Notes under the pieces: model-generated | What the model was told of the DNA's origin: nothing | What the model saw: only the letters and a program-made list of their open reading frames with translations | The model's database searches: none | Shown here: positions 1 to 64,000 of the stretch, in pieces | Layout: each line of letters starts with the position of its first letter | Numbering within the stretch: the stretch's first letter is position 1 | Program-made: the position numbers and the translations under genes | Assembly: GCA_022818765.1 (NCBI GenBank) | Contig: CP063810.1 | Coordinates: forward strand, 62,001 to 126,000 | Direction of reading: 5' to 3' | DNA length: 64,000 nt | Source: Bordetella sp. | GTDB taxonomy: Bacteria; Pseudomonadota; Gammaproteobacteria; Burkholderiales; Burkholderiaceae_B

Positions 1-175
<175 letters not shown>

Positions 176-186
176 AAAAACTTTCT

Positions 187-215
187 AATAATCATTAATA
201 TTAATGATTATTTTT
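187..215 (+). terminator. Probable intrinsic terminator after eno
   Basis: A perfect 26-base palindrome (187-212) is followed directly by more T residues. It lies 12 bases after the eno stop codon and points the same way, so it is best read as the eno terminator. The stem is almost pure A/T, so its strength is uncertain. Confidence 0.6.
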
Positions 216-392
216 ATTTAATGTTCCCTACATTTAGTATCAGCAAGATAAGTTTTAAATTTAATTGAATTAATACTGATCGTTTTTGAGATCAGAAATT
301 GAATATTCAAATATTGAAAATATTAATTAATGTAATTGAAAAATATTTCTAAATTAAGGTTAGACTTTGGGAATTATAGTAATAAAAAAGAA

Positions 393-1810
393 TTAATCCT
401 TAATAACTTTACCTGGATTTAATATCCTAAAAGGATCAAGAGCCTTTTTTATGCGTCTCATAATATCTATTTCTACATTATTTTTATAAATTTGTAATTC
501 ATCTACTTTTAGCTGACCTACGCCATGTTCCGCACAAATGGAACCCCAAAATCGTTTACATTATCATGAACTATTCTATAGATTTTTTTTTGTTGGTTAA
601 GTAATTCTTCTTCTTTTTGTTCTGGAGCTTTTGCTACATTGTAATGTAAATTACCATCACCTACATGACCAAAAATAATATGTTTTACATATGGGAAATT
701 ATTTTGAATAATAGAATTGGTCTTGCTAATAAAATTAGCAATTCCTGAAATTGGAATAGCTATATCATGTTTAATAGATTTACCTAACTCAGATTCAGCT
801 AAAGGAATACTATCTCTCAAATTCCAAAAACTCTTACTTTGAGATTTATTACTAGAAATAATAGCTGTTATTATTAAGTTTTTCTCAATGCTATCTTCTA
901 ATAATTTTTCAAATAAATTTTTCAAATAATCTTCTTTTTCATGATTAGATAATTCTATCAAAATAAACCATTGAGATTTTTGGATGATTTGTTTATCAAA
1001 GGGCAAAGGCATTTGAGGAAATACAAGCCTAACAAATTGTATACAATTAGAGTTCATCAATTCAAACGCATTAATCATATATGAGAATTTAGATCTTACA
1101 CGGAAAAAGAATTCAATAGAATCTTCTATAGAATTTAATGCTATCATCGCTGTATATGTAAATGGAGTTCGTGAATATAATTTCAAAGTAGCCGCAGTAA
1201 AAATTCCTAAAGTTCCTTCACTGCCTATGTAAAGATTCCTTAAATCATAACCTGAATTATCTTTGTGAAGGTTCCTTAAACCATCTAAAATTTTACCTTG
1301 AGCTGTTACAACTTCTATACCAAGAGTAAGATTACGCATGTTTCCATAACGAATTACTTGAGTACCTCCTGCATTTGTTGCTAAATTCCCCCCTATTGTG
1401 CATGATCCTTCAGATCCTAAACTTAATGGAAATAAGCGATCTGATGCATTAGCAATATCCTGAACAGAACGTAGAATACATCCTGCTTCAACTGTAATTG
1501 AATTATTCTTTGTATCAATATTCCTTATTTTATTTAAATACATTGTTGAAACAATTATCGAATTACCCGAAGTATCAGGGATACTTCCACCACATAAACT
1601 TGTGTTTCCACCTTGAGGCACTATTGATATGTTATTTTGAATGCATAATTCAACAATTTTAGCAATTTTTGTAGATGTATTAGGTAAAACCACTGCTATA
1701 GCATTGCCTTGATAACGTTTTCGCCAATCTTGCAAAAATGGCTGCATATTATTCCCTGTTAAAACATGATCATAGCCTAAAATATTATTTAAATTAGAAA
1801 TGAAATCCAT
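393..1810 (-). pseudogene. FAD-linked oxidase (GlcD / D-2-hydroxyacid dehydrogenase family), one -1 frameshift
   Basis: This family oxidises D-2-hydroxyacids such as D-lactate, glycolate or D-2-hydroxyglutarate with FAD. The N-terminal FAD-binding fold shows QGGNTSLCGGS near residue 67 and GSEGSCTIGGNLATNAGG near residue 132. The C-terminal domain has FGHVGDGNLHYN near residue 382. From 1810 the frame is open down to a stop at 518, but the natural C-terminus (AEHGVGQL, then NPGKVIKD and a stop at 393) lies in another frame. The break is a run of four C (544-547, GGGG in the coding sense) where five would restore glycine-glycine. Rejoined, it gives about 472 residues, normal for the family. 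Substrate cannot be told from sequence. It could be an assembly error or an early pseudogene. Confidence 0.8.
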
Positions 1811-1930
1811 AAAATTAAGCTCAAAAAAACTGTTATAACAAATATAATTTTAAAAAATAATTTCTCAAATTAAATTAAGCATATATTCTAATATTAACTA
1901 GGGAAAAATTAATTAATGCATTCAGTAACG

Positions 1931-1966
1931 TTTGAAAATAAGAGAAAACATTCTCTTATTTTCAAA
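1931..1966. repeat. Perfect 16-bp inverted repeat, 4-base loop
   Basis: Arms 1931-1946 and 1951-1966 are exactly complementary around the loop AACA. The hairpin lies between the FAD oxidase start and the decayed hexomutase start, with no gene ending into it on either side. It may be an orphaned terminator or a transcribed structure upstream of the remnant. A second hairpin follows 15 bases later. Confidence 0.7.
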
Positions 1967-1981
1967 AAACTTTTCATGTAC

Positions 1982-2012
1982 TTTATACAAAATATAAAAA
2001 ATTTTGTATAAA
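1982..2012. repeat. Perfect 12-bp inverted repeat, 7-base loop
   Basis: Arms 1982-1993 and 2001-2012 are exactly complementary, with ATAAAAA between them. The right arm ends one base before the ATG of the hexomutase remnant, so the start codon sits at the foot of the stem. No Shine-Dalgarno sequence is visible there. Confidence 0.6.
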
Positions 2013-2013
2013 A

Positions 2014-2895
2014 ATGTTTTCTTTTTCAAAATCAGTATTTGAAGCATATGATATCAGAGGAATTTTTCCAGAATCTATTAATGAAAATTTTTCTTACTAT
2101 ACTTGGTCATGTTTTATCAAGAAAAGCAAAAGATCAAAATATATCAAATATTGTCATTGGTAGAGATGGCCGAACAAGTATTCAGACGCTTTTAGAATCT
2201 CTAAAGCAAGGATTAATTCATGGAGGAAGTAACGCAATAGATATTGGTCAAGTTCCAACACCATTAGTTTATTATGCATAGCATAATAATCATTTAAATT
2301 CATGCGTTTCTGTTACTGCTAGTCATAATTCATGTGAATTTAACATGATAATAGCAGGAAAACCATGAATGAGAATATGCTGCAATATAAAAATATATTT
2401 TCTTCAATAAAAAAACATAACGGAAAAAGTTGTATACTGAAAATTGAAGAGGACTATATCAATGATATTATATCAGAAATTAAACTATCTCGTCCTATAA
2501 AGATTGCGGTAATGGAATTGTAAGAAATATAGCAAAGAAGTTTTTTTAATGCATTAGTATGCGAAGTGTCCGAATTGTTCTGTGATGTAAATGGAAATTT
2601 ACCAAATCATGACCCATATCTAAGCAATCCAGAAAACTTGATTCATTTAATTAAATTTTTATTAAAAAATGATTTTGAAATTGGATTAGCCTTTGATAGT
2701 GATGGTGATAGATTAAATGTTATAACAAAATCGGGCAGGATAATATTTTCGGATCAATTCATAATTATATTTTCCAAAGAAATATTAAAGTCTTATCCAG
2801 GATCTTCTATAGTTTATAATGTGAAATGTAGTTCAAAATTAGACCTTCAAATACAACTTCATCTCTTAAATTTCGATCTGAAGCAGGTAATTTAA
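2014..2895 (+). pseudogene. Phosphomannomutase/phosphoglucomutase (AlgC/ManB-like) remnant, multiple lesions
   Basis: The intact enzyme isomerises hexose-1- and hexose-6-phosphates for envelope sugars. Here only pieces remain. The start reads into FEAYDIRGIFP, the typical N-terminus. Then come the GRDGRTS motif, an active-site loop VTASHNS and a metal-binding FDSDGDRL in successive frames. The lesions I can see are a frameshift near 2097, an in-frame TAG at 2279-2281, a further frameshift after about 2365, disruption around 2510-2560, and loss of everything after about 2895, so the C-terminal sugar- and phosphate-binding domains are gone. Unlike the other broken genes here, no single base repair restores it. 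This is genuine decay. Confidence 0.85.
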
Positions 2896-3049
2896 TCTTA
2901 TTGAATAAGATACAAAATAGCTTTAAAAAAGAATTAATCAAAATTAGTCCAAAAATCAACTTGACTTTTTAAAAAAGTCTGTAATTTATCCTGAACGTTT
3001 TGATTTTATTTTATATCTATGTTATATAAAACTAATATCTTTTAAAACA

Positions 3050-3619
3050 ATGAAATTTACATTAAGTTTATTATTCATTCTTTTTTTAAGTTCTTGTTCT
3101 ATTCTAATGTCTAATTGTGAAAAAACTCACAATTTTAAAAAGGATTTTTCAAGAACTGGTCGATTTGTGTTAAAGATTGTGAATAAACTTGAAAGCAAGG
3201 AAACCGTTACACAAGGTAAATTTTTATGGTTAGATAAAAAAGGATATTTTTCATTAGATTTAAGTAATTTTCTTGGTTTAACAATTATTCGAATAAAATG
3301 TATAGAAAATGCAAATTCAGGATCTATTAAGTTGGAATCTATTGTTCCATTCTCGGAATCAGTCAATTATATTTCAGAATATCTAACTCAAAATCCAGTT
3401 CCTATGATCGCTATAAAAAATTGGGTAAAAAACAATATCGAAATTTCAAATAATCTTTTAAATTCAAAATCTGATTCTATTCAATATTTTTTACCGGATG
3501 CATCGAAAAATAAATGGAGTATATCTTCATTTACTAGAAATAATATAAATTCTTTATATATAGAAAATTCTGATAATAATATAGCTTTCTCTTTAAAAAT
3601 CATCCTAGATAATCAATAA
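3050..3619 (+). CDS. lolB: Outer-membrane lipoprotein LolB
   Basis: LolB receives lipoproteins from periplasmic LolA and inserts them in the outer membrane. The 189-residue product starts with a lipoprotein signal peptide ending in the lipobox LSSC, so Cys16 is the lipidation site. The following RTGRFVLKI segment and the WLDKKGYFSLDLSN stretch are in keeping with the LolA/LolB beta-barrel fold. Overall similarity is diffuse, as is usual for LolB. The position directly before ispE is the standard betaproteobacterial arrangement and supports the name. The presence of Lnt elsewhere in the window is consistent with an active lipoprotein pathway. Confidence 0.8.
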   Translation: MKFTLSLLFILFLSSCSILMSNCEKTHNFKKDFSRTGRFVLKIVNKLESKETVTQGKFLWLDKKGYFSLDLSNFLGLTIIRIKCIENANSGSIKLESIVPFSESVNYISEYLTQNPVPMIAIKNWVKNNIEISNNLLNSKSDSIQYFLPDASKNKWSISSFTRNNINSLYIENSDNNIAFSLKIILDNQ

Positions 3620-3675
3620 AAAAATTTTATGATATATTGAAACAATTAAATTTATCACCAATGTATCTCATGATA

Positions 3676-4578
3676 ATGAACACTTTATATGATGTGCCTG
3701 CACCTGCTAAAATAAACCTGTTTTTGCATATAAATGGATATAGGTCAGATGGTTACCATTTTTTGCAGACTGTTTTTCGATTTATTAATTTAAATGATAT
3801 TCTTAATTTTGAGTTACGATCTGATGGAATCATCAGTTTTGAACAATTTAACAATTCAAATAAAATTAAATCGAATAATTTAATTTTATCTGCTGCAAGA
3901 ATATTGAAAAAAGTGACTGGAACTTATAAAGGAGTTCATATATCTCTAAAAAAATATATACCATTAGGTAGTGGACTTGGGGGAGGGTCAAGTGATGCTG
4001 CTAGTACTTTAATTGCCCTCAATCGTTTATGGGAAACTAATTTATCTCGCAAAAATCTTATGTCGTTAGCATTAAAATTAGGTGCTGATGTACCTGTTTT
4101 TATTTTTGGTCAGTCTGCTTTTGCAGAAGGGATAGGGGAATTATTATCAAAAATCTGTTTACCTGATAAAGCATATCTTATAATCTGTCCAAATATCAGA
4201 ATCTTAACATCTAAGATTTTTTTAGATTTTAATTTGACAAGAAACTCAAAGTTGATGAAAATTAAGGATTTTTCTTCTGTTTTAGACTCTTCTTTTGGAA
4301 AAAATGATTTCGAAACAGTAATTTATGAAAGTTATCCTGAAATTCTAGAGATATCTAAATTGTTAAAATATGAAAATATTCAAACAAGAATATCTGGATC
4401 TGGATCAAGTTTATACGCAGAATATGAAAATTTATCAGAAGCTATTTTGGCAGAACAGAAAATAACAGCTATAATTAGAAATGGTTTCAAAAATATTCAT
4501 AAATCTTGCATAGAATTATCTCTTATAAAGGGATGTTTAGGTTTAAATGAACACCCTTTAGTGAATTGGATTAGGTGA
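3676..4578 (+). CDS. ispE: 4-diphosphocytidyl-2-C-methyl-D-erythritol kinase
   Basis: IspE phosphorylates CDP-ME in the non-mevalonate (MEP) isoprenoid pathway. The GHMP-kinase ATP loop PLGSGLGGGSSDAA is clear, as is the N-terminal VPAPAKINLFLHINGYR motif. The C-terminal GSGSSLYAEY segment is the third GHMP motif. The frame is open from a TTG at 3637, with ATGs at 3661, 3670 and 3676; I chose 3676 because the protein then starts MNTLYDVPAPAK, the N-terminus I recall for Bordetella-type orthologues. It follows lolB by a short gap and precedes tRNA-Gln and prs, a conserved neighbourhood. Confidence 0.93.
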   Translation: MNTLYDVPAPAKINLFLHINGYRSDGYHFLQTVFRFINLNDILNFELRSDGIISFEQFNNSNKIKSNNLILSAARILKKVTGTYKGVHISLKKYIPLGSGLGGGSSDAASTLIALNRLWETNLSRKNLMSLALKLGADVPVFIFGQSAFAEGIGELLSKICLPDKAYLIICPNIRILTSKIFLDFNLTRNSKLMKIKDFSSVLDSSFGKNDFETVIYESYPEILEISKLLKYENIQTRISGSGSSLYAEYENLSEAILAEQKITAIIRNGFKNIHKSCIELSLIKGCLGLNEHPLVNWIR

Positions 4579-4587
4579 TAATAAAAA

Positions 4588-4664
4588 TGGGGAATCGCCA
4601 AGTTGGTTAAGGCACCGGATTTTGATTCCGGCATTCGAAGGTTCGAATCCTTCTTCCCCAGCCA
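4588..4664 (+). tRNA. tRNA-Gln (anticodon TTG)
   Basis: A full cloverleaf can be folded. The acceptor stem 4588-4594 pairs with 4654-4660, the anticodon stem CCGGA/TCCGG holds the loop TTTTGAT with anticodon TTG, and the T arm contains GTTCGAATC. The CCA end is encoded (4662-4664). It lies between ispE and prs, its usual place in Burkholderiales. Confidence 0.97.
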
Positions 4665-4789
4665 ATTTATAAGTAACATAAATTATTTAGTGAACTTTTT
4701 TCATGAATTTATCTATGCTTATTTTTTCGAAATTTTTCTATTTTAAGATTCATTGTTAACTCACATTTTATAACTATCAAATTTTCAGA

Positions 4790-5740
4790 ATGAGAAACGA
4801 TAGCTTCATGATTTTCACTGGTACAGCTAATATTCAATTAGCTGTGGATGTTGCTAATCATTTACATATTTCTTTAGGTAAAATAACTGTTAGCCGTTTC
4901 TCAGATGGTGAAGTAATGGTTGAAATTAATGAAAACGTTCGTGGAAAAGATGTTTTTATATTACAGCCAGCATGTTCTCCTATTAATGATAATTTTATGG
5001 AAATCATGATTATGGTTGATGCTTTTCGAAGAGCTTCTGCTGAACGCATTACAGCTGCCATTCCATATTTTGGATATGAACGTCAAGATCGTCGTCCACG
5101 ATCAGCTAGAGTACCAATATCAGCTAAAGTTATTGCGAATATGTTACAAGTAGCTGGAGTGGATAGGGTTCTTACAATGGATTTGCATGCTGATCAAATT
5201 CAAGGTTTTTTTGATATTCCAGTCGATAATATTTATGCAAGCCCAATCTTATTAGGAGATATTTGGCGACGAGATATTGTTTCTCCCCTTGTTGTATCTC
5301 CTGATATTGGTGGTGTCGTTCGGGCAAGAGCTATTGCTAAACGACTTGAAGCTGATCTAGCTGTTATAGATAAAAGAAGACCTAGAGCTAATGTTTCTGA
5401 AGTTATGAATATAATTGGTGAGGTTGAAGGCAGAAATTGTATAATAATGGACGATATGGTTGATACTGCAGGAACTTTGTGCAAAGCATCACAAGCATTA
5501 AAGATTCGTGGAGCTAATGCTGTTTATGCTTATTGCACTCATCCAATTTTATCTGGTGGAGCTATCAAACGTATCAAAGATGCTGAGCTTGATGAATTAG
5601 TAGTTACAGATACAATTCCTTTATCAAAAGAAGCTAAAGAGTGTAAAAAAATAAGGCAGTTATCATGTGCTGCACTTTTAGGTGAAACTATTCTACGCAT
5701 TTCGAATGCAGAGTCAGTTAGTTCTCTATTTATTGATTAA
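4790..5740 (+). CDS. prs: Ribose-phosphate pyrophosphokinase (PRPP synthase)
   Basis: This enzyme makes PRPP from ribose-5-phosphate and ATP for nucleotide, histidine and NAD synthesis. At 316 residues it is full length. It shows the catalytic [16 protein letters not shown] segment, the ATP flexible-loop region [10 protein letters not shown], the [14 protein letters not shown] stretch and the PRPP-binding loop [13 protein letters not shown]. There is no clear Shine-Dalgarno sequence; the ATG at 4790 gives an N-terminus a few residues longer than usual, and a later ATG at residue 7 is possible. rplY and pth follow in the same direction. Confidence 0.96.
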
Positions 5741-5773
5741 ATAAAATGCACAATGTAAATATTTTATTGTTTA

Positions 5774-5793
5774 AAACAGATTCTGTTTATTTT
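5774..5793 (+). terminator. Weak hairpin with T run after prs
   Basis: A six-base stem (5774-5779 with 5783-5788, three-base loop) is followed by ATTTTT. It lies about 35 bases after the prs stop and before rplY, so it could reduce read-through into rplY. The stem is short and the call is tentative. Confidence 0.3.
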
Positions 5794-5822
5794 TCGATTT
5801 GCTTTATTTATTGGAGTTTTTC

Positions 5823-6380
5823 ATGAAATTTAATGCTACAACTCGTAATATGTATGGAACAAGTGCAAGTCGTCGTTTGCGTCATAAAGGACGTGTTCCT
5901 GCTGTTATTTATGGTAAAAATACAAGCTCAATTAATATTGAGCTTGATCATAATGAAATATACCATGTTCTTCTTAAAGAAAAATATCATGCTGCTATAT
6001 GCCAAATGGAGTTGGATGGAAATACAAAGATTGAAAATGTATTGATTCGATCAGCTCAATGGCACGTTTATAAACCCCAAGTGTTACATGTTGATTTTCA
6101 ACGAGTTAATACTCAGCAAGAATTGCATATAAAAATTCCCTTACGTTTCTTAAATGCTGAAGATTCTCCCGCTGTTAAAATCTCAGGAGCAAATATAAGT
6201 CATATTATTACTGAATTAAGCATTACTTGTTTTCCTAAAGATTTGCCTCAATTTATTGAAATTGATTTATCTCATATTCCCATAAAGGGATCTATCCATT
6301 TATCAGATATCAAATTACCTGAAGGTCTTAAATATAATGGAGATGATTCAAATCCTTTACTAGCATTAGCTATTACATAA
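5823..6380 (+). CDS. rplY: 50S ribosomal protein L25 (long CTC form)
   Basis: L25 binds 5S rRNA in the large subunit. This is the long, stress-protein CTC form of about 185 residues, with an N-terminal L25 domain (RRLRHKGRVPAVIYGKN near residue 16) and a C-terminal TL5-like beta domain (VLHVDFQRVN near residue 90 onward). The start at 5823 is supported by a GGAG 7 bases upstream. It is followed after 10 bases by pth, as in most betaproteobacteria. Confidence 0.95.
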   Translation: MKFNATTRNMYGTSASRRLRHKGRVPAVIYGKNTSSINIELDHNEIYHVLLKEKYHAAICQMELDGNTKIENVLIRSAQWHVYKPQVLHVDFQRVNTQQELHIKIPLRFLNAEDSPAVKISGANISHIITELSITCFPKDLPQFIEIDLSHIPIKGSIHLSDIKLPEGLKYNGDDSNPLLALAIT

Positions 6381-6390
6381 AAATATAAGA

Positions 6391-7005
6391 ATGAAAAGAT
6401 TTCAAGATAATAATGTGTTATATAACTATACTGCTTATTTATCTTCAGTGCGTCTTATTATTGGACTAGGTAATCCAGGATTAGAATTTTATAAAACACG
6501 TCATAATATTGGATTCTGGTTCTTAGATAGATTAGCAGATATTTTAAATATCAAATTCAGTTTTAATAAGAATTTTTTAAGTTTTTATACTCAAGTATGT
6601 CTAACTAAGAATACTATATTCTTGATGAAACCGATGACATATATGAATAACTCTGGTGAGTCAGTTCATTCAGTAATGAAATTTTATAAATTAGAACCGG
6701 AAGAAATTCTGGTAATACATGATGAATTAGATTTCATGCCTGGACAATTTAAATTAAAAAAAAATGTCAATCATGCTGGACATAATGGAATAAAAAGTAT
6801 ACAAAATTCTATCAAAAGTCAAAATTTCTATCGATTAAGAATTGGTATTGGACATCCAAGGAAAATTGGTCTTGCTCAAGAGGTCAATAATTTTGTTCTT
6901 AGTCCTCCAAATAAAAAAGATCTTCAATCTATTGAAGGAGTTATTAATTACTGTTGTAACTTAATTACCCAGGAAATTTCTAAAAAATCCTTGATTAAGA
7001 TATAG
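6391..7005 (+). CDS. pth: Peptidyl-tRNA hydrolase
   Basis: Pth frees tRNA from stalled peptidyl-tRNA. Family marks are LIIGLGNPG near residue 22, the catalytic histidine in TRHNIGFW, the MKPMTYMNNSG segment, the DELD motif and the NHAGHNGIKSI stretch. The ATG at 6391 gives a 20-residue leader that other Pth proteins lack. A GTG at 6448, just before RLIIGLGNPG, would give the usual N-terminus and may be the real start. It follows rplY closely and is probably co-transcribed with it. Confidence 0.94.
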   Translation: MKRFQDNNVLYNYTAYLSSVRLIIGLGNPGLEFYKTRHNIGFWFLDRLADILNIKFSFNKNFLSFYTQVCLTKNTIFLMKPMTYMNNSGESVHSVMKFYKLEPEEILVIHDELDFMPGQFKLKKNVNHAGHNGIKSIQNSIKSQNFYRLRIGIGHPRKIGLAQEVNNFVLSPPNKKDLQSIEGVINYCCNLITQEISKKSLIKI

Positions 7006-7023
7006 GCTTTAAATAATAAATAT

Positions 7024-7797
7024 ATGAATATTTTTAATGTTAGATTCCTTCATGATTTAAAAGATTTTTGCTATTTTCTAAGGCATCCTACACTTATTTC
7101 TTATTTACCACCTAATAAAATATCATTTAATAGTTCCAAGTTTAGAGATTGTGTATTAATTTATTTTAAACGTTTGTTTAATTGGGTTTTATTTTTATGG
7201 ATAGTAAATTTTTGTATTTTGGGTCCTATTACAGCAATAGTTTCATATAGTAATGGCATTACTCATAAAATAAATATTTTTGATATTTCTTGGTATACAG
7301 TTGTTTTATGGGCTCCTATAATTGAGGAAATGCTATTTCGTTATGTATTTTTTCAACCAATCCGAGCTTTTTTGTTATATCCAATTTTAATTCCAGCTCT
7401 TCTAATTGGACCAAAAGTTTGGAGCATAGTAATATTTTTAACAATTATATCTATTTTTTTAATTTTATTTCATAAAAAAAAATTCAATCAATTAATTGAT
7501 TTTTCATTTGAAATTCCTAACAAATATTTTCCATTGATATTTCACTTTATTACTTTTTTATTTGCTTGCATGCATCTGTTTAATTTTTCATTAAATAAAG
7601 TTTCTTTTTGGTTATTGCCAATGTTAATTTTACCTCAATGGGTCACTGGGTTGGTCCTTGGATGGATTCGCACTCGTTATGGTATAAGTTCTTCTATCTT
7701 GCTTCACGCATTATTTAATTTAGGTCCTCTTATACTTACATGGATTTTTATAAAAAATGTTGGAATTTCTCCTTCCTTAATTATTCAGAATAATTAA
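7024..7797 (+). CDS. CPBP-family intramembrane metalloprotease
   Basis: The 257-residue protein is hydrophobic with about six to seven membrane segments. It carries the three CPBP (CAAX-protease/Abi) motifs: EEMLFR near residue 102, FACMH near residue 180 and HALFN near residue 234. Their glutamates and histidines form the metal site. The family cleaves or binds prenylated or other membrane substrates, and its role in free-living relatives is mostly unknown. It sits between pth and ychF in the same direction, with gaps of 18 and 25 bases, so it probably shares their transcript. No substrate can be assigned. Confidence 0.75.
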   Translation: MNIFNVRFLHDLKDFCYFLRHPTLISYLPPNKISFNSSKFRDCVLIYFKRLFNWVLFLWIVNFCILGPITAIVSYSNGITHKINIFDISWYTVVLWAPIIEEMLFRYVFFQPIRAFLLYPILIPALLIGPKVWSIVIFLTIISIFLILFHKKKFNQLIDFSFEIPNKYFPLIFHFITFLFACMHLFNFSLNKVSFWLLPMLILPQWVTGLVLGWIRTRYGISSSILLHALFNLGPLILTWIFIKNVGISPSLIIQNN

Positions 7798-7822
7798 ATC
7801 ATTTTTATAGGAAGCAATAAAT

Positions 7823-8905
7823 ATGTCTTTAAGGTGTGGTATTGTAGGTTTACCTAACGCTGGAAAATCTACTATTTTTAACGCTTTAACTCATTCAAAT
7901 GTTGCTGCAGAAAACTATCCATTCTGTACAATTAAACCTAATTTTGGAATAGTTAAAGTTCCGGATTTTCGATTAGGAAAACTAACTAAATTAGTTAACC
8001 CTGAGCGTGTAATTCACGCTAATATTGAATTTATAGATATTGCAGGTTTAGTTCCTGGAGCTAGTAAAGGAGATGGATTAGGTAATCAATTTCTATCTCA
8101 TATTCGAGAAACTAATGCAATACTCAATGTCTTTCGTTGTTTTGAAAATATCAATGTTCCATACTCTAATGGAGGAAACATTAATCCTATATCTGATATA
8201 GAGATAATTGAAACAGAATTAATTCTTGCTGATATCCAAACAGCTGAAAGAATGTTATTTCGATTTAATAAAATTCGCAATCAAGAGAATTCAAATATCA
8301 TAAAAGTTTTAGAAACTTGTATTGATAATTTAAATATCGGTAAATCTATCCGAACATTAGATATTTTTTCTAAAAATTACTCTCTATTATCATCTGCATT
8401 TATTACAGCTAAACCAATTTTATATATAGCTAATGTAGATGACAATGCATCATTGAATAAAAAATTGTTAAATGAAATCGATTCTTTTGTTAAAAAAAGA
8501 CAGAGTGGATTAATAAAAATTAATGCTTCATTAGAATCGGAGATTGTTAATTTAACCAATGAAGATAGATTATTTATTGCAATGGAAATGGGCATACAAG
8601 AGCCCGCTTTAAATCATCTTATTCGTTTCGCTTTTAATCTGTTAGGGTTACAAACCTATTTTACTGTTGGAAATAAAGAAGTTCGTGCTTGGACAATTCC
8701 TATTAACACAACTGCTTCTCGTGCAGCTGGAATAATTCATTCCGATTTTGAACGTGGTTTTATTAGAGCTCAAACAATTTCTTATAAAGATTTTATTGAA
8801 TTTAAAGGAGAAATTGGGGCTAAAAAAGCAGGAAAGTTACGTTTGGAAGGAAAAGAGTATTTAGTAAATGATGGTGATATCATGCATTTTCTATTTAATA
8901 TCTAG
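7823..8905 (+). CDS. ychF: Ribosome-binding ATPase YchF
   Basis: YchF is an Obg-family P-loop protein that prefers ATP and binds ribosomes. The G1 motif [14 protein letters not shown] lies at residues 9-22, the switch II region reads [20 protein letters not shown], and a C-terminal TGS-like domain (residues 275-360) ends the 360-residue product. A GGAAG lies just ahead of the start. The last 15 bases overlap the end of the convergent coaD gene. Confidence 0.96.
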
Positions 8906-9382
8906 ATTATTTTTTTTTCGAAGTAATTTCTGAACGGCTGGATGAACAAAATCGCTAACCTCTCCACCAAGACTAGAAATCTCTCGAACAATAGAGCCTG
9001 ATATAAATTGATATTGTTGTTCTGATGGAGTCATGAAAATTGTTTCTACATTCGGTAAAAGATATTTATTCATACCTGCCATTTGAAATTCATATTCAAA
9101 GTCAGACATAGCTCGCAATCCCCGAATTATAATTTTTGCTTTATGTTTTATCACAAAATCTTTAAGAAGATTATAAAATCCTTCGATTCTAACATTTTTA
9201 TAAGGGATTAAAATTTCCTTTGCTAGTTTTATTCTTTCTTCAATACTAAAAAATGGTTTTTTTTTCCTCCCGTAAGCTATACCTACTATTATTGTATCAA
9301 AAAGTTTAGAAGCTCGATATATTAAATCTTCATGACCGCGAGTCAAAGGGTCAAATGTACCTGGATATATAGCAATGGTCAT
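8891..9382 (-). CDS. coaD: Phosphopantetheine adenylyltransferase
   Basis: CoaD performs the penultimate step of coenzyme A synthesis, joining phosphopantetheine to ATP. The nucleotidyltransferase motif [14 protein letters not shown] is at the N-terminus, and the second motif appears as SGSIVREI near residue 128. The start at 9382 places [12 protein letters not shown] first, as in the family; an upstream ATG at 9418 would add an unlikely leader that runs into the groEL terminator. Its stop lies 15 bases inside the 3' end of ychF on the other strand. Confidence 0.95.
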
Positions 9383-9400
9383 TATATAAGTATATAGGTA

Positions 9401-9440
9401 ATAAAAAGACGAGACCAAAATTTTGGTCTCGTCTTTTTAT
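9401..9440 (-). terminator. 40-base palindromic terminator after groEL
   Basis: The stretch is a perfect palindrome. Its core GACGAGACC/GGTCTCGTC is G+C-rich for this genome and is flanked by A and T tracts on the two sides. It lies 33 bases beyond the groEL stop, so transcripts on the minus strand would end in a strong hairpin plus U run. By symmetry it could also act on plus-strand transcripts. It separates groEL from coaD. Confidence 0.88.
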
Positions 9441-9472
9441 CTACAATCCAAAGAAAAAAAGAAAAGAATGGA

Positions 9473-11143
<1,671 letters not shown>

Positions 11144-11169
11144 TCAAAATGAGTTTATGCAATAATTAA

Positions 11170-11457
11170 TTACATAATTACTGCGAGAATTTCATCTTCA
11201 CGAACAACGAGTAATTCTTCACCATCGATTTTAACAGATTGTCCGGCATATTTTCCAAACAAAACTTTGTCGCCAATCTTTAAATCAACAGGCGTTGTTT
11301 TGCCATCGTCTGTTTTTTTACCAGATCCAACAGCTAATACTTCACCTTGATCCGGCTTTTCAGCCGCACTATCAGGAATTAATATTCCTGAAGCAGTTTT
11401 ACGTTCGTTGTCCAGGCGTTTGACGATCACTCGATCGTGCAGGGGACGCAGGGCCAT
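11170..11457 (-). CDS. groES: Co-chaperonin GroES (Hsp10)
   Basis: The 95-residue lid of the GroEL chamber. [14 protein letters not shown] begins the protein and the mobile loop follows ([20 protein letters not shown]); the chain ends DEILAVIM. An AGGAG sits 6 bases upstream of the start. It is the first gene of the groES-groEL operon and is divergent from lptD across a 284-base gap. Confidence 0.98.
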
Positions 11458-11489
11458 AAGAAACTCCTATTTTTTAATTAAAAGGTTAA

Positions 11490-11521
11490 ACGGACGGAAG
11501 CAGCGTAAAAGCCTATTCAAG
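11490..11521 (-). promoter_or_regulatory. Possible heat-shock (sigma-32-type) promoter of groESL
   Basis: On the minus strand a CTTGAA box (bases 11521-11516) matches the sigma-32 -35 element and lies about 60 bases upstream of groES. The expected C-rich -10 box is poor; CTTCCGTCCG is the closest stretch at a fitting distance. No CIRCE operator pair was found. The call rests on the -35 match and context only. Confidence 0.3.
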
Positions 11522-11741
11522 AATAATCAACTCTCGCTGCCAACAGTTATTAACTATGAGGGTAATATTAATTGATTCAAGAGGTATTAAAAAAAAATGT
11601 TTAATTTTTTTTAATAAAAAATTGATAATTTAAAAAATTTTAGAATTACTTGATAATAATTTAAAATTATGTCGATAAAACTAATTATTATTGAATATAT
11701 CCGCAAGCATAATATCTAGGATATAAAATATACAATATCCC

Positions 11742-14129
11742 ATGTTTACAAATAAAGTTTTCCAATTTTTGAGAATGATTTGTTATTTAATTCCTTATAT
11801 TTTATTAAATGCAATTCTTTTTCAAAAAAGTTTTGCTTATTATCCGTTAACTAGTAGAGAAAATTCCTCTATATTAGTTGATTCATTTGATTCATGCATG
11901 TTGCATAAATTAAAAATAATCGATATTTCTAACGATAAAATTCAAGCATCTATTAAATCTGAAGAAATTAAAAATAATGCTAACAATCTTCAATTAACAG
12001 AGAAATTTCAAATTTGTCAAATTGATACAATAATTAAGGGAAATTTAATTAAATATTACTCAAATACTGGTGATATTTATGCTAATGGAAAAGTACGAAT
12101 AATTTCCAATGAATATTTCATAGCAGGAACAGAAGCAAATTTCAATAGAAAAAATTCTAAAGGTACAATAAAAAATTCAATGATTTTTCTTCCTAATGAA
12201 TCTGGCTATGCTAAAGCTAAATATGCTTATATCATGGATTCTTCAAAAATTTCTCTTAAAGATGCAATATACACTGGTTGTTGTGATTTACACCCTGAAT
12301 GGTACTTTCAAAGTAGTAAACTTGATTTAAACCTTTCTAAAAATGAAGGAATTATAAAAAACGGAATTTTTTACTTTAAGAAGGTTCCTATTTTATATTC
12401 TCCTTATTTGACATTTCCTCTTAAAAAAGAAAAAAAATCTGGTTTTTTATTTCCAAAATATGATGTTATTTCAAGAAACGATTTTAATTTAACGATTCCT
12501 TATTATCTTAATCTTTCAAAGAATTATGACGCAACTTTAAATTCCAGATATTCTAGAAAATATGGTCTATTTTTTGATATTGAATTCAGATATTTAAATG
12601 ATAAATATCAAGGTATTATTAAAAGTAACTTTTTAATTAAAAAACATAAGACTATAAATCAGAATTATTGGTTTTATTACTGGCAACATAATCAAATTTT
12701 AAAAAATGGATTTTATATCAATTGTAATTGTTCAGATATTTATGATAAAAAGTGCATTACTAATATGTTATTTAACAACAATCATGAAGAAGAATTACAA
12801 GCTTCTTATTTATTTCAGCAAGGACAAATAGGCAAAATTGGAAAAATTTGGAATGGGTATGTTCAATTATTCAAATATTTCTCATTGGAAGAAAAAGATT
12901 CTAATGATTTATTATTTAATAAAATTCCAGAATTTGTCATAAATGGAGATTACAATTGGAAAGGATTTAATACGAAAATAAACGTTTCAGCTGTAAGGTT
13001 TGTAAAAAATACACAAGAAAAATTTCATGCATATGAAGGAAGTCGATTTCAAATTTATCCATCAATTTCTTATCCAATAAAAAAATTGGGTTGGTCTTTA
13101 AATCCTAAAATAGGTATACATCATACTAAATATCAGAACAGTATTTTTAATTTGAATGACAACAAGTCTAGGAACATACCAATAATCTCTATTGATAATA
13201 TTTTAAATTTTCAAAGAGAAACAAAGTTACTTGGGAATAAATTTATTCAAACAATAACACCTCGGATTTTCTATCTATATATCCCATATCATCATCAAGG
13301 TGATTTTCCTATTTATGATACAACTTTATCTGATTTCAATTTTTCTCAAGCATTTAAAGAAAATATATATTTAGGAGGATGGGATAGAATTGCCAATGCA
13401 AATCATGCAACTACTTCAATAACAATGCGTTGGTTTGATAAAAAAACGGGTGTTGAACGTGTTTCTTTATCTGGCCTTCAACGATTTCATTTCAATGAAA
13501 ATATTCATGAAAGATTGAATCAGAAAATTCTCTCAAATTTTTTGTTTGTAGCAAATGCTACACTAGCAAAATCAATTAATTTAACAACGAATTCAAGCTT
13601 TAATTTATATGAAAGAAATTTCATTAGATCTTTATTTAAGATTCATTGGTCACCAAAAAATCTAACTAATATTTCTATTTCATACAGATACCGGAAAACT
13701 TTAGCATCCAATCTTGAAAAATATCAATGTAAAGATCAACAAAAACACATTAGTCTTTCTTTTCAATGGCCATTTTCTGAAAAATTATATGGCGTGGGAT
13801 GTTTTGATTACCCTTTTCATTCCAAAATAATACATTCTATTTCAGACTCTGTTAAAAACAGATCGAATTTTAAAATTATCGAATCAATTATAGGTGCAGA
13901 ATACAAAGATAAATGTTGGATAGGAAGAGTTGTTTTTCACCGTTCCTTTTCATTTAAAGGACATTCAAATACAGCATTGCTTTTTCAAATTGAATTTTCA
14001 GGATTAGGATCATTGGGATATGATCCTACAGATTTTCTAACAAAAAAGATTATAGGATATGAAAGACTTAATAACAATATATCAAAATCAAAAGAATTCG
14101 TTAATTATTTTAATAAAATGGATGAATAA
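11742..14129 (+). CDS. lptD: LPS-assembly protein LptD
   Basis: LptD is the outer-membrane barrel that, with LptE, inserts lipopolysaccharide in the outer leaflet. The 795-residue protein has a signal peptide of about 31 residues, an LptA-like N-terminal region (around residues 90-190, with the cysteine segment TGCCDLHPEWYFQ) and a long C-terminal barrel rich in aromatic and alternating residues. The order lptD-surA-rsmA is conserved in proteobacteria, and SurA is the chaperone for LptD. The stop overlaps the surA start by one base (TAATG), which suggests translational coupling. Its presence implies that an LPS-bearing outer membrane is kept. Confidence 0.93.
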   Translation: MFTNKVFQFLRMICYLIPYILLNAILFQKSFAYYPLTSRENSSILVDSFDSCMLHKLKIIDISNDKIQASIKSEEIKNNANNLQLTEKFQICQIDTIIKGNLIKYYSNTGDIYANGKVRIISNEYFIAGTEANFNRKNSKGTIKNSMIFLPNESGYAKAKYAYIMDSSKISLKDAIYTGCCDLHPEWYFQSSKLDLNLSKNEGIIKNGIFYFKKVPILYSPYLTFPLKKEKKSGFLFPKYDVISRNDFNLTIPYYLNLSKNYDATLNSRYSRKYGLFFDIEFRYLNDKYQGIIKSNFLIKKHKTINQNYWFYYWQHNQILKNGFYINCNCSDIYDKKCITNMLFNNNHEEELQASYLFQQGQIGKIGKIWNGYVQLFKYFSLEEKDSNDLLFNKIPEFVINGDYNWKGFNTKINVSAVRFVKNTQEKFHAYEGSRFQIYPSISYPIKKLGWSLNPKIGIHHTKYQNSIFNLNDNKSRNIPIISIDNILNFQRETKLLGNKFIQTITPRIFYLYIPYHHQGDFPIYDTTLSDFNFSQAFKENIYLGGWDRIANANHATTSITMRWFDKKTGVERVSLSGLQRFHFNENIHERLNQKILSNFLFVANATLAKSINLTTNSSFNLYERNFIRSLFKIHWSPKNLTNISISYRYRKTLASNLEKYQCKDQQKHISLSFQWPFSEKLYGVGCFDYPFHSKIIHSISDSVKNRSNFKIIESIIGAEYKDKCWIGRVVFHRSFSFKGHSNTALLFQIEFSGLGSLGYDPTDFLTKKIIGYERLNNNISKSKEFVNYFNKMDE

Positions 14130-15571
14130 TGTTTAGACAATATTTATTTTTTTTTCTACATTCCTTTTTTATATTATTTCCGATAAAAAATGCTTATTCA
14201 ACAGAAAAGAATAAAATCGATTTAAACCATTTGGATTCAAATCTAAAAAGCGTAGATAGAATAATTGCAACGGTTAATAATAAAATTATTACATCTAGTG
14301 AATATGAAGATTTTAGAAAAAAGAGATTGTATAAAAATAGTTTTTTAAATAATGCAGATTTAAATGATCCATGTTTAGAAGAAATGATTCTGGATATTCT
14401 AGAACAAGAAGAAGCAAAAAAATTTGGAATATATATTGATGAAAATCAGGTTTATAACGTAATGCATGAAATTGCTAAAAGCAACAAATTTACAATTGAT
14501 CAATTTCGCAATGAATTAGAAAAAATTGGAATTAATTTTAATCAATATCGAGAAAGTTTATATAAAGAATTAATTAGAAATCAAATCAAAGAATATATCA
14601 TTGGTCCTATGGTATCTATTACAGATATTGAGCTTGATAATTTTCTACCAACTTATAATCTTAATCTTATTAAGCCAGATTATCCATCCGGATACACCTC
14701 AATAATGTTTTCGGAAAAATCTAATCAATTTTATACAATAGCTCAAATTTTTATTAAAATACCAGAAAATTCTTCTCAATTGGATGAAGAATTACTATAT
14801 AAAAAAGGTCAATTTTTGCTTAATGAAATTCGAAAAGGTGAAGATTTTCATAAACTTGCAATGTCTTTTTCTGAAGGAGATGAAGCATTAAATAATCAAG
14901 GAATTATCGGAACCAAACTTTTGGAGCATTGGCCAGATTTATTTATTCAATCTTTAATTCATCTCAAAACAGGCCAAACAAGTGGTTTGTTAAAAAGCAA
15001 AAATGGTTTTCATATTATTAAACTCATTAATAGTTTCTCAAAAATTAAAAAATCATTGAAGAATTCAATAGGAACAACCTTATACTTTTCAGAAAAATCA
15101 ATGACATATGATCCTGTTTTTATAACAAAAACACATGTGAGCGATATTGTAATAAAAACGGATATTACAAAAGGAAAAGAATTTGCTGTGCAATATCTTA
15201 ATCTTATTCGTTCGCGCATAAAATCTGGTTTAGTAACCTTTGAAAATATGGCAAAGCAATTCTCTCAAGATTTTTCAGCATCAAATGGAGGAGATATCGG
15301 TTGGATCAATCCGGGAAAAATGCCTATTAATTTTGAAAATATTATGAATTCACTTAAAATAGGAGAGATTAGTTCAGTTATCTCTTTAGATACTAGGTTA
15401 CACTTAATACAAGTGAAAGAGCGCAAAGTAGAAGATATATCAGTTGATTATCATCGAGATAAAGCATATCAAAAGTTGAAAGAAAATCTTATAGAATTTT
15501 ATTTCCATGAATGGTTGAAAAGTTTGCGAGAAACAGCTTTCGTTAATAATTATTTAAATAATAGGATTTAA
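14129..15571 (+). CDS. surA: Periplasmic chaperone / peptidyl-prolyl isomerase SurA
   Basis: SurA escorts outer-membrane proteins through the periplasm. The 480-residue product has a signal peptide of about 25 residues, a SurA N-terminal domain (VDRIIATVNNKIITSSEY near residue 42) and two parvulin domains. The first is around residues 205-305, the second around 345-440, with FSQDFSASNGGDIGWINPG in the second. It appears slightly shorter than free-living homologues. It is coupled to lptD by a one-base overlap and precedes rsmA, the standard order. Confidence 0.93.
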   Translation: MFRQYLFFFLHSFFILFPIKNAYSTEKNKIDLNHLDSNLKSVDRIIATVNNKIITSSEYEDFRKKRLYKNSFLNNADLNDPCLEEMILDILEQEEAKKFGIYIDENQVYNVMHEIAKSNKFTIDQFRNELEKIGINFNQYRESLYKELIRNQIKEYIIGPMVSITDIELDNFLPTYNLNLIKPDYPSGYTSIMFSEKSNQFYTIAQIFIKIPENSSQLDEELLYKKGQFLLNEIRKGEDFHKLAMSFSEGDEALNNQGIIGTKLLEHWPDLFIQSLIHLKTGQTSGLLKSKNGFHIIKLINSFSKIKKSLKNSIGTTLYFSEKSMTYDPVFITKTHVSDIVIKTDITKGKEFAVQYLNLIRSRIKSGLVTFENMAKQFSQDFSASNGGDIGWINPGKMPINFENIMNSLKIGEISSVISLDTRLHLIQVKERKVEDISVDYHRDKAYQKLKENLIEFYFHEWLKSLRETAFVNNYLNNRI

Positions 15572-15608
15572 AACATAAATTAATTGTTTCTTAAGAGAAT
15601 ATTTCTAT

Positions 15609-16396
15609 ATGTATCATCATGAAATACAACAATGTTTTAGTCAAAATTTTTTAATTGATAAAGATTTTATTAATTTGATTCTGTATACTATTTTACCTAA
15701 AAAGAAGATTTATTTTTAGAAATAGGGCCTGGATTAGCTGCGTTAACAGATCCTATGCTTAGGCAAGTTCAACATTTACATGCAATTGAAATTGATCGAA
15801 ATTTAGTTTCTATTTTGCGAAAACGATATTCGATAAAAAAGCTAACAATTTTAGAAGCTGATGCTTTAACTGTTGATTTTTCAAAATTTGGAAAATCAAT
15901 ACGAATTATTGGTAACCTACCTTATCATATTTCCAGTCCTTTGATATTTCATCTTGTTAAATTCATTAAAAATATAAGGGATCAACATTTTATGTTGCAA
16001 CGGGATTTTGTCGATAGAATGGTAGCAAAACATTCAAGTAGTAAATATGGTCGATTATCTGTAATATTACAATCTCAATATAAAATAAAAAAAATATTTG
16101 ATGTACCTCCGGAAGCATTTAATCCAAAACCTAGAGTATTTTCTGCTTTAGTGAAAATGGTTCCATTATCTGATTCTGATTGTTATTCCAAACCAATAAA
16201 TTTTACAGTGTTTGAGAATCTTGTTGCTAAAGCATTTTCAAAACGTAGAAAGATGCTTCGAAATACATTAAAAGATTGGTTGATCCATATTCCTTGGGAG
16301 AAGTTAGAAATATTACCTACTGATCGAGCTCAAGATATTTCCGTCAAAAAATTTATTACTTTGTCAAATATGCTTTTAGATAAAGGAATTGTTTAG
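15609..16396 (+). pseudogene. rsmA: 16S rRNA dimethyladenosine transferase RsmA (KsgA), one -1 frameshift
   Basis: RsmA dimethylates two adenines near the 3' end of 16S rRNA. The ATG at 15609 opens a frame with CFSQNFLIDKDFI that stops at TAG after about 36 codons. The SAM-binding motif LEIGPGLAALTDP and the rest of the enzyme, including the catalytic GNLPYHISSPL, follow in another frame to 16396. The break falls in a run of five A (15699-15703); six would make one 263-codon frame of normal size. Nothing else in the gene is damaged. It may be a sequence error, or the downstream part might be made from an internal start, but that would lack the first SAM motif. Confidence 0.88.
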
Positions 16397-16419
16397 TATC
16401 AATTCATTTTTCTAAATTT

Positions 16420-17892
16420 TTAAATTAAAAATAAAGTAGCTAATCCTAAAAAAATAAAAAATCCAAGCGAATCTGTTGCAAATGTTAAGAGAACAGATGA
16501 TCCAACTGCAGGATCTTTTCCAAAACGAGCTCGCAACATAGGAACTAACACTCCCATTGAAGCACCTACAAGCATATTGCAGATCATAGCCCCCATCATC
16601 ACTAGGGCAACAGAAACAGATTTTGATATTGACCATGCAAATATTGCAGCAACAAAACTTCCAAGTAATCCAACTATAGAAGTTACAATTAACTCTCGTT
16701 TAACTAATTGCCATAAACTACGACCAGTGATGCGACCCATAGCTAAAGCACGAATAATCATTGTCATGCTTTGATTTCCAGAATTTCCACCTATTCCTGC
16801 AACAATAGACATTAAAAAAGCCAAAATTACAATTTGGCTAACTGTATTTTCAAATTGAGAAGCAATAAAAGAAGCAGTTGCAGCAGTACATATATTGAAT
16901 AATAACCACGGAGCCCGATTTTTTAAAGCCATAGTAATTGGGGCAAAAATATCTTCTTCTTGAAGACCTGCTCGAGATAATTCTTGCTCTTGGGAATCTT
17001 CTTGAATAACATCAACCACAGAAGCTATTGTCATTCTTCCAATTAATCTTCCTTGGTCATCAATAACAGGAGCTGAAACTAGATCATAGCGTTCAAAAGC
17101 TACAGCTGCATCAGCATCAAAATCTAGTGGGTTAAGTGCTAAGAAATCACGATTCATAACAGCACTTACATCAGTTTCTGGTTCGCTAACTAAAAGTTTA
17201 GTGACTTGGAGACAACCTTGCAATTTATCTTGTCTATCAACAACAAAAATCTGGTCAGTGTGATCTGGAAGTCTATGTAATCTTCGCAAGTATCGTAGAA
17301 CAACTTCCAATGTTACATCTTCTCGGACCCGAACCATTTCAAAATCCATAATAGCTCCAACACTATCTTCAGGATATCCCATAGCAGCTAATAATTGTGC
17401 CTGCTCTTCCTTTGATAACCCTTTTTGAACTTCAGCAACTATATCAGGAGGAAGATTAGGAGCTAAATCAGCTAATTCATCAGTATCCATTTTGCCTGTT
17501 GCAGCAATTAAATCCTGATGATTCATAGCGTCAATCAAAGATTGACGTATCCAGTCTTGAACCTCAATTAAGATGTCAGCATTATGAATTCTACTAACTA
17601 ATGCCCAGATTATTTGTCGATCATTTTTAGGAAGAGATTCTAATATAAAAGCTATATCGGCAGGATGTAAATCATTTACTAATGATCGAAGTTCAGATTC
17701 ATGTTTTTCGATTGTTAAATAAAAATTTTCTTGATTGTGAATTTCATTATTATCTTGTTTTTGTAATGATTCCTTCTCTAATTGATATGTATAGAGTCGT
17801 TCCTGAATTTCAGCTAAAATATGTTGTGTATCCTCAGGATCAAGACGTCGAGGTTTAATAATTTTTTCTTGTTCCGTTATTGGTTGTATCAT
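16420..17892 (-). CDS. mgtE: Magnesium transporter MgtE
   Basis: MgtE is an inner-membrane Mg2+ channel gated by cytoplasmic Mg2+. The 490-residue protein has the N-terminal helical domain (DLHPADIAFILESLP near residue 74), a pair of CBS domains (about 190-320, including MNRDFLALNPLD) and five membrane segments from about residue 330. The filter-region helix carries GIGGNSGNQSMTMIIRALA, a strong family mark. It is convergent with rsmA across a 23-base gap. Confidence 0.95.
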   Translation of the reverse strand: MIQPITEQEKIIKPRRLDPEDTQHILAEIQERLYTYQLEKESLQKQDNNEIHNQENFYLTIEKHESELRSLVNDLHPADIAFILESLPKNDRQIIWALVSRIHNADILIEVQDWIRQSLIDAMNHQDLIAATGKMDTDELADLAPNLPPDIVAEVQKGLSKEEQAQLLAAMGYPEDSVGAIMDFEMVRVREDVTLEVVLRYLRRLHRLPDHTDQIFVVDRQDKLQGCLQVTKLLVSEPETDVSAVMNRDFLALNPLDFDADAAVAFERYDLVSAPVIDDQGRLIGRMTIASVVDVIQEDSQEQELSRAGLQEEDIFAPITMALKNRAPWLLFNICTAATASFIASQFENTVSQIVILAFLMSIVAGIGGNSGNQSMTMIIRALAMGRITGRSLWQLVKRELIVTSIVGLLGSFVAAIFAWSISKSVSVALVMMGAMICNMLVGASMGVLVPMLRARFGKDPAVGSSVLLTFATDSLGFFIFLGLATLFLI

Positions 17893-18132
17893 TATTTTTC
17901 TTAATTAGTTTTACAAAAAATGTTAAATAAAATTTAGTTATGTCTACTTTCTTTAAAGTTTAAGAGCTTTCTGAAAGTCTAAATTAATTTTTATGAATAG
18001 GCATACATTTTATGTAGATAAACAATTTTTTAGATCAAAATTTCAATAATTTTTTTAAAAAACAAAAATTTCTATTATGCTATCTCTCTTATTTTAGAAG
18101 AATATGTTAGAATTACCCAGATTTTAAAAAAA

Positions 18133-18205
18133 GGGGTGTTAGCTCAGTTGGTAGAGCAGTTGACTTTTAATCAATTGGTCGTGGGTTCGAGTCCCGCACA
18201 CCTCA
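18133..18205 (+). tRNA. tRNA-Lys (anticodon TTT)
   Basis: The cloverleaf folds with acceptor GGGGTGT pairing ACACCTC (one G-T pair), D loop AGTTGGTAGA, anticodon loop CTTTTAA carrying TTT, and the T loop TTCGAGT. The discriminator A at 18205 is followed by TCG, so CCA is not encoded, unlike the four other tRNAs in the window. Confidence 0.96.
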
Positions 18206-18246
18206 TCGTGTTCTAGAGCAATGCCAAATTATTGATTTAAATCAAA

Positions 18247-19140
18247 CTATGAACTAGAACGAACAATTTTTTTCTTTTGTCTACTAATAGTAATTCCAAT
18301 CGAAGCGGTTATAATGGCTAGTATGGCTATCCATTGTTTTGAACTAAGAGATTCGTTTAGAAAAAGCATCCCAGATATGGCTGCAAAGGCAGGTTCCAAA
18401 CTTAATAATGTACCAAAAGTTCTTGCTGGGAGTTGAGTTAATACATACATTTCTAAACTATAAGGAATCGCACTTGAAAGTATAGCAACACCTATTCCTA
18501 AAGGAAGAATTTCAAGAGAAAATAGTTCAGAACCAGCTTGTACAATTCCAATTGGTAAAACAGCTGTAGCAGCAACACTTACTGCAATTGCAACTATTCG
18601 ATGGCCATGTACAGTACCTGCACGCTTTCCAAATATAATATAAAAAGCACAACATAGAGCAGATCCCATAGCGTACATTATACCGACTGGATCGAGTTCT
18701 GATGATGCTTTTGAAGTTAAAGGCAACAAGACTGACAATCCAATACAAGCAAGTGAAATCCATAAAAAATCTATAACGCGTCTAGATGCTAATACAGCTA
18801 CAGTTAAAGGACCTGCAAATTCAAAAGCAACCGCAACACCAAGCGGTACTGTTCGAATTGCCATATAAAATAAAAGATTCATTCCTCCTAATGCAAGACC
18901 ATATAAAGTAATGATTCGCCAAGCTTTGGGCTCCAATTTTGATCGCCATGGTCTAAAAAAACACAATAAAGCAATAGCAGAAAATAAAAGACGGACAGCA
19001 GTTGTTCCTTGAGCTCCAATGAAAGGAAATAAATTTTTTGCTAAAGAAGCTCCTAATTGAAAAGAAGCCATAGCAGTAACCAGAGCTAAAACCGGCAATA
19101 AAGTGGATGAAAGCGTAGAAGAAAATATGAATTTAAGCAT
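18247..19140 (-). CDS. rhtA: RhtA-like amino-acid exporter (EamA/DMT family)
   Basis: This 297-residue inner-membrane protein has ten predicted membrane helices in two EamA repeats. The segments MASFQLGASLAKNLFP near the N-terminus and SSAIPYSLEMYVLTQLP near residue 215 are typical of RhtA/YbiF, which exports threonine and homoserine. The gene is visibly less AT-rich than its surroundings (about 35-42% G+C in sampled lines). In a symbiont an amino-acid exporter could supply the host, but that is inference. The exact substrate is not shown by sequence. Confidence 0.75.
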   Translation of the reverse strand: MLKFIFSSTLSSTLLPVLALVTAMASFQLGASLAKNLFPFIGAQGTTAVRLLFSAIALLCFFRPWRSKLEPKAWRIITLYGLALGGMNLLFYMAIRTVPLGVAVAFEFAGPLTVAVLASRRVIDFLWISLACIGLSVLLPLTSKASSELDPVGIMYAMGSALCCAFYIIFGKRAGTVHGHRIVAIAVSVAATAVLPIGIVQAGSELFSLEILPLGIGVAILSSAIPYSLEMYVLTQLPARTFGTLLSLEPAFAAISGMLFLNESLSSKQWIAILAIITASIGITISRQKKKIVRSSS

Positions 19141-19512
19141 GCATTAAATTTTAGTAACCAATTAAAAAATTATTTGAGAAATACTTTTGTGTAAAAATAG
19201 TACATCTTTTATAAGATATTGATCTTATTTATCTATTAAAACGCTTAATATTAAATTAAGATTTAAACGAATATTTATAAAAATTAAAAATTTCACTATT
19301 GTGAAATCACATTAAAAACAACAGATTACTTTTAAAGTATCTATCAATTATTTTTAATATAGAAACCTCTAAGTTTTTTATCTTACTAATTTTAGTGTTC
19401 ATTCCTTGTCCCCTATTTTAGGAAAATAGCAATATCTCTGATTTATGAGTTGTATTTCAATTGATTAGATAAAAAATTTGTAACAAATAATCTATTAAAA
19501 TTTATTTTCAAA
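19141..19512. other. Non-coding gap with several small hairpins
   Basis: No gene or recognisable gene remnant is visible between the rhtA start and the end of fdhD. The stretch holds at least three short perfect inverted repeats: 19211-19228 (seven-base arms), 19291-19306 (six) and 19413-19429 (seven, loop AGG). They precede the very long hairpin at the fdhD end. No T run follows any of them clearly. Confidence 0.5.
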
Positions 19513-19567
19513 TTAAATTCAATTTCAAATTCTATAAATATTTTATAGAATTTGAAATTGAATTTAA
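19513..19567 (-). terminator. 26-bp perfect hairpin at the end of fdhD
   Basis: Arms 19513-19538 and 19542-19567 are fully complementary with a three-base loop. The stop codon of fdhD (19564-19566, minus strand) lies inside the right arm. Only a loosely T-rich stretch follows in the fdhD direction. A terminator or mRNA 3'-end stabiliser is likely. The arm length is exceptional for this window. Confidence 0.7.
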
Positions 19568-20397
19568 AAGCAAATCCGTTCTGGATGTGTATAAATAGAA
19601 GCATTATCTTGCCGAATAAAACCTAATAATCCAATACTTGCTCTCTCTGCTAAACTAACAGCTCTAGCAGTAGGAGCTGATATTGCAGCAAGAATTCCAC
19701 AACCACTGGATATGGTCTTTTGAACCATTTCAAAACTAGCTCTACTTGAAATGAGAATCATTCCTGTATCTGCTTGAAATCCATGGTTTATTAACCCTCC
19801 TATTAATTTATCTAAAGCATTATGTCGTCCTACATCTTCACGCACAAGACATAATTGACCTTCTGAATTAGCCCACCCCGCTGCATGGGTAGCTCCTGTT
19901 GTCTTATAAAGAACTTGGTATTTTCTCATGTTTTTCATTGCTTCTAATATAGCTGCTATCGAAACAACTTTACATGAACTTACTGTTTCAATTGGTGACG
20001 TAATAATTTCTTTTAAAGCATCAATTCCACATAATCCACAACCAGTATTACCTAACATGAATCGACGTCGTTTTCTTAATTTCACTGCACTTGCTGTTGA
20101 AATCTCAAGTTGAATTACAATTCCTTGAGGTTGTTCTTGAAATTCAACATTGCGTATTTCATGTATATTTTTAATAATACCTTCAGTCAAAGAAAAACCT
20201 ACAGCAAAATCTTTAAGATAATTTGGTGAAGCTAACATAGTCACATGATTTATTCCATTATATTCTAATGCAATAGGAGTTTCTTGCGCGACCCAGTCAC
20301 ATTCAGTTTCATTATTTAATTTTCCTGAATGTATTCGATGAATTGAAATATTCATACAATCACTTTTATATAACGCAGTTTGTTTATTTTTATTCAT
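19564..20397 (-). CDS. fdhD: Formate dehydrogenase accessory sulfurtransferase FdhD
   Basis: FdhD moves sulfur from a cysteine desulfurase to the molybdenum cofactor before insertion into formate dehydrogenase. The 277-residue protein carries the sulfur-carrier cysteines in NTGCGLCG (Cys120 and Cys123), the EDVGRHNALDKLIG motif near residue 191 and an SSRASFEMVQK stretch. An in-frame ATG at residue 15 is an alternative start. It heads the Moco island and implies a formate dehydrogenase-like molybdoenzyme elsewhere in the genome, since none lies in the window. Confidence 0.95.
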   Translation of the reverse strand: MNKNKQTALYKSDCMNISIHRIHSGKLNNETECDWVAQETPIALEYNGINHVTMLASPNYLKDFAVGFSLTEGIIKNIHEIRNVEFQEQPQGIVIQLEISTASAVKLRKRRRFMLGNTGCGLCGIDALKEIITSPIETVSSCKVVSIAAILEAMKNMRKYQVLYKTTGATHAAGWANSEGQLCLVREDVGRHNALDKLIGGLINHGFQADTGMILISSRASFEMVQKTISSGCGILAAISAPTARAVSLAERASIGLLGFIRQDNASIYTHPERICF

Positions 20398-20500
20398 AAT
20401 TTTATTGAGAAAATTTAAAGAAATTTTTATTAAAAATTGAAAAACAATTAATCAGAAAAGTAACATTATGTACTTAAAAAATATTTGGAAATAATAAATC

Positions 20501-21619
20501 ATGAATCAATCAATATTTCCTATTAATTTTCCACATTCAAAAAAATTATCTAAATATAAAAGATTAAATGTATCTGTTTTGGATCATTCTGTACTCGATA
20601 AAAAATCTCGTCCTTTAAATTATCTTCGAATTTCAGTTTTAGATCAGTGCAACTTTCGATGCCCTCATTGTATGCCAGATGAAATTTTTCATAAAAATTA
20701 TATTTTCATGAAAAATGAAAATTTATTATCATTTAATGAAATTGCTAGAATAGTAAGAATTTTTTCAAAATTAGGGGTTCAAAAAATTCGGTTAACAGGT
20801 GGAGAACCTTTGCTTAGAAAAAATATTCAAGAATTAATAAAAGTTTTAACTTGTATTCGCACTCCATCTGGAAAACCTCTAGATATAGGTTTAACTACAA
20901 ATGGAAGCTTGTTAGCTCAAAAGGCATTTATTTTAAAAAAGGCAGGTCTCAGAAATATTACTGTTAGCCTTGATGCTCTTGATCCAAAAATTTTCTCTAA
21001 AATGATTGGAAAACAAAAAATAACTCCTCAAACTATTCTGAATGGAATAGAAATCGCTAAAAAAGCAGGTTTAATGCCCATTAAAATAAATATGGTTGTT
21101 CGTCACAGCATTAATAAAACAGAGATTCTTTCAATGGTTAAAAAATTTCGACATACTGGAAATATTCTTCGTTTTATTGAATATATGGATGTTGGAAATA
21201 CTAATAATTGGGATTTAAATGAAGTCATACCTACTCAAGAAATAATCAATTTTATCGAAAAAAAATATCCTTTAATTGCTTTAAATGATTCAAATATGGG
21301 AAGAGTTGCAAAACGTTGGAAATATAAAGATGGTGGTGGAGAAATTGGTTTTATTTCTAGTATCACAGATGCTTTTTGCAGTGGTTGTACACGTGCTCGT
21401 TTATCTCCAGATGGAAAACTATTTACATGTCTTTTTTCATCTAAAGGGTATGATCTTCGTTCAGATCTAAGAAATCAAAATCTTTCAGATGAAGATTTAG
21501 CTAACATATGGAGCAAAATCTGGAAATTGCGTCAGGATAATTACTCTGAGAAAAGAAATGTAATTAGAAATTTTTCTAATCCTGATCAAAAAATTGAAAT
21601 GAGTTATATTGGGGGTTGA
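20501..21619 (+). CDS. moaA: GTP 3',8-cyclase (molybdopterin synthesis) MoaA
   Basis: MoaA is a radical-SAM enzyme that with MoaC turns GTP into cyclic pyranopterin phosphate. The N-terminal 4Fe-4S cluster motif CNFRCPHC has Cys50, Cys54 and Cys57. LTGGEPLLRKN near residue 98 is the SAM motif. The C-terminal cluster cysteines appear in AFCSGCTRARL and FTCLFS, and the protein ends in the functionally important Gly-Gly. A 40-residue leader precedes the core, as in many betaproteobacterial forms. It is divergent from fdhD and followed by mobA. Confidence 0.96.
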   Translation: MNQSIFPINFPHSKKLSKYKRLNVSVLDHSVLDKKSRPLNYLRISVLDQCNFRCPHCMPDEIFHKNYIFMKNENLLSFNEIARIVRIFSKLGVQKIRLTGGEPLLRKNIQELIKVLTCIRTPSGKPLDIGLTTNGSLLAQKAFILKKAGLRNITVSLDALDPKIFSKMIGKQKITPQTILNGIEIAKKAGLMPIKINMVVRHSINKTEILSMVKKFRHTGNILRFIEYMDVGNTNNWDLNEVIPTQEIINFIEKKYPLIALNDSNMGRVAKRWKYKDGGGEIGFISSITDAFCSGCTRARLSPDGKLFTCLFSSKGYDLRSDLRNQNLSDEDLANIWSKIWKLRQDNYSEKRNVIRNFSNPDQKIEMSYIGG

Positions 21620-21651
21620 TAAACAACAATTTATTAGTAACCTACTTATTA

Positions 21652-22278
21652 ATGAAAATAGCTGGTTTAATACTCGCTGGAGGTTCCAGCATCAGGATGG
21701 GAGGCATTGACAAAGGTCTACTATTATTGGATGGTAAACCTTTAGTTGAACATGTTTTTAACCAGATAAATTTACATATTTCAAAGCTTTTCATTAGTGC
21801 AAATCGAAATTCAGAAAAATATTCTATATATGGATCAGTTCTACATGACAATAAGAACTTGGGATCTTTTTTGGGTCCTTTAGGAGGGATTGCTGCAGCT
21901 ATGTCTGTATGGACAGGACAACTACTAGTCATAATGCCTTGTGATTCTCCATTTTTTTATAGCTGTCTTATAAAACGTTTGATTTTAACTGCAGAAAAAG
22001 AAAATGCATCTTTAGTAGTTGCAAGTTGCAATAAAAAACGTCAACCTGTTTTTATGGTAGCAAATATAAAACTTCTATCAAATTTAGAAACTTATTTAAT
22101 TAGAAAAAACCGGAAAGTTCGATTGTGGCAAGATATGGTTGGAGTAAGAGAAGTAGATTGTTCGGATTTTCCAACAGCTTTTTTAAATATAAATACTTTT
22201 AATGATTTCAATCAAAGTAAAGCAATTATAAGGTCCAATGTTGTAAATCATAGTAATCTACCAAATCGTGATCATTAA
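21652..22278 (+). CDS. mobA: Molybdenum cofactor guanylyltransferase MobA
   Basis: MobA adds GMP to Mo-molybdopterin, producing the dinucleotide cofactor used by DMSO-reductase-type enzymes such as formate dehydrogenase and nitrate reductase. The nucleotide-binding LILAGGSSIRMGGIDKGLL is at the N-terminus, and MPCDSPFF near residue 100 holds the metal-site aspartate. I placed the start at 21652 because it gives MKIAGLILAGG; a TTG further upstream at 21616 would overlap moaA. The last 53 bases overlap the end of moeA on the other strand. Confidence 0.93.
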   Translation: MKIAGLILAGGSSIRMGGIDKGLLLLDGKPLVEHVFNQINLHISKLFISANRNSEKYSIYGSVLHDNKNLGSFLGPLGGIAAAMSVWTGQLLVIMPCDSPFFYSCLIKRLILTAEKENASLVVASCNKKRQPVFMVANIKLLSNLETYLIRKNRKVRLWQDMVGVREVDCSDFPTAFLNINTFNDFNQSKAIIRSNVVNHSNLPNRDH

Positions 22279-23431
22279 TTTTAGTATTAGCAGGCAAGCG
22301 AGCAAAGCCATTAGCCCATGCAATAGAACTTATAAAAGACGAATCTTGTTTAGGATAACAAATCAATTCCGAAAATCCATTGGAAATTACACGTTTAACT
22401 CTAAGAAAATTTTCTCTAGAATCTATAAATTCTTTATGAATGCGTAATGGAAGTTTGATAATAGGAGGAAATAAATTGTTCCGTCCTTGCATTCCTCGGA
22501 TTAGTAAGGTCCCAATTGTAATAAATGTTACATAAGCAGAAACTGGATTTCCTGGTAAGCATAATACTGGCGTATTTTTTACATTTATTAATGCTATAGG
22601 TTTTCCTGGTTTCATTTTTATTTTCCAAAATTCTATTTTTCCTCCTAATGATTGAAGAACTTTTTTTATAAGATCTTTTTCTCCAACAGAAATTCCCCCA
22701 ACACTAATGATTACATCACAATTGATCAATAATTTTTTAAAAGCTTGAGATAAATCATCTTCATTATCGGAGGTATGTAATACATCAATTACATTTGAAC
22801 CAATCATTTTAGACAAAGCTTCTAACATAGGACTATTTGAATTATAAATTTCTTGCTCAAGACATTTTTGTCCTGGATTAATTAATTCATTACCACTTGT
22901 CAAAATTCCAACTTTGAGGCTTTTATAAACAGAAACATTAGAAATGCCTTGTGAAGCAAGAAATGCTATATCAGAAGCATTTAATTTAGTTCCTATTTTC
23001 GAAATAATACTTCCTTTTTTGATATCTTCTCCTTGTCTTCTTATATTCTCACCAAATTTAGTTGGCTGAATTATGTTGATCCAATTATTTTCTTGATATA
23101 CATTTTCTTGAATAACTATGGTATCAGCTCCATCAGGAAGTAAACTACCTGTAAAGAGTTTAATTGCATACCCAGGAAGAAGATTTCCTATTGTATCACC
23201 TGCATAACAAGATTTTTGAATAGGAATTTTTTCATTGAATAAATCAATATGACGAATCGCATATCCATCCATAGCACTGTTATCTTTCAACGGAAAGTCC
23301 ATCATTGCATTTAAATCAGATGCTAAAATTTTGCCTAATGATTTATTCAATGAAATTTTTTCAATAGGTGGTTTAGGTAACGAAATTACCATTTTCGCAA
23401 TAAAGTCTTGGGCTTGTTCAAACTCTAACAT
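22226..23431 (-). CDS. moeA: Molybdopterin molybdenumtransferase MoeA
   Basis: MoeA inserts molybdate into adenylylated molybdopterin. The 401-residue protein shows DFPLKDNSAMDGYAIR near residue 42, the GEDIKKGSIISKIGTKL region, the MoCF-fold motif ISVGGISVGEKDLIKK and the PGKPIALINVKNTPVLCLPG loop. It is the last gene of the minus-strand moaC-moaD-moaE-moaB-moeA cluster and lies 9 bases after moaB. Its 3' end overlaps mobA by 53 bases in convergent fashion. Confidence 0.95.
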   Translation of the reverse strand: MLEFEQAQDFIAKMVISLPKPPIEKISLNKSLGKILASDLNAMMDFPLKDNSAMDGYAIRHIDLFNEKIPIQKSCYAGDTIGNLLPGYAIKLFTGSLLPDGADTIVIQENVYQENNWINIIQPTKFGENIRRQGEDIKKGSIISKIGTKLNASDIAFLASQGISNVSVYKSLKVGILTSGNELINPGQKCLEQEIYNSNSPMLEALSKMIGSNVIDVLHTSDNEDDLSQAFKKLLINCDVIISVGGISVGEKDLIKKVLQSLGGKIEFWKIKMKPGKPIALINVKNTPVLCLPGNPVSAYVTFITIGTLLIRGMQGRNNLFPPIIKLPLRIHKEFIDSRENFLRVKRVISNGFSELICYPKQDSSFISSIAWANGFARLPANTKINDHDLVDYYDLQHWTL

Positions 23432-23440
23432 AAATTGAAT

Positions 23441-23980
23441 TTAATCTTTGTTTTTAAATCGATATGAAAAATTACAAGGTAAGTAACTACTATCAAGTTG
23501 TTCACATAACAACTTAGACCAAGCAGTATGACAAGCATTGCTTGAGCTAGGTAAACAAAATATCAAAGTATTGTTAGCATAACCTGCAAAAGCTCTTGAT
23601 TGAACTGTAGAACTTCCAATTTCTTTATAGGAAATTTGTCGAAATAATTCTCCGAATCCTTCTATTATCTCATCCAATAATGGTAGAACTGACTGATATG
23701 TATCATCGTTGAAATGATAACCTGTCCCACCTATAGTTAATATAACTTGAATTGTCGAATCTGCAATCCAATTGCTCAATATACGGCGAATTTGATATTT
23801 ATTGCTTTTAATCAGACATCGATATATACATTTATGACCAGCTTCTATCAAATTATTTTCTAATAAATTCCCTGAAGTATCCTCATTTGAGGAGTGATCA
23901 TTGATAGTAAGTATTGAACAGGAAAGAGATATAAATTCTGAATGCACTATAAAGAGGTCCTTATGAAGTATATTTTTCAT
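23441..23980 (-). CDS. moaB: Molybdenum cofactor protein MoaB (MogA/MoaB family)
   Basis: The protein of 179 residues has the MoCF-binding fold with the molybdopterin-binding TIGGTGYHFNDDT motif near residue 92 and a PSSSNACHTAWSKLL stretch near the end. MoaB/Mog proteins adenylylate molybdopterin. The E. coli MoaB appears dispensable, and a separate mog gene lies at 42.8 kb, so its exact job is uncertain. The sequence is more diverged than its neighbours (NDHSSNEDTSG in place of a tighter SDR motif). The start overlaps the end of moaE by 20 bases. Confidence 0.85.
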   Translation of the reverse strand: MKNILHKDLFIVHSEFISLSCSILTINDHSSNEDTSGNLLENNLIEAGHKCIYRCLIKSNKYQIRRILSNWIADSTIQVILTIGGTGYHFNDDTYQSVLPLLDEIIEGFGELFRQISYKEIGSSTVQSRAFAGYANNTLIFCLPSSSNACHTAWSKLLCEQLDSSYLPCNFSYRFKNKD

Positions 23981-24428
23981 TCCAAAGTTGACGTTTTGTA
24001 TAATCTTTACTGGTTGGACTTACCCAGAATTTACTTCCCTCTGCTAGGGTTTCGCATTTCCAAATTGGAATACATGTTTTAATCATATCCAATATATATT
24101 CGCAGCTCAAGAATGCTTCTTTTCGATGAATACTAGCAGTAGATACAAAAACGATTCTATTTCCAGGATATAAAATTCCAACTCTATGAACAATCACTAC
24201 ATCTAATAATTTCCAATTTTGATAAGCATTATTAACAATAATATTCAGTTCACGTTCACACATATTTGGATAATGTTCAAGGAATAACTTTTGAATTTCA
24301 GCATCATTTCTATAGTCTCGAACATACCCTGTAAATGATACAATTGCACCTGCTTTTTCTCCTACTTTTTTTTTCAAATTCTCTTGTAGTAAGTTAGGAT
24401 TAAAGTCCTCTTCTTGAATAGAAATCAC
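23961..24428 (-). CDS. moaE: Molybdopterin synthase catalytic subunit MoaE
   Basis: MoaE, with the sulfur carrier MoaD, converts cPMP to molybdopterin. The 155-residue product has AGAIVSFTGYVRDYRND, the HRVGILYPGNRIVFV segment and the catalytic lysine region IWKCETLAEGSKFW. I set the start at the GTG at 24428, reading VISIQEEDFNP, because a GGAGGG lies about 8 bases upstream and the core begins there. Longer forms would run through moaD. It is four bases behind moaD. Confidence 0.93.
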   Translation of the reverse strand: MISIQEEDFNPNLLQENLKKKVGEKAGAIVSFTGYVRDYRNDAEIQKLFLEHYPNMCERELNIIVNNAYQNWKLLDVVIVHRVGILYPGNRIVFVSTASIHRKEAFLSCEYILDMIKTCIPIWKCETLAEGSKFWVSPTSKDYTKRQLWNEKYTS

Positions 24429-24432
24429 ATTT

Positions 24433-24690
24433 CTACCCTCCTGTAACAGGTTCAAAAATAGCAACTTCATCACCATTTTGAATACAAACAGATTTATTCG
24501 CATATATCTGATTAACAGCTAAATATAATCTGGGAATGGAATTTAATTGTGGGTAAAATTGACGTAAAATTTTCAAAAGATCATTCCCTGTAATCAAGTT
24601 TTCTATTGGCCAAGATTCAGATCGTTTGCCTGTCAACTCAGCAATTCTTGCAAAATATAAAATATTAACTCTCGCAAGACCAATTACCAC
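24433..24690 (-). CDS. moaD: Molybdopterin synthase sulfur carrier subunit MoaD
   Basis: This ubiquitin-like protein of 85 residues carries a thiocarboxylate on its C-terminal glycine. The chain ends PVTGG, and NILYFARIAELTGK and GDEVAIFEPVTGG fit the family. The start at 24690 overlaps the end of moaC by 26 bases and gives a short leader of about seven residues. It is directly followed by moaE, its partner. Confidence 0.94.
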   Translation of the reverse strand: MVIGLARVNILYFARIAELTGKRSESWPIENLITGNDLLKILRQFYPQLNSIPRLYLAVNQIYANKSVCIQNGDEVAIFEPVTGG

Positions 24691-25156
24691 TTTTTCCTCC
24701 TATTTTTTTAATTAGTCGGATATCTTCTATAATTATTGCTTTATCTTCTGATTTGCACATATCATATATTGTCAATGCAGCTATGCTGCATGCCATCATA
24801 GCCTCCATTTCAACTCCTGTTTTATAATTTGTCTCGCATTGGGATATAACTTCTATACTGTGCATTTCATTATTTAATTGAAATTTAATATCAATAAAAT
24901 TAATAGGTAGACTGTGACAAAGCGGGATTAAATCTGAGCAGCGTTTAGCTGCTTGGATAGCAGCTATGCGAGCAGTATTCAATACCTCTCCTTTATTATT
25001 CTTTTCAGGATGAGTTAATAATTCATAAGCTTCGGAACTCATATTTATTCGGCTTTTAGCTACTGCAATACGGTGCGTAGCATCCTTTGATGTAATATTA
25101 ACGATCTGAACTTGACCATCTTGATTAAGATGACTAAATTTCTTTGGTAGAAACAT
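24665..25156 (-). CDS. moaC: Cyclic pyranopterin monophosphate synthase MoaC
   Basis: MoaC completes the first step of Moco synthesis after MoaA. The 163-residue protein includes KGEVLNTARIAAIQAAKR, the LIPLCHSLPI active-site stretch, TGVEMEAMMACSIAALTIYD and the KSGNW end region. It is the first gene of the minus-strand cluster moaC-moaD-moaE-moaB-moeA, in which neighbours overlap or nearly touch, so a single transcript is likely. Confidence 0.96.
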   Translation of the reverse strand: MFLPKKFSHLNQDGQVQIVNITSKDATHRIAVAKSRINMSSEAYELLTHPEKNNKGEVLNTARIAAIQAAKRCSDLIPLCHSLPINFIDIKFQLNNEMHSIEVISQCETNYKTGVEMEAMMACSIAALTIYDMCKSEDKAIIIEDIRLIKKIGGKSGNWSCES

Positions 25157-25556
25157 TTTTCAACAGTGATAAAACTAAATTTTTGGAAATAGAATTGTTA
25201 ATTTGTTAAAACTATATCAGAACAGAAAATTAATTCTAATACAATTTAAAAGGATTCTATTTTTTATTATAGGTTCGGTTCATCATATTTTATGATTCAC
25301 ATCAATCAATATAATAAAAAACATTCTAGCTTTCAAAAAAACTTTATACGTTATCTTAAAAAATATATAAAATAATGAAATCTTGGAATATTAATTGTCA
25401 AATAATTTTTTTATTATCATGCTAATTAAATTTTTCTGATTATTCAACATAAAAATTATTCTTTTAAAGCATCAATTTATATTGAAATAGAAATATCCTT
25501 CAATCTTTAGATAAAGATATTTTTTATATTTAGAGAATAAATTTAATTTTCAGTTT
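25157..25556. other. Non-coding gap between DMT transporter and moaC
   Basis: Four hundred bases with no credible gene. It should contain the promoter of the moaC operon, though no box stands out against the AT background. Small inverted repeats occur (for example 25503-25518), none with a convincing terminator tail. No tRNA or known structured RNA was recognised. Confidence 0.4.
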
Positions 25557-26450
25557 TTAGAGTTCTTTAATATTTAAAACCATTGTTAGAATCGCTATTA
25601 TTCCTAATAGTAAGCCAATAATATTTAAACGAATTATTGGTTCATCAAAAATTAATATTCCTATTAAAATTCCAATCACTACTACACTTATATTCATAGT
25701 GATAAATATAAAAATAGGATGATCAGGCAAGCATTGGTGTGAAAGTATATAAGTTATGATATTAGTAAAATTAAGTAAACCAATCGAAAATCCAATCAGC
25801 AAATGTATCCATTTCCAATATACTTGACATATTATTGTATATATAAAAGTTATAATTCCAGATAAAACAAAAGAAATCAATAAACTTTGAAAAAGAATTT
25901 CAATTGAAAATTGTGAGAGTAATTTAAAAAGAATATCAATTATTCCATAACCTAAAAAAACCAAAAAAGGCCATATCCAAATAGAAAATCTATATCGTGT
26001 TCTTTGAAGTTTATCTATATTGAATTGGTATAATAAACACCATAGAGAAATTATGGAAAAGAAAATGGAAAAGATTCCAAGTATTGAAATTTTTGTATCA
26101 AATATTATAAAAGCAGCCGATAATGAAACAAATATTGATAATCTTTGAGCAAGATCACTTCGTATAATTCCGGTATACTTTAATGATTGCCCCATAGATA
26201 AAAAAACTATTGGGAATAAAACACCTAATGCTAGTAATATTAACCATGGCATTCTAAAATTTACTGGAAATCCAAAATCTGGATATAAAAATACCCAACA
26301 AAATATAGAAGCAAATAAGTAATTTAAGAAAATAATTGGTCTAGAATCAATATTATCATTTTTGTAAACTGCTTTCAAAATTACAGAAACTGAAATATTT
26401 GAAATTATGCTGATAGCCAAATATATAATTCCCATTATTAACGATGTCAT
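25557..26450 (-). CDS. DMT-family (EamA-like) transporter
   Basis: A very hydrophobic protein of 297 residues with about ten membrane helices, in two halves of five, consistent with the drug/metabolite transporter superfamily. The N-terminal half includes GQSLKYTGIIRSDLAQRLS and the end has FDEPIIRLNIIGLLLGIIA, a common DMT ending. It is much more AT-rich (Ile- and Phe-laden) than the RhtA-like transporter 7 kb upstream, and the two are not close copies. The substrate is unknown. Confidence 0.65.
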   Translation of the reverse strand: MTSLIMGIIYLAISIISNISVSVILKAVYKNDNIDSRPIIFLNYLFASIFCWVFLYPDFGFPVNFRMPWLILLALGVLFPIVFLSMGQSLKYTGIIRSDLAQRLSIFVSLSAAFIIFDTKISILGIFSIFFSIISLWCLLYQFNIDKLQRTRYRFSIWIWPFLVFLGYGIIDILFKLLSQFSIEILFQSLLISFVLSGIITFIYTIICQVYWKWIHLLIGFSIGLLNFTNIITYILSHQCLPDHPIFIFITMNISVVVIGILIGILIFDEPIIRLNIIGLLLGIIAILTMVLNIKEL

Positions 26451-26506
26451 TTGATAATTTTTTATATAATGAGCCAGATAACATATTATAATTTTTTTTA
26501 AAATTC

Positions 26507-26583
26507 TGGCGGAGCGGACGGGATTTGAACCCGCGACCCCCGGCGTGACAGGCCGGTATTCTAACCAGCTGAACTACCGCTCC
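26507..26583 (-). tRNA. tRNA-Asp (anticodon GTC)
   Basis: On the minus strand the acceptor GGAGCGG pairs with CCGCTCC, the anticodon loop CTGTCAC carries GTC, and the T loop reads TTCGAAT. CCA is encoded (26507-26509 on this strand). It is the last gene of a three-tRNA cluster. Confidence 0.97.
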
Positions 26584-26633
26584 GAATTGATTCAACTAAC
26601 TTACTAAATAATTACAAGTAAGTATACAACTAC

Positions 26634-26709
26634 TGGCGTCCCCTAGGGGATTCGAACCCCTGTACCCACCGTGAAAGGGTGATGTCCTAGGCCTCTAGAC
26701 GAAGGGGAC
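26634..26709 (-). tRNA. tRNA-Glu (anticodon TTC)
   Basis: The sequence begins GTCCCCTTCGTCTAGAGG, typical of tRNA-Glu, with anticodon TTC in the loop CTTTCAC and the acceptor closed by AGGGGAC plus discriminator G. CCA is encoded. It lies between tRNA-Ala and tRNA-Asp. Confidence 0.97.
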
Positions 26710-26733
26710 ATTTAATCATAGTTTAATAATTGG

Positions 26734-26809
26734 TGGTGGAGGTAAGCGGGATCGAACCGCTGACTTCTTGCATGCCATGCAAGTGCTCTTCCAACTGAGC
26801 TATACCCCC
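26734..26809 (-). tRNA. tRNA-Ala (anticodon GGC)
   Basis: The acceptor GGGGGTA pairs with TACCTCC (one G-T pair). The anticodon stem CTTGC/GCAAG holds ATGGCAT with anticodon GGC, and CCA is encoded. It is first in the Ala-Glu-Asp cluster, downstream of lnt on the same strand. Confidence 0.97.
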
Positions 26810-26909
26810 TCCAAAAATTTTTAAAACAAAGCGCGTGAATTCTGCCTTAATTTATAAAAATATGCAAGAAAAAACTTAAAAACTTATATAGATATTTTTT
26901 TAGAGAATT

Positions 26910-28559
26910 TTAATCAAATTTTTCAGTTCTTGTTTGTATTACGTAAATATAAGATCTGCTCAATATGATTGACATTAACAAAAAAATAATAGGGTAATCC
27001 CCATATATAGTATATGGGGTATTACCTGTCATTCCTTGAACTTGCATGTTAAGGATACCTATATTATTTTGGGGAAGTTGAGCAATAACCTTCCCTTTCG
27101 GATCTATAAATGCTGTAATTCCTGTGTTAGCTGATGAAAGTATAGGTCGAGCTATTTGAATAGCAAATAGACGATTAATTTGTAAATATTGACGTAGAGC
27201 CCAAGTATTCCCAAACCAACCAAGATTGCTCATGTTTATGATAATATCTCCTCCATTATTTGTTTTATAATCTGGATTATGTTTTAAAGAAGATAAAATT
27301 TCTTGAGGAAATAAATTTTCATAGCAAATATTAATTAATATATGTACGTTATTAACTATAAATGGTTTTTGATAAATTTTCCCAGGCTCAAAATCTGTAA
27401 GTGGAAAAGTTATGATTTTATTTAACCAATAAAAACCGTTTGGAATAAATTCTCCAAAAGGCACAAGATGTTTCTTATCATAACGCATAATATTACAACC
27501 TTTGATAAGATCATTGGTAGATGTATGAGAATCTATAGCTATTGCGCTATTTGTATGAAATACTCTATCATTAATCCTTCTACGTAAAGGAACTCCTATG
27601 ATAAGAGTTTTATTACTTTTATAGACAATTTTCAAAAACTCGTTCCAAATTTTAATTGGTAAATTATTTTGAAATATTGGCAATACAGTTTCAGAGAAAA
27701 TAATCCAACTCGGTTCACTATCTTCTTTTGTAAAAGAAGATAACAACTTTATATGATGTAAAATATTTTGTTCAATTTGATTGACATCAAATTTCTTTGA
27801 TTGTTCTATGTTACCTTGGACTAAATATGCATTAATAATTTTGCCCATAGGTTCAGACCATTGAATAAATTTAAGCGAAATTCCAATCAATAAAATTGTT
27901 GTAATGATTACTCCTGAAAATAGAATTTGTTTTTTTAAAATATTTTTTTTTGCAGTAAACAAAACACTTATACAACCTGCAAAAATAGCTGCAATGAAAG
28001 ATAATCCATACATACCTAATAATGTACTCCAATTAGAAATTGGATTGGAAATATGAGCATAAGCAATATTTGACCATGGAAATCCTGTAAAAAGATTTCC
28101 TCGCAGCCATTCAAATAAGGACCATAATGCAGCCCATATTAAAATTTTGTTAATATTTGAAAGTATGGAATTTTTATTTATAGATTGATTTAAAATATAA
28201 GCTAAAAAGCAAGCTATGCTTGAATATAAACTTAAGAAAGCAGATAAAATAAACAGAGAAAATATAGCAAAAAATTTACAAATATCTGCATAAAAATGCA
28301 AACCAATATAAATCCAGTATAGAGATGTTACAAAATTAAAAGTTCCAAATATCCAAGCTCTTATAAAAGCTATTTTGCCATTTTTAACATTCAGCGTAAG
28401 ATAAGCAAGTAAAGAAAGTGTAAAAATTTGTACAAAAGATAAAGACCAAGATGGTAATGGATCAGGAGAAAAGCTTAGTCCATGAAAACAACCTAATAAT
28501 ACTAAAAATAAAAATAATTTTTTTTCTTTTAAGTTTATAAATTTCATCCTTAAACACAA
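26910..28559 (-). CDS. lnt: Apolipoprotein N-acyltransferase
   Basis: Lnt adds the third acyl chain to lipoproteins in the inner membrane. The 549-residue protein has an N-terminal block of membrane helices (to about residue 230) and a nitrilase-like domain. The catalytic triad is visible: Glu290 in IFSETVLP, a lysine in DKKHLVPFGEF (362 or 363) and Cys412 in INICYENLFP. An ATG at residue 5 is an alternative start. In relatives corC separates lnt from ybeY; here only 42 bases do. Confidence 0.94.
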   Translation of the reverse strand: MCLRMKFINLKEKKLFLFLVLLGCFHGLSFSPDPLPSWSLSFVQIFTLSLLAYLTLNVKNGKIAFIRAWIFGTFNFVTSLYWIYIGLHFYADICKFFAIFSLFILSAFLSLYSSIACFLAYILNQSINKNSILSNINKILIWAALWSLFEWLRGNLFTGFPWSNIAYAHISNPISNWSTLLGMYGLSFIAAIFAGCISVLFTAKKNILKKQILFSGVIITTILLIGISLKFIQWSEPMGKIINAYLVQGNIEQSKKFDVNQIEQNILHHIKLLSSFTKEDSEPSWIIFSETVLPIFQNNLPIKIWNEFLKIVYKSNKTLIIGVPLRRRINDRVFHTNSAIAIDSHTSTNDLIKGCNIMRYDKKHLVPFGEFIPNGFYWLNKIITFPLTDFEPGKIYQKPFIVNNVHILINICYENLFPQEILSSLKHNPDYKTNNGGDIIINMSNLGWFGNTWALRQYLQINRLFAIQIARPILSSANTGITAFIDPKGKVIAQLPQNNIGILNMQVQGMTGNTPYTIYGDYPIIFLLMSIILSRSYIYVIQTRTEKFD

Positions 28560-28601
28560 TCATATAGCTTTTGCTATAAAAATTACTATTCCTATTATTT
28601 A

Positions 28602-29069
28602 TCAAATATAAGGGTTAGGCATATTCATTTTAATCATAATTTTGGTTTCAAGAGCTTCCATCTGAGCTGCTTCTTTTTGTTTAATATGGTTATAACCTAT
28701 AGAATGCAAAGTTCCGTGAATTGTCAAATGAGCAGCATGATGAAGCAATGATTTACCTTGTTCATTTGCCTCAAGTTTTAAAATTGGTACACAGATTATT
28801 ATATCACTACATGTTTTTCCAAATTGGTTTAATCCATATTCAAAAGTTAGAACATTAGTTGGATAGTCACAATTTCGAAATTGATAATTAAGCATATGGC
28901 TTTCTCTTATACCAACTAATCTTAAGCAAAGTTCTAATTTTTGCGGAAAATTTGAGGAATCATTTTTAGCTATTTCAAGAGTTTTCTTAATCCAATTCTG
29001 AAAACGCCATCGAAACAATCCTAATTTTTCATTAATATTGAATTCTATTTTTAAAAAAAATTGATTCAT
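28602..29069 (-). CDS. ybeY: Endoribonuclease YbeY (rRNA maturation)
   Basis: YbeY is a zinc-dependent RNase needed for 16S rRNA 3' maturation and ribosome quality control. The metal-binding signature is present as HLTIHGTLHSIGYNH near residue 122, with three histidines spaced as in the family. The NVLTFEY segment is also conserved. It lies between lnt and miaB, a conserved neighbourhood, though phoH, usually next to it, is absent. Confidence 0.93.
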   Translation of the reverse strand: MNQFFLKIEFNINEKLGLFRWRFQNWIKKTLEIAKNDSSNFPQKLELCLRLVGIRESHMLNYQFRNCDYPTNVLTFEYGLNQFGKTCSDIIICVPILKLEANEQGKSLLHHAAHLTIHGTLHSIGYNHIKQKEAAQMEALETKIMIKMNMPNPYI

Positions 29070-29114
29070 TGGTTAATTTATAAATTTTCCATTTAAAAAA
29101 TAATTTGGTCATGA

Positions 29115-30527
29115 TTAATCTAAATATATTGCTTCTAAGTAATGATTTTTTTTGATAATTGTAACATTCACCAATTTTCCAACCAAATTTGAAGGAGCTT
29201 CAAAAATTACAATTCTATTATTTTCTGTTCGGCCGACAAGTTTTGATGAATCAGTTTGAAAAACTCCTTCTACTAATAAACGCTGTGTAGAACCAATCAT
29301 AGATTCTACAATTTTAGATGCTTGTTGTTTTATTAAAGATTGTAAAATTTGAAGCCTTCGAAATTTTACTTCATTAGGAACATTATCAGGTATTTCTGCA
29401 GCGGGAGTTCCTGGACGTGGGGAATATATAAAAGAAAATGAAGTATCAAAACCTATTTCTTCTATCAGTTTTATTGTTTCTTGAAAATCGTCTTCTGTTT
29501 CGCCTGGAAACCCAACAATAAAATCAGATGAGAAAGATAAATTTGGTCGAGAATCTTGTAAACGATGAATTACAGATTTAAATTCTGATACAGTATATCC
29601 TCTTTTCATTGCAGAAAGAATTTTATCACTACCAGATTGCACTGGTAAATGAAGAAAAGAGACAAGTTTTGGTAATTTTGAATAAATTTTTGAAATTCTG
29701 GTAGTCATTTCTTTTGGATGAGAAGTAGTATAGCGAATTCTTTCTATTCCAGGAATTTCATGTACATATTCTATAAGTGTCGAAAAATCAGCATATTCAT
29801 TACTATTTGGTAATAATGATCGATATGCATTTACATTCTGACCTAATAATGTAACTTCTTTGACTCCTTGATCAGCTAAATCTGCAACTTCAAGCAATAC
29901 ATCTTCAAATGATCGAGATATTTCAGTACCACGAGTATATGGTACTACACAAAAACTACAATATTTGCTACAACCTTCCATAATTGAGACAAAGGCTGAT
30001 GGGCCATTTTTTTTAGGTAATGGCATTGCATCAAATTTTTCAATTTCTGGAAAACTGATATCTATCTGAGAGGAATTGGACGTTTCATATTTTTTAATTA
30101 ATTCAGGTAAACGATGCAATGTTTGCGGACCAAATACAATATCTACATAAGGAGCTCTTTTAATAATATAATTGCCTTCTTGACTAGCTACACATCCACC
30201 AACAGCAATAATTAAACTAGGTTTTTTATCTTTCAATTTTTTAATTCGCCCCAGATCTGAAAAAACTTTTTCCTGAGCTTTTTCTCGTATGGAGCAAGTA
30301 TTTAATATAATTAAATCTGCCTCTTCAGGTTTATTTGTTAAATTTAAGTTCGCAGATTCACGTAATATATCGACTATCTTTTCTGAATCATAAGTGTTCA
30401 TTTGACAGCCAAAAGTTCGGATATATAAACTTTTTATCAAAGATTGATGTTTTATTTTTTCCTTCTGAAAATGACCTTTATAAGGTATTGAGGAAAAAAT
30501 ATTACGTTTAAAAATAATTTCTTTCAT
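29115..30527 (-). CDS. miaB: tRNA-2-methylthio-N6-dimethylallyladenosine synthase MiaB
   Basis: MiaB methylthiolates i6A37 of tRNAs reading UNN codons. The 470-residue protein has the N-terminal UPF0004 cluster cysteines ([33 protein letters not shown]), the radical-SAM motif [15 protein letters not shown] near residue 186 and a C-terminal TRAM domain from about residue 405. A leader of roughly 30 residues precedes the domain core, so the start may be further in. Confidence 0.95.
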
Positions 30528-30637
30528 TAATATCTCTATGAAAAATTATTTCATATATCTTAAAAAATAAAACAAGCATTACACTTGGTTTTAAAATATA
30601 AAAATTAAAAATATTTCTAAGATATATGTTGAAAATT

Positions 30638-31522
30638 TTATTTCTTAATATTTATCCACATTATCAATGCAGCAGTGACAAATATAGAAGAATAAATGCC
30701 AATCCAAATACCAATACTTAATGCTAAAGCAAAATAATGTAAAGATAATCCACCAAAAAATAATATAGATAAAACTATCATTTGAGTTGAACCATGAGTA
30801 ATAATGGTTCTAGACATAGTTTGAGTAATAGAATTATCTATAATTTTCTTTAAATCCACCTCTTGATTTTTTCTGAGATTCTCTCGGATGCGATCCATGA
30901 TAATAACTGATTCATTTATAGAATAACTTAATGCGGCTAACATACCGGCCAATGCTGACATGGAAAATTCCCAATGAAAATATGCAAAAAGACCTAAAAT
31001 AATAAATGCATCATGTAAATTAGCAATAATTCCAGCTAAGGAAAATTTCCATCCAAATCGACTGATAAGATATATCATCACGCCAACTAATATGAATAGT
31101 ATTGCTGCTATGATTTCATATAATAATACATCTTCAATTTGTGGTCCTATGGATTCTGCACTATGCAGTTTTATATTTTTATTAATTATCAATAAAGCAT
31201 TAAGCACTTGTTTACTTTGTTCTATTGCTGTTTGATTATCTCTTAAAGGTAGACTGATTATAAAATCATATGAAGAATTAAAATGTTGAACTTGAAAAGT
31301 TTTATAATCCAATATTGAAATTGCACTTCTTATTTTATCTAAAGATAAATTCTCTGAACAGCTAAATTCTATTACTGTTCCTCCAGTAAATTCAGGAGAT
31401 AATGTTAAACCATTTTTAAAAATAAAAAATATAGCTATAAAAAACATAACTGCACTAATAATATTGAGTGTTAGTGCATTTTTCATAAATGGAATAACTT
31501 GACGAATATGGAGAAGATCCAT
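30638..31522 (-). CDS. secF: Protein-export membrane protein SecF
   Basis: SecF with SecD uses the proton gradient to help Sec-dependent export. The 294-residue product has six membrane helices. The first periplasmic domain begins EFTGGTVIEF, and the helix motif MLAALSYSINESVIIMDRIREN is present in the second half. It follows secD by nine bases, and the order yajC-secD-secF is conserved. Confidence 0.95.
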   Translation of the reverse strand: MDLLHIRQVIPFMKNALTLNIISAVMFFIAIFFIFKNGLTLSPEFTGGTVIEFSCSENLSLDKIRSAISILDYKTFQVQHFNSSYDFIISLPLRDNQTAIEQSKQVLNALLIINKNIKLHSAESIGPQIEDVLLYEIIAAILFILVGVMIYLISRFGWKFSLAGIIANLHDAFIILGLFAYFHWEFSMSALAGMLAALSYSINESVIIMDRIRENLRKNQEVDLKKIIDNSITQTMSRTIITHGSTQMIVLSILFFGGLSLHYFALALSIGIWIGIYSSIFVTAALIMWINIKK

Positions 31523-31531
31523 AATAATAGT

Positions 31532-33367
31532 TTATACAGAGATTATGAAAGAAGTTTTTTTATGACCATACATTAGATTTACTAATGCTCGAACAACTAA
31601 AACAGATGAAAAAATAGATGTTAGAATTCCAAGACAGTGAACTATTGCAAATCCACGAACTGATCCTGAACTGAATATTAAAAGTCCTAGACCTACAATA
31701 AAAGATGTTGAATTAGAGTCTAAAATCGTATTCCATGCCTGATTAAATCCTTTATAAATAGCTTTCTGCGGATCAAGTCCATTACGAAGTTCCTCAAGAA
31801 TGCGTTCATTAATCAGTACATTTGAATCAATAGCCATTCCTAATGTCAAAGCTATTGCAGCAATTCCTGGAAGAGTAAGCGTAGCTTGTAACATAGCTAA
31901 TAGGGCTAGCAACAATGTTGTATTGACCAACAATCCAATAATTGAGAATAATCCAATCAAACGATAATATGAAATTATAAATATAATAACAGCTAACATT
32001 CCATAAATTGTTGATTTTATTCCTTTTTTAATATTTTCTGAACCTAGAGTTGGTCCTATAATTTTTTCTTCAATTACACTGATAGGAGCAGTTAAAGATC
32101 CTGATCGCAAAATTAATGCTATTTCAGCTGCTTCTTGCATGTCAAGCGCACCGGAAATTTGAACTTGTCCTCCAAATATCTCGCTACGAATTATAGGTGC
32201 TGTTACAACTTCTCCTTCTCCATTTTCAAAAAGAATGATAGCCATGCGTTTTCCAATGTTATCACGTGTAACTGTTTGGAAAATCCGTTTTCCTTTCTCA
32301 TCTAATGTAAGGTTTATTGTTACTTGTTGATGCTTTAAATCTCTTCCTGGTTGAGCGTCTCTAATATTATCTCCTGATAATATGATTTTTCGGTCAACAA
32401 AAATATGTAATCCATTTCTCTGTTTATAACATTCAGTATTAACTTCTTTTGATAAAAAGTTTGAATTTGAAAATGATTCATTTACTAGTCTAAGTTCTAA
32501 AGTTGCTGTTCGTCCTAGTAATTTTTTAGCTTTTTCTACATCTTGGAAACCAGGTAATTGTACTAAAATTTTATCAGAACCTCTTTGCTGAATAATAGGT
32601 TCTGAAACTCCTAATTCATTAACTCTATTTCGCAAAATAGAAATATTTTTTTGTAAAGCATGTTTCTGAATGGATAATATTTCTGAATGTGGAAATGAGA
32701 TGATTAATTGAAATTTTTCCTTACTATCTTGTTTTGAAAGAGTAAGTTTAGAAAAATTTGATTTTAGGATTGAAAATGCTTTATCTCTATTTTCAATTTT
32801 TTGAAATGTAGAAATAATACTACTTTCCACAAGCTCTATACCTTTATAAGGTATTTTTTTGTTTCGAAAAAGTATTTCAATCTCTCTTCGAATAGAGTCA
32901 CTCTGATTTTTTAATGCTGATATCATGTCAACTTTTAATAAAAAAAATGCTCCTCCGCGTAAATCTAATCCTAAAGTCAATGGATTAGGCATAATCCACT
33001 TAAAAGATTTCATCCAATTTGGATATTCTGGGATTGAATTAATATTTACTGTATAATTCAACTTTGATAAATTTAACTCTTTATCTAAAAGATTGCGAAC
33101 ATAAATTTGTTTATCAAAATCTAAATCGATAATTATGTTTTCTGTTTCTTTATTTTTGTCAAAAAAAGCATCTTTAAATTCTATGTGAGAATTTAAAAGA
33201 ATATTTTTAACTTTAATTAGTAAATCATTATGAATAGCTATATGTTTATTAACATTTGAAATTTGAATAACAGATTTTTTTTCAAAAAAATTCGGAGTTA
33301 TATAAAAAATACTAATTAGTACAATAGTAAAAATATATAAATATTTCCAAAGAGAGAAACGATTCAT
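31532..33367 (-). CDS. secD: Protein-export membrane protein SecD
   Basis: The 611-residue partner of SecF. It begins with one membrane helix, followed by a large periplasmic region (residues about 40-430, with LGLDLRGGAFFLLKVD near residue 132 and GRTATLELRLV). Five further helices carry the ALTLGMAIDSNVLINERI motif with the membrane aspartate used for proton coupling. A hairpin with a T run lies just upstream, between yajC and this gene. Confidence 0.96.
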   Translation of the reverse strand: MNRFSLWKYLYIFTIVLISIFYITPNFFEKKSVIQISNVNKHIAIHNDLLIKVKNILLNSHIEFKDAFFDKNKETENIIIDLDFDKQIYVRNLLDKELNLSKLNYTVNINSIPEYPNWMKSFKWIMPNPLTLGLDLRGGAFFLLKVDMISALKNQSDSIRREIEILFRNKKIPYKGIELVESSIISTFQKIENRDKAFSILKSNFSKLTLSKQDSKEKFQLIISFPHSEILSIQKHALQKNISILRNRVNELGVSEPIIQQRGSDKILVQLPGFQDVEKAKKLLGRTATLELRLVNESFSNSNFLSKEVNTECYKQRNGLHIFVDRKIILSGDNIRDAQPGRDLKHQQVTINLTLDEKGKRIFQTVTRDNIGKRMAIILFENGEGEVVTAPIIRSEIFGGQVQISGALDMQEAAEIALILRSGSLTAPISVIEEKIIGPTLGSENIKKGIKSTIYGMLAVIIFIISYYRLIGLFSIIGLLVNTTLLLALLAMLQATLTLPGIAAIALTLGMAIDSNVLINERILEELRNGLDPQKAIYKGFNQAWNTILDSNSTSFIVGLGLLIFSSGSVRGFAIVHCLGILTSIFSSVLVVRALVNLMYGHKKTSFIISV

Positions 33368-33394
33368 TTTGATTCTAACTTTTTGCTAAAAAAG

Positions 33395-33415
33395 GAGATA
33401 AAAAAATTTTATCTC
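33395..33415 (-). terminator. Terminator-like hairpin between yajC and secD
   Basis: Nine-base arms 33395-33403 and 33407-33415 enclose a three-base loop. Reading on the minus strand, the stem is followed by CC and then six T. It could cause partial termination after yajC, lowering secDF expression relative to yajC. Confidence 0.55.
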
Positions 33416-33440
33416 TATGAATAGGTGTATTCTATAAAAG

Positions 33441-33788
33441 CTACAAAGCTTTAATTGTTCCCTTTGGAAGAATATTAGAAATTGCTGTTTTTTGGATAAT
33501 TATTTCAACGGATTTTCCTGATAAATCAGAAATTTCTAATGTTATATAATTATCTTTTATTTTATTTATTCGACCAAGAATACCTCCATTTGTAACAATT
33601 TCATCACCATGCATTAAATTGGTTATTAACTTGGTATGTTCTTTTTGACGTTTAATTTGCGGCCTGATCATCATTAAATAAAGAACCGCAAATATTAAAA
33701 GAATAGGTAGCATATTCATTAAAATTCCACCTTCACGAGTGGAACCTAATTGGGCAATAACGGAGTTAAAAATATTTAGCGTTATCAT
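33441..33788 (-). CDS. yajC: Sec translocon accessory protein YajC
   Basis: YajC is a small single-span protein of the SecDF-YajC complex. The 115-residue product has one membrane helix (MLPILLIFAVLYLMMIRPQ near residue 25) and the typical cytoplasmic QKEHTKLITNLMHGDEIVT and GGILGRINKI stretches. It lies between tgt and secD in the conserved queA-tgt-yajC-secD-secF order. Confidence 0.95.
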   Translation of the reverse strand: MITLNIFNSVIAQLGSTREGGILMNMLPILLIFAVLYLMMIRPQIKRQKEHTKLITNLMHGDEIVTNGGILGRINKIKDNYITLEISDLSGKSVEIIIQKTAISNILPKGTIKAL

Positions 33789-33853
33789 TCGGAGTTTTCC
33801 ATAAGTTAAAAAATAATTTTTTAAAAAATATTGAAGATTAAAAAGTTTATAAT

Positions 33854-34991
<1,138 letters not shown>

Positions 34992-34995
<4 letters not shown>

Positions 34996-36053
34996 ATATT
35001 ATTTGCTTCAATGAACATCGCATCTCCATAACTAAAGAATTGGTATTGATTTTTAATAGCATGCTCATAAGCTTTCTGTATTGAAATAACACCAGCTAAA
35101 GCTGAAACTAACATAATCAAAGTAGATTTAGGGAAATGAAAATTTGTAATTAAAGCATCTACAATCTTATACTTATATCCAGGAGTTATAAATATATCTG
35201 TACTACCAGTAATTGGAGATAATAAATCTGTTCGATCACTATTGTTAAGTACTGCATAATGAGCTGAAGATTCAAGCGCTCTAACAGTAGTGGTTCCAAC
35301 AGCAATAACACGTTTTCCCAAAGATTTAGCTCTGGAAACAGCATCTACTGTTTTTTGTGTTACAGAATAAAATTCTTTATGCATAATGTGATTTTTCGGA
35401 TTTTCTGATCGGATTGGTGAAAAAGTTCCTGAACCAACATGTAATGTAACAAATTCTATTTTTATACCAAAATTTTTTAGTTTATTTAACATTTGTTTAG
35501 TAAAGTGCAAACCTGCCGTAGGTGCAGCTATTGCTCCTACTTCTTTCGCATATACTGTTTGATAACGATCTTTATCTTTTAAATTTGGAGTTCTCTTAAT
35601 GTAAGGGGGTAATGGTGTTACTCCATGAGTTTCTAATAAATCTAATACTGGTTCTGGAAAATTTAAATAAAGTAATTGATTACTTATTTTTACAACAACA
35701 ATATCAAAAGAATCATTTATTCGAAATATAGTTCCTGGTTTTGAAGGAGTGTTGGATTTTACATAAGCAGTTGCACAATATTTTCCGATAATTTGTTCAA
35801 CTAAAATTTTTACATTTCCTCCTGTTTTTTTTCTCCCATTTAATCTAGCGTTAATAACACGAGTGTCATTAAAAATTAATACATCGTCGTAATGTAAAAG
35901 ATTAATTAAATCAGAAAAATGTAAGTCCGATAATTTTCCTTGATTATCCAGATGCAAGAGTTTGCTATTACCACGTTTTTTGGATGGAAATTGTGCAATT
36001 AATTTAGATGGTAGAAAATAATCAAAATCAGAAAGAGACAGAACCTTAGACAT
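34992..36053 (-). CDS. queA: S-adenosylmethionine:tRNA ribosyltransferase-isomerase
   Basis: QueA builds epoxyqueuosine from preQ1-tRNA using the ribosyl part of SAM. The 353-residue protein is full length, with [16 protein letters not shown] near the start, the [14 protein letters not shown] motif near residue 178 and [18 protein letters not shown] near the end. The stop codon overlaps the tgt ATG. Only the later queuosine genes are seen here; no preQ1 synthesis genes lie in the window. Confidence 0.95.
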
Positions 36054-36150
36054 TAGAAAAATTATATATTTTGTGTAAGTAAGCGATTAATTTAATGAGT
36101 AAGTTAAGAACTTTTAATACTTTATTTTTACATAAAAATTTTTTGTTAGC

Positions 36151-36189
36151 TTCATATTAAAATGAAATAAATCTTCATTTTAATATGAA
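36151..36189 (-). terminator. Perfect 16-bp hairpin after ubiD
   Basis: Arms 36151-36166 and 36174-36189 are exactly complementary around a seven-base loop. The hairpin lies 43 bases past the ubiD stop on the minus strand and upstream of queA. No clean T run follows directly, so it may be a processed 3' end rather than a classical terminator. Confidence 0.55.
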
Positions 36190-36231
36190 AACGCACTTTT
36201 CATAAAAATAAAATTTGCAATTTTTTGCATT

Positions 36232-37778
36232 CTAAATATCAAGTGCATGCCATATACTGTCTATTCGTTTTTTAACTGAAATATCCATTTCAATTCGAGA
36301 TCCCCAAATTCTATTAGTTTCATTAGACCATTTATTTGTAGCGTCCATGCCCAATTTGCTGCCTAATCCTGAAGTTGGAGAAGCAAAATCTAAATAGTCA
36401 ATTGGTGTATTTTCTATTAGAACAATATCTCTAGAAGGATCCATCCTAGTTGTCATTGCCCATATTACTTCTTTCCAATCTCTTGGATCGATATCATCAT
36501 CGACCACAATAATAAATTTTGTATACATAAATTGTCGCAAAATGCTCCATATACCAAACATGATTCTCTTTGCATGTCCTGGATATTGTTTTTTGATTGA
36601 GACTGTTGCTAGTCGGTAACTACACCCTTCGGGTGGAAGATAAAAATCAACTATTTCAGGTAATGTTTTCTGGAGTAAAGGAATAAATACTTCATTTAAT
36701 GATAAACCTAAGATTGATGGTTCATCTGGGGGTTTTCCAGTGTAAGTCGAATGATATATGGTATTTGAACGCATTGTAATTCGATCAACTGTAAAAACAG
36801 GGAACCATTCTTTTTCATTATAATATCCAGTATGATCACCATAAGGACCTTCTAAAGCCATCTCGTAATTTATTTTTAAAGATTCTTGAAGTTTAGGAGA
36901 ACAATCTGTATTGAGAGTAATAGCTTTCGAATCTGAAATTGGAAGTATATTACCTTCAAGAATTATCTCTGCATAAGCAGGTACTAATAAAGAATTTCCA
37001 ATAGATTTTACCAATTCCGTTCTAGATCCTCGCAATAAACTGCAAATTGGTATTCAGATAAATTATCTGGAATTGGAGTAACAGCACTAAGTGTAGTTGC
37101 TGGATCTACTCCTAAAGCAACAGAAATTGGAAAAGGTTGATTAGGGTATGCTTGAATATGTTTTTGAAAATCTAATGCTCCCCCGATGTGGTAGCCATCG
37201 CATAATAAGTTTATTTTATCTATTGGTTGCTGTCGATAAATTCCTAAATTTTGACGAATTTTATCTGGAGATTTTGTAATTACTAAACCCCAACTAAGTA
37301 AAGGTCCTACATCTTTCGGCCAACAAGTTTGAAGAGGTAATTTAGATAAATCTACTTTTTCGTTCTCTAATACAAATTCCTGACAAACTCCTTTTCGCAA
37401 GATTTTAGGTCGCATATCCCAGAGTGCTAGTTTTAAGCTAGATATTGTTTCAAAAATATCTGAAATATTTTGTGGAGGTTCAGGTTCTTTTAGTAAAGCT
37501 AAAAGCTTACCAGTTTCTCTTAAATCTTTTATACTTTCGCCACCCATTCCAAATGCTACTCTTTTTGAGGTGCCAAAAAGATTTGTTAACACAGGGATTT
37601 CAGAAACTTTACCATTGTGTATCACTTTTTCAAATAATAAAGCCGGTCCACCTGAGCGTAAAACCCGATCTGAAATTTCAGTTAATTCTAAGTAAGAAGA
37701 AACAGGAAATTTAATGCGCTTGAGTTCTTTTTTATCTTCAAGTTGAGTAATAAAATCTCTTAAATCCCGATATTTCAC
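36232..37778 (-). pseudogene. ubiD: 3-octaprenyl-4-hydroxybenzoate decarboxylase UbiD, one -1 frameshift
   Basis: UbiD decarboxylates the polyprenyl-hydroxybenzoate intermediate of ubiquinone using prenylated FMN made by UbiX. The N-terminal half runs from 37778 through SEYQFA and then shifts. One extra G at 37040 (minus strand GG instead of G) would give [14 protein letters not shown] and join it to the second half, making a 516-codon gene. The second half keeps [11 protein letters not shown] and [15 protein letters not shown]. No other damage is seen. It may be an assembly error; as it stands no full-length protein is encoded. Confidence 0.9.
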
Positions 37779-38415
37779 TTAAATTCACTATTTTCTAAAA
37801 TTAGTTTATTTGGAAAAGTTTTCAATTTCTCATAATTCTTTTGAAAAGTACATAAGTAAGACAATATTATAATTGTTAATAAATTCTTATAGAAAGTCTA
37901 AAAGCTAACTAATTTACAAAATAATTAATAAAAATCAAATTTTATATGAGGATATAGGGTATACAAATTTTTTTGAAAAAATTAAAAGTCTTTTAATTTT
38001 AAGAAACGTTATGAAACTTTATGAAATAAATAATTTAACTGTGTCCCATAATATTTTACAAGATATATAACAAGTTTAGATATATGAAAAATCAAGTCAA
38101 GATAATAATGCATACATATCATTAATTTTTAATCGAAAATGAAAAATTAATATTTTTAATACTTAACATATTGAATTTTATTAAAGTAAAAATCATTGCA
38201 AAAATTATATTTGAATCTTTCATATAGCTAGATCACGTGTATATAAAGAATAATTTTGAACTTTCATTCCATCCATCTAACGAAAAAATTCAAAATGAAC
38301 TGATTTATATGAATATAATATTTATAAATTTTTAATTTTTTAAAAAATGTTAACATCAACCATTTTCTAGCATATTAGAATATAAAATTTTGGAAAAGTA
38401 TAGGTTAAACTTAAA
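37779..38415. other. 637-base non-coding gap before tktA
   Basis: The longest gene-free stretch in the window. I see no open frame with protein-like sequence, no tRNA and no repeat family. A ten-base inverted repeat at 38121-38151 is the only structure of note. The ubiD and tktA promoters must lie here, since both genes point away from it. It may be the residue of lost genes, too eroded to name. Confidence 0.45.
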
Positions 38416-40468
38416 ATGGAAAAACAAAACATCCACAACACTATTGCAGATACTATTCGTATTCTTACTATGGACGCTGTGGAAAAAGCTAATTCTGGAC
38501 ATCCTGGAGCTCCTATGGGTATGGCAGAAATTGCGACAGCTCTTTGGATGAAAAATTTGCGTCACAATCCAGCTGATCCTAAATGGATAGATCGTGATCG
38601 ATTTGTTTTATCAAATGGCCATAGTTCAATGTTGCTTTATGCGTTATTACATCTAACTGGCTATGACCTTTCGATATCCCAGTTAAAAAACTTTCGGCAA
38701 TTAGGTTCATTGACTCCAGGTCATCCAGAATTTGGGCTCACCCCAGGTATAGAAGCCACTACAGGCCCATTAGGGCAAGGATTGGGTAATGCTGTAGGAA
38801 TGGCTCTATCCGAATCCTTGTTGTCATCAGAATTTAATAGACCTGGATATGATATTGTAAATCATTTTACATATGTATTTGTTGGTGATGGTTGTCTCAT
38901 GGAAGGCATATCGCATGAAGTGTGTTCATTAGCAGGTACTTTAAAATTATCTAAATTGATAGTTTTATATGATAGTAATGGAATTTCTATTGATGGAAAT
39001 GTTAAGTTTTGGTTTAATGATGATACATCAAAACGTTTTGAGGCTTATGGATGGAATGTAATTGATAAAATCGATGGACATAATATTACAGAAATTGATT
39101 TAGCTATTAAAAAAGCTAAATATCAATCTGATAAACCTACTATTATTATTTGTCAAACAGTTATTGGAAAAGGTTCGCCGAATAAAGCTGGTACTGCTGA
39201 TATACACGGATCACCGTTAGGATTAGAAGAAACAAGACTTGCCAAGAAATATTTAAACTGGACAAATGATCCTTTTGTTATACCAGAATCTACATATAAA
39301 ATGTGTAATTCAATTGAATTTGGCAATTCCATTCAAACTACATGGGAAAAACAATTCCATTCTTATTCTCTTGTGTATCCTAAACTTGCCAAAGAATTTA
39401 AGCGTCGAATTAAAGGTCATTTACCAACTAATTTTTCTGATTTTTTTCAAAATTTATTAAAAGTCACAACAAAAAAAAATGAAGATCTATCAACTAGAAA
39501 AGCCTCACAATTTGTCATTACCAGTTTAGAAAAGATTTTACCAGAACTTCTTGGTGGATCAGCTGATTTAACTCGATCAAATTTGACAGATTGGAAAGGG
39601 GTTGAAATAGTTAATAAAAATGATAAAGGCACAATTTCTGGAAGGTATATTAACTATGGAGTTCGTGAATTTGGTATGGCAGCTATCATGAATGGAATTG
39701 CATTGCATGGAGGTTATCTGCCTTTTTCTGGAACGTTTTTAACTTTTTCTGACTATTCGCGTAATGCTATTCGCATGTCAGCTTTGATGAAGCAAAGAGT
39801 TATTTACGTGTTTACTCACGATTCTATTGGTCTTGGTGAAGATGGCCCTACGCATCAACCTATAGAACAAATTGCTAGTTTACGTTTGATACCTAACTTA
39901 TCAGTATGGCGTCCATGTGACATTGTTGAAACTGTAACAGCCTGGTGTGTTGGTATACAACGTCCAATAAATATGGAAATAAACCAGAAAATTTGGGAGG
40001 ACCAACTGCTATTTTGCTATCAAGACAAAACTTACCATTTATAGATCGGGATAATCAAACATTACAGTCTGCAAAACGCGGTGGTTATATATTAAAGGAT
40101 ATGCAAGATGCAAAAATCGTGATCTTAGCTACTGGTTCAGAAGTTTCTATTGCGTTAAATGCTCAAGAAAAATTGATTAATGAGGGGATTCCAGTTAGGG
40201 TAGTTTCAATGCCTTGTGTTGATATTTTTGAGAAACAAGATATCGATTGGAAAGATTTTGTTCTGCCAAAGGACATGTTCAAAATTGCCATTGAAGCAGG
40301 TTCGATAGATTTTTGTATAAATATGTAGGTTTAGAAGGCGCTATTATTGGTATTGATAATCGTTATGGGGAATCAGCTCCAGCCGATGTATTATTTGATT
40401 ATTTCCAGATCACTGCCAATAAATTAATTAAAACTGTAAAAAATTTTATAAATAGGAAAAAGTTATGA
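38416..40468 (+). pseudogene. tktA: Transketolase, two -1 frameshifts
   Basis: Transketolase moves two-carbon units between sugar phosphates using thiamine diphosphate. The cofactor motif [18 protein letters not shown] is intact near residue 155, as is the pyrimidine-domain segment [16 protein letters not shown]. The frame breaks near 39966 (AA where AAA gives QRPNKYG) and again at 40315 (one G where two give FWYKYVGLEG). Two added bases make one 685-codon gene of normal length. Its restored stop overlaps the gapA ATG (ATGA), which suggests the frame was functional until very recently or still is. Confidence 0.9.
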
Positions 40469-41478
40469 CTATCCGTGTGGCAATTAATGGTTACGGCCGT
40501 ATTGGCAGAAATATTCTTCGTGCTCATTATGAAGGAAATAAAAAACATGATATAGAAATTATTGCTATAAATGATTTAGGGGATCTTAAAACAAATGTTC
40601 ATTTAACACGATTTGATACAACGCATGGAAAATTTTCAAAAAAAGTTATTGGTCTTGATAATAATCATATCGAAGTAGATGGAGATAGAATAATTGCATT
40701 AATGGAAAGAGATCCTAAAATGTTGCCTTGGGAAGCTTTAAAAATAGATGTTGTTTTAGAATGTACTGGTCTTTTTACATCTCAAGAAAAAGCAAATATC
40801 CATTTGGATAGAGGAGCTAAAAAAGTGCTAATTTCAGCCCCTGGAGATAAAAATATTGATGCAACTGTTGTTTATGGTGTTAATCATAAAACATTGCGAA
40901 GCTACAATCGCATTGTTTCCAATGCTTCATGTACAACTAATTGTCTTGCCTCACTGGTAAAACCTTTACATGAGAGTTTAATCATAGAATCAGGATTGAT
41001 GACTACTATCCATTCTTATACAAATGATCAAGTTTTAACAGATGTTTTTCATAAAGATATCAGGCGTGCTCGTTCAGCTACAATGAGTATGATTCCTACA
41101 AAGACTGGTGCTGCTGCAGCTGTAGGACTAGTTCTCCCTGAATTAAGAGGCAAGTTGGATGGATATGCTATTCGCGTTCCAACTATTAACGTATCTATGC
41201 TTGATTTTACATTTATCACAAAGAAAAATGCTACTGAGAATGAAATTAATAATATATTGAAAATTGCTTCAGAAAAAGATTTAAAGGGAATACTAAAATA
41301 TAGTGAAGAACCATTAGTGTCAATTGATTATAATCACGATTCAGCTTCAGGCATTGTAGATGCATCTTTAACAAAAGTTTCTGGAAATTTAATCAAAGTT
41401 TCATCCTGGTATGATAATGAATGGGGATTTTCAAATCGAATGCTTGATACTACAGAAGTATTAATGAAGGCTTCTTAA
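40465..41478 (+). CDS. gapA: Glyceraldehyde-3-phosphate dehydrogenase
   Basis: This enzyme oxidises glyceraldehyde-3-phosphate in glycolysis and works in reverse in gluconeogenesis. The NAD-binding start [14 protein letters not shown] and the active-site SNASCTTNC (Cys156) are clear in the 337-residue protein. It lies between tktA and pgk in the same direction, as in Burkholderiales, and its ATG overlaps the tktA stop. It probably shares a transcript with both. Confidence 0.97.
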
Positions 41479-41541
41479 TGAATCGTACATGACTTAACGG
41501 TTATTTGAAATTTTTTTGATAAATTTAAAGAGGGAATATGC

Positions 41542-42735
41542 ATGCTCCAAGTTAAAACTCTTTCTGATTTAGCTAGAAAAGGTGAATTATCTGGAAAGAG
41601 AGTCTTTATTAGAGCCGATTTAAATGTACCATTCAATGAATCTGGTCAAATTTCAGAAGATACACGCATCAAAGCATCAGTTCCAGCTATAAGATTAGCA
41701 CTAAGTGCAGGGGCTGCTGTTATGGTTACATCTCATTTAGGCCGTCCGAAGGAATGTTTCTTGAGAGAGGCTGATTCTTTAGTACAAGTAGCACAACGTT
41801 TATCAGAGTTTTTAGGTACTCAAGTTGAATTGATAAAAAATTGGATTAATGGAGTAAAAGTTGAACCTGGCCAAGTTGTTTTACTTGAAAATTGTAGAAT
41901 AAATAATGGTGAGAGAAATAATGATGAAACTCTTTCTAGAAAAATGGCTTCTTTATGTGATGTGTATGTGAATGATGCGTTTGCCTCTTCTCATCGAGCT
42001 GAAGCAAGCACGCATGGAATAGCACGTTTTGCTCCTATTTCTTGTGCTGGGCCTTTGTTAGAAGCTGAATTAATTGCTTTAGGAAATATTTTTAATGAAT
42101 CTAGACATCCTTTGATTGCAGTGGTGGGGGGGTCAAAAGTTTCTACTAAGCTTGCTATACTTTGTTCATTAGCAAATAAAGTAGACCAACTAATTGTTGG
42201 CGGGGGTATTGCTAATACTTTTATGCTTGCATCTGGTTTATCAGTTGGAAAATCTTTAGTTGAACCTAAATTAGTTGAACAGGCTTATTCTATTTTATCT
42301 TTAATGGAAAAACGAGGCGCTGAGATTCCAATCCCAATTGATGTTATTTGTGCTAAATCGATTGAATCTGATGCTATTTCTACAGTTAAACAGGCAGATC
42401 AGATTTCTGAAGATGATATAATATTGGACATTGGACCATTGACTACTATGAAATTTTCTAAGTTACTAAGACAGGCTGGTACTATAGTATGGAATGGACC
42501 AATAGGAGTTTTTGAAATTAATCAATTCTCTAATGGAACTTCTTGTATTGCTCATGCTATTGCGGAATCAAATGGTTTTTCAATTGCTGGAGGTGGTGAA
42601 ACATTAGCAGCTATTGCAAAATATGGTATTGCCGATAAAATAAACTATATTTCAACTGGAGGAGGAGCTTTTCTAGAATTTTTAAAAGGTAAAGAATTAC
42701 CAGCTGTAAAAATTTTGGAAGAACGTGCTTTCTAA
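41542..42735 (+). CDS. pgk: Phosphoglycerate kinase
   Basis: Pgk makes ATP from 1,3-bisphosphoglycerate. The 397-residue protein shows the substrate site [22 protein letters not shown] near residue 63, [17 protein letters not shown] and the GGGETLAAI segment near the end. A seven-G run (42125-42131) inside the gene is in frame, so not all long G runs here are shortened. AGGGA lies six bases before the start. It follows gapA by 63 bases. Confidence 0.97.
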
Positions 42736-42811
42736 AAAATGTCTCTGTGTTTAATCGAATAATAATTTTTAAAGAAATATAAACATTAACAAAAGTTTTT
42801 ATCGTCATAAA

Positions 42812-43425
42812 ATGAAGCATATGATTTCTAAAACAGAATATTTTCATGAGGATTCCAGTTTATTAATTGGTTTAGTCTCGATATCGGATCGAGCATATTC
42901 TGGTCAATATGAAGACCGGGGTTACCTACATTGCGAAATTGGTTAGATCAAGCAATATTATCATCCAAAAAATATTATGAATTTTTGATTCCTGATGAGA
43001 TTGAGCTTATAGCTAAATGTTTAGTGGATTTATCAGATAATTATGCCTGCGATCTAATTTTTACAATAGGTGGAACCGGTCCAACTAATAGAGATGTAAC
43101 ACCTGAAGCTACACTATCGATAGCAAGCAAAGAATTGCCAGGTATTGCTGAACAAATGCGTCAAATAAGTTTGAAAGCTACACCTACAGCTGTTCTTTCT
43201 CGTCAGGTTTCGGTTATACGGCAAAACGATAAACATTCAGCTCTAATTATAAATTTACCAGGACAGCCTAGAGCTGTACAAGAGATATTAGAAGGAGTCA
43301 AAGATTTTAAGGGAAATACTATTATTTCAGGAATTTTTTCAGCTATTCCATACTGTCTTGATTTGATAGGAGGACCTTATATTGAAACTAATCCGAAAAT
43401 CATTAAAAGTTTTCGTCCAAAATAA
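42812..43425 (+). pseudogene. mog: Molybdopterin adenylyltransferase (Mog), one -1 frameshift
   Basis: Mog adenylylates molybdopterin ahead of MoeA. The start reads LLIGLVSISDRAYSGQYED and then leaves frame at a run of four G (42918-42921). Five would give EDRGLPTLRNWL and a 205-codon gene. The second part keeps the binding motif TIGGTGPTNRDVTPEAT and the NLPGQPRAVQEILEG stretch. It is closer to classic Mog than MoaB at 23.4 kb is. If the break is real, MoaB would be the only candidate for this step in the window. Confidence 0.88.
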
Positions 43426-43458
43426 CGTTAATAACAATAGTGTTAACTGAACAATTAT

Positions 43459-44101
43459 TTAAATTTTTCTGAATAAGAATTTATTTTCAAATTCGCATAA
43501 ACTAAAAATTTTGCAAAGATCACATCTTGGTTTATTAGCTTTGCATATATAACGACCTAGCAGAACTAGCCAATGATGAGCGTTATAAGCATATTCAGAT
43601 GGAACTCTTTTCAACAAATTTTTTTCTACTTCTTGTACAGTTTTCCCTTTAGCAATTTTTGTTCGATTTGAAACTCGGAAAACATGAGTATCAACTGCCA
43701 TAGTTTTTTGACCAAATATAATATTTAATATTACATTTGCACTCTTTCTTCCTATTCCTGGAAGGTTTCCAATTCGTATCGTGTTTCTGGAATATTTCCG
43801 TCATGTTTTTGCAATATAATTTCACAAATTTTATTATATTACTAGCCTTTGTTCTATAAAGACCTATGGTTTTAATATATTTAATTAAATGATCTTCACC
43901 TAAATCCAATAAGGTTTCTGGTGTTCCATAATTTATAAAAAGTTTTCTTGTAACAATATTAACAATTTTATCCTTTGATTGAGCTGATAGTAAAACAGCA
44001 ATTAATAATTGAAAAGGAGTTTGATATTCTAAATCAGATTTAGGATTGGGATTTTCTTCTCTTAAAATAAAAAATATTTTTTTTCTTTTATATAGATTCA
44101 T
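43459..44101 (-). pseudogene. nth: Endonuclease III, two -1 frameshifts
   Basis: Nth removes oxidised pyrimidines from DNA. The N-terminal part (YQTPFQLLIAVLLSAQSKD) is followed by two frame changes. One is at 43826-43828 (three T in the sense strand where four read KFCEIILQ). The other is near 43762-43765, just before the helix-hairpin-helix PGIGRKSANVI. The third frame has the catalytic aspartate in AVDTHVFRVSNR and the iron-sulfur cysteines CDLCKIFSLC. Two added bases give a 215-codon gene of standard size. It is convergent with mog. Confidence 0.87.
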
Positions 44102-44156
44102 AATGTAATTTAAGTTTCTCTCTTTCGTCGCATTCTTACGCGAAAAAGCACGTTAT

Positions 44157-44750
44157 TTATAATATTTTTTTGTTATTTTCATATGTAGTAGAGGATATTT
44201 CATTAGAATTTTTTTGAAGATTTTCATTAGAAGGTTTCTTCATCAAACTTTTATTAGAATGGGTCTTGGATTTTAATCTAAATTGACGATTTAGATAACG
44301 GGCTCGGGAAACATTAGCATTTTTTTTTGTCCACTCTCTTGAAATAGATATCATATCAATACAATCGACAGGACAAGGTTCTACACATAATTCGCAGCCT
44401 GTACACCAATCATTTAAGACAGTGTGCATGCGCTTTTTTGTTCCTATGATAGCATCAACCGGACATGCTTGAATGCAAATCGTACAGCCTATACAATGAT
44501 TTTCATCTATAATAGCAACTTTAAAAGATTCGTTTATCTTACAGTTTTCATCTACAGGAGGAGATTTTACATTTAATAATTTTGCTATAAAATTAATTAC
44601 CTTTTCTCCACCTGGAGAACATTTATTGATAGATTCTTGCTTATTTTGTATTGCTTCAGCATAAGGCAAGCAACCATCGTAACCACATTTTTTACATTGA
44701 GTTTGTGGTAACAAAGCATCTATTTTAGATATCAAATCATTTATAGACAT
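44157..44750 (-). CDS. rnfB: Electron-transport iron-sulfur protein RnfB-like
   Basis: The 197-residue protein starts with the four-cysteine motif [16 protein letters not shown]...KCSPGG and has two ferredoxin-type clusters ([16 protein letters not shown] and [16 protein letters not shown], residues about 85-130). A basic Lys/Asn-rich tail follows. It matches the stand-alone RnfB of betaproteobacteria, which lacks the usual membrane anchor. Other rnf genes are not seen here. It lies next to fpr and fdxA, so it may exchange electrons with ferredoxin, for example in Fe-S assembly (inference). Confidence 0.85.
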
Positions 44751-44831
44751 TGACTGTTATATTAAAAATTAGAATTAAAAGTATTTTTGATGATTTGGAA
44801 TATAACCCAAAAATTTTATTTCAAACAAAAT

Positions 44832-45620
44832 TTACCAATACCTTTCGATAGCAAGATTGCCATAATTTCCACGTCTTCCAGTCGAAAATCCACGCACAGA
44901 AAGTAGTTTTCGAGCTTCAATTATGAAATTAGGATTTCCACATAGCATAACTCTTGAGCTCGTTGGATCAAGATCTTTTCCAACGAGTTTTTCTAATATA
45001 CCTTCATTCAGTAATGTGGTTATTCTTTTTTGCGGTATACCTGCAATAGATTCTCTTGTAGTAATAGGAACATATTTAAATCTATTATTTTCGGAAATTA
45101 AATTTTTCCATTTTTCAATTTTGTGAAGATATGTTAATTCTTTAATTTCTCTAGTACCATGGATTAAAATAACATGTTTAAATTGCATCCATGTTTTGGA
45201 ATCATGAAGTATAGAAATATAACTTGATAAACCTGTTCCAGTAGCTATTAGCCATAATGTATCACCTCCTATAAATTCATTTAATGTTAAAAATCCATAT
45301 GATTGTTTTTCAACATACAAATTATCCTTCGGTCGAAGTTTTACTAATTTCTGGCTAAATTTTCCAGATGGAATTATAATAATGTAGAATTCGAAATATG
45401 AGTCGTAAGGCGCATTAACAATAGAATAAGCTCTCCAAAGAATTTCATGATTGTTTAAATCGCCATGAAAGTTAGGAATTCCAATACGAGCAAATTGACC
45501 AGGTTGAAATGTATAATCTTTATTTCGAGTGACATATAAGGTTATCAACTTTCCGGGTATCCAGTAATGAAAATCTATAATTTTTTCGAAAGTATATTTT
45601 TCTGTAACTTTTTTTTTCAT
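44832..45620 (-). CDS. fpr: Ferredoxin-NADP+ reductase
   Basis: Fpr passes electrons between NADPH and ferredoxin or flavodoxin with FAD. Family marks are YTFQPGQFARIGI and WRAYSIVNAPYDSYFEFY near residue 60, the GTGLSSYISILHD nucleotide loop, VMLCGNP near residue 235 and the C-terminal ERYW. I chose the ATG at 45620; an ATG at 45647 would add nine residues. It lies between rnfB and fdxA, facing the same way. Confidence 0.93.
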   Translation of the reverse strand: MKKKVTEKYTFEKIIDFHYWIPGKLITLYVTRNKDYTFQPGQFARIGIPNFHGDLNNHEILWRAYSIVNAPYDSYFEFYIIIIPSGKFSQKLVKLRPKDNLYVEKQSYGFLTLNEFIGGDTLWLIATGTGLSSYISILHDSKTWMQFKHVILIHGTREIKELTYLHKIEKWKNLISENNRFKYVPITTRESIAGIPQKRITTLLNEGILEKLVGKDLDPTSSRVMLCGNPNFIIEARKLLSVRGFSTGRRGNYGNLAIERYW

Positions 45621-45663
45621 GTTTAGGTTATTAATTATCAATGCCAATAAATATCTAAATTTA

Positions 45664-45984
45664 TCATTTTAAATATTGAATTTTATTTTTAATTCCATTC
45701 CATTCATCTGAATCAATAGGAGGTGTTTTAGATCGACTAATATTTTTATAAATAGAAGATAGTTCAGCATTAATTTTTAAAAATTTCAGTTGGTCTTCCG
45801 GTATATCTTCATCATAAAAAATAGCGTTGGCAGGACATTCTGATATGCAAACTGCACAGTCAATACATTCATCAGGATCTATCACTAAAAAATTTGGGCC
45901 TTCTCTAAAGCAATCCACAGGGCAAACATCAACACAATCAGTATATTTACAGTTAATACAATTTTCGGTCACAACATGAGTCAC
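45664..45984 (-). CDS. fdxA: Seven-iron ferredoxin FdxA
   Basis: The 106-residue ferredoxin has CINCKYTDCVDVCPVDC, whose cysteines fit a 3Fe-4S cluster, and CIDCAVCISECP for a 4Fe-4S cluster, then a C-terminal helical extension typical of the FdxA type. It is a likely electron partner of the Fpr encoded next to it. It is divergent from pncB. Confidence 0.95.
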   Translation of the reverse strand: MTHVVTENCINCKYTDCVDVCPVDCFREGPNFLVIDPDECIDCAVCISECPANAIFYDEDIPEDQLKFLKINAELSSIYKNISRSKTPPIDSDEWNGIKNKIQYLK

Positions 45985-46150
45985 AGTTTTGTACCTTATT
46001 TAATATTAAATTAATCAAATAATTTATGGTTAAAGTGAAATGCTTAATAATTTCTTAAAGAATAAAATTCTGTTTAGAAAAAATTTTACTATCAAACCTA
46101 GCAGCTATGTTATAGAAATTTAAAAATTGATCAATATTTATATCCAATCT

Positions 46151-47326
46151 ATGATAATTACTTCACTTCTCGATACAGATCTTTATAAATTCAGTATGAT
46201 GCAAGTTGTTTTGCATCATTTTCCTAGTGCACAAGTTGACTATCGTTATAAGTGTAGGACTCCAGGTATATTTTTAAAACCTTATATTAATGAAATACGA
46301 GAAGAGATTCATCAATTATGCAAATTGCGTTTTACTAATGAAGAATTGAAATACCTAGGAGGACTGCGTTTTATAAAAAGTGATTTCATTGATTTCTTAC
46401 GCTTGTTTTATTTACCAGAACATTGTATTAAAATTGAGGAAAGTGAAATTCCTGGAGAAATTTCAATTAAAGTAAGTGGTCCATGGTTACACACAATTTT
46501 ATTCGAAATTCCTGTTTTAGCAATTGTTAATGAAATTTACTTTCGAAACACTCAACTTCAACCAAATTTCAAAGAGGGTCGAAAACGTTTAAATGATAAA
46601 ATGAAATTAGTTATTAATAACCCGAATTTATCAAATTTTAAAGTTGCTGAATATGGAACACGACGCCGTTTTTCAAAATCTTGGCATAAAGAAGTTGTAT
46701 GTACAATTAAGAAGGAATTGGGAAAAAAGTTTGTTGGAACAAGCAATGTTCTACTAGCAAAAGAAAATAACGTTTTAACATTAGGTACTATGGGTCATGA
46801 GTATTTACAAGCCTGCCAAGCTTTAGGTCCTCGTCTTAGAGATTCTCAGGTGTTTGCATTAGAAACTTGGGCAAAAGAATATAGAGGTGATTTAGGTATT
46901 GCATTATCAGATGTTTATGGACTGGATGCTTTTTTGCGTGACTTTGATATGTATTTCTGTAAACTTTTTGATGGGGCAAGACATGATTCAGGAGATCCTT
47001 TTATTTGGGGTGAAAGATTGCTTGATCATTACCGAAAAAATCGAGTAGATGGTAGAAATAAAATTTTGGTTTTTTCTGATTCTCTAACCTTTCCAAAAGC
47101 CATTGAACTAACAAATCGTTTTTCTGGGCGTTGCAAGCTCTCTTTTGCTATTGGTACAAATTTAACTAATGATTTAGGACATGAACCTCTGCAAATTGTA
47201 ATGAAAATGGTTAAATGCAATGGGCAACCTGTAGCTAAACTATCAGATACACCTGAAAAAACTATGTGTGATGATTTTGCCTATTTGAATTATTTAAACC
47301 AAGTTTTTCGGTTTAAATTTAATTAA
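46151..47326 (+). CDS. pncB: Nicotinate phosphoribosyltransferase
   Basis: PncB starts NAD salvage by joining nicotinate to PRPP. The protein, 391 residues from the ATG at 46151 ([20 protein letters not shown]), has the [11 protein letters not shown] motif with the phosphoribosyl-site residues, the GTSNVLLAK stretch and [11 protein letters not shown] near residue 280. A TTG at 46127 would lengthen it by eight residues without reason. The presence of salvage suggests that nicotinate comes from outside. Confidence 0.94.
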
Positions 47327-47355
47327 TTAAACAACATTTTATGAAGTAGATAAAA

Positions 47356-48230
47356 ATGAGCTGGATTCGAAAGCTTCTACCCCACGGATTAATAAATCTA
47401 ACGATAACGGCATTAGACGCATACCTGAAGGTCTTTGGATGAAATGTCCTTCATGTGATGCTGTGTTATATACAAAAGATTTATCAATTAATTTATATGT
47501 TTGCCCTAAATGTAACCAACATATGCGAATTAGTGCAAGAAACCGAATTAATTTTTTATTGGATAAGGAAGAACGAAACGAGATAGGGTTAAATATCAGA
47601 CCGGTAGATGGATTAAAATTCAAAGATACTAAAAAATATACTGAAAGGATTCAGGAAGCAATGAAAAAGACTGGAGAAACCGATGCGTTAATTGTTATAC
47701 AAGGATCGATTCATAGCATTCCCGTTGTTTTAGCTTGTTTTGAATTTGATTTCATGGGAGGCTCTATGGGATCTGTAGTAGGCGAGCGATTTGTTCGTGG
47801 AATTCAAGCAGCCATTGATAAAAAAATACCATTTATATGTGTTAATTCCTCTGGAGGAGCTCGCATGCAAGAAAGTCTTTTTTCTTTAATGCAAATGGCT
47901 AAAACAAATGCTATGCTGAACCTTTTATCTTTAGCTCAATTACCGTTTATTAGTGTGTTATCAGATCCAACCATGGGAGGTGTTTCAGCAAGTTTTGCTT
48001 TTATGGGAGACATTGTTATTGCTGAACCAAATGCTCTCATTGGTTTTGCTGGTCCGCGAGTTATTGAACAGACTGTTCGTGAAAAATTGCCAGAAGGTTT
48101 TCAGAGATCAGAATTTTTGTTGCAAAAAGGAGCTATTGATATGGTAATTGATCGTCGGCAATTAAAAGAATCAATAGCTCGTTTATTAGCTATTTTAATG
48201 AATCAACCTAGTGACACTTTAGTAATTTAA
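47356..48230 (+). pseudogene. accD: Acetyl-CoA carboxylase carboxyltransferase beta subunit, one -1 frameshift
   Basis: AccD with AccA transfers CO2 from biotin to acetyl-CoA. From the ATG at 47356 the sequence reads MSWIRKLLP and then meets a run of four C (47380-47383). Five would give [20 protein letters not shown] and join the rest as a 292-codon gene. The zinc-ribbon cysteines (CPSCDAVLY and CPKCNQHM) and the [10 protein letters not shown] active-site segment are intact. This gene is essential wherever fatty acids are made, and the fab operon is kept, so a sequence error is likely. A later ATG at 47439 would lose the N-terminus but keep the zinc ribbon. Confidence 0.9.
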
Positions 48231-48256
48231 ACCTCCTTCTATTTTTCAAATGAAAA

Positions 48257-50926
48257 TTAATTCTTATGTTGATTAGTTTCAATCATTTTCATATTTGTTT
48301 TAATTAAAGGCTTTATTGCTTTTTTTGTTCGCCCCAACTGTTCTTCAAAGATTAGTTCTTCAGTATTTACTGAAGATATTTTAGTTTCAATCCATTGCAA
48401 ACCTTTTTTATGAATTGATTTTTTCAAATCAATATATTCTTCCTCGAAATCCTTTAAAAATTCTCTTTCCTTAATATTTTCATCAAAATTTCTTGAATCC
48501 TTCATAGCAATTGAATCTATTTTTACTTGATTCGACAGGTTTTTAGAAAGGTCATGAATAGGAGATGATGAAGTTTGAATTGATAAATTCGATTCTGAAT
48601 CAGACATAACCTGTGAAGATTCAATTTTTTCCACAAAGTTTTCTATATTTCGTCGATTTTTTTTACTGCGACGTCGCTTTTTTTCATTGTTTTCAACTCT
48701 ATTTTTATTTGCATCTCCCTTCAAAATAATTCTTTGTTTAGTGTCATCGATTGGTAAAGTAGAGTTTGTTTCATCCATTTTAGCGTTATCAGAAACATTA
48801 GGATTTTCATCATTTTTTTTTGTTTCTTTTTGTTCAGTTAACATAGATGATTGTGTTTGAAAGTCTTCACGACGATTACGATTTCTAGAACGAAGTCGTT
48901 TACCTTTCATAGCATGATAAGAAATATTTTCATTTTCTGTATCAGAATCCTCAGATTTTTCACCCAAAGTTAAAATCTTTTTTGACTGTTTTTCGAACAT
49001 ATCACGATTTTCGTCATATTGTTGTGATTGTCGATTATTCAATTCATTTATGTTATCAGATGAATAATCATCATTTACATATAAATATTCTTCATTTGTT
49101 CGGTTTTTATTTTTTTCAGTTTTTGCTTGTAAGCAAGATTGAGAACGATGTTGATAAGTTTGAGGATTCTCTCTAATTTTAACTATCTTTTGAGATTTAA
49201 CTTTTACATTTTTATTGGATTTTCTTTGAAAGAACCTTGAAAAACAATAGAAAAGAAAATTATATAATTTTGTAGATATTAATTCTGATAATAATTTTTT
49301 CGAGTCTGATGAAGGAGCTGGTTTTGAAGGAGTAATACCTTTAACTAATGCTTCAGATTGATTTTTTGAATTTTGAGCACGATTCAAGAAAATAGTGTTT
49401 TCACTGTTTGATTTTTCAATAAGATTAAAACTTGTTTTTGAATCTTCTAATTTTTGATCATCATAGCGTAAACGTTCTACATGATAATGAGGAGTTTCAA
49501 GAAATTTATTAGGAATAATACTTAAATTAACTTTTGCTTGAATCTCAAGATTAGTAATATCATAACGCTTTTCATTTAATAAATAAGTTGCAACTTCAAT
49601 TGGAACTTGGGCATGCACTGATGTTGTTCCATCTTTCATTGCTTCTTCTTGCAGGAAACGCAGAATTTGCAAAGCACTAGATTCTATATCCCGAATAAAA
49701 CCTATTCCATCACAACGTGGACATATAATATGAGAACCTTCATTTAATGCTGGTCGCAATCTTTGTCTTGATAATTCTACTAGACCAAAACGAGAGATTC
49801 TGCCTATTTGAATACGTGCTCTATCAAAATGAAGAGCTTCACGAAGCCTTTGTTCAACAGAACGTTGATTTTTGTTTTCCTCCATATCAATAAAGTCAAT
49901 AACAATTAAGCCACCCAAATCTCTTAATCTTAATTGTCGAGCGATTTCATCAACAGCTTCTTGATTTGTCCTAAGAGCCGTTTCTTCAATATCAGCACCT
50001 CTTGTGGACCGAGCTGAATTAACATCAATTGCTACAAGTGCTTCGGTATGATCAATAACAATAGACCCACCTGAAGATAATTGAACGGTTCTAGAGTAGA
50101 CAGTTTCTATTTGTTGCTCAAGTTGAAATCTAGAAAAGAGAGGAATGTCTTCACGATAAGTTTTTACTCTTTGAACATTATCTGGCATTACAACACTCAT
50201 AAAAGCTGTTGCTTGATCTGCAATATCATCATTATCAATTAAAATTTCACCAATTTCTGGAGAAAAATAATCTCGAATTGCACGGACAATTAAGCTAGAT
50301 TCTGGATAAATAAGAACAGGAGCAGAATTATCTCGTGCTGCATTTTCTACGGCCTGCCAAAGTTGCAAAAGATATGATAAATCCCATTGAAGCTCTTCGA
50401 TGCTTCGCCCAATACCTGCAGTTCGAGCAATAATACTCATGCCTTCAGGTACATTAAGTTTATCCATAACATATCTTAATTCTTGTCTATCCTCACCCTC
50501 AACTCGACGTGATACACCTCCACCGCGAGGATTATTTGGCATAAGAACTAGATAGCGTCCAGCTAAAGAAATAAAAGTAGTTAAAGCTGCCCCTTTATTG
50601 CCTCTTTCTTCTTTGTCTACTTGTACAATTAACTCTTGTCCTTCTTTTAAGACATCCTGAATTCGAGCATTCTTAATATCTATATTTTCCTTAAAATAAC
50701 TTCGTGCAATTCCTTTAAAAGGAAGAAAACCATGTCGATCTTCTCCGTAATCAATAAAACAAGCTTCTAAAGCAGGTTCTATTCGAGTTATAATTCCTTT
50801 ATAACTATTTCCCTTTTTTTGTCCACGTCCAGCAATTTCTATATCAAGATCAATGAGTTTTTGACCATCAACAATTGCTACACGCAGTTCTTCTGGATGT
50901 GTTGCATTAAACAACATACGTTTCAT
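48257..50926 (-). CDS. rne: Ribonuclease E
   Basis: RNase E starts mRNA decay and processes rRNA and tRNA. The 889-residue protein begins [20 protein letters not shown]. It has the S1 domain (residues about 35-120), the catalytic aspartates in [13 protein letters not shown] and [10 protein letters not shown], and the Zn-link CPRCDG near residue 405. Beyond about residue 510 lies a charged, low-complexity tail with Arg/Lys clusters ([25 protein letters not shown]), the usual scaffold and RNA-binding half. That half has few conserved positions, so motif assignment there is weak. It is divergent from rluC, as in other proteobacteria. Confidence 0.96.
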
Positions 50927-51421
50927 AAGTGATATTCTCCGTTGTCATAAGGCGCCAAAATCAGCGCATGACTTTGAGTCATTCGGTCGGGCATATCAAG
51001 TAAGCAATTTTCGACTTATCATCAGATAAATAATTATATCTAACAAGATAATTTTTTGTTAAAAGTGAAAGGTATCAAAGATTTAATAAAAATTATCAAA
51101 AATAAACAGATAATTCTGGTTCATTCTCCGGTATAAAACATTATTATAATCCGGTTTTTAACCCTTAATGTGCTAGCTTTAATGATGTATCCGTTATTTA
51201 AAAGATGGAATCTCAAAAAAAACTTACAAACTATTTATGATGCCATCAAACGATAGATCTCAGAATTAAAATTAAATATTTAATATATATTAAACGTTTA
51301 ATATATAACATTATTAAAATACTCTAAAAATCAAACAAATATTTATTTTTGTATTACTATATGCTTGTTAAATATTACTTAATCCTTTTAAGTTAACTAG
51401 ATTATATTGTTGCTTTTATCA
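50927..51421. other. Long divergent region between rne and rluC
   Basis: About 495 bases with no gene. It should hold the rne leader, which in relatives mediates RNase E self-regulation, and both promoters. Two structures stand out: a six-base stem with three-base loop around 50969-50983 in the rne leader, and a 24-base perfect palindrome at 51284-51307 nearer rluC. Neither is followed by a T run. Their function is not known. Confidence 0.45.
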
Positions 51422-52375
51422 ATGCGCAAAGGAAGTTATTTTAAATTAACAATGTTTACTCAAGTTCGACATATCAAAATATTAGAAGATTCTATTGGTC
51501 AACGTATTGATAATTTTTTTATTCGTCTATGTAAAGGAATTCCAAAAAATCGAATTTATAAGGCTATCCGTTCTGGTGAAGTAAGAGTTAATTCAAACCG
51601 AGTTAATGCGTTTTATCGATTATTTAAGGGAGATATTATTCGTGTACCACCATTTAAGTTTTCTGAAAAAGATACCCATAAAAAAATAAGAGCTAAAGAA
51701 TTCCCAATAATTTACGAAGACGATCATCTTCTAGTTATCAACAAACCTGCTGGGTTTGCTGTTCATGGAGGTAGTGGAATATCATTTGGTGGTGTTATTG
51801 AACAACTTAGAGCAGCTAAACCTGAATTCAATTTTCTAGAATTAGTACATCGATTAGATCGAGATACATCAGGTTTGCTTATGATTGCGAAAAATAGGAA
51901 AACCCTATGTTCCTTACATCAAATGTTAAGCATAGGAAAAATCAATAAATATTATTTAGCTCTTGTAGAAGGGGATTGGGTAAATAATTTTCAACATATT
52001 AAATTTTCTTTAACAAAAAAGTTATTACCATCAGGAGAGAGAAGAGTTTACATAGATCCTGATAATGGAAAAAGTGCTCATACAGTTGTTATGCTTAAGA
52101 ATCGATTTGGATCCCATAGTTTGTTAAATGTTCAATTGCATAGTGGTCGAACACACCAAATTCGCGTGCATTTATCTTCTAGTGGTTTTCCTATATTAGG
52201 AGATGAAAAATATGGACATAGAAATTGTCAAAAAATGGAACTTTTTTCAAAAGAAAAATTGCAAAGAATGTTTTTGCATGCTCACCGTTTAATTTTTCAG
52301 CATCCCATATTAAAAGAAAGACTTGATTTAATAGCTGAATTACCTATTGACTACATCAATATAATAAAAAATTGA
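51422..52375 (+). CDS. rluC: 23S rRNA pseudouridine synthase RluC
   Basis: RluC modifies three uridines of 23S rRNA. An S4-like RNA-binding domain comes first (RIYKAIRSGEVRVNSNRVN near residue 40). The catalytic segment follows as LVHRLDRDTSGLLMIAK, and LHSGRTHQIRVHLSSSGFP lies near residue 240. The start is uncertain: I used the ATG at 51422, but the ATG at 51452 (MFTQVRHIKI) gives a more usual length. It faces away from rne, its standard neighbour. Confidence 0.94.
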   Translation: MRKGSYFKLTMFTQVRHIKILEDSIGQRIDNFFIRLCKGIPKNRIYKAIRSGEVRVNSNRVNAFYRLFKGDIIRVPPFKFSEKDTHKKIRAKEFPIIYEDDHLLVINKPAGFAVHGGSGISFGGVIEQLRAAKPEFNFLELVHRLDRDTSGLLMIAKNRKTLCSLHQMLSIGKINKYYLALVEGDWVNNFQHIKFSLTKKLLPSGERRVYIDPDNGKSAHTVVMLKNRFGSHSLLNVQLHSGRTHQIRVHLSSSGFPILGDEKYGHRNCQKMELFSKEKLQRMFLHAHRLIFQHPILKERLDLIAELPIDYINIIKN

Positions 52376-52387
52376 GAAATTCTCAAT
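52371..52387 (-). terminator. Probable terminator of maf, overlapping the rluC stop
   Basis: Seven-base arms (52371-52377 and 52381-52387) enclose a three-base loop. On the minus strand the stem is followed by a T-rich tail (TTTTTATTATA), and it lies about 90 bases past the maf stop. Read on the plus strand it has no T tail. It overlaps the rluC stop codon. Confidence 0.5.
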
Positions 52388-52477
52388 AAAATTAATAAAT
52401 TATTTAAAATTAGTTTTTTTGAATATATGTAGTTATTCTATTAACAATTAAATTAATAGCTATACATTTTTCAAGAT

Positions 52478-53067
52478 TTAAAAGATTGGATTAAATCCGA
52501 GACATCGTAACATTCTTGCAACACTAATAAGAGGTAAACCAATAATTGCTGTTGGATCTTGACTTTTAATGCTTTCAAACAAAGTTATTCCTAAACTTTC
52601 TACTTTAACACTACCTGCAGTATCATAAGGCTTTTCTAAATCAAGATATGATACAATTTCTCTATCAGTTAAATCCCTCAATTTACAGTTTGTAGTGATA
52701 TTTTTTCTTTTAATTTTTTTTCCATTAGCGATTGTAACAGCGGTGTGAAAAATAATATATTTTCCTGATAAAGTTTTTAACTGTTCTTTAGCATGAAAAA
52801 AATTTTTGGGTTTTCCTATGATTTCCTTGCTAATTCGAGCAATCTGATCTGATCCAATTACTATTGTTTCTGGGTATTTTTTTGAAACAAATAGAGCTTT
52901 TTCAGAGGCTAGACGCATAGCATATTGTTTCGGATTTTCTCCAATATTAGGTGATTCATCTATATTTGGATAAACTACTTTGAAAGGTATTTTAATCGTT
53001 CTAGCAAGTGACGACGATATATCGAACTAGAAGCTAAAATAAGTTTTTTATTTCTATGTAAGGTCAT
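52478..53067 (-). pseudogene. maf: Maf-like nucleoside triphosphate pyrophosphatase, one -1 frameshift
   Basis: Maf proteins hydrolyse non-standard or methylated nucleoside triphosphates. The start reads LILASSSIYRRHLLERL, the family N-terminus, then shifts at a run of four T (52990-52993, AAAA in the sense strand). Five would read LKIPFKVVYPNIDESP and yield a 197-codon gene. The later part keeps IGSDQIARI and the KPYDTAGSVKVES segment. This family is often dispensable, so a real loss is possible, but the lesion type matches the others in the window. Confidence 0.87.
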
Positions 53068-53484
53068 TTTTTAAAGAAATTAATAGTGAAAAATTTTTTA
53101 AATTTATTTTTATAAAATCAGAAATATAATTCTAAATTATCTATAAATGCCAAATTCATTTTTTTAGAAAAATAAAGATTAAATAAATCATTCTTTTGAA
53201 ACTATAAGAAATTTGATAAAATTCAAAATTTTGATCTTATTTAACATTATTTATCAAATAACTTGTGTTGCATATAAAAAAATTATTATTATCTGACTGC
53301 TCTATTTTTTATCAGGTTTGGAAAATGTAATCATTTACATATATATTCAATCTTTAATTCGTTAATGTTTAATTACAAATTAATTCTTTTTAAGAATTTC
53401 ATTGCATTTTGAAACTCTTTTCTAATTATTTTTAGCAAAATTGAAATTAAATTTTTTAGAGATTAATTTCAGGAGTTATTATTT
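53068..53484. other. Gap before rpmF where yceD is expected
   Basis: In related genomes yceD (DUF177) lies directly upstream of rpmF, divergent from maf. Here 417 bases hold no open frame that I can match to it. It should contain the promoter of the rpmF-plsX-fab operon. No hairpin or repeat stands out. Confidence 0.45.
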
Positions 53485-53667
53485 ATGGCTGTTCAACAAA
53501 ATAAAAAATCCTCATCTAAGCGCGGGATGCATCGTTCTCACAATTCTTTAAATATTTCCACTATTTCAACAGATTTGAATACTGGTGAAAGTCATTTACG
53601 TCATCATATTAGTCCAAAAGGATTTTATCGAGGTAAAAAAATTTTAAAAACTAAATTAGAGGAATAG
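53485..53667 (+). CDS. rpmF: 50S ribosomal protein L32
   Basis: A 60-residue basic protein, [20 protein letters not shown] at the start, which is the usual L32 N-terminus, with an AGGAG upstream. The zinc cysteines of some L32 forms are absent, as is common. It is the first gene of the fatty-acid operon, in the conserved rpmF-plsX-fabH order. Confidence 0.97.
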
Positions 53668-53721
53668 GATTGCCTTTTAAAAATTTATTTTCTTTCAATG
53701 TATCACGGATAATTAACTAAG

Positions 53722-54780
53722 ATGACACATGTGATACGCATAGCTGTGGATTGTATGGGTGGTGATTTTGGTTTAACTGCTACAATACCTGCAGCAGTTA
53801 ACTTTATCAAGAAGTATGCTGATACAAAAATACTTTTGGTTGGTGTACGTTCGTTAATTGAAAAAGAACTAAAAAAATTATCTGTATTACCTTGTAAACA
53901 AATTACAATAATTTCAGCACATGAAGTTATACAAATGGATGATTCCATTGATACAGCTTTGCGGCATAAAAGAAATTCTTCTATGCATCTAGCAGTCCAA
54001 GCTGTTAAAAAAGGCGATGCTGATGCTTGTTTATCAGCAGGAAATACTGGTGCATGGATGGCTATCTCACGTTATGTACTAAAGACATTGGATGGAATTG
54101 ATCGTCCTGCAATTGCAACATCTATTCCAAATAGTACAGGTTTTGCAACAACAATGTTGGATTTAGGTGCTAATTCAGATTGTTCTTCTGAGCATCTATT
54201 ACAATTTGCTATTATGGGATCTGCTTTATCACAAATTGTAAATCATAGAAAAAATCCTAGTATTGGATTATTAAATATTGGTGAAGAAATTATAAAAGGT
54301 AATGAAGTTATTAAAACAGCAGCAAATTTATTGCGTGCTAGTCCATTAAATTTTTATGGTAATGTTGAAGGAGATGATATTTTTAAAGGTAGCGTTGATG
54401 TTATTATTTGTAATGGATTTGTTGGAAATGTAGCTTTAAAATCAATAGAAGGTTTAGCAAAAATGCTCTCTGAACTGCTCCGTGAGGAATTTAAAAAAAA
54501 TTATTATACAAAAATTATAAGCCTAATTGCATCTCCTATTCTAAGACGATTTAAATATAGAGTAGATAATCGTCGGTATAATGGAGCTGCCTTATTAGGA
54601 TTACGTGGAATTGTTATAAAAAGTCATGGTTCTGCAGATGCTTATACATTTGGTTTTGCTTTGCAACGCACTAGAGATGCAATTCTTAGCAAGTTATTAG
54701 AACGTATAACTCAAATAATTTCCAAAATCAATCAGCAAGCGAACATTAATAAAATACAAGAAATTGTACATCAAGATTAA
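53722..54780 (+). CDS. plsX: Phosphate acyltransferase PlsX
   Basis: PlsX turns acyl-ACP into acyl-phosphate for phospholipid synthesis. The 352-residue protein has [17 protein letters not shown] at the N-terminus, [17 protein letters not shown] near residue 100 and [16 protein letters not shown] near residue 235. It follows rpmF and precedes fabH, the standard order. Confidence 0.96.
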
Positions 54781-54800
54781 AATTTAAAAGATGTAATTCA

Positions 54801-55787
54801 ATGGAAAATTATATGAGGTATGCTAGAATTTCCGGTACTGGAAGCTTTTTGCCAGAGCGCATTGTATCTAATTCAGAATTAGCGCTTGAATTATCTACTC
54901 GAAATATTTTGACCAGTGATCGTTGGATTGTTGAAAGAACAGGGATTCATCAACGTCATTTAGCTAAATCAAATGTAACTAGTAGTCAGTTAGCAATTGA
55001 AGCTGCAAAGTTAGCATTGAACAAAGCACATCTTGAACCTTTAGATTTAGATTTAATTATTGTTGCAACATCTACTCCAGATCATGTTTTTCCTAGTACT
55101 GCATGTTTAGTTCAAACTGCCTTGGGAGCTACTAAATCAGCTGCTTTTGATATACAAGCTGCATGTAGTGGTTTTATTTACGCTTTAATAATTGCAGAAA
55201 ATTTTATTTGTGCTGGAAATATGCAAAACCTTCTTGTTATAGGATCAGAAGTTTTTTCTAAGCTTATTGATTGGAATGATCGAAACACTTGTGTGTTATT
55301 TGGTGATGGTGCTGGAGCAACAGTTGTAACTGCATCATTAACATCAGGAATTATAAGTACACATATGATGTCAGATGGAAATCTGACTGATATTTTATCT
55401 GTAAAAGGAAATATTGCTAATGGCAAGATAATTGGAGATCCATTTTTGCGCATGGACGGTCAATCTGTTTTTAAAAAAGCAATCTTAGCTCTGGAAGATT
55501 CAGCTAGATTAGTTTGTGATAGAGCTAATATTAACCCAAATGATATTGATTGGTTTATACCTCATCAAGCTAATATTCGAATACTACATCTTGTAGCACA
55601 AAGGTTGGGTATATCAATGAAAAAAATTGTGATTACATTAGACAAACATGCGAATACATCTGCAGCAAGTATACCTCTTGCGTTAGATAAAGCTTGTAAT
55701 GATAATCGTATAAAACCTGGCGATCTGGTTCTTATGCAGGGAGTAGGAGCAGGATTTACTTGGGGATCAGTATTGATGCGCATTTAA
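54801..55787 (+). CDS. fabH: Beta-ketoacyl-ACP synthase III
   Basis: FabH starts fatty-acid synthesis by condensing acetyl-CoA with malonyl-ACP. The catalytic triad is visible: Cys122 in QAACSGF, His in [11 protein letters not shown] and Asn in [11 protein letters not shown]. The product has 328 residues from the ATG at 54801; an ATG at 54813 ([14 protein letters not shown]) may be the real start. It lies between plsX and fabD. Confidence 0.96.
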
Positions 55788-55857
55788 ACAGTAAATTGCA
55801 ATAAAAAATTACTTAACAAATAAAAAATTTTTCAAGTAAAAAAAGATATAAAATTGT

Positions 55858-56805
55858 ATGAAAATCGCTTTTGTGTTTCCAGGTCAAGGATCCCAATCAA
55901 TTGGAATGTTGGATGCTTGGGTAGATAACGAAATAATAAACAATTTTGTTGCTAGATCTTCCATTGTAATTGGATCAGATTTAGGAGCGTTAATTTCTGA
56001 AGGTCCAATTGAAAATCTTAACTTAACAGTAAATACTCAACCTGTTATGTTTACCGTTGGTATAGCTTTTTTTGAAGCTTGGCGTGTTTCAGGTGGACCA
56101 ATGCCAAATATTATGGCTGGACATAGTTTAGGGGAATATACTGCATTGGCTGCAGCTGGATGCTTATCTTTAGAGGATGGAGTCAAATTGGTTAAGATTA
56201 GAGCTCAAGCTATACAAGAAGCTATTCCAATTGGAATAGGGTCTATGTCTGCTATTTTAGGTTTGGATAATAGAATTATCTTTACAATTTGTAAAGATAT
56301 TTCGGATAATGAAATAGTAGTAGAACCTGTGAATTTTAATTCACCTAAACAAACTGTAATTGCAGGTCATAAAACAGCTGTAGAAAAAGCTTGTAAAGCT
56401 GCAAAATTAGCAGGTGCAAAACGTGTCTTAACATTACCAGTATCAGCTCCATTTCATTCTAGTTTATTAGAACCTGCTTCTCACATATTAGCTTCTGCAT
56501 TGGAAAAAACACTTATACAAGCACCAAAAATTGATGTAATCAATAATGTTGATGTAAAAATATCAGATAATCCAAATGTAATTCGTGATGCATTAGTACG
56601 ACAAATTTGGAATCCAGTTCGATGGACTGAAACTTTAAAATTTATGAAAACACAAGGAATTACACACATAGTAGAATGTGGACCAGGAAAAATATTATCT
56701 AGTTTCACAAAACAAATGAATCTAAATATAAATACATTATCAATTTCAGATCCAGATTCATTAGAAATTGCACTTTCTACAATAGGTAATTTTTACAAAG
56801 GTTAA
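55858..56805 (+). CDS. fabD: Malonyl-CoA:ACP transacylase
   Basis: FabD loads malonyl groups on ACP. The 315-residue protein has the FPGQGSQSIGML start, the nucleophile serine in GHSLGEYTALAA and the catalytic histidine in VSAPFHSSLL. FabG begins two bases after its stop codon, so the two are very likely co-translated. Confidence 0.96.
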   Translation: MKIAFVFPGQGSQSIGMLDAWVDNEIINNFVARSSIVIGSDLGALISEGPIENLNLTVNTQPVMFTVGIAFFEAWRVSGGPMPNIMAGHSLGEYTALAAAGCLSLEDGVKLVKIRAQAIQEAIPIGIGSMSAILGLDNRIIFTICKDISDNEIVVEPVNFNSPKQTVIAGHKTAVEKACKAAKLAGAKRVLTLPVSAPFHSSLLEPASHILASALEKTLIQAPKIDVINNVDVKISDNPNVIRDALVRQIWNPVRWTETLKFMKTQGITHIVECGPGKILSSFTKQMNLNINTLSISDPDSLEIALSTIGNFYKG

Positions 56806-56806
56806 T

Positions 56807-57547
56807 ATGAAACTAGATTTATCAAATAAAATAGCTTTTGTAACTGGAGCAACTCGTGGTATTGGAAAAACTACTGCTGAAGAATTAGCAAAAAGAGGAG
56901 CAGTTGTTATTGGTACATCAACTTCTATTGATGGAGCAAACTCTATAACTAAAAACTTATCCTCTTATGGTGGAAAAGGAGTTGTATTAGATGTAACTGA
57001 TGCTCAAGCTTGTGAATTATTAATAAACAAGATCCAAAAAGAAAATTCTGGACCTCATATATTGATTAATAATGCTGGAATTACTTCTGATTCTCTTATG
57101 ATGCGCATGTCAGATAAGGATTGGGATTCTGTTATAGAAACTAATCTTTCGTCTGTGTTCCGAATCTCACGTTCTGTTTTACGTGGGATGTTAAAAAACC
57201 GTTGGGGTAGAATTATTAATATTACATCTGTAGTTGGATTTAATGGTAATCGGGGACAGGTCAATTATGCTGCAGCTAAAGCTGGTATCTCAGGCATGTC
57301 AAAAGCTCTTGTTAGAGAATTAGGAAATCGTAATATTACAGTTAACTGTATAGCACCAGGTTTTATTGATACAGATATGACGCGTTCTTTAAATTCAAAT
57401 CAATTAGAATTGTTGATTGAAAAGATTCCTTTAGGTCGGTTAGGAACTACCAACGATATTGCTCAAGCAGTAACTTTTTTAGCAAGTGAAGAATCCAGTT
57501 ATATCACTGGTACTACTTTACATGTGAATGGTGGAATGTATTTATAA
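56807..57547 (+). CDS. fabG: 3-oxoacyl-ACP reductase
   Basis: FabG performs the first reduction of fatty-acid elongation with NADPH. It is a 246-residue short-chain dehydrogenase with the TGATRGIG cofactor loop, the NNAG motif, and the Ser-Tyr-Lys set in ITSVVGFNGNRGQVNYAAAK. It is tightly linked to fabD upstream, with acpP about 220 bases downstream. Confidence 0.97.
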   Translation: MKLDLSNKIAFVTGATRGIGKTTAEELAKRGAVVIGTSTSIDGANSITKNLSSYGGKGVVLDVTDAQACELLINKIQKENSGPHILINNAGITSDSLMMRMSDKDWDSVIETNLSSVFRISRSVLRGMLKNRWGRIINITSVVGFNGNRGQVNYAAAKAGISGMSKALVRELGNRNITVNCIAPGFIDTDMTRSLNSNQLELLIEKIPLGRLGTTNDIAQAVTFLASEESSYITGTTLHVNGGMYL

Positions 57548-57701
57548 TAATATATTTGGGGAGAAATAATCATCAACAAATGGAACAATTAATAAATATG
57601 TAAAATACTAATGAATTAATTTTTAGAAAGAGAGCTGTACAAGAAATTTCAATACCTATTTTAGTGTATGAATATTTTGTTCAGTATTAATTGATCATAA
57701 T

Positions 57702-57728
57702 CAAACGTTTTTGTATATCATACGTTTG
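57702..57728 (+). promoter_or_regulatory. Inverted repeat upstream of acpP
   Basis: CAAACGT (57702-57708) and ACGTTTG (57722-57728) form an interrupted inverted repeat with a 13-base spacer in the 219-base gap between fabG and acpP. A G-run/C-run hairpin (GGGG, five T, CCC) follows about 13 bases later, just before the acpP start region. It could be an operator or an mRNA leader structure. No regulator is known from the window. Confidence 0.3.
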
Positions 57729-57766
57729 GCTAAAATTTTCGGGGTTTTTCCCATTTGGAGATTTGC

Positions 57767-58006
57767 ATGGAAAGCATCGAGCAGCGAGTCAAAAAGATCG
57801 TCGCTGAACAATTAGGTGTTAACGAAACTGAGATTAAAAATGAATCCGCTTTTGTTGATGATCTTGGAGCTGATTCGCTCGATATGGTAGAACTTGTTAT
57901 GGCACTGGAAGATGAATTTGAGACAGAAATTCCTGATGAAGAAGCTGAAAAAATTACTACTGTTCAACAAGCTATAGAGTATATTGGATCACATGCTAAA
58001 CATTGA
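57767..58006 (+). CDS. acpP: Acyl carrier protein
   Basis: ACP carries growing acyl chains on phosphopantetheine. The 79-residue acidic protein has the attachment serine (Ser37) in [18 protein letters not shown]. The ATG at 57767 gives the standard [17 protein letters not shown] start, with GGAG about 10 bases upstream. fabF follows after 30 bases. Confidence 0.98.
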
Positions 58007-58036
58007 ATTTCTTTTCAAACGAGAAGGAGGTGCTTC

Positions 58037-59274
58037 GTGAAGCGACGTGTGGCTATTACGGGATTGGGAATTATTTCCCCAGTTGGAAATGATTTAAATA
58101 CTGCTTGGATTAATATAATTAATGGTCAGTCTGGTATAAACCGAATCACTCGATTTGATTCTTCAGTATTAATACTCATATAGCTGGTGAGGTTAAGAAT
58201 TTTAATGTTTATGATTATGTGTCTGTTAAAGAAGCTCGTCAGATGGATAATTTTATCCATTATGGTATAGCTGCAGGTAAACAAGCATGGAATGATTGTG
58301 GACATGAAATTACTGAAGAAAATGCTACACGAGTTGGCATTATTATCGGTTCAGGAATAGGAGGTCTTTCTCGCATAGAACAAACACAGATTGAGGTTCA
58401 ATCTAAAGGGATTCATCGAATTTCACCTTTTTTTGTACCGAGTTCTTTAATAAATTTAATTTCTGGGCGTTTGTCAATTGCTCTTGGTGTGAAAGGCCCT
58501 ACCTATGCGGTAGTGTCTGCATGTGCAACTGGTCTTGATTCTATAGGTAATGCGACTCGTTTAATAGAATATGGGGATGCTGATGTAATGTTAGCTGGTG
58601 GTTCTGAATCTGCAGTTTCTCCATTAGGAGTTGGTGGGTTTGCTGCGATGAAGGCTTTATCTACTCGCAATGAAGATCCTGAAACAGCTTCTCGTCCTTG
58701 GGATCGAGATCGTGATGGTTTTGTTTTGGGTGAAGGTGCAGGAGTATTAGTTTTGGAAGAATTAGAACATGCGAAAAAACGCGGAGCTCGGATTTATGGA
58801 GAAATCATTGGTTATGGTATGAGCTCTGATTCGAATCATATTACTGCTCCTGATAAAGATGGTCCTTATCGAAGTATTTTTAATGCTCTTCGTAATGCAA
58901 ATATAAATCCAAGTGACATTGATTATGTTAATGCACATGGAACATCAACTGTGCTTGGAGATAAAAATGAAACAGAATCAATTAAATTGGCATTTAAAGA
59001 TCATGCATATAAATTAGTAATAAATTCTACTAAATCAATGACAGGTCATTTATTGGGAGCTTCTGGAGGTATTGAAGCTGTATTCACAGCTTTAGCAATT
59101 TACAATCAAATTTCTCCTCCAACTATTAATATTTTTAATCAAGATCCTGAATGTGATCTTGATTATTGTGCAAATGAAGCAAGATCAATGAAAATTCAAA
59201 TAGGTATTTCAAATTCTTTTGGTTTTGGTGGTACAAATGGATCAATTATTATGCGACGTGCAAATAACATCTAA
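58037..59274 (+). pseudogene. fabF: Beta-ketoacyl-ACP synthase II, one -1 frameshift
   Basis: FabF elongates acyl-ACP chains. A strong AAGGAGG lies just ahead of the GTG start at 58037, and the sequence reads [19 protein letters not shown]. It leaves frame near 58169 (two T where three would give [12 protein letters not shown]) and continues in another frame with Cys in SACATG and histidines in NAHGTST and TGHLLGAS. One added base makes a 413-codon gene of normal size. With the rest of the fab operon intact and no second fabF in view, a sequence error is the likely reason. Confidence 0.9.
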
Positions 59275-59396
59275 TTGTAATATTAATTTTTATTCAGATA
59301 AAAATAATGCATAGAATATTTCAAAATTAAAAATCTGTTTGAGAATGTATAAATTATCTCTTTTATTATTATGATTTAAGGTTTAGAAAATATTTT

Positions 59397-59415
59397 GATT
59401 CGATTTCATCGAATC
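59397..59415 (+). terminator. Hairpin after fabF
   Basis: Arms GATTCGAT (59397-59404) and ATCGAATC (59408-59415) enclose a three-base loop, followed by TTTCG. It lies about 120 bases past the fabF stop, where the fatty-acid operon should end, and before mucD. The T run is short. Confidence 0.45.
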
Positions 59416-59534
59416 TTTCGTATGAAAAATATTGTGCAAGATGAATAGAAATTTTGATATTGAATTTAAGTTCAAAGTATCCTTAATTTTAAAAAAAAAC
59501 TATTACTAAAGCAAACCTTATATAAGGATTCTGA

Positions 59535-61007
59535 ATGAAAAATAAGATTATCTTCATGATTTCAAATTTTGAAAAAGTATTTTTGTTGGTAATTTTGAGT
59601 ATAACAATATCTTCAAATTTTTCTAATGCACAACCAACAAAAAATGCTCTTCCAGATTTCATTGATATTGTTGAAAAAGCAGATCCATCTGTTGTGAACA
59701 TTCGAACAACAGCTACAGTACTTGTTCGTGAAAATGGAGCTGGGAATAACGATCCATATGAACTATTTCGTTGGTTTTTTGGACCTGATTTACATATTCC
59801 TGGAATGCCGCAACCTCCAAGACGCCAATATTCTCCTAAATCTGAAGAACGCACTATTCCTCGCGGGCTTGGATCAGGGTTTTTTATTTCTAGCGATGGT
59901 TACATATTAACCAATAATCATGTTGTTGATGATGCAACAGAAATTATTGTTACTTTAACTGATGGACGTGAATTTAAAGCTAAAGTTATTGGTAAAGATG
60001 AAAGAACTGATATTGCGTTACTAAAAATAGATGAAAAAGGAATGGTACCATTAGTTATTGGAGACCCCAAAATTTTGAAGAAAGGGGAATGGGTATTAGC
60101 AATTGGATCTCCTTTTGGATTAGATTCAACAGTTACATCTGGAATTATTAGTGCAATTGGTCGAGATACAGGAGATTATCTACCATTTATTCAAACAGAC
60201 GTTGCTGTTAACCCAGGCAATTCTGGTGGTCCATTGCTTAATTTAAGTGGAGAAGTCATTGGAGTTAATTCCCAAATTATATCACGCAGCGGTGGTTTTA
60301 TGGGAATTTCTCTTGCTATTCCTATTGATGAAGCTATGCATGTGGCTCAGCAGTTGCGTCTAACAGGCAAAATTATAAGGGGGCGTATTGGAGTTCAAAT
60401 TAGTGAAGTCAGTAAGGAAGTTGCTAAAACTTTAGGACTTTCTAAATCAGAAGGAGCTTTGGTTAGTAGTATTGAACTTTATGGTCCAGCAGAGCAAGCT
60501 GGGGTACAAGGAGGAGATGTTATTTTAAAGTTTAATAATGAGTTAATTAAACGTTGGTCAGATTTACCCCGTATTGTGGGCCAGACTAAACCTGGAATGT
60601 ATTGCGATTTAGAAATATGGCGTAGAGGAAAAATTATTAATCTTTCTGTAAAAGTTGAAGAAGTTTCTTCAGAGAAATTAAAAACTGGTTATCCAAATAG
60701 TTCATCAAAAAAATATCCTGAAGAAAAAAATATTTTAGGTCTAGGCATTCTTGATATATCGAATGAAAAAAAATCTGAAATGCGCATTAAAGGAGGAGTT
60801 GAAATTTCTCATGTTTATGGTCCTGCAATAAAAGCAAATCTTCAAGTCGGTGATATTATTCTTGTAATTAATAATTTTGATATTAATAATGTTCAACATT
60901 TTGAAAAAATATTAGAAAAACTTGATAAAACAAAATCTGTTGCACTTTTAGTGCGCCGTGGTGATCAAATGCAATGGGTTCCAATTCATTTAAGTTCTAA
61001 AAAGTAA
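59535..61007 (+). CDS. mucD: Periplasmic serine protease, DegP/MucD family
   Basis: This Do-type protease and chaperone handles misfolded envelope proteins. The 490-residue product has a signal peptide of about 32 residues and the catalytic triad His129 (NNHVVDDA), Asp159 (DERTDIALLKI) and Ser230 (NPGNSGGPLLN). Two PDZ domains follow (about 285-370 and 395-485). In relatives it ends the rpoE-rseA-rseB-mucD operon; here it directly follows fabF, with the sigma factor and its regulators missing. lepA comes next. Confidence 0.94.
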   Translation: MKNKIIFMISNFEKVFLLVILSITISSNFSNAQPTKNALPDFIDIVEKADPSVVNIRTTATVLVRENGAGNNDPYELFRWFFGPDLHIPGMPQPPRRQYSPKSEERTIPRGLGSGFFISSDGYILTNNHVVDDATEIIVTLTDGREFKAKVIGKDERTDIALLKIDEKGMVPLVIGDPKILKKGEWVLAIGSPFGLDSTVTSGIISAIGRDTGDYLPFIQTDVAVNPGNSGGPLLNLSGEVIGVNSQIISRSGGFMGISLAIPIDEAMHVAQQLRLTGKIIRGRIGVQISEVSKEVAKTLGLSKSEGALVSSIELYGPAEQAGVQGGDVILKFNNELIKRWSDLPRIVGQTKPGMYCDLEIWRRGKIINLSVKVEEVSSEKLKTGYPNSSSKKYPEEKNILGLGILDISNEKKSEMRIKGGVEISHVYGPAIKANLQVGDIILVINNFDINNVQHFEKILEKLDKTKSVALLVRRGDQMQWVPIHLSSKK

Positions 61008-61052
61008 TTTTTTCACAAATCAAAATATTTATTTTTTATAAATTTGACTCCT

Positions 61053-62849
61053 ATGGACCATATAAGAAACTTTTCAATCATAGCACATATTGATCATGGT
61101 AAATCAACACTTGCTGATTGTTTGATACAGAAATGTGGAGGGTTAACCGATCGTGAAATGTCAGAGCAGGTTCTTGATTCTATGATAATAGAACGCGAAA
61201 GAGGTATTACTATTAAATCTCAAACTGCTGCTTTAAAATATTTTTATCAAAATGATAAGCAGTACTATAATTTAAATTTAATTGATACCCCAGGTCACGT
61301 GGATTTTTCATATGAAGTAAGTCGTTCATTGTCTGCATGTGAAGGAGCATTGTTAATAGTTGATGCTTCACAGGGTGTTGAAGCTCAAACTGTTGCTAAT
61401 TGTTATACTGCTATTGAATTAGGCATAGAAATTTTACCGGTCTTAAATAAGATAGATTTGCCTCAAGCTAATACCAAAAATTGTCTTAAAGAAATTGAAG
61501 ATATTATTGGGATTAATACTAACGATGCATTGCTAGTAAGTGCAAAAACCGGTTTAGGAATTGATAAATTATTAAACCATATTATACTAAAAATACCTTC
61601 TCCAAAAGGTAATATAGAAAAACCATTGCAAGCTTTGATTATTGATTCTTGGTTTGACAACTACGCTGGTGTAGTAATGTTGATAAGAGTTGTGAATGGA
61701 ATTGTCAAACCTAAAGATAATTTATTATTTATGGCTACTGGTTTCACTCATGCATGTGAACAAGTAGGTATTTTTACACCTAAAGCTGAAAATCGACAAA
61801 GTTTATCAAGTGGTCAAGTTGGGTTCATAGTTGCTGGAATTAAGGATTTAAAATTCGCAAAAGTTGGAGATACTATAACCTTAGTTAAAAACATTGCCTT
61901 AAAAGCATTATCAGGATTTAAAGAAACAAAACCACAAGTGTTTGCAGGTTTATATTCAATTGATAATAAAGAATGTAATCGATTGCGTGATTCATTAGAA
62001 AAACTTAAATTAAATGATGGGGCTCTAGTTTTTGAACCGGAATCCTCAGAAGCGCTTGGTTTTGGATTCCGTTGTGGTTTTTTAGGTCTGCTACATATGG
62101 AAATTGTCCAGGAACGTTTAGAGCGTGAATTTAATATAGATGTTATTATTACTTCTCCATCAGTTACTTATGAAATTGAAAAACAAAATGGAATTATTGA
62201 AATAATTCACAACCCTTCTTACATGCCAAAACCTAATGAAATTTTAGATATTAGGGAACCCATAACTAAAATGATCATATTTCTTCCACAAAAATATATA
62301 GGATCAGTTATGGAGTTATGTACTAAGAAACGAGGAATCCAGATTGACATGAATTATCATGGTAAGAATGTGAATATAACATATGAAATCCCTTTAGCAG
62401 AAATTTTATTAAATTTTTTTGATCGTCTTAAATCTGTTTCTAAAGGATATGCTTCTATGGATTATAAATTTATAGAATACAGATCTGCAAACGTTATTAA
62501 AGTTGATTTTCTTCTTAACGACAATAGAATAGATGCCTTGTCAATTATAATTCATCGATCTAATGCTCGTCAAAGAGCTATTTTCTTATTATCTCGTATT
62601 TGTAAAATAATACCTCGACAAATGTATGATGTAAAAGTTCAAGCAATGATTGGAAATGAAGTAATTGCTAGGGAAAATATAAAATCATTGCGAAAAAATG
62701 TTTTAGCTAAATGCTATGGTGGTGATATTACTAGAAAGAAAAAATTATTGGAGAAACAAAAAGCAGGAAAAAAACGAATGAAACAATTGGGTGGAGTTGA
62801 AATTCCAAAAGAAGCATTTTCCGCAATTCTTCAAATTGAAGATCAATAA
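61053..62849 (+). CDS. lepA: Elongation factor 4 (LepA)
   Basis: LepA is a ribosomal GTPase that acts on stalled or mispositioned ribosomes and affects initiation. The 598-residue protein has the G1 motif [14 protein letters not shown], the effector region [31 protein letters not shown], and the LepA-specific C-terminal domain ([35 protein letters not shown]). I chose the ATG at 61053 ([14 protein letters not shown]). A TTG three codons earlier is possible. Confidence 0.96.
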
Positions 62850-62875
62850 TTATAATAATTTAAGGAAATAAATTA

Positions 62876-63693
62876 ATGAGTTGGGACTTTAATTTTATTT
62901 TATGTATTTGCACAATTCTCTTAGGCTTTACTTGGATTTTTCATCGATTAATAATCGTCAAACTTAATATATCTTTAAATGCAAATTTTTTAAGTAGAAT
63001 ATTAAATTCTCCATGGCTTGAATATTTAGCAAATACATTTCCAATTTTATTATCTGTATTTATCTTTCGTTCATTTATAATTGAACCATTTCGAATTCCT
63101 TCTGGTTCTATGTTACCTACTTTACAATCTGGTGATTTTATCCTTGTTAATAAATTTATTTATGGAATAAGAAATCCTATTAATGATAAACAAATTTTTC
63201 ATACAAAACAGATTAATAGAGGTGATGTAATAGTATTTCGTTACCCTGTTAACCCACATGTTAATTATGTAAAGCGAGTAATTGGTTTACCTGGAGAAGA
63301 AATAATTTATAAAACAAATAAACAATTATTTGTTAATAATATTTTAATTTCTAATGATTTCAAGGGAATGTACTATGAAAAAGATAGAGAATCATTCATT
63401 ACAAAATATCTGGAGAAATTAGAAAATATTAAGCATGAAATTTTATTAGATAAAAATAATGAATCTAAGATATATCCAATTTATCAATTCCCCAGCATAG
63501 AAAATTGTCATTACTCTCATGAAAGTTTATATTGCAAAATACCAAAGAATCATTATTTTACTATGGGAGATAATCGTGATAATAGTTCTGATAGTCGATA
63601 TTGGGGTTTGTTCCTGATGAAAATATAGTTGGAAAAGCTTTTTTTATATGGATGAATTTTAAAAATATTAATCGGATAGGTTTATTATATTGA
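62876..63693 (+). pseudogene. lepB: Signal peptidase I, one -1 frameshift near the end
   Basis: LepB removes signal peptides at the outer face of the inner membrane. The membrane anchors come first. The catalytic Ser78 lies in IPSGSMLPTL and Lys133 in NYVKRVIGLPG; the GDNRDNSSDSRYWG box is intact. Right after it three T (63607-63609) replace the four that would read GFVPDENIVGKAFFIWMNF, and the chain ends eleven codons early in frame terms, with 23 restored residues lost. One added base makes a 273-codon gene ending two bases before rnc. The truncated form still holds both catalytic residues, so partial function is conceivable. Confidence 0.9.
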
Positions 63694-63695
63694 TC

Positions 63696-64000
63696 ATGTG
63701 TCTTAAAAATCTTGAATCTCGTCTTGATTATTTTTTTTATAATATTGATTTGCTAGAATTAGCATTAACACATCGCAGTTATGGATCTGATCATAATGAA
63801 AGATTGGAATTTCTTGGAGATTCAATATTAAATTTTGCAGTTACAACAATGCTGTTTGATCGATATAAAAATATGAACGAAGGTAATTTATCTATAATGC
63901 GAGCTAAATTAGTGAAACAATCATCATTAGAAATGATTGCTAAAAATTTAGATTTATCTACCTATCTAAGATTAGGACAAGGTGAAATAAAAAGTGGAGG
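63696..64000 (+). CDS. rnc: Ribonuclease III, 5' part
   Basis: RNase III cuts double-stranded RNA, including the rRNA precursor. The first 101 codons are in the window and run off its end. The signature ERLEFLGDSILNFAVT holds the metal-binding residues of the catalytic domain, with THRSYGSDHNER before it and MRAKLVKQSSL after. It follows lepB by two bases once the lepB frame is restored, the conserved lepB-rnc order. Confidence 0.95.
   Translation, partial: MCLKNLESRLDYFFYNIDLLELALTHRSYGSDHNERLEFLGDSILNFAVTTMLFDRYKNMNEGNLSIMRAKLVKQSSLEMIAKNLDLSTYLRLGQGEIKSG

Follow-up and report, generated by a model that had tools for sequence, protein, structure and literature searches.

Why should a stretch of a small bacterial genome carry gene after gene that lacks exactly one base, and do such breaks record genes that the organism has lost or faults in the published sequence? 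The stretch analyzed here (the window, 64 kb) comprises bases 62,001-126,000 of a genome that is assembled as one contig (866,396 bases, 30% G+C). The genome is reduced, AT-rich, and symbiont-like, and is the sole representative of its genus among the genomes compared; in a search with RNase E, the nearest contig outside it was from Alcaligenaceae. When 269 genomes of the family were searched for another member of the lineage whose copies are intact, none came closer than about 74% DNA identity over the fabF region. As a reference we used the nearest small genome, that of a related symbiont (G007; 820,037 bases; hereafter the reference genome). Its proteins, together with those of up to 13 further relatives, were the queries for a frame-aware protein-to-DNA aligner written for this analysis. 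Breaks were counted modulo three, so that −1 denotes a class and not an absolute size, and each position is given as an interval of a few codons. Gene names within the window follow an earlier reading and the translations, and those outside it follow NCBIfam matches on the orthologues in the reference genome.

The initial annotation of the window had listed thirteen single-base losses and no gains. Alignment to the proteins of relatives recovered all thirteen at the named genes, each of class −1, and the split genes, once read through, come close to full reference length without an in-frame stop (for the FAD oxidase, residues 1-465 of 467 in the reference protein are covered). The breaks are listed below in window coordinates, together with one further pair in ubiD.

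540..556, minus strand: FAD oxidase, class −1 break near 547, beside a run of four G (90% interval, alignment to the G007 protein)
15699..15709, plus strand: rsmA, class −1 break near 15705, beside a run of five A
34706..34719, minus strand: tgt, class −1 break near 34716, beside a run of four G; five references concur
37036..37043, minus strand: ubiD, class −1 break near 37040, in a run of three; 12 references concur
37176..37217, minus strand: ubiD, additional pair, about −1 near 37217 and −2 near 37185 in a G run; 12 of 12 references
39973..39998, plus strand: tktA, first break, class −1, near 39994
40302..40315, plus strand: tktA, second break, class −1, near 40311, beside a run of five T
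42911..42921 (approximate), plus strand: mog, class −1 break near 42917, near a run of four G; seven relatives concur
43827..43834, minus strand: nth, first break, class −1, near 43828, in a run of four A
43762..43769, minus strand: nth, second break, class −1, near 43766, in a run of three
47370..47390 (approximate), plus strand: accD, class −1 break near 47380 and codon 9, near a run of four C
52988..52995, minus strand: maf, class −1 break near 52992, in a run of four A
58160..58179, plus strand: fabF, class −1 break near 58166; the longest run in the interval is of two bases
63602..63612, plus strand: lepB, class −1 break near 63605, beside a run of four G

For the accD break, 11 references give −1 and two give +2, which is the same class. 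The count of thirteen proved too low: the additional ubiD pair (−1 at 37217 and −2 at 37185) brings the window to at least 15 loss events. The pair jointly restores the reading frame and was absent from the earlier list; it cancels its own frameshift and was therefore missed by plain reading of open reading frames. Silent, frame-cancelling pairs of this kind may occur at other sites in the genome. A possible pair in secD (33116-33133) was left uncounted, as it spans just four residues in a divergent stretch. Counted by the same method throughout, the window holds about 12 breaks in 64 kb; this equals the genome average of about one per 5 kb of aligned coding sequence, and the breaks are therefore no local feature.

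An apparently intact cluster of fdhD and molybdenum-cofactor genes (moaA, mobA, moeA, and others, with names taken from the translations) lies at window 19564-25156; the nearby mog gene has no match in the reference genome. The cluster fits a formate dehydrogenase gene found at genome positions 140369-141817, which contains an in-frame TGA at the usual place of selenocysteine and whose Pfam match ends near another probable frame break. With a tRNA-Sec gene at genome positions 132989-133087, the TGA gives signs, read from sequence, that selenoprotein synthesis is kept in this 866-kb genome.

In a shrinking symbiont genome, ordinary pseudogene decay is one conceivable source of split genes, and the window holds what does look like a true pseudogene as an internal contrast. 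The hexomutase remnant near 2 kb (window 2020-2860) has frameshifts of mixed sign, an in-frame stop, a missing C-terminal part, and only about 44% identity, and thus differs from the thirteen just as had been claimed. Decay is expected to leave indels of both signs, stops, and a bias toward dispensable genes. Mixed signs, stops, and missing parts are what the hexomutase and the few pseudogenes of the reference genome display, whereas the thirteen are single losses only, with no stops and with identity unchanged past the break. The broken genes share with the pseudogenes of reduced symbionts a disrupted frame and a small genome, but they differ in having one sign, no stops, no bias toward dispensable genes, and conservation that is kept downstream. 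We consider decay an exceedingly improbable source of the breaks.

The same pattern extends over the whole chromosome. When the proteins of the reference genome were aligned to the complete sequence (195,252 aligned amino acids), 99 of the 613 genes showed a total of 123 supported breaks, of which 108 belong to class −1, 8 are most readily taken as losses of two bases, and at most 7 are gain-like. The absence of gains thus holds within the window, but not strictly beyond it. Four of the 123 breaks (555758, 863804, 863875, and 864184) fall in spurious open reading frames over rRNA; two of the gain-like cases are in such frames and two more are in an N-rich stretch (one directly at ambiguous bases), leaving about three. 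In the reverse control, in which 495 unbroken open reading frames of the source genome were aligned to the reference genome, there were 15 events, of mixed sign and clustered in few genes. The breaks are evenly distributed on the chromosome (variance/mean 0.67), their rate is flat over quintiles of conservation (0.155-0.230 losses per kb; chi-square p=0.67), and protein identity is the same before and after them (0.573 and 0.574). The genes hit include those for ribosomal proteins L2, L16, L24, S5, and S12, as well as atpA (ATP synthase alpha), atpG (gamma), gyrB, dnaE, and mutS.

The two breaks in mutS itself raise the possibility that the runs were truly shortened in the DNA by a recent, deletion-biased mutator, for example after loss of mismatch repair, under relaxed selection. 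The reduced, symbiont-like genome would suit such a history, as would the base composition of the runs affected. A mutator without mismatch repair favors G/C runs, and among well-placed cases about 3.6% of G/C runs of four or more were hit as against about 0.24% of A/T runs, a difference of about 15-fold per run. Both the G/C bias and the broken mutS therefore count among the points against an error in the record. However, a mutator should also produce substitutions and gains, yet supported in-frame stops occur in only about four genes against about 114 losses, and gains are nearly absent. It would, moreover, have had to strike without regard to conservation and to break ribosomal proteins, both 23S rRNA copies, and single-copy tRNAs in a living cell. 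We regard the mutator as very unlikely.

The breaks are associated with homopolymers, and their enrichment climbs steadily as the runs lengthen: it is 0.4-fold for a run of 1, about 2- to 7-fold over runs of 4-8, and 7.6-fold for a run of 8. The runs concerned are short: among the 86 well-placed breaks, two lie in a run of 8 and none in a longer one, and most are in runs of 3-6, many of them G. Truncation of every long homopolymer was considered and rejected, as A/T runs of 7-9 are equally common in the source and reference genomes; the error proposed here would therefore be milder than that of a raw, unpolished nanopore consensus. Breaks at coding-strand G runs outnumber those at C runs (22 versus 2). 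We rejected this asymmetry as a signal of slippage at the mRNA level, since it is mostly compositional: on the coding strand, G runs of at least four are 2.6-fold commoner than C runs and those of at least five are 4-fold commoner, the latter also in the reference genome.

If the shortened runs are real, they might be tolerated because some of the product is brought back into frame, either by slippage during transcription or by ribosomal frameshifting, a situation described from Buchnera and Blochmannia. Insect endosymbionts are known to rescue genes by slippage at poly(A) tracts, and eight genes of B. vafer carry such frameshifts (PMC5009743; PMC3017870). The present case resembles these in its AT-rich, reduced symbiont genome, in the preference of its breaks for homopolymers, and in genes that are otherwise undegraded. 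It differs in that the runs are far shorter and often of G, that ten times more genes are affected (99 of 613, as against the 8 in B. vafer), and that rRNA and tRNA are also hit. Known rescue needs A/T runs of about nine or more and would be restricted to protein-coding genes; neither a long A/T tract at the break nor such a restriction was found, the breaks lying mostly in runs of 3-6, many of them G. Losses in 23S rRNA and tRNA lie beyond the reach of frameshifting, and we consider rescue by slippage scarcely credible.

Those RNA genes provide the evidence that separates the explanations, since translational slippage or frameshifting cannot repair an rRNA or a tRNA; on this ground gene decay and decoding rescue were set aside. 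Four one-base indels separate the two copies of the rRNA operon (5.57 kb), and three fall inside 23S rRNA. At each 23S indel (near genome positions 555502, 865679, and 865827, within runs of three to six), one copy has a base fewer than both the other copy and the reference genome, and the three operons of the reference genome have zero gaps among them. One of these sites, at genome position 865827, probably falls where the peptidyl-transferase region is strongly conserved. Among 151 genomes of the family, the short form at this site occurs in one, the source genome, and the full form in 90, a count that includes the other 23S copy of the source genome.

Two tRNA genes were reported by ARAGORN with a two-base anticodon. 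Alignment to the reference genome identified them as tRNA-Arg(UCU) (genome 33560-33635) and tRNA-Leu(GAG) (263027-263111), each with a six-base anticodon loop; the counterparts in the reference genome have normal loops and the same gene order, the tRNA-Arg(UCU) gene keeping its position between tRNA-Pro and tRNA-His. No second copy of either gene exists in the source genome, and AGA by itself accounts for 2,713 codons of the aligned genes. A further tRNA, at 436322-436397, best matches the third CAU tRNA of the reference genome, is probably tRNA-Ile, and appears to lack two bases in a G run of the acceptor stem. Apparent gaps in tRNA-Lys and tRNA-Arg(CCG) were rejected, as their stems are complete and CCA is simply not encoded. 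We also considered whether a tRNA with a two-base anticodon might act as a −1 suppressor and dismissed the idea on inspection, since the breaks lie in A, G, T, and C runs and share no single doublet. A cell carrying these rRNA and tRNA lesions would not be expected to survive. The broader proposal that the short runs are real and that the symbiont tolerates about 115 one-base losses, including the six-base anticodon loops and the 23S lesions, through pervasive slippage or unusual decoding appears extremely unlikely to us.

Trouble is also visible in the consensus record itself. A block of about 1 kb in which Ns are mixed with isolated bases (genome 551904-553066) adjoins and enters one rRNA operon, and single Ns are scattered over 547052-557125, with another at 645308. 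The start of the contig (genome 1-211) is an inverted copy of 553575-553785, just beyond the other rRNA operon, so that the rRNA repeat is probably where the contig was opened. A duplicated segment of 1,454 bases (261350-262803 and 839907-841360) has one mismatch and no gap between its copies. Estimated completeness and contamination are 93.5% and 2.29%, compared with 98-99% and 0-1% in eight genomes of 0.7-0.8 Mb from the genus of the reference genome, as would be expected if marker genes were split.

On the evidence as a whole, we are highly confident that the breaks arose as errors of the published consensus, in which short homopolymers would have been under-called. At a sequencing or consensus step, numerous short homopolymers (of 2-8 bases, with G/C runs worst affected) would have come out one base short, or now and then two, at a rate near one per 5 kb over the entire chromosome and irrespective of the gene. 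The breaks are as under-calling predicts: mostly one-base deletions, more frequent with increasing run length, and blind to function, RNA genes included. A point against it, besides those that also fit a mutator, is that some breaks, that in fabF among them, have only runs of one or two bases nearby. From the sequence record we strongly infer both longer runs in the true DNA and a fault in the sequencing, basecalling, or polishing step. Under-called homopolymers had been the preferred reading of the initial annotation, and it is borne out by the genome-wide spread of the breaks, their indifference to conservation, the ribosomal proteins, the rRNA copies, the tRNA loops, and the Ns. The mutator and slippage had been ranked as less likely, and both now appear very unlikely given the losses in RNA genes, the shortness of the runs, and the scarcity of nonsense changes.

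Errors of this kind have precedents. The breaks closely fit the published long-read error profile, in which most errors are false deletions that follow homopolymers two to eight bases long, with a peak at four to five (Kastor, PMC12007338), and nanopore genomes with uncorrected errors contain an excess of false pseudogenes (Homopolish, PMC8011154). The source genome shares with long-read and flow-based assembly errors the false one-base deletions, the runs of two to eight, the splitting of intact genes, and the inflated number of pseudogenes; it differs in that G/C runs are hit far more than A/T runs and that long A/T runs are not depleted.

A test for such artefacts that requires no reads is thus available, in which duplicate rRNA operons, the lengths of tRNA anticodon loops, and the rate of breaks against conservation are compared. 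The organism most likely has its actual genes intact, and these breaks should not be taken as evidence of gene loss: the same losses hit ribosomal-protein, rRNA, and tRNA genes, which a cell cannot do without, and the finding is for this reason almost certainly an artefact of the consensus. Any account of gene loss or metabolism that relied on this record would be in error for as many as about 99 protein genes, as well as for three tRNAs and the rRNA.

Follow-up and report, generated by a model that had tools for sequence, protein, structure and literature searches.

A molybdenum-cofactor gene island in an 866-kb Bordetella-related genome likely serves a selenocysteine formate dehydrogenase

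Introduction

Why would a small, AT-rich chromosome keep eight contiguous genes devoted to a single cofactor? Such a set lies in the 64,000-nucleotide stretch analysed here (the window; C1:62001-126000 of the 866,396-bp contig C1). The original prediction described the chromosome as reduced and AT-rich, which agrees with the assembly: the genome (G000) is a single contig of 866,396 bp, estimated to be 93.5% complete, with a GC content of 0.30 in the window and of 0.29-0.34 in the island genes, whereas relatives bearing selA have genomes of 1.6-7.4 Mb.

Results

The molybdenum-cofactor island and its missing partners

All eight island genes that had been proposed for the molybdenum cofactor (Moco) were recovered with NCBIfam models, and their overlaps are real. 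One assignment has to be changed, since FdhD acts as a sulfurtransferase on formate dehydrogenase and is no part of Moco biosynthesis. The pathway genes are the following, in window coordinates except for moeB.

19564..20397, minus strand: fdhD, sulfurtransferase needed for formate dehydrogenase (TIGR00129, 229 bits, cut-off 140.9; CGLC motif)
20501..21619, plus strand: moaA, GTP 3',8-cyclase (TIGR02666, 343 bits, cut-off 284)
21616..22278, plus strand: mobA, Mo cofactor guanylyltransferase (TIGR02665, 182.9 bits, cut-off 151.9)
22226..23431, minus strand: moeA, molybdopterin molybdotransferase (NF007960, 321.6 bits; molyb_syn domain 93.8, cut-off 85.4)
23441..23980, minus strand: moaB, MoaB/Mog-family protein (TIGR02667, 207 bits, cut-off 222)
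23961..24503, minus strand: moaE, molybdopterin synthase large subunit (NF007959, 122.9 bits)
24433..24690, minus strand: moaD, molybdopterin synthase small subunit (TIGR01682, 60 bits, cut-off 66; VTGG end)
24665..25156, minus strand: moaC, cyclic pyranopterin monophosphate synthase (NF006870, 200.5 bits, cut-off 162)
42931..43425, plus strand: mogA, molybdopterin adenylyltransferase (NF006932, 230.8 bits, cut-off 158; profile 28-187/193)
C1:735855-736571: moeB (passes the curated threshold of NF004281, the model for the MoeB subfamily)

Because the genes lie on both strands (moaA-mobA on plus; fdhD and moeA-moaB-moaE-moaD-moaC on minus), the island is a cluster rather than one operon. Overlaps amount to 4 bp for moaA/mobA, 53 bp for the convergent mobA/moeA pair, 20 bp for moaB/moaE and 26 bp for moaC/moaD. 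That of moaE/moaD varies with the start chosen; the moaE start likely lies within 24470-24503, and for mobA the in-frame ATG at 21652 is more likely than 21616. MoaA has both Fe-S cysteine motifs intact (CxxxCxxC and CxxC-x13-C) and a C-terminal GG. MoeA, MoaB, MoaE and MoaD score under some equivalog cut-offs, yet they are full length with intact motifs.

Two members of the Moco pathway, mogA and moeB, are located outside the island. The N-terminus of MogA is encoded in another frame (about 42773-42943), and this upstream frame ends in ...SISDRAYSGQYEDRG. A genome-wide search for moeB and modABC had been suggested together with the original prediction. It yielded moeB, and synthesis from GTP to bis-MGD (moaA, moaC, moaD, moaE, moeB, mogA, moeA, mobA) is complete on paper, as judged from the predicted genes. 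None of the genome's ABC ATPases that were read is of the ModC type, nor was a SulP permease found; G000 has the whole Moco pathway and no recognised molybdate importer.

A formate dehydrogenase locus beyond the window

In our genome, the PF00384 family (DMSO-reductase superfamily; MsrP and xanthine-oxidase-type molybdoenzymes fall outside its reach) has two members only: NuoG at C1:254595 (TIGR01973, 620 bits) and a formate dehydrogenase alpha subunit, matched at C1:140369-141817 with one internal TGA. The genome therefore does contain a molybdoenzyme, a selenocysteine (Sec) formate dehydrogenase, and the idea that MobA and FdhD point to such an enzyme is borne out by a full FdoGHI-type locus with FdhE. 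This locus (L003) occupies C1:131902-142141 on the minus strand, about 6-16 kb right of the window's edge, in the order fdoG(Sec)-fdoH-fdoI-fdhE-selA-selB-tRNA-Sec-selD.

C1:139077-142141, minus strand: fdoG, alpha subunit (TIGR01553 pieces 2-194, 201-663 and 636-1009 of 1009; the UGA falls between the first and second piece)
C1:138167-139093, minus strand: fdoH, beta subunit (TIGR01582, 454 bits, cut-off 334.7)
C1:137611-138222, minus strand: fdoI, gamma subunit (TIGR01583, 177 bits, cut-off 115.9)
C1:136566-137534, minus strand: fdhE (225 bits, cut-off 187.7)
C1:135123-136538, minus strand: selA (561 bits, cut-off 267.9)
C1:133169-135112, minus strand: selB (398 bits, cut-off 242.3)
C1:132989-133087, minus strand: tRNA-Sec, selC (67.5 bits, gathering threshold 47)
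C1:131902-132945, minus strand: selD (465 bits, cut-off 299)

The FdoG N-terminus carries a twin-arginine leader (INRRQFFK), and TatC was found in the genome. All 16 of the 16 cysteines of FdoH are kept, as are the four aligned histidines of FdoI.

Selenocysteine decoding has stayed under selection

The Sec-decoding set selA, selB, selC and selD is thus complete, and the in-frame UGA is codon 198 of fdoG (context ...NQARV-U-HAPTVAG...), the position of the active-site selenocysteine in FdnG/FdoG. The SECIS stretch directly after the UGA, GGTGGCAGGTCTTGCC, is identical in relatives. Its codons match those of Bordetella at 12/12 positions, as compared to 22% of conserved degenerate residues over the whole of fdoG; if sites are independent, the chance of such a match is about 1e-8. 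Its GC content (26/39) is reached by 3 of the 1007 windows of fdoG. The minimum free energy of folding is no better than that of shuffles (z = 0.22), so that the SECIS claim rests on conservation. As for tRNA-Sec, 11 distinct sequences were compared: 99.7% of cells are paired and 10 pairs show double changes, a level reached by 0/500 shuffles. Several of the double changes in the tRNA-Sec of G000 are from G-C to A-U, and one D-stem pair is broken. Together, the unchanged SECIS codons and the compensatory changes in tRNA-Sec indicate that Sec decoding stayed under selection. SelU was not found in the genome search, so that no known role of SelD beyond Sec decoding came to light. The original prediction was right about the enzyme and missed the selenocysteine system, which lies beyond the window and is the most unusual component of the whole.

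Within the family, selA is present in 131 of 269 genomes, and G000 (0.87 Mb) is by far the smallest of these, the next listed having 1.6 Mb at 83% completeness. No SelB above the cut-off was found in G007, a member of the family with 0.8 Mb. The locus offers a natural test of Sec-decoding retention: the SECIS stayed as it was, in contrast to the majority of the other synonymous sites in fdoG.

Frameshifts in the assembly

The assembled fdoG is shifted near C1:140204 (ccaccaGGGaggct), where it has one base fewer than its relatives, and fdoI near C1:137617 (aaGGGGtag), where the homologous tail goes on in the next frame; each shift is of one base, at a G run. The mogA and tatC genes are likewise frameshifted in the assembly. 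Because the fdoG and fdoI frames are broken, FdoG activity, as predicted from its sequence, is likely rather than shown. With 4 of about 19 pathway genes frameshifted in the sole assembly, the system could be a relic in decay: real deletions of one base would recently have disabled fdoG, fdoI, mogA and tatC, and those Moco and Sec genes that are still intact would await loss. However, single frameshifts are as frequent in the background, and besides mogA they split a number of core genes of the window (window coordinates).

396-1849: glcD
15701-16393: ksgA
33857-34998: tgt
36235-37778: ubiD
38404-40325: tkt
42773-43422: mogA
43462-44152: nth
52481-53070: maf
58007-59271: fabF
62864-63690: lepB

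Both halves of these split genes are conserved and several shifts occur at G runs; those of ksgA and of the lepB tail were called from frame layout only, as were shifts in a pgm-like gene, cydD and rpoH. By hand count, frameshifts affect about 10 of about 51 other genes in the window, fabF, lepB, tkt and tgt among them, as against 4/19 in the pathway (Fisher p = 1.0, run with 53 others). As a cell can normally dispense with neither fabF nor lepB, consensus error is the probable origin of most of the shifts. In addition, the part of FdoG ahead of the shift shares 0.757 identity with Bordetella and the part beyond it 0.719; with its SECIS codons unchanged and its tRNA-Sec helices compensated, the system cannot have been dead for long. 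Overall, recent decay appears unlikely. A global under-calling of G runs was considered as the cause of the frameshifts and rejected, five-base G/C runs numbering 19 observed versus 17-28 expected.

Relatives of the locus

The closest relatives of FdoG are found in Bordetella and Achromobacter, and the order fdoGHI-fdhE-selA-selB-tRNA-Sec-selD is common to Bordetella genomosp. 12 (L026) and two Alcaligenaceae isolates (L028, L041). In the fdoG gene tree, our sequence is unresolved among betaproteobacteria; its exact sister is not fixed because it forms a long branch with odd composition. Horizontal gain of the locus is disfavoured, as order and content match Alcaligenaceae, and vertical inheritance is the simplest reading. 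Compared with the Sec formate dehydrogenase locus of Bordetella, Achromobacter and other Alcaligenaceae, content and order are the same, FdoG is about 74% identical and the SECIS codons are identical. In contrast to these multi-megabase relatives, the genome here has 866 kb and 30% GC, with AT-rich genes and assembly frameshifts. The enzyme also resembles E. coli FdnGHI/FdoGHI in its alpha (Sec), beta (16 Cys) and gamma (haem b) subunits, its Tat leader and its FdhD/FdhE helpers. Unlike in E. coli, the sel genes directly follow fdhE on its 3' side, and pyruvate formate-lyase and FocA were not found.

According to Zhang et al. 2006 (PMC1794560), selA-selB-selC adjoins fdhA in alphaproteobacteria and in Sec-using betaproteobacteria, and fdhA is their sole selenoprotein gene; in the present case selD is also clustered and the genome is strongly reduced. 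The host-restricted Serratia symbiotica SCt-VLC has a gene for formate dehydrogenase-O whose status is unclear, and has lost tRNA-Sec (PMC4122931), whereas G000 keeps the whole Sec set. For two species of Oligella and an Alcaligenaceae MAG (L069 from 10001, L097 from 9172, L105 from 8266), tblastn gave no fdoH or fdoI match between fdoG and fdhE, and the formate dehydrogenase partners may differ.

Discussion

From the gene content, the island is likely to supply bis-MGD to one membrane-bound, periplasm-facing Sec formate dehydrogenase of the FdoGHI type. On the sequence evidence, MoaA, MoaC, MoaD, MoaE, MoeB, MogA, MoeA and MobA build the cofactor, FdhD and FdhE act as formate dehydrogenase-specific helpers, and SelA, SelB, tRNA-Sec and SelD insert selenocysteine at the fdoG UGA; FdoG bears a twin-arginine leader and TatC is encoded in the genome. 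Formate from the surroundings (the host or the cell's own biosynthesis) would get to the periplasm and be oxidised to CO2 by FdoG. Quinone would then receive the electrons by way of FdoH, with its four Fe-S clusters, and FdoI, with its two haems, and oxidation of the quinol via the cytochrome bd or aa3 branch would raise the proton motive force. The locus itself would have come down by vertical descent from an ancestor of Alcaligenaceae type and have survived genome shrinkage. It is very improbable that the Moco pathway mainly serves a molybdoenzyme of some superfamily other than that of DMSO reductase (e.g. MsrP/YedY or a xanthine-oxidase type), with formate dehydrogenase secondary, as MobA, FdhD, FdhE and selABCD, which fit a bis-MGD formate dehydrogenase, are all kept in the genome.

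Enzymes of the FDH-N/O type are oriented towards the periplasm and pass electrons to quinone. The respiratory genes of G000 include cytochrome aa3 (CtaD, 722 bits), cytochrome bd (CydA, CydB) and complex I (NuoG), and their presence, with that of MoeB and TatC, makes periplasmic formate oxidation feeding aerobic respiration the likely pathway. From the enzyme type, the oxidases and complex I, a role of the formate dehydrogenase in energy supply is predicted as likely. Searches of the genome for pyruvate formate-lyase and FocA were negative. Without pyruvate formate-lyase, the sources of formate must be the surroundings or side reactions of biosynthesis. Outside formate would need no inner-membrane importer to reach a periplasm-facing enzyme, which fits the absence of FocA.

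Taken together, the Moco, formate dehydrogenase and Sec genes number about twenty and take up some 17 kb, or 2% of the genome. About twenty genes and two trace elements thus appear to be spent on one enzyme, and formate dehydrogenase is likely to be important to the cell. The enzyme system is of a well-known kind; its retention in so small a genome is unusual. The bacterium may be a symbiont, and the molybdoenzyme may, as originally suggested, benefit a host. More tentatively, a host-restricted bacterium of <0.9 Mb might live partly on host-supplied formate, this single donor having kept the Moco and Sec machinery through genome erosion; although we hold this picture to be somewhat doubtful, the genome may then be among the smallest that decode Sec. 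If the system is expressed, formate would rank as an important electron donor for a bacterium whose genome has shrunk, and one could test for its transfer from host to symbiont.

Beside the Moco cluster, at window positions 25557-26450, lies a membrane protein gene with a weak EamA match (20.9 bits, under the cut-off). To the left of the window, two neighbouring minus-strand frames (L005:502-2549; C1:50502-52549) look by eye like a split membrane sensor with a serine-phosphatase-like C-terminal part, and adjoin a probable ABC substrate-binding gene.
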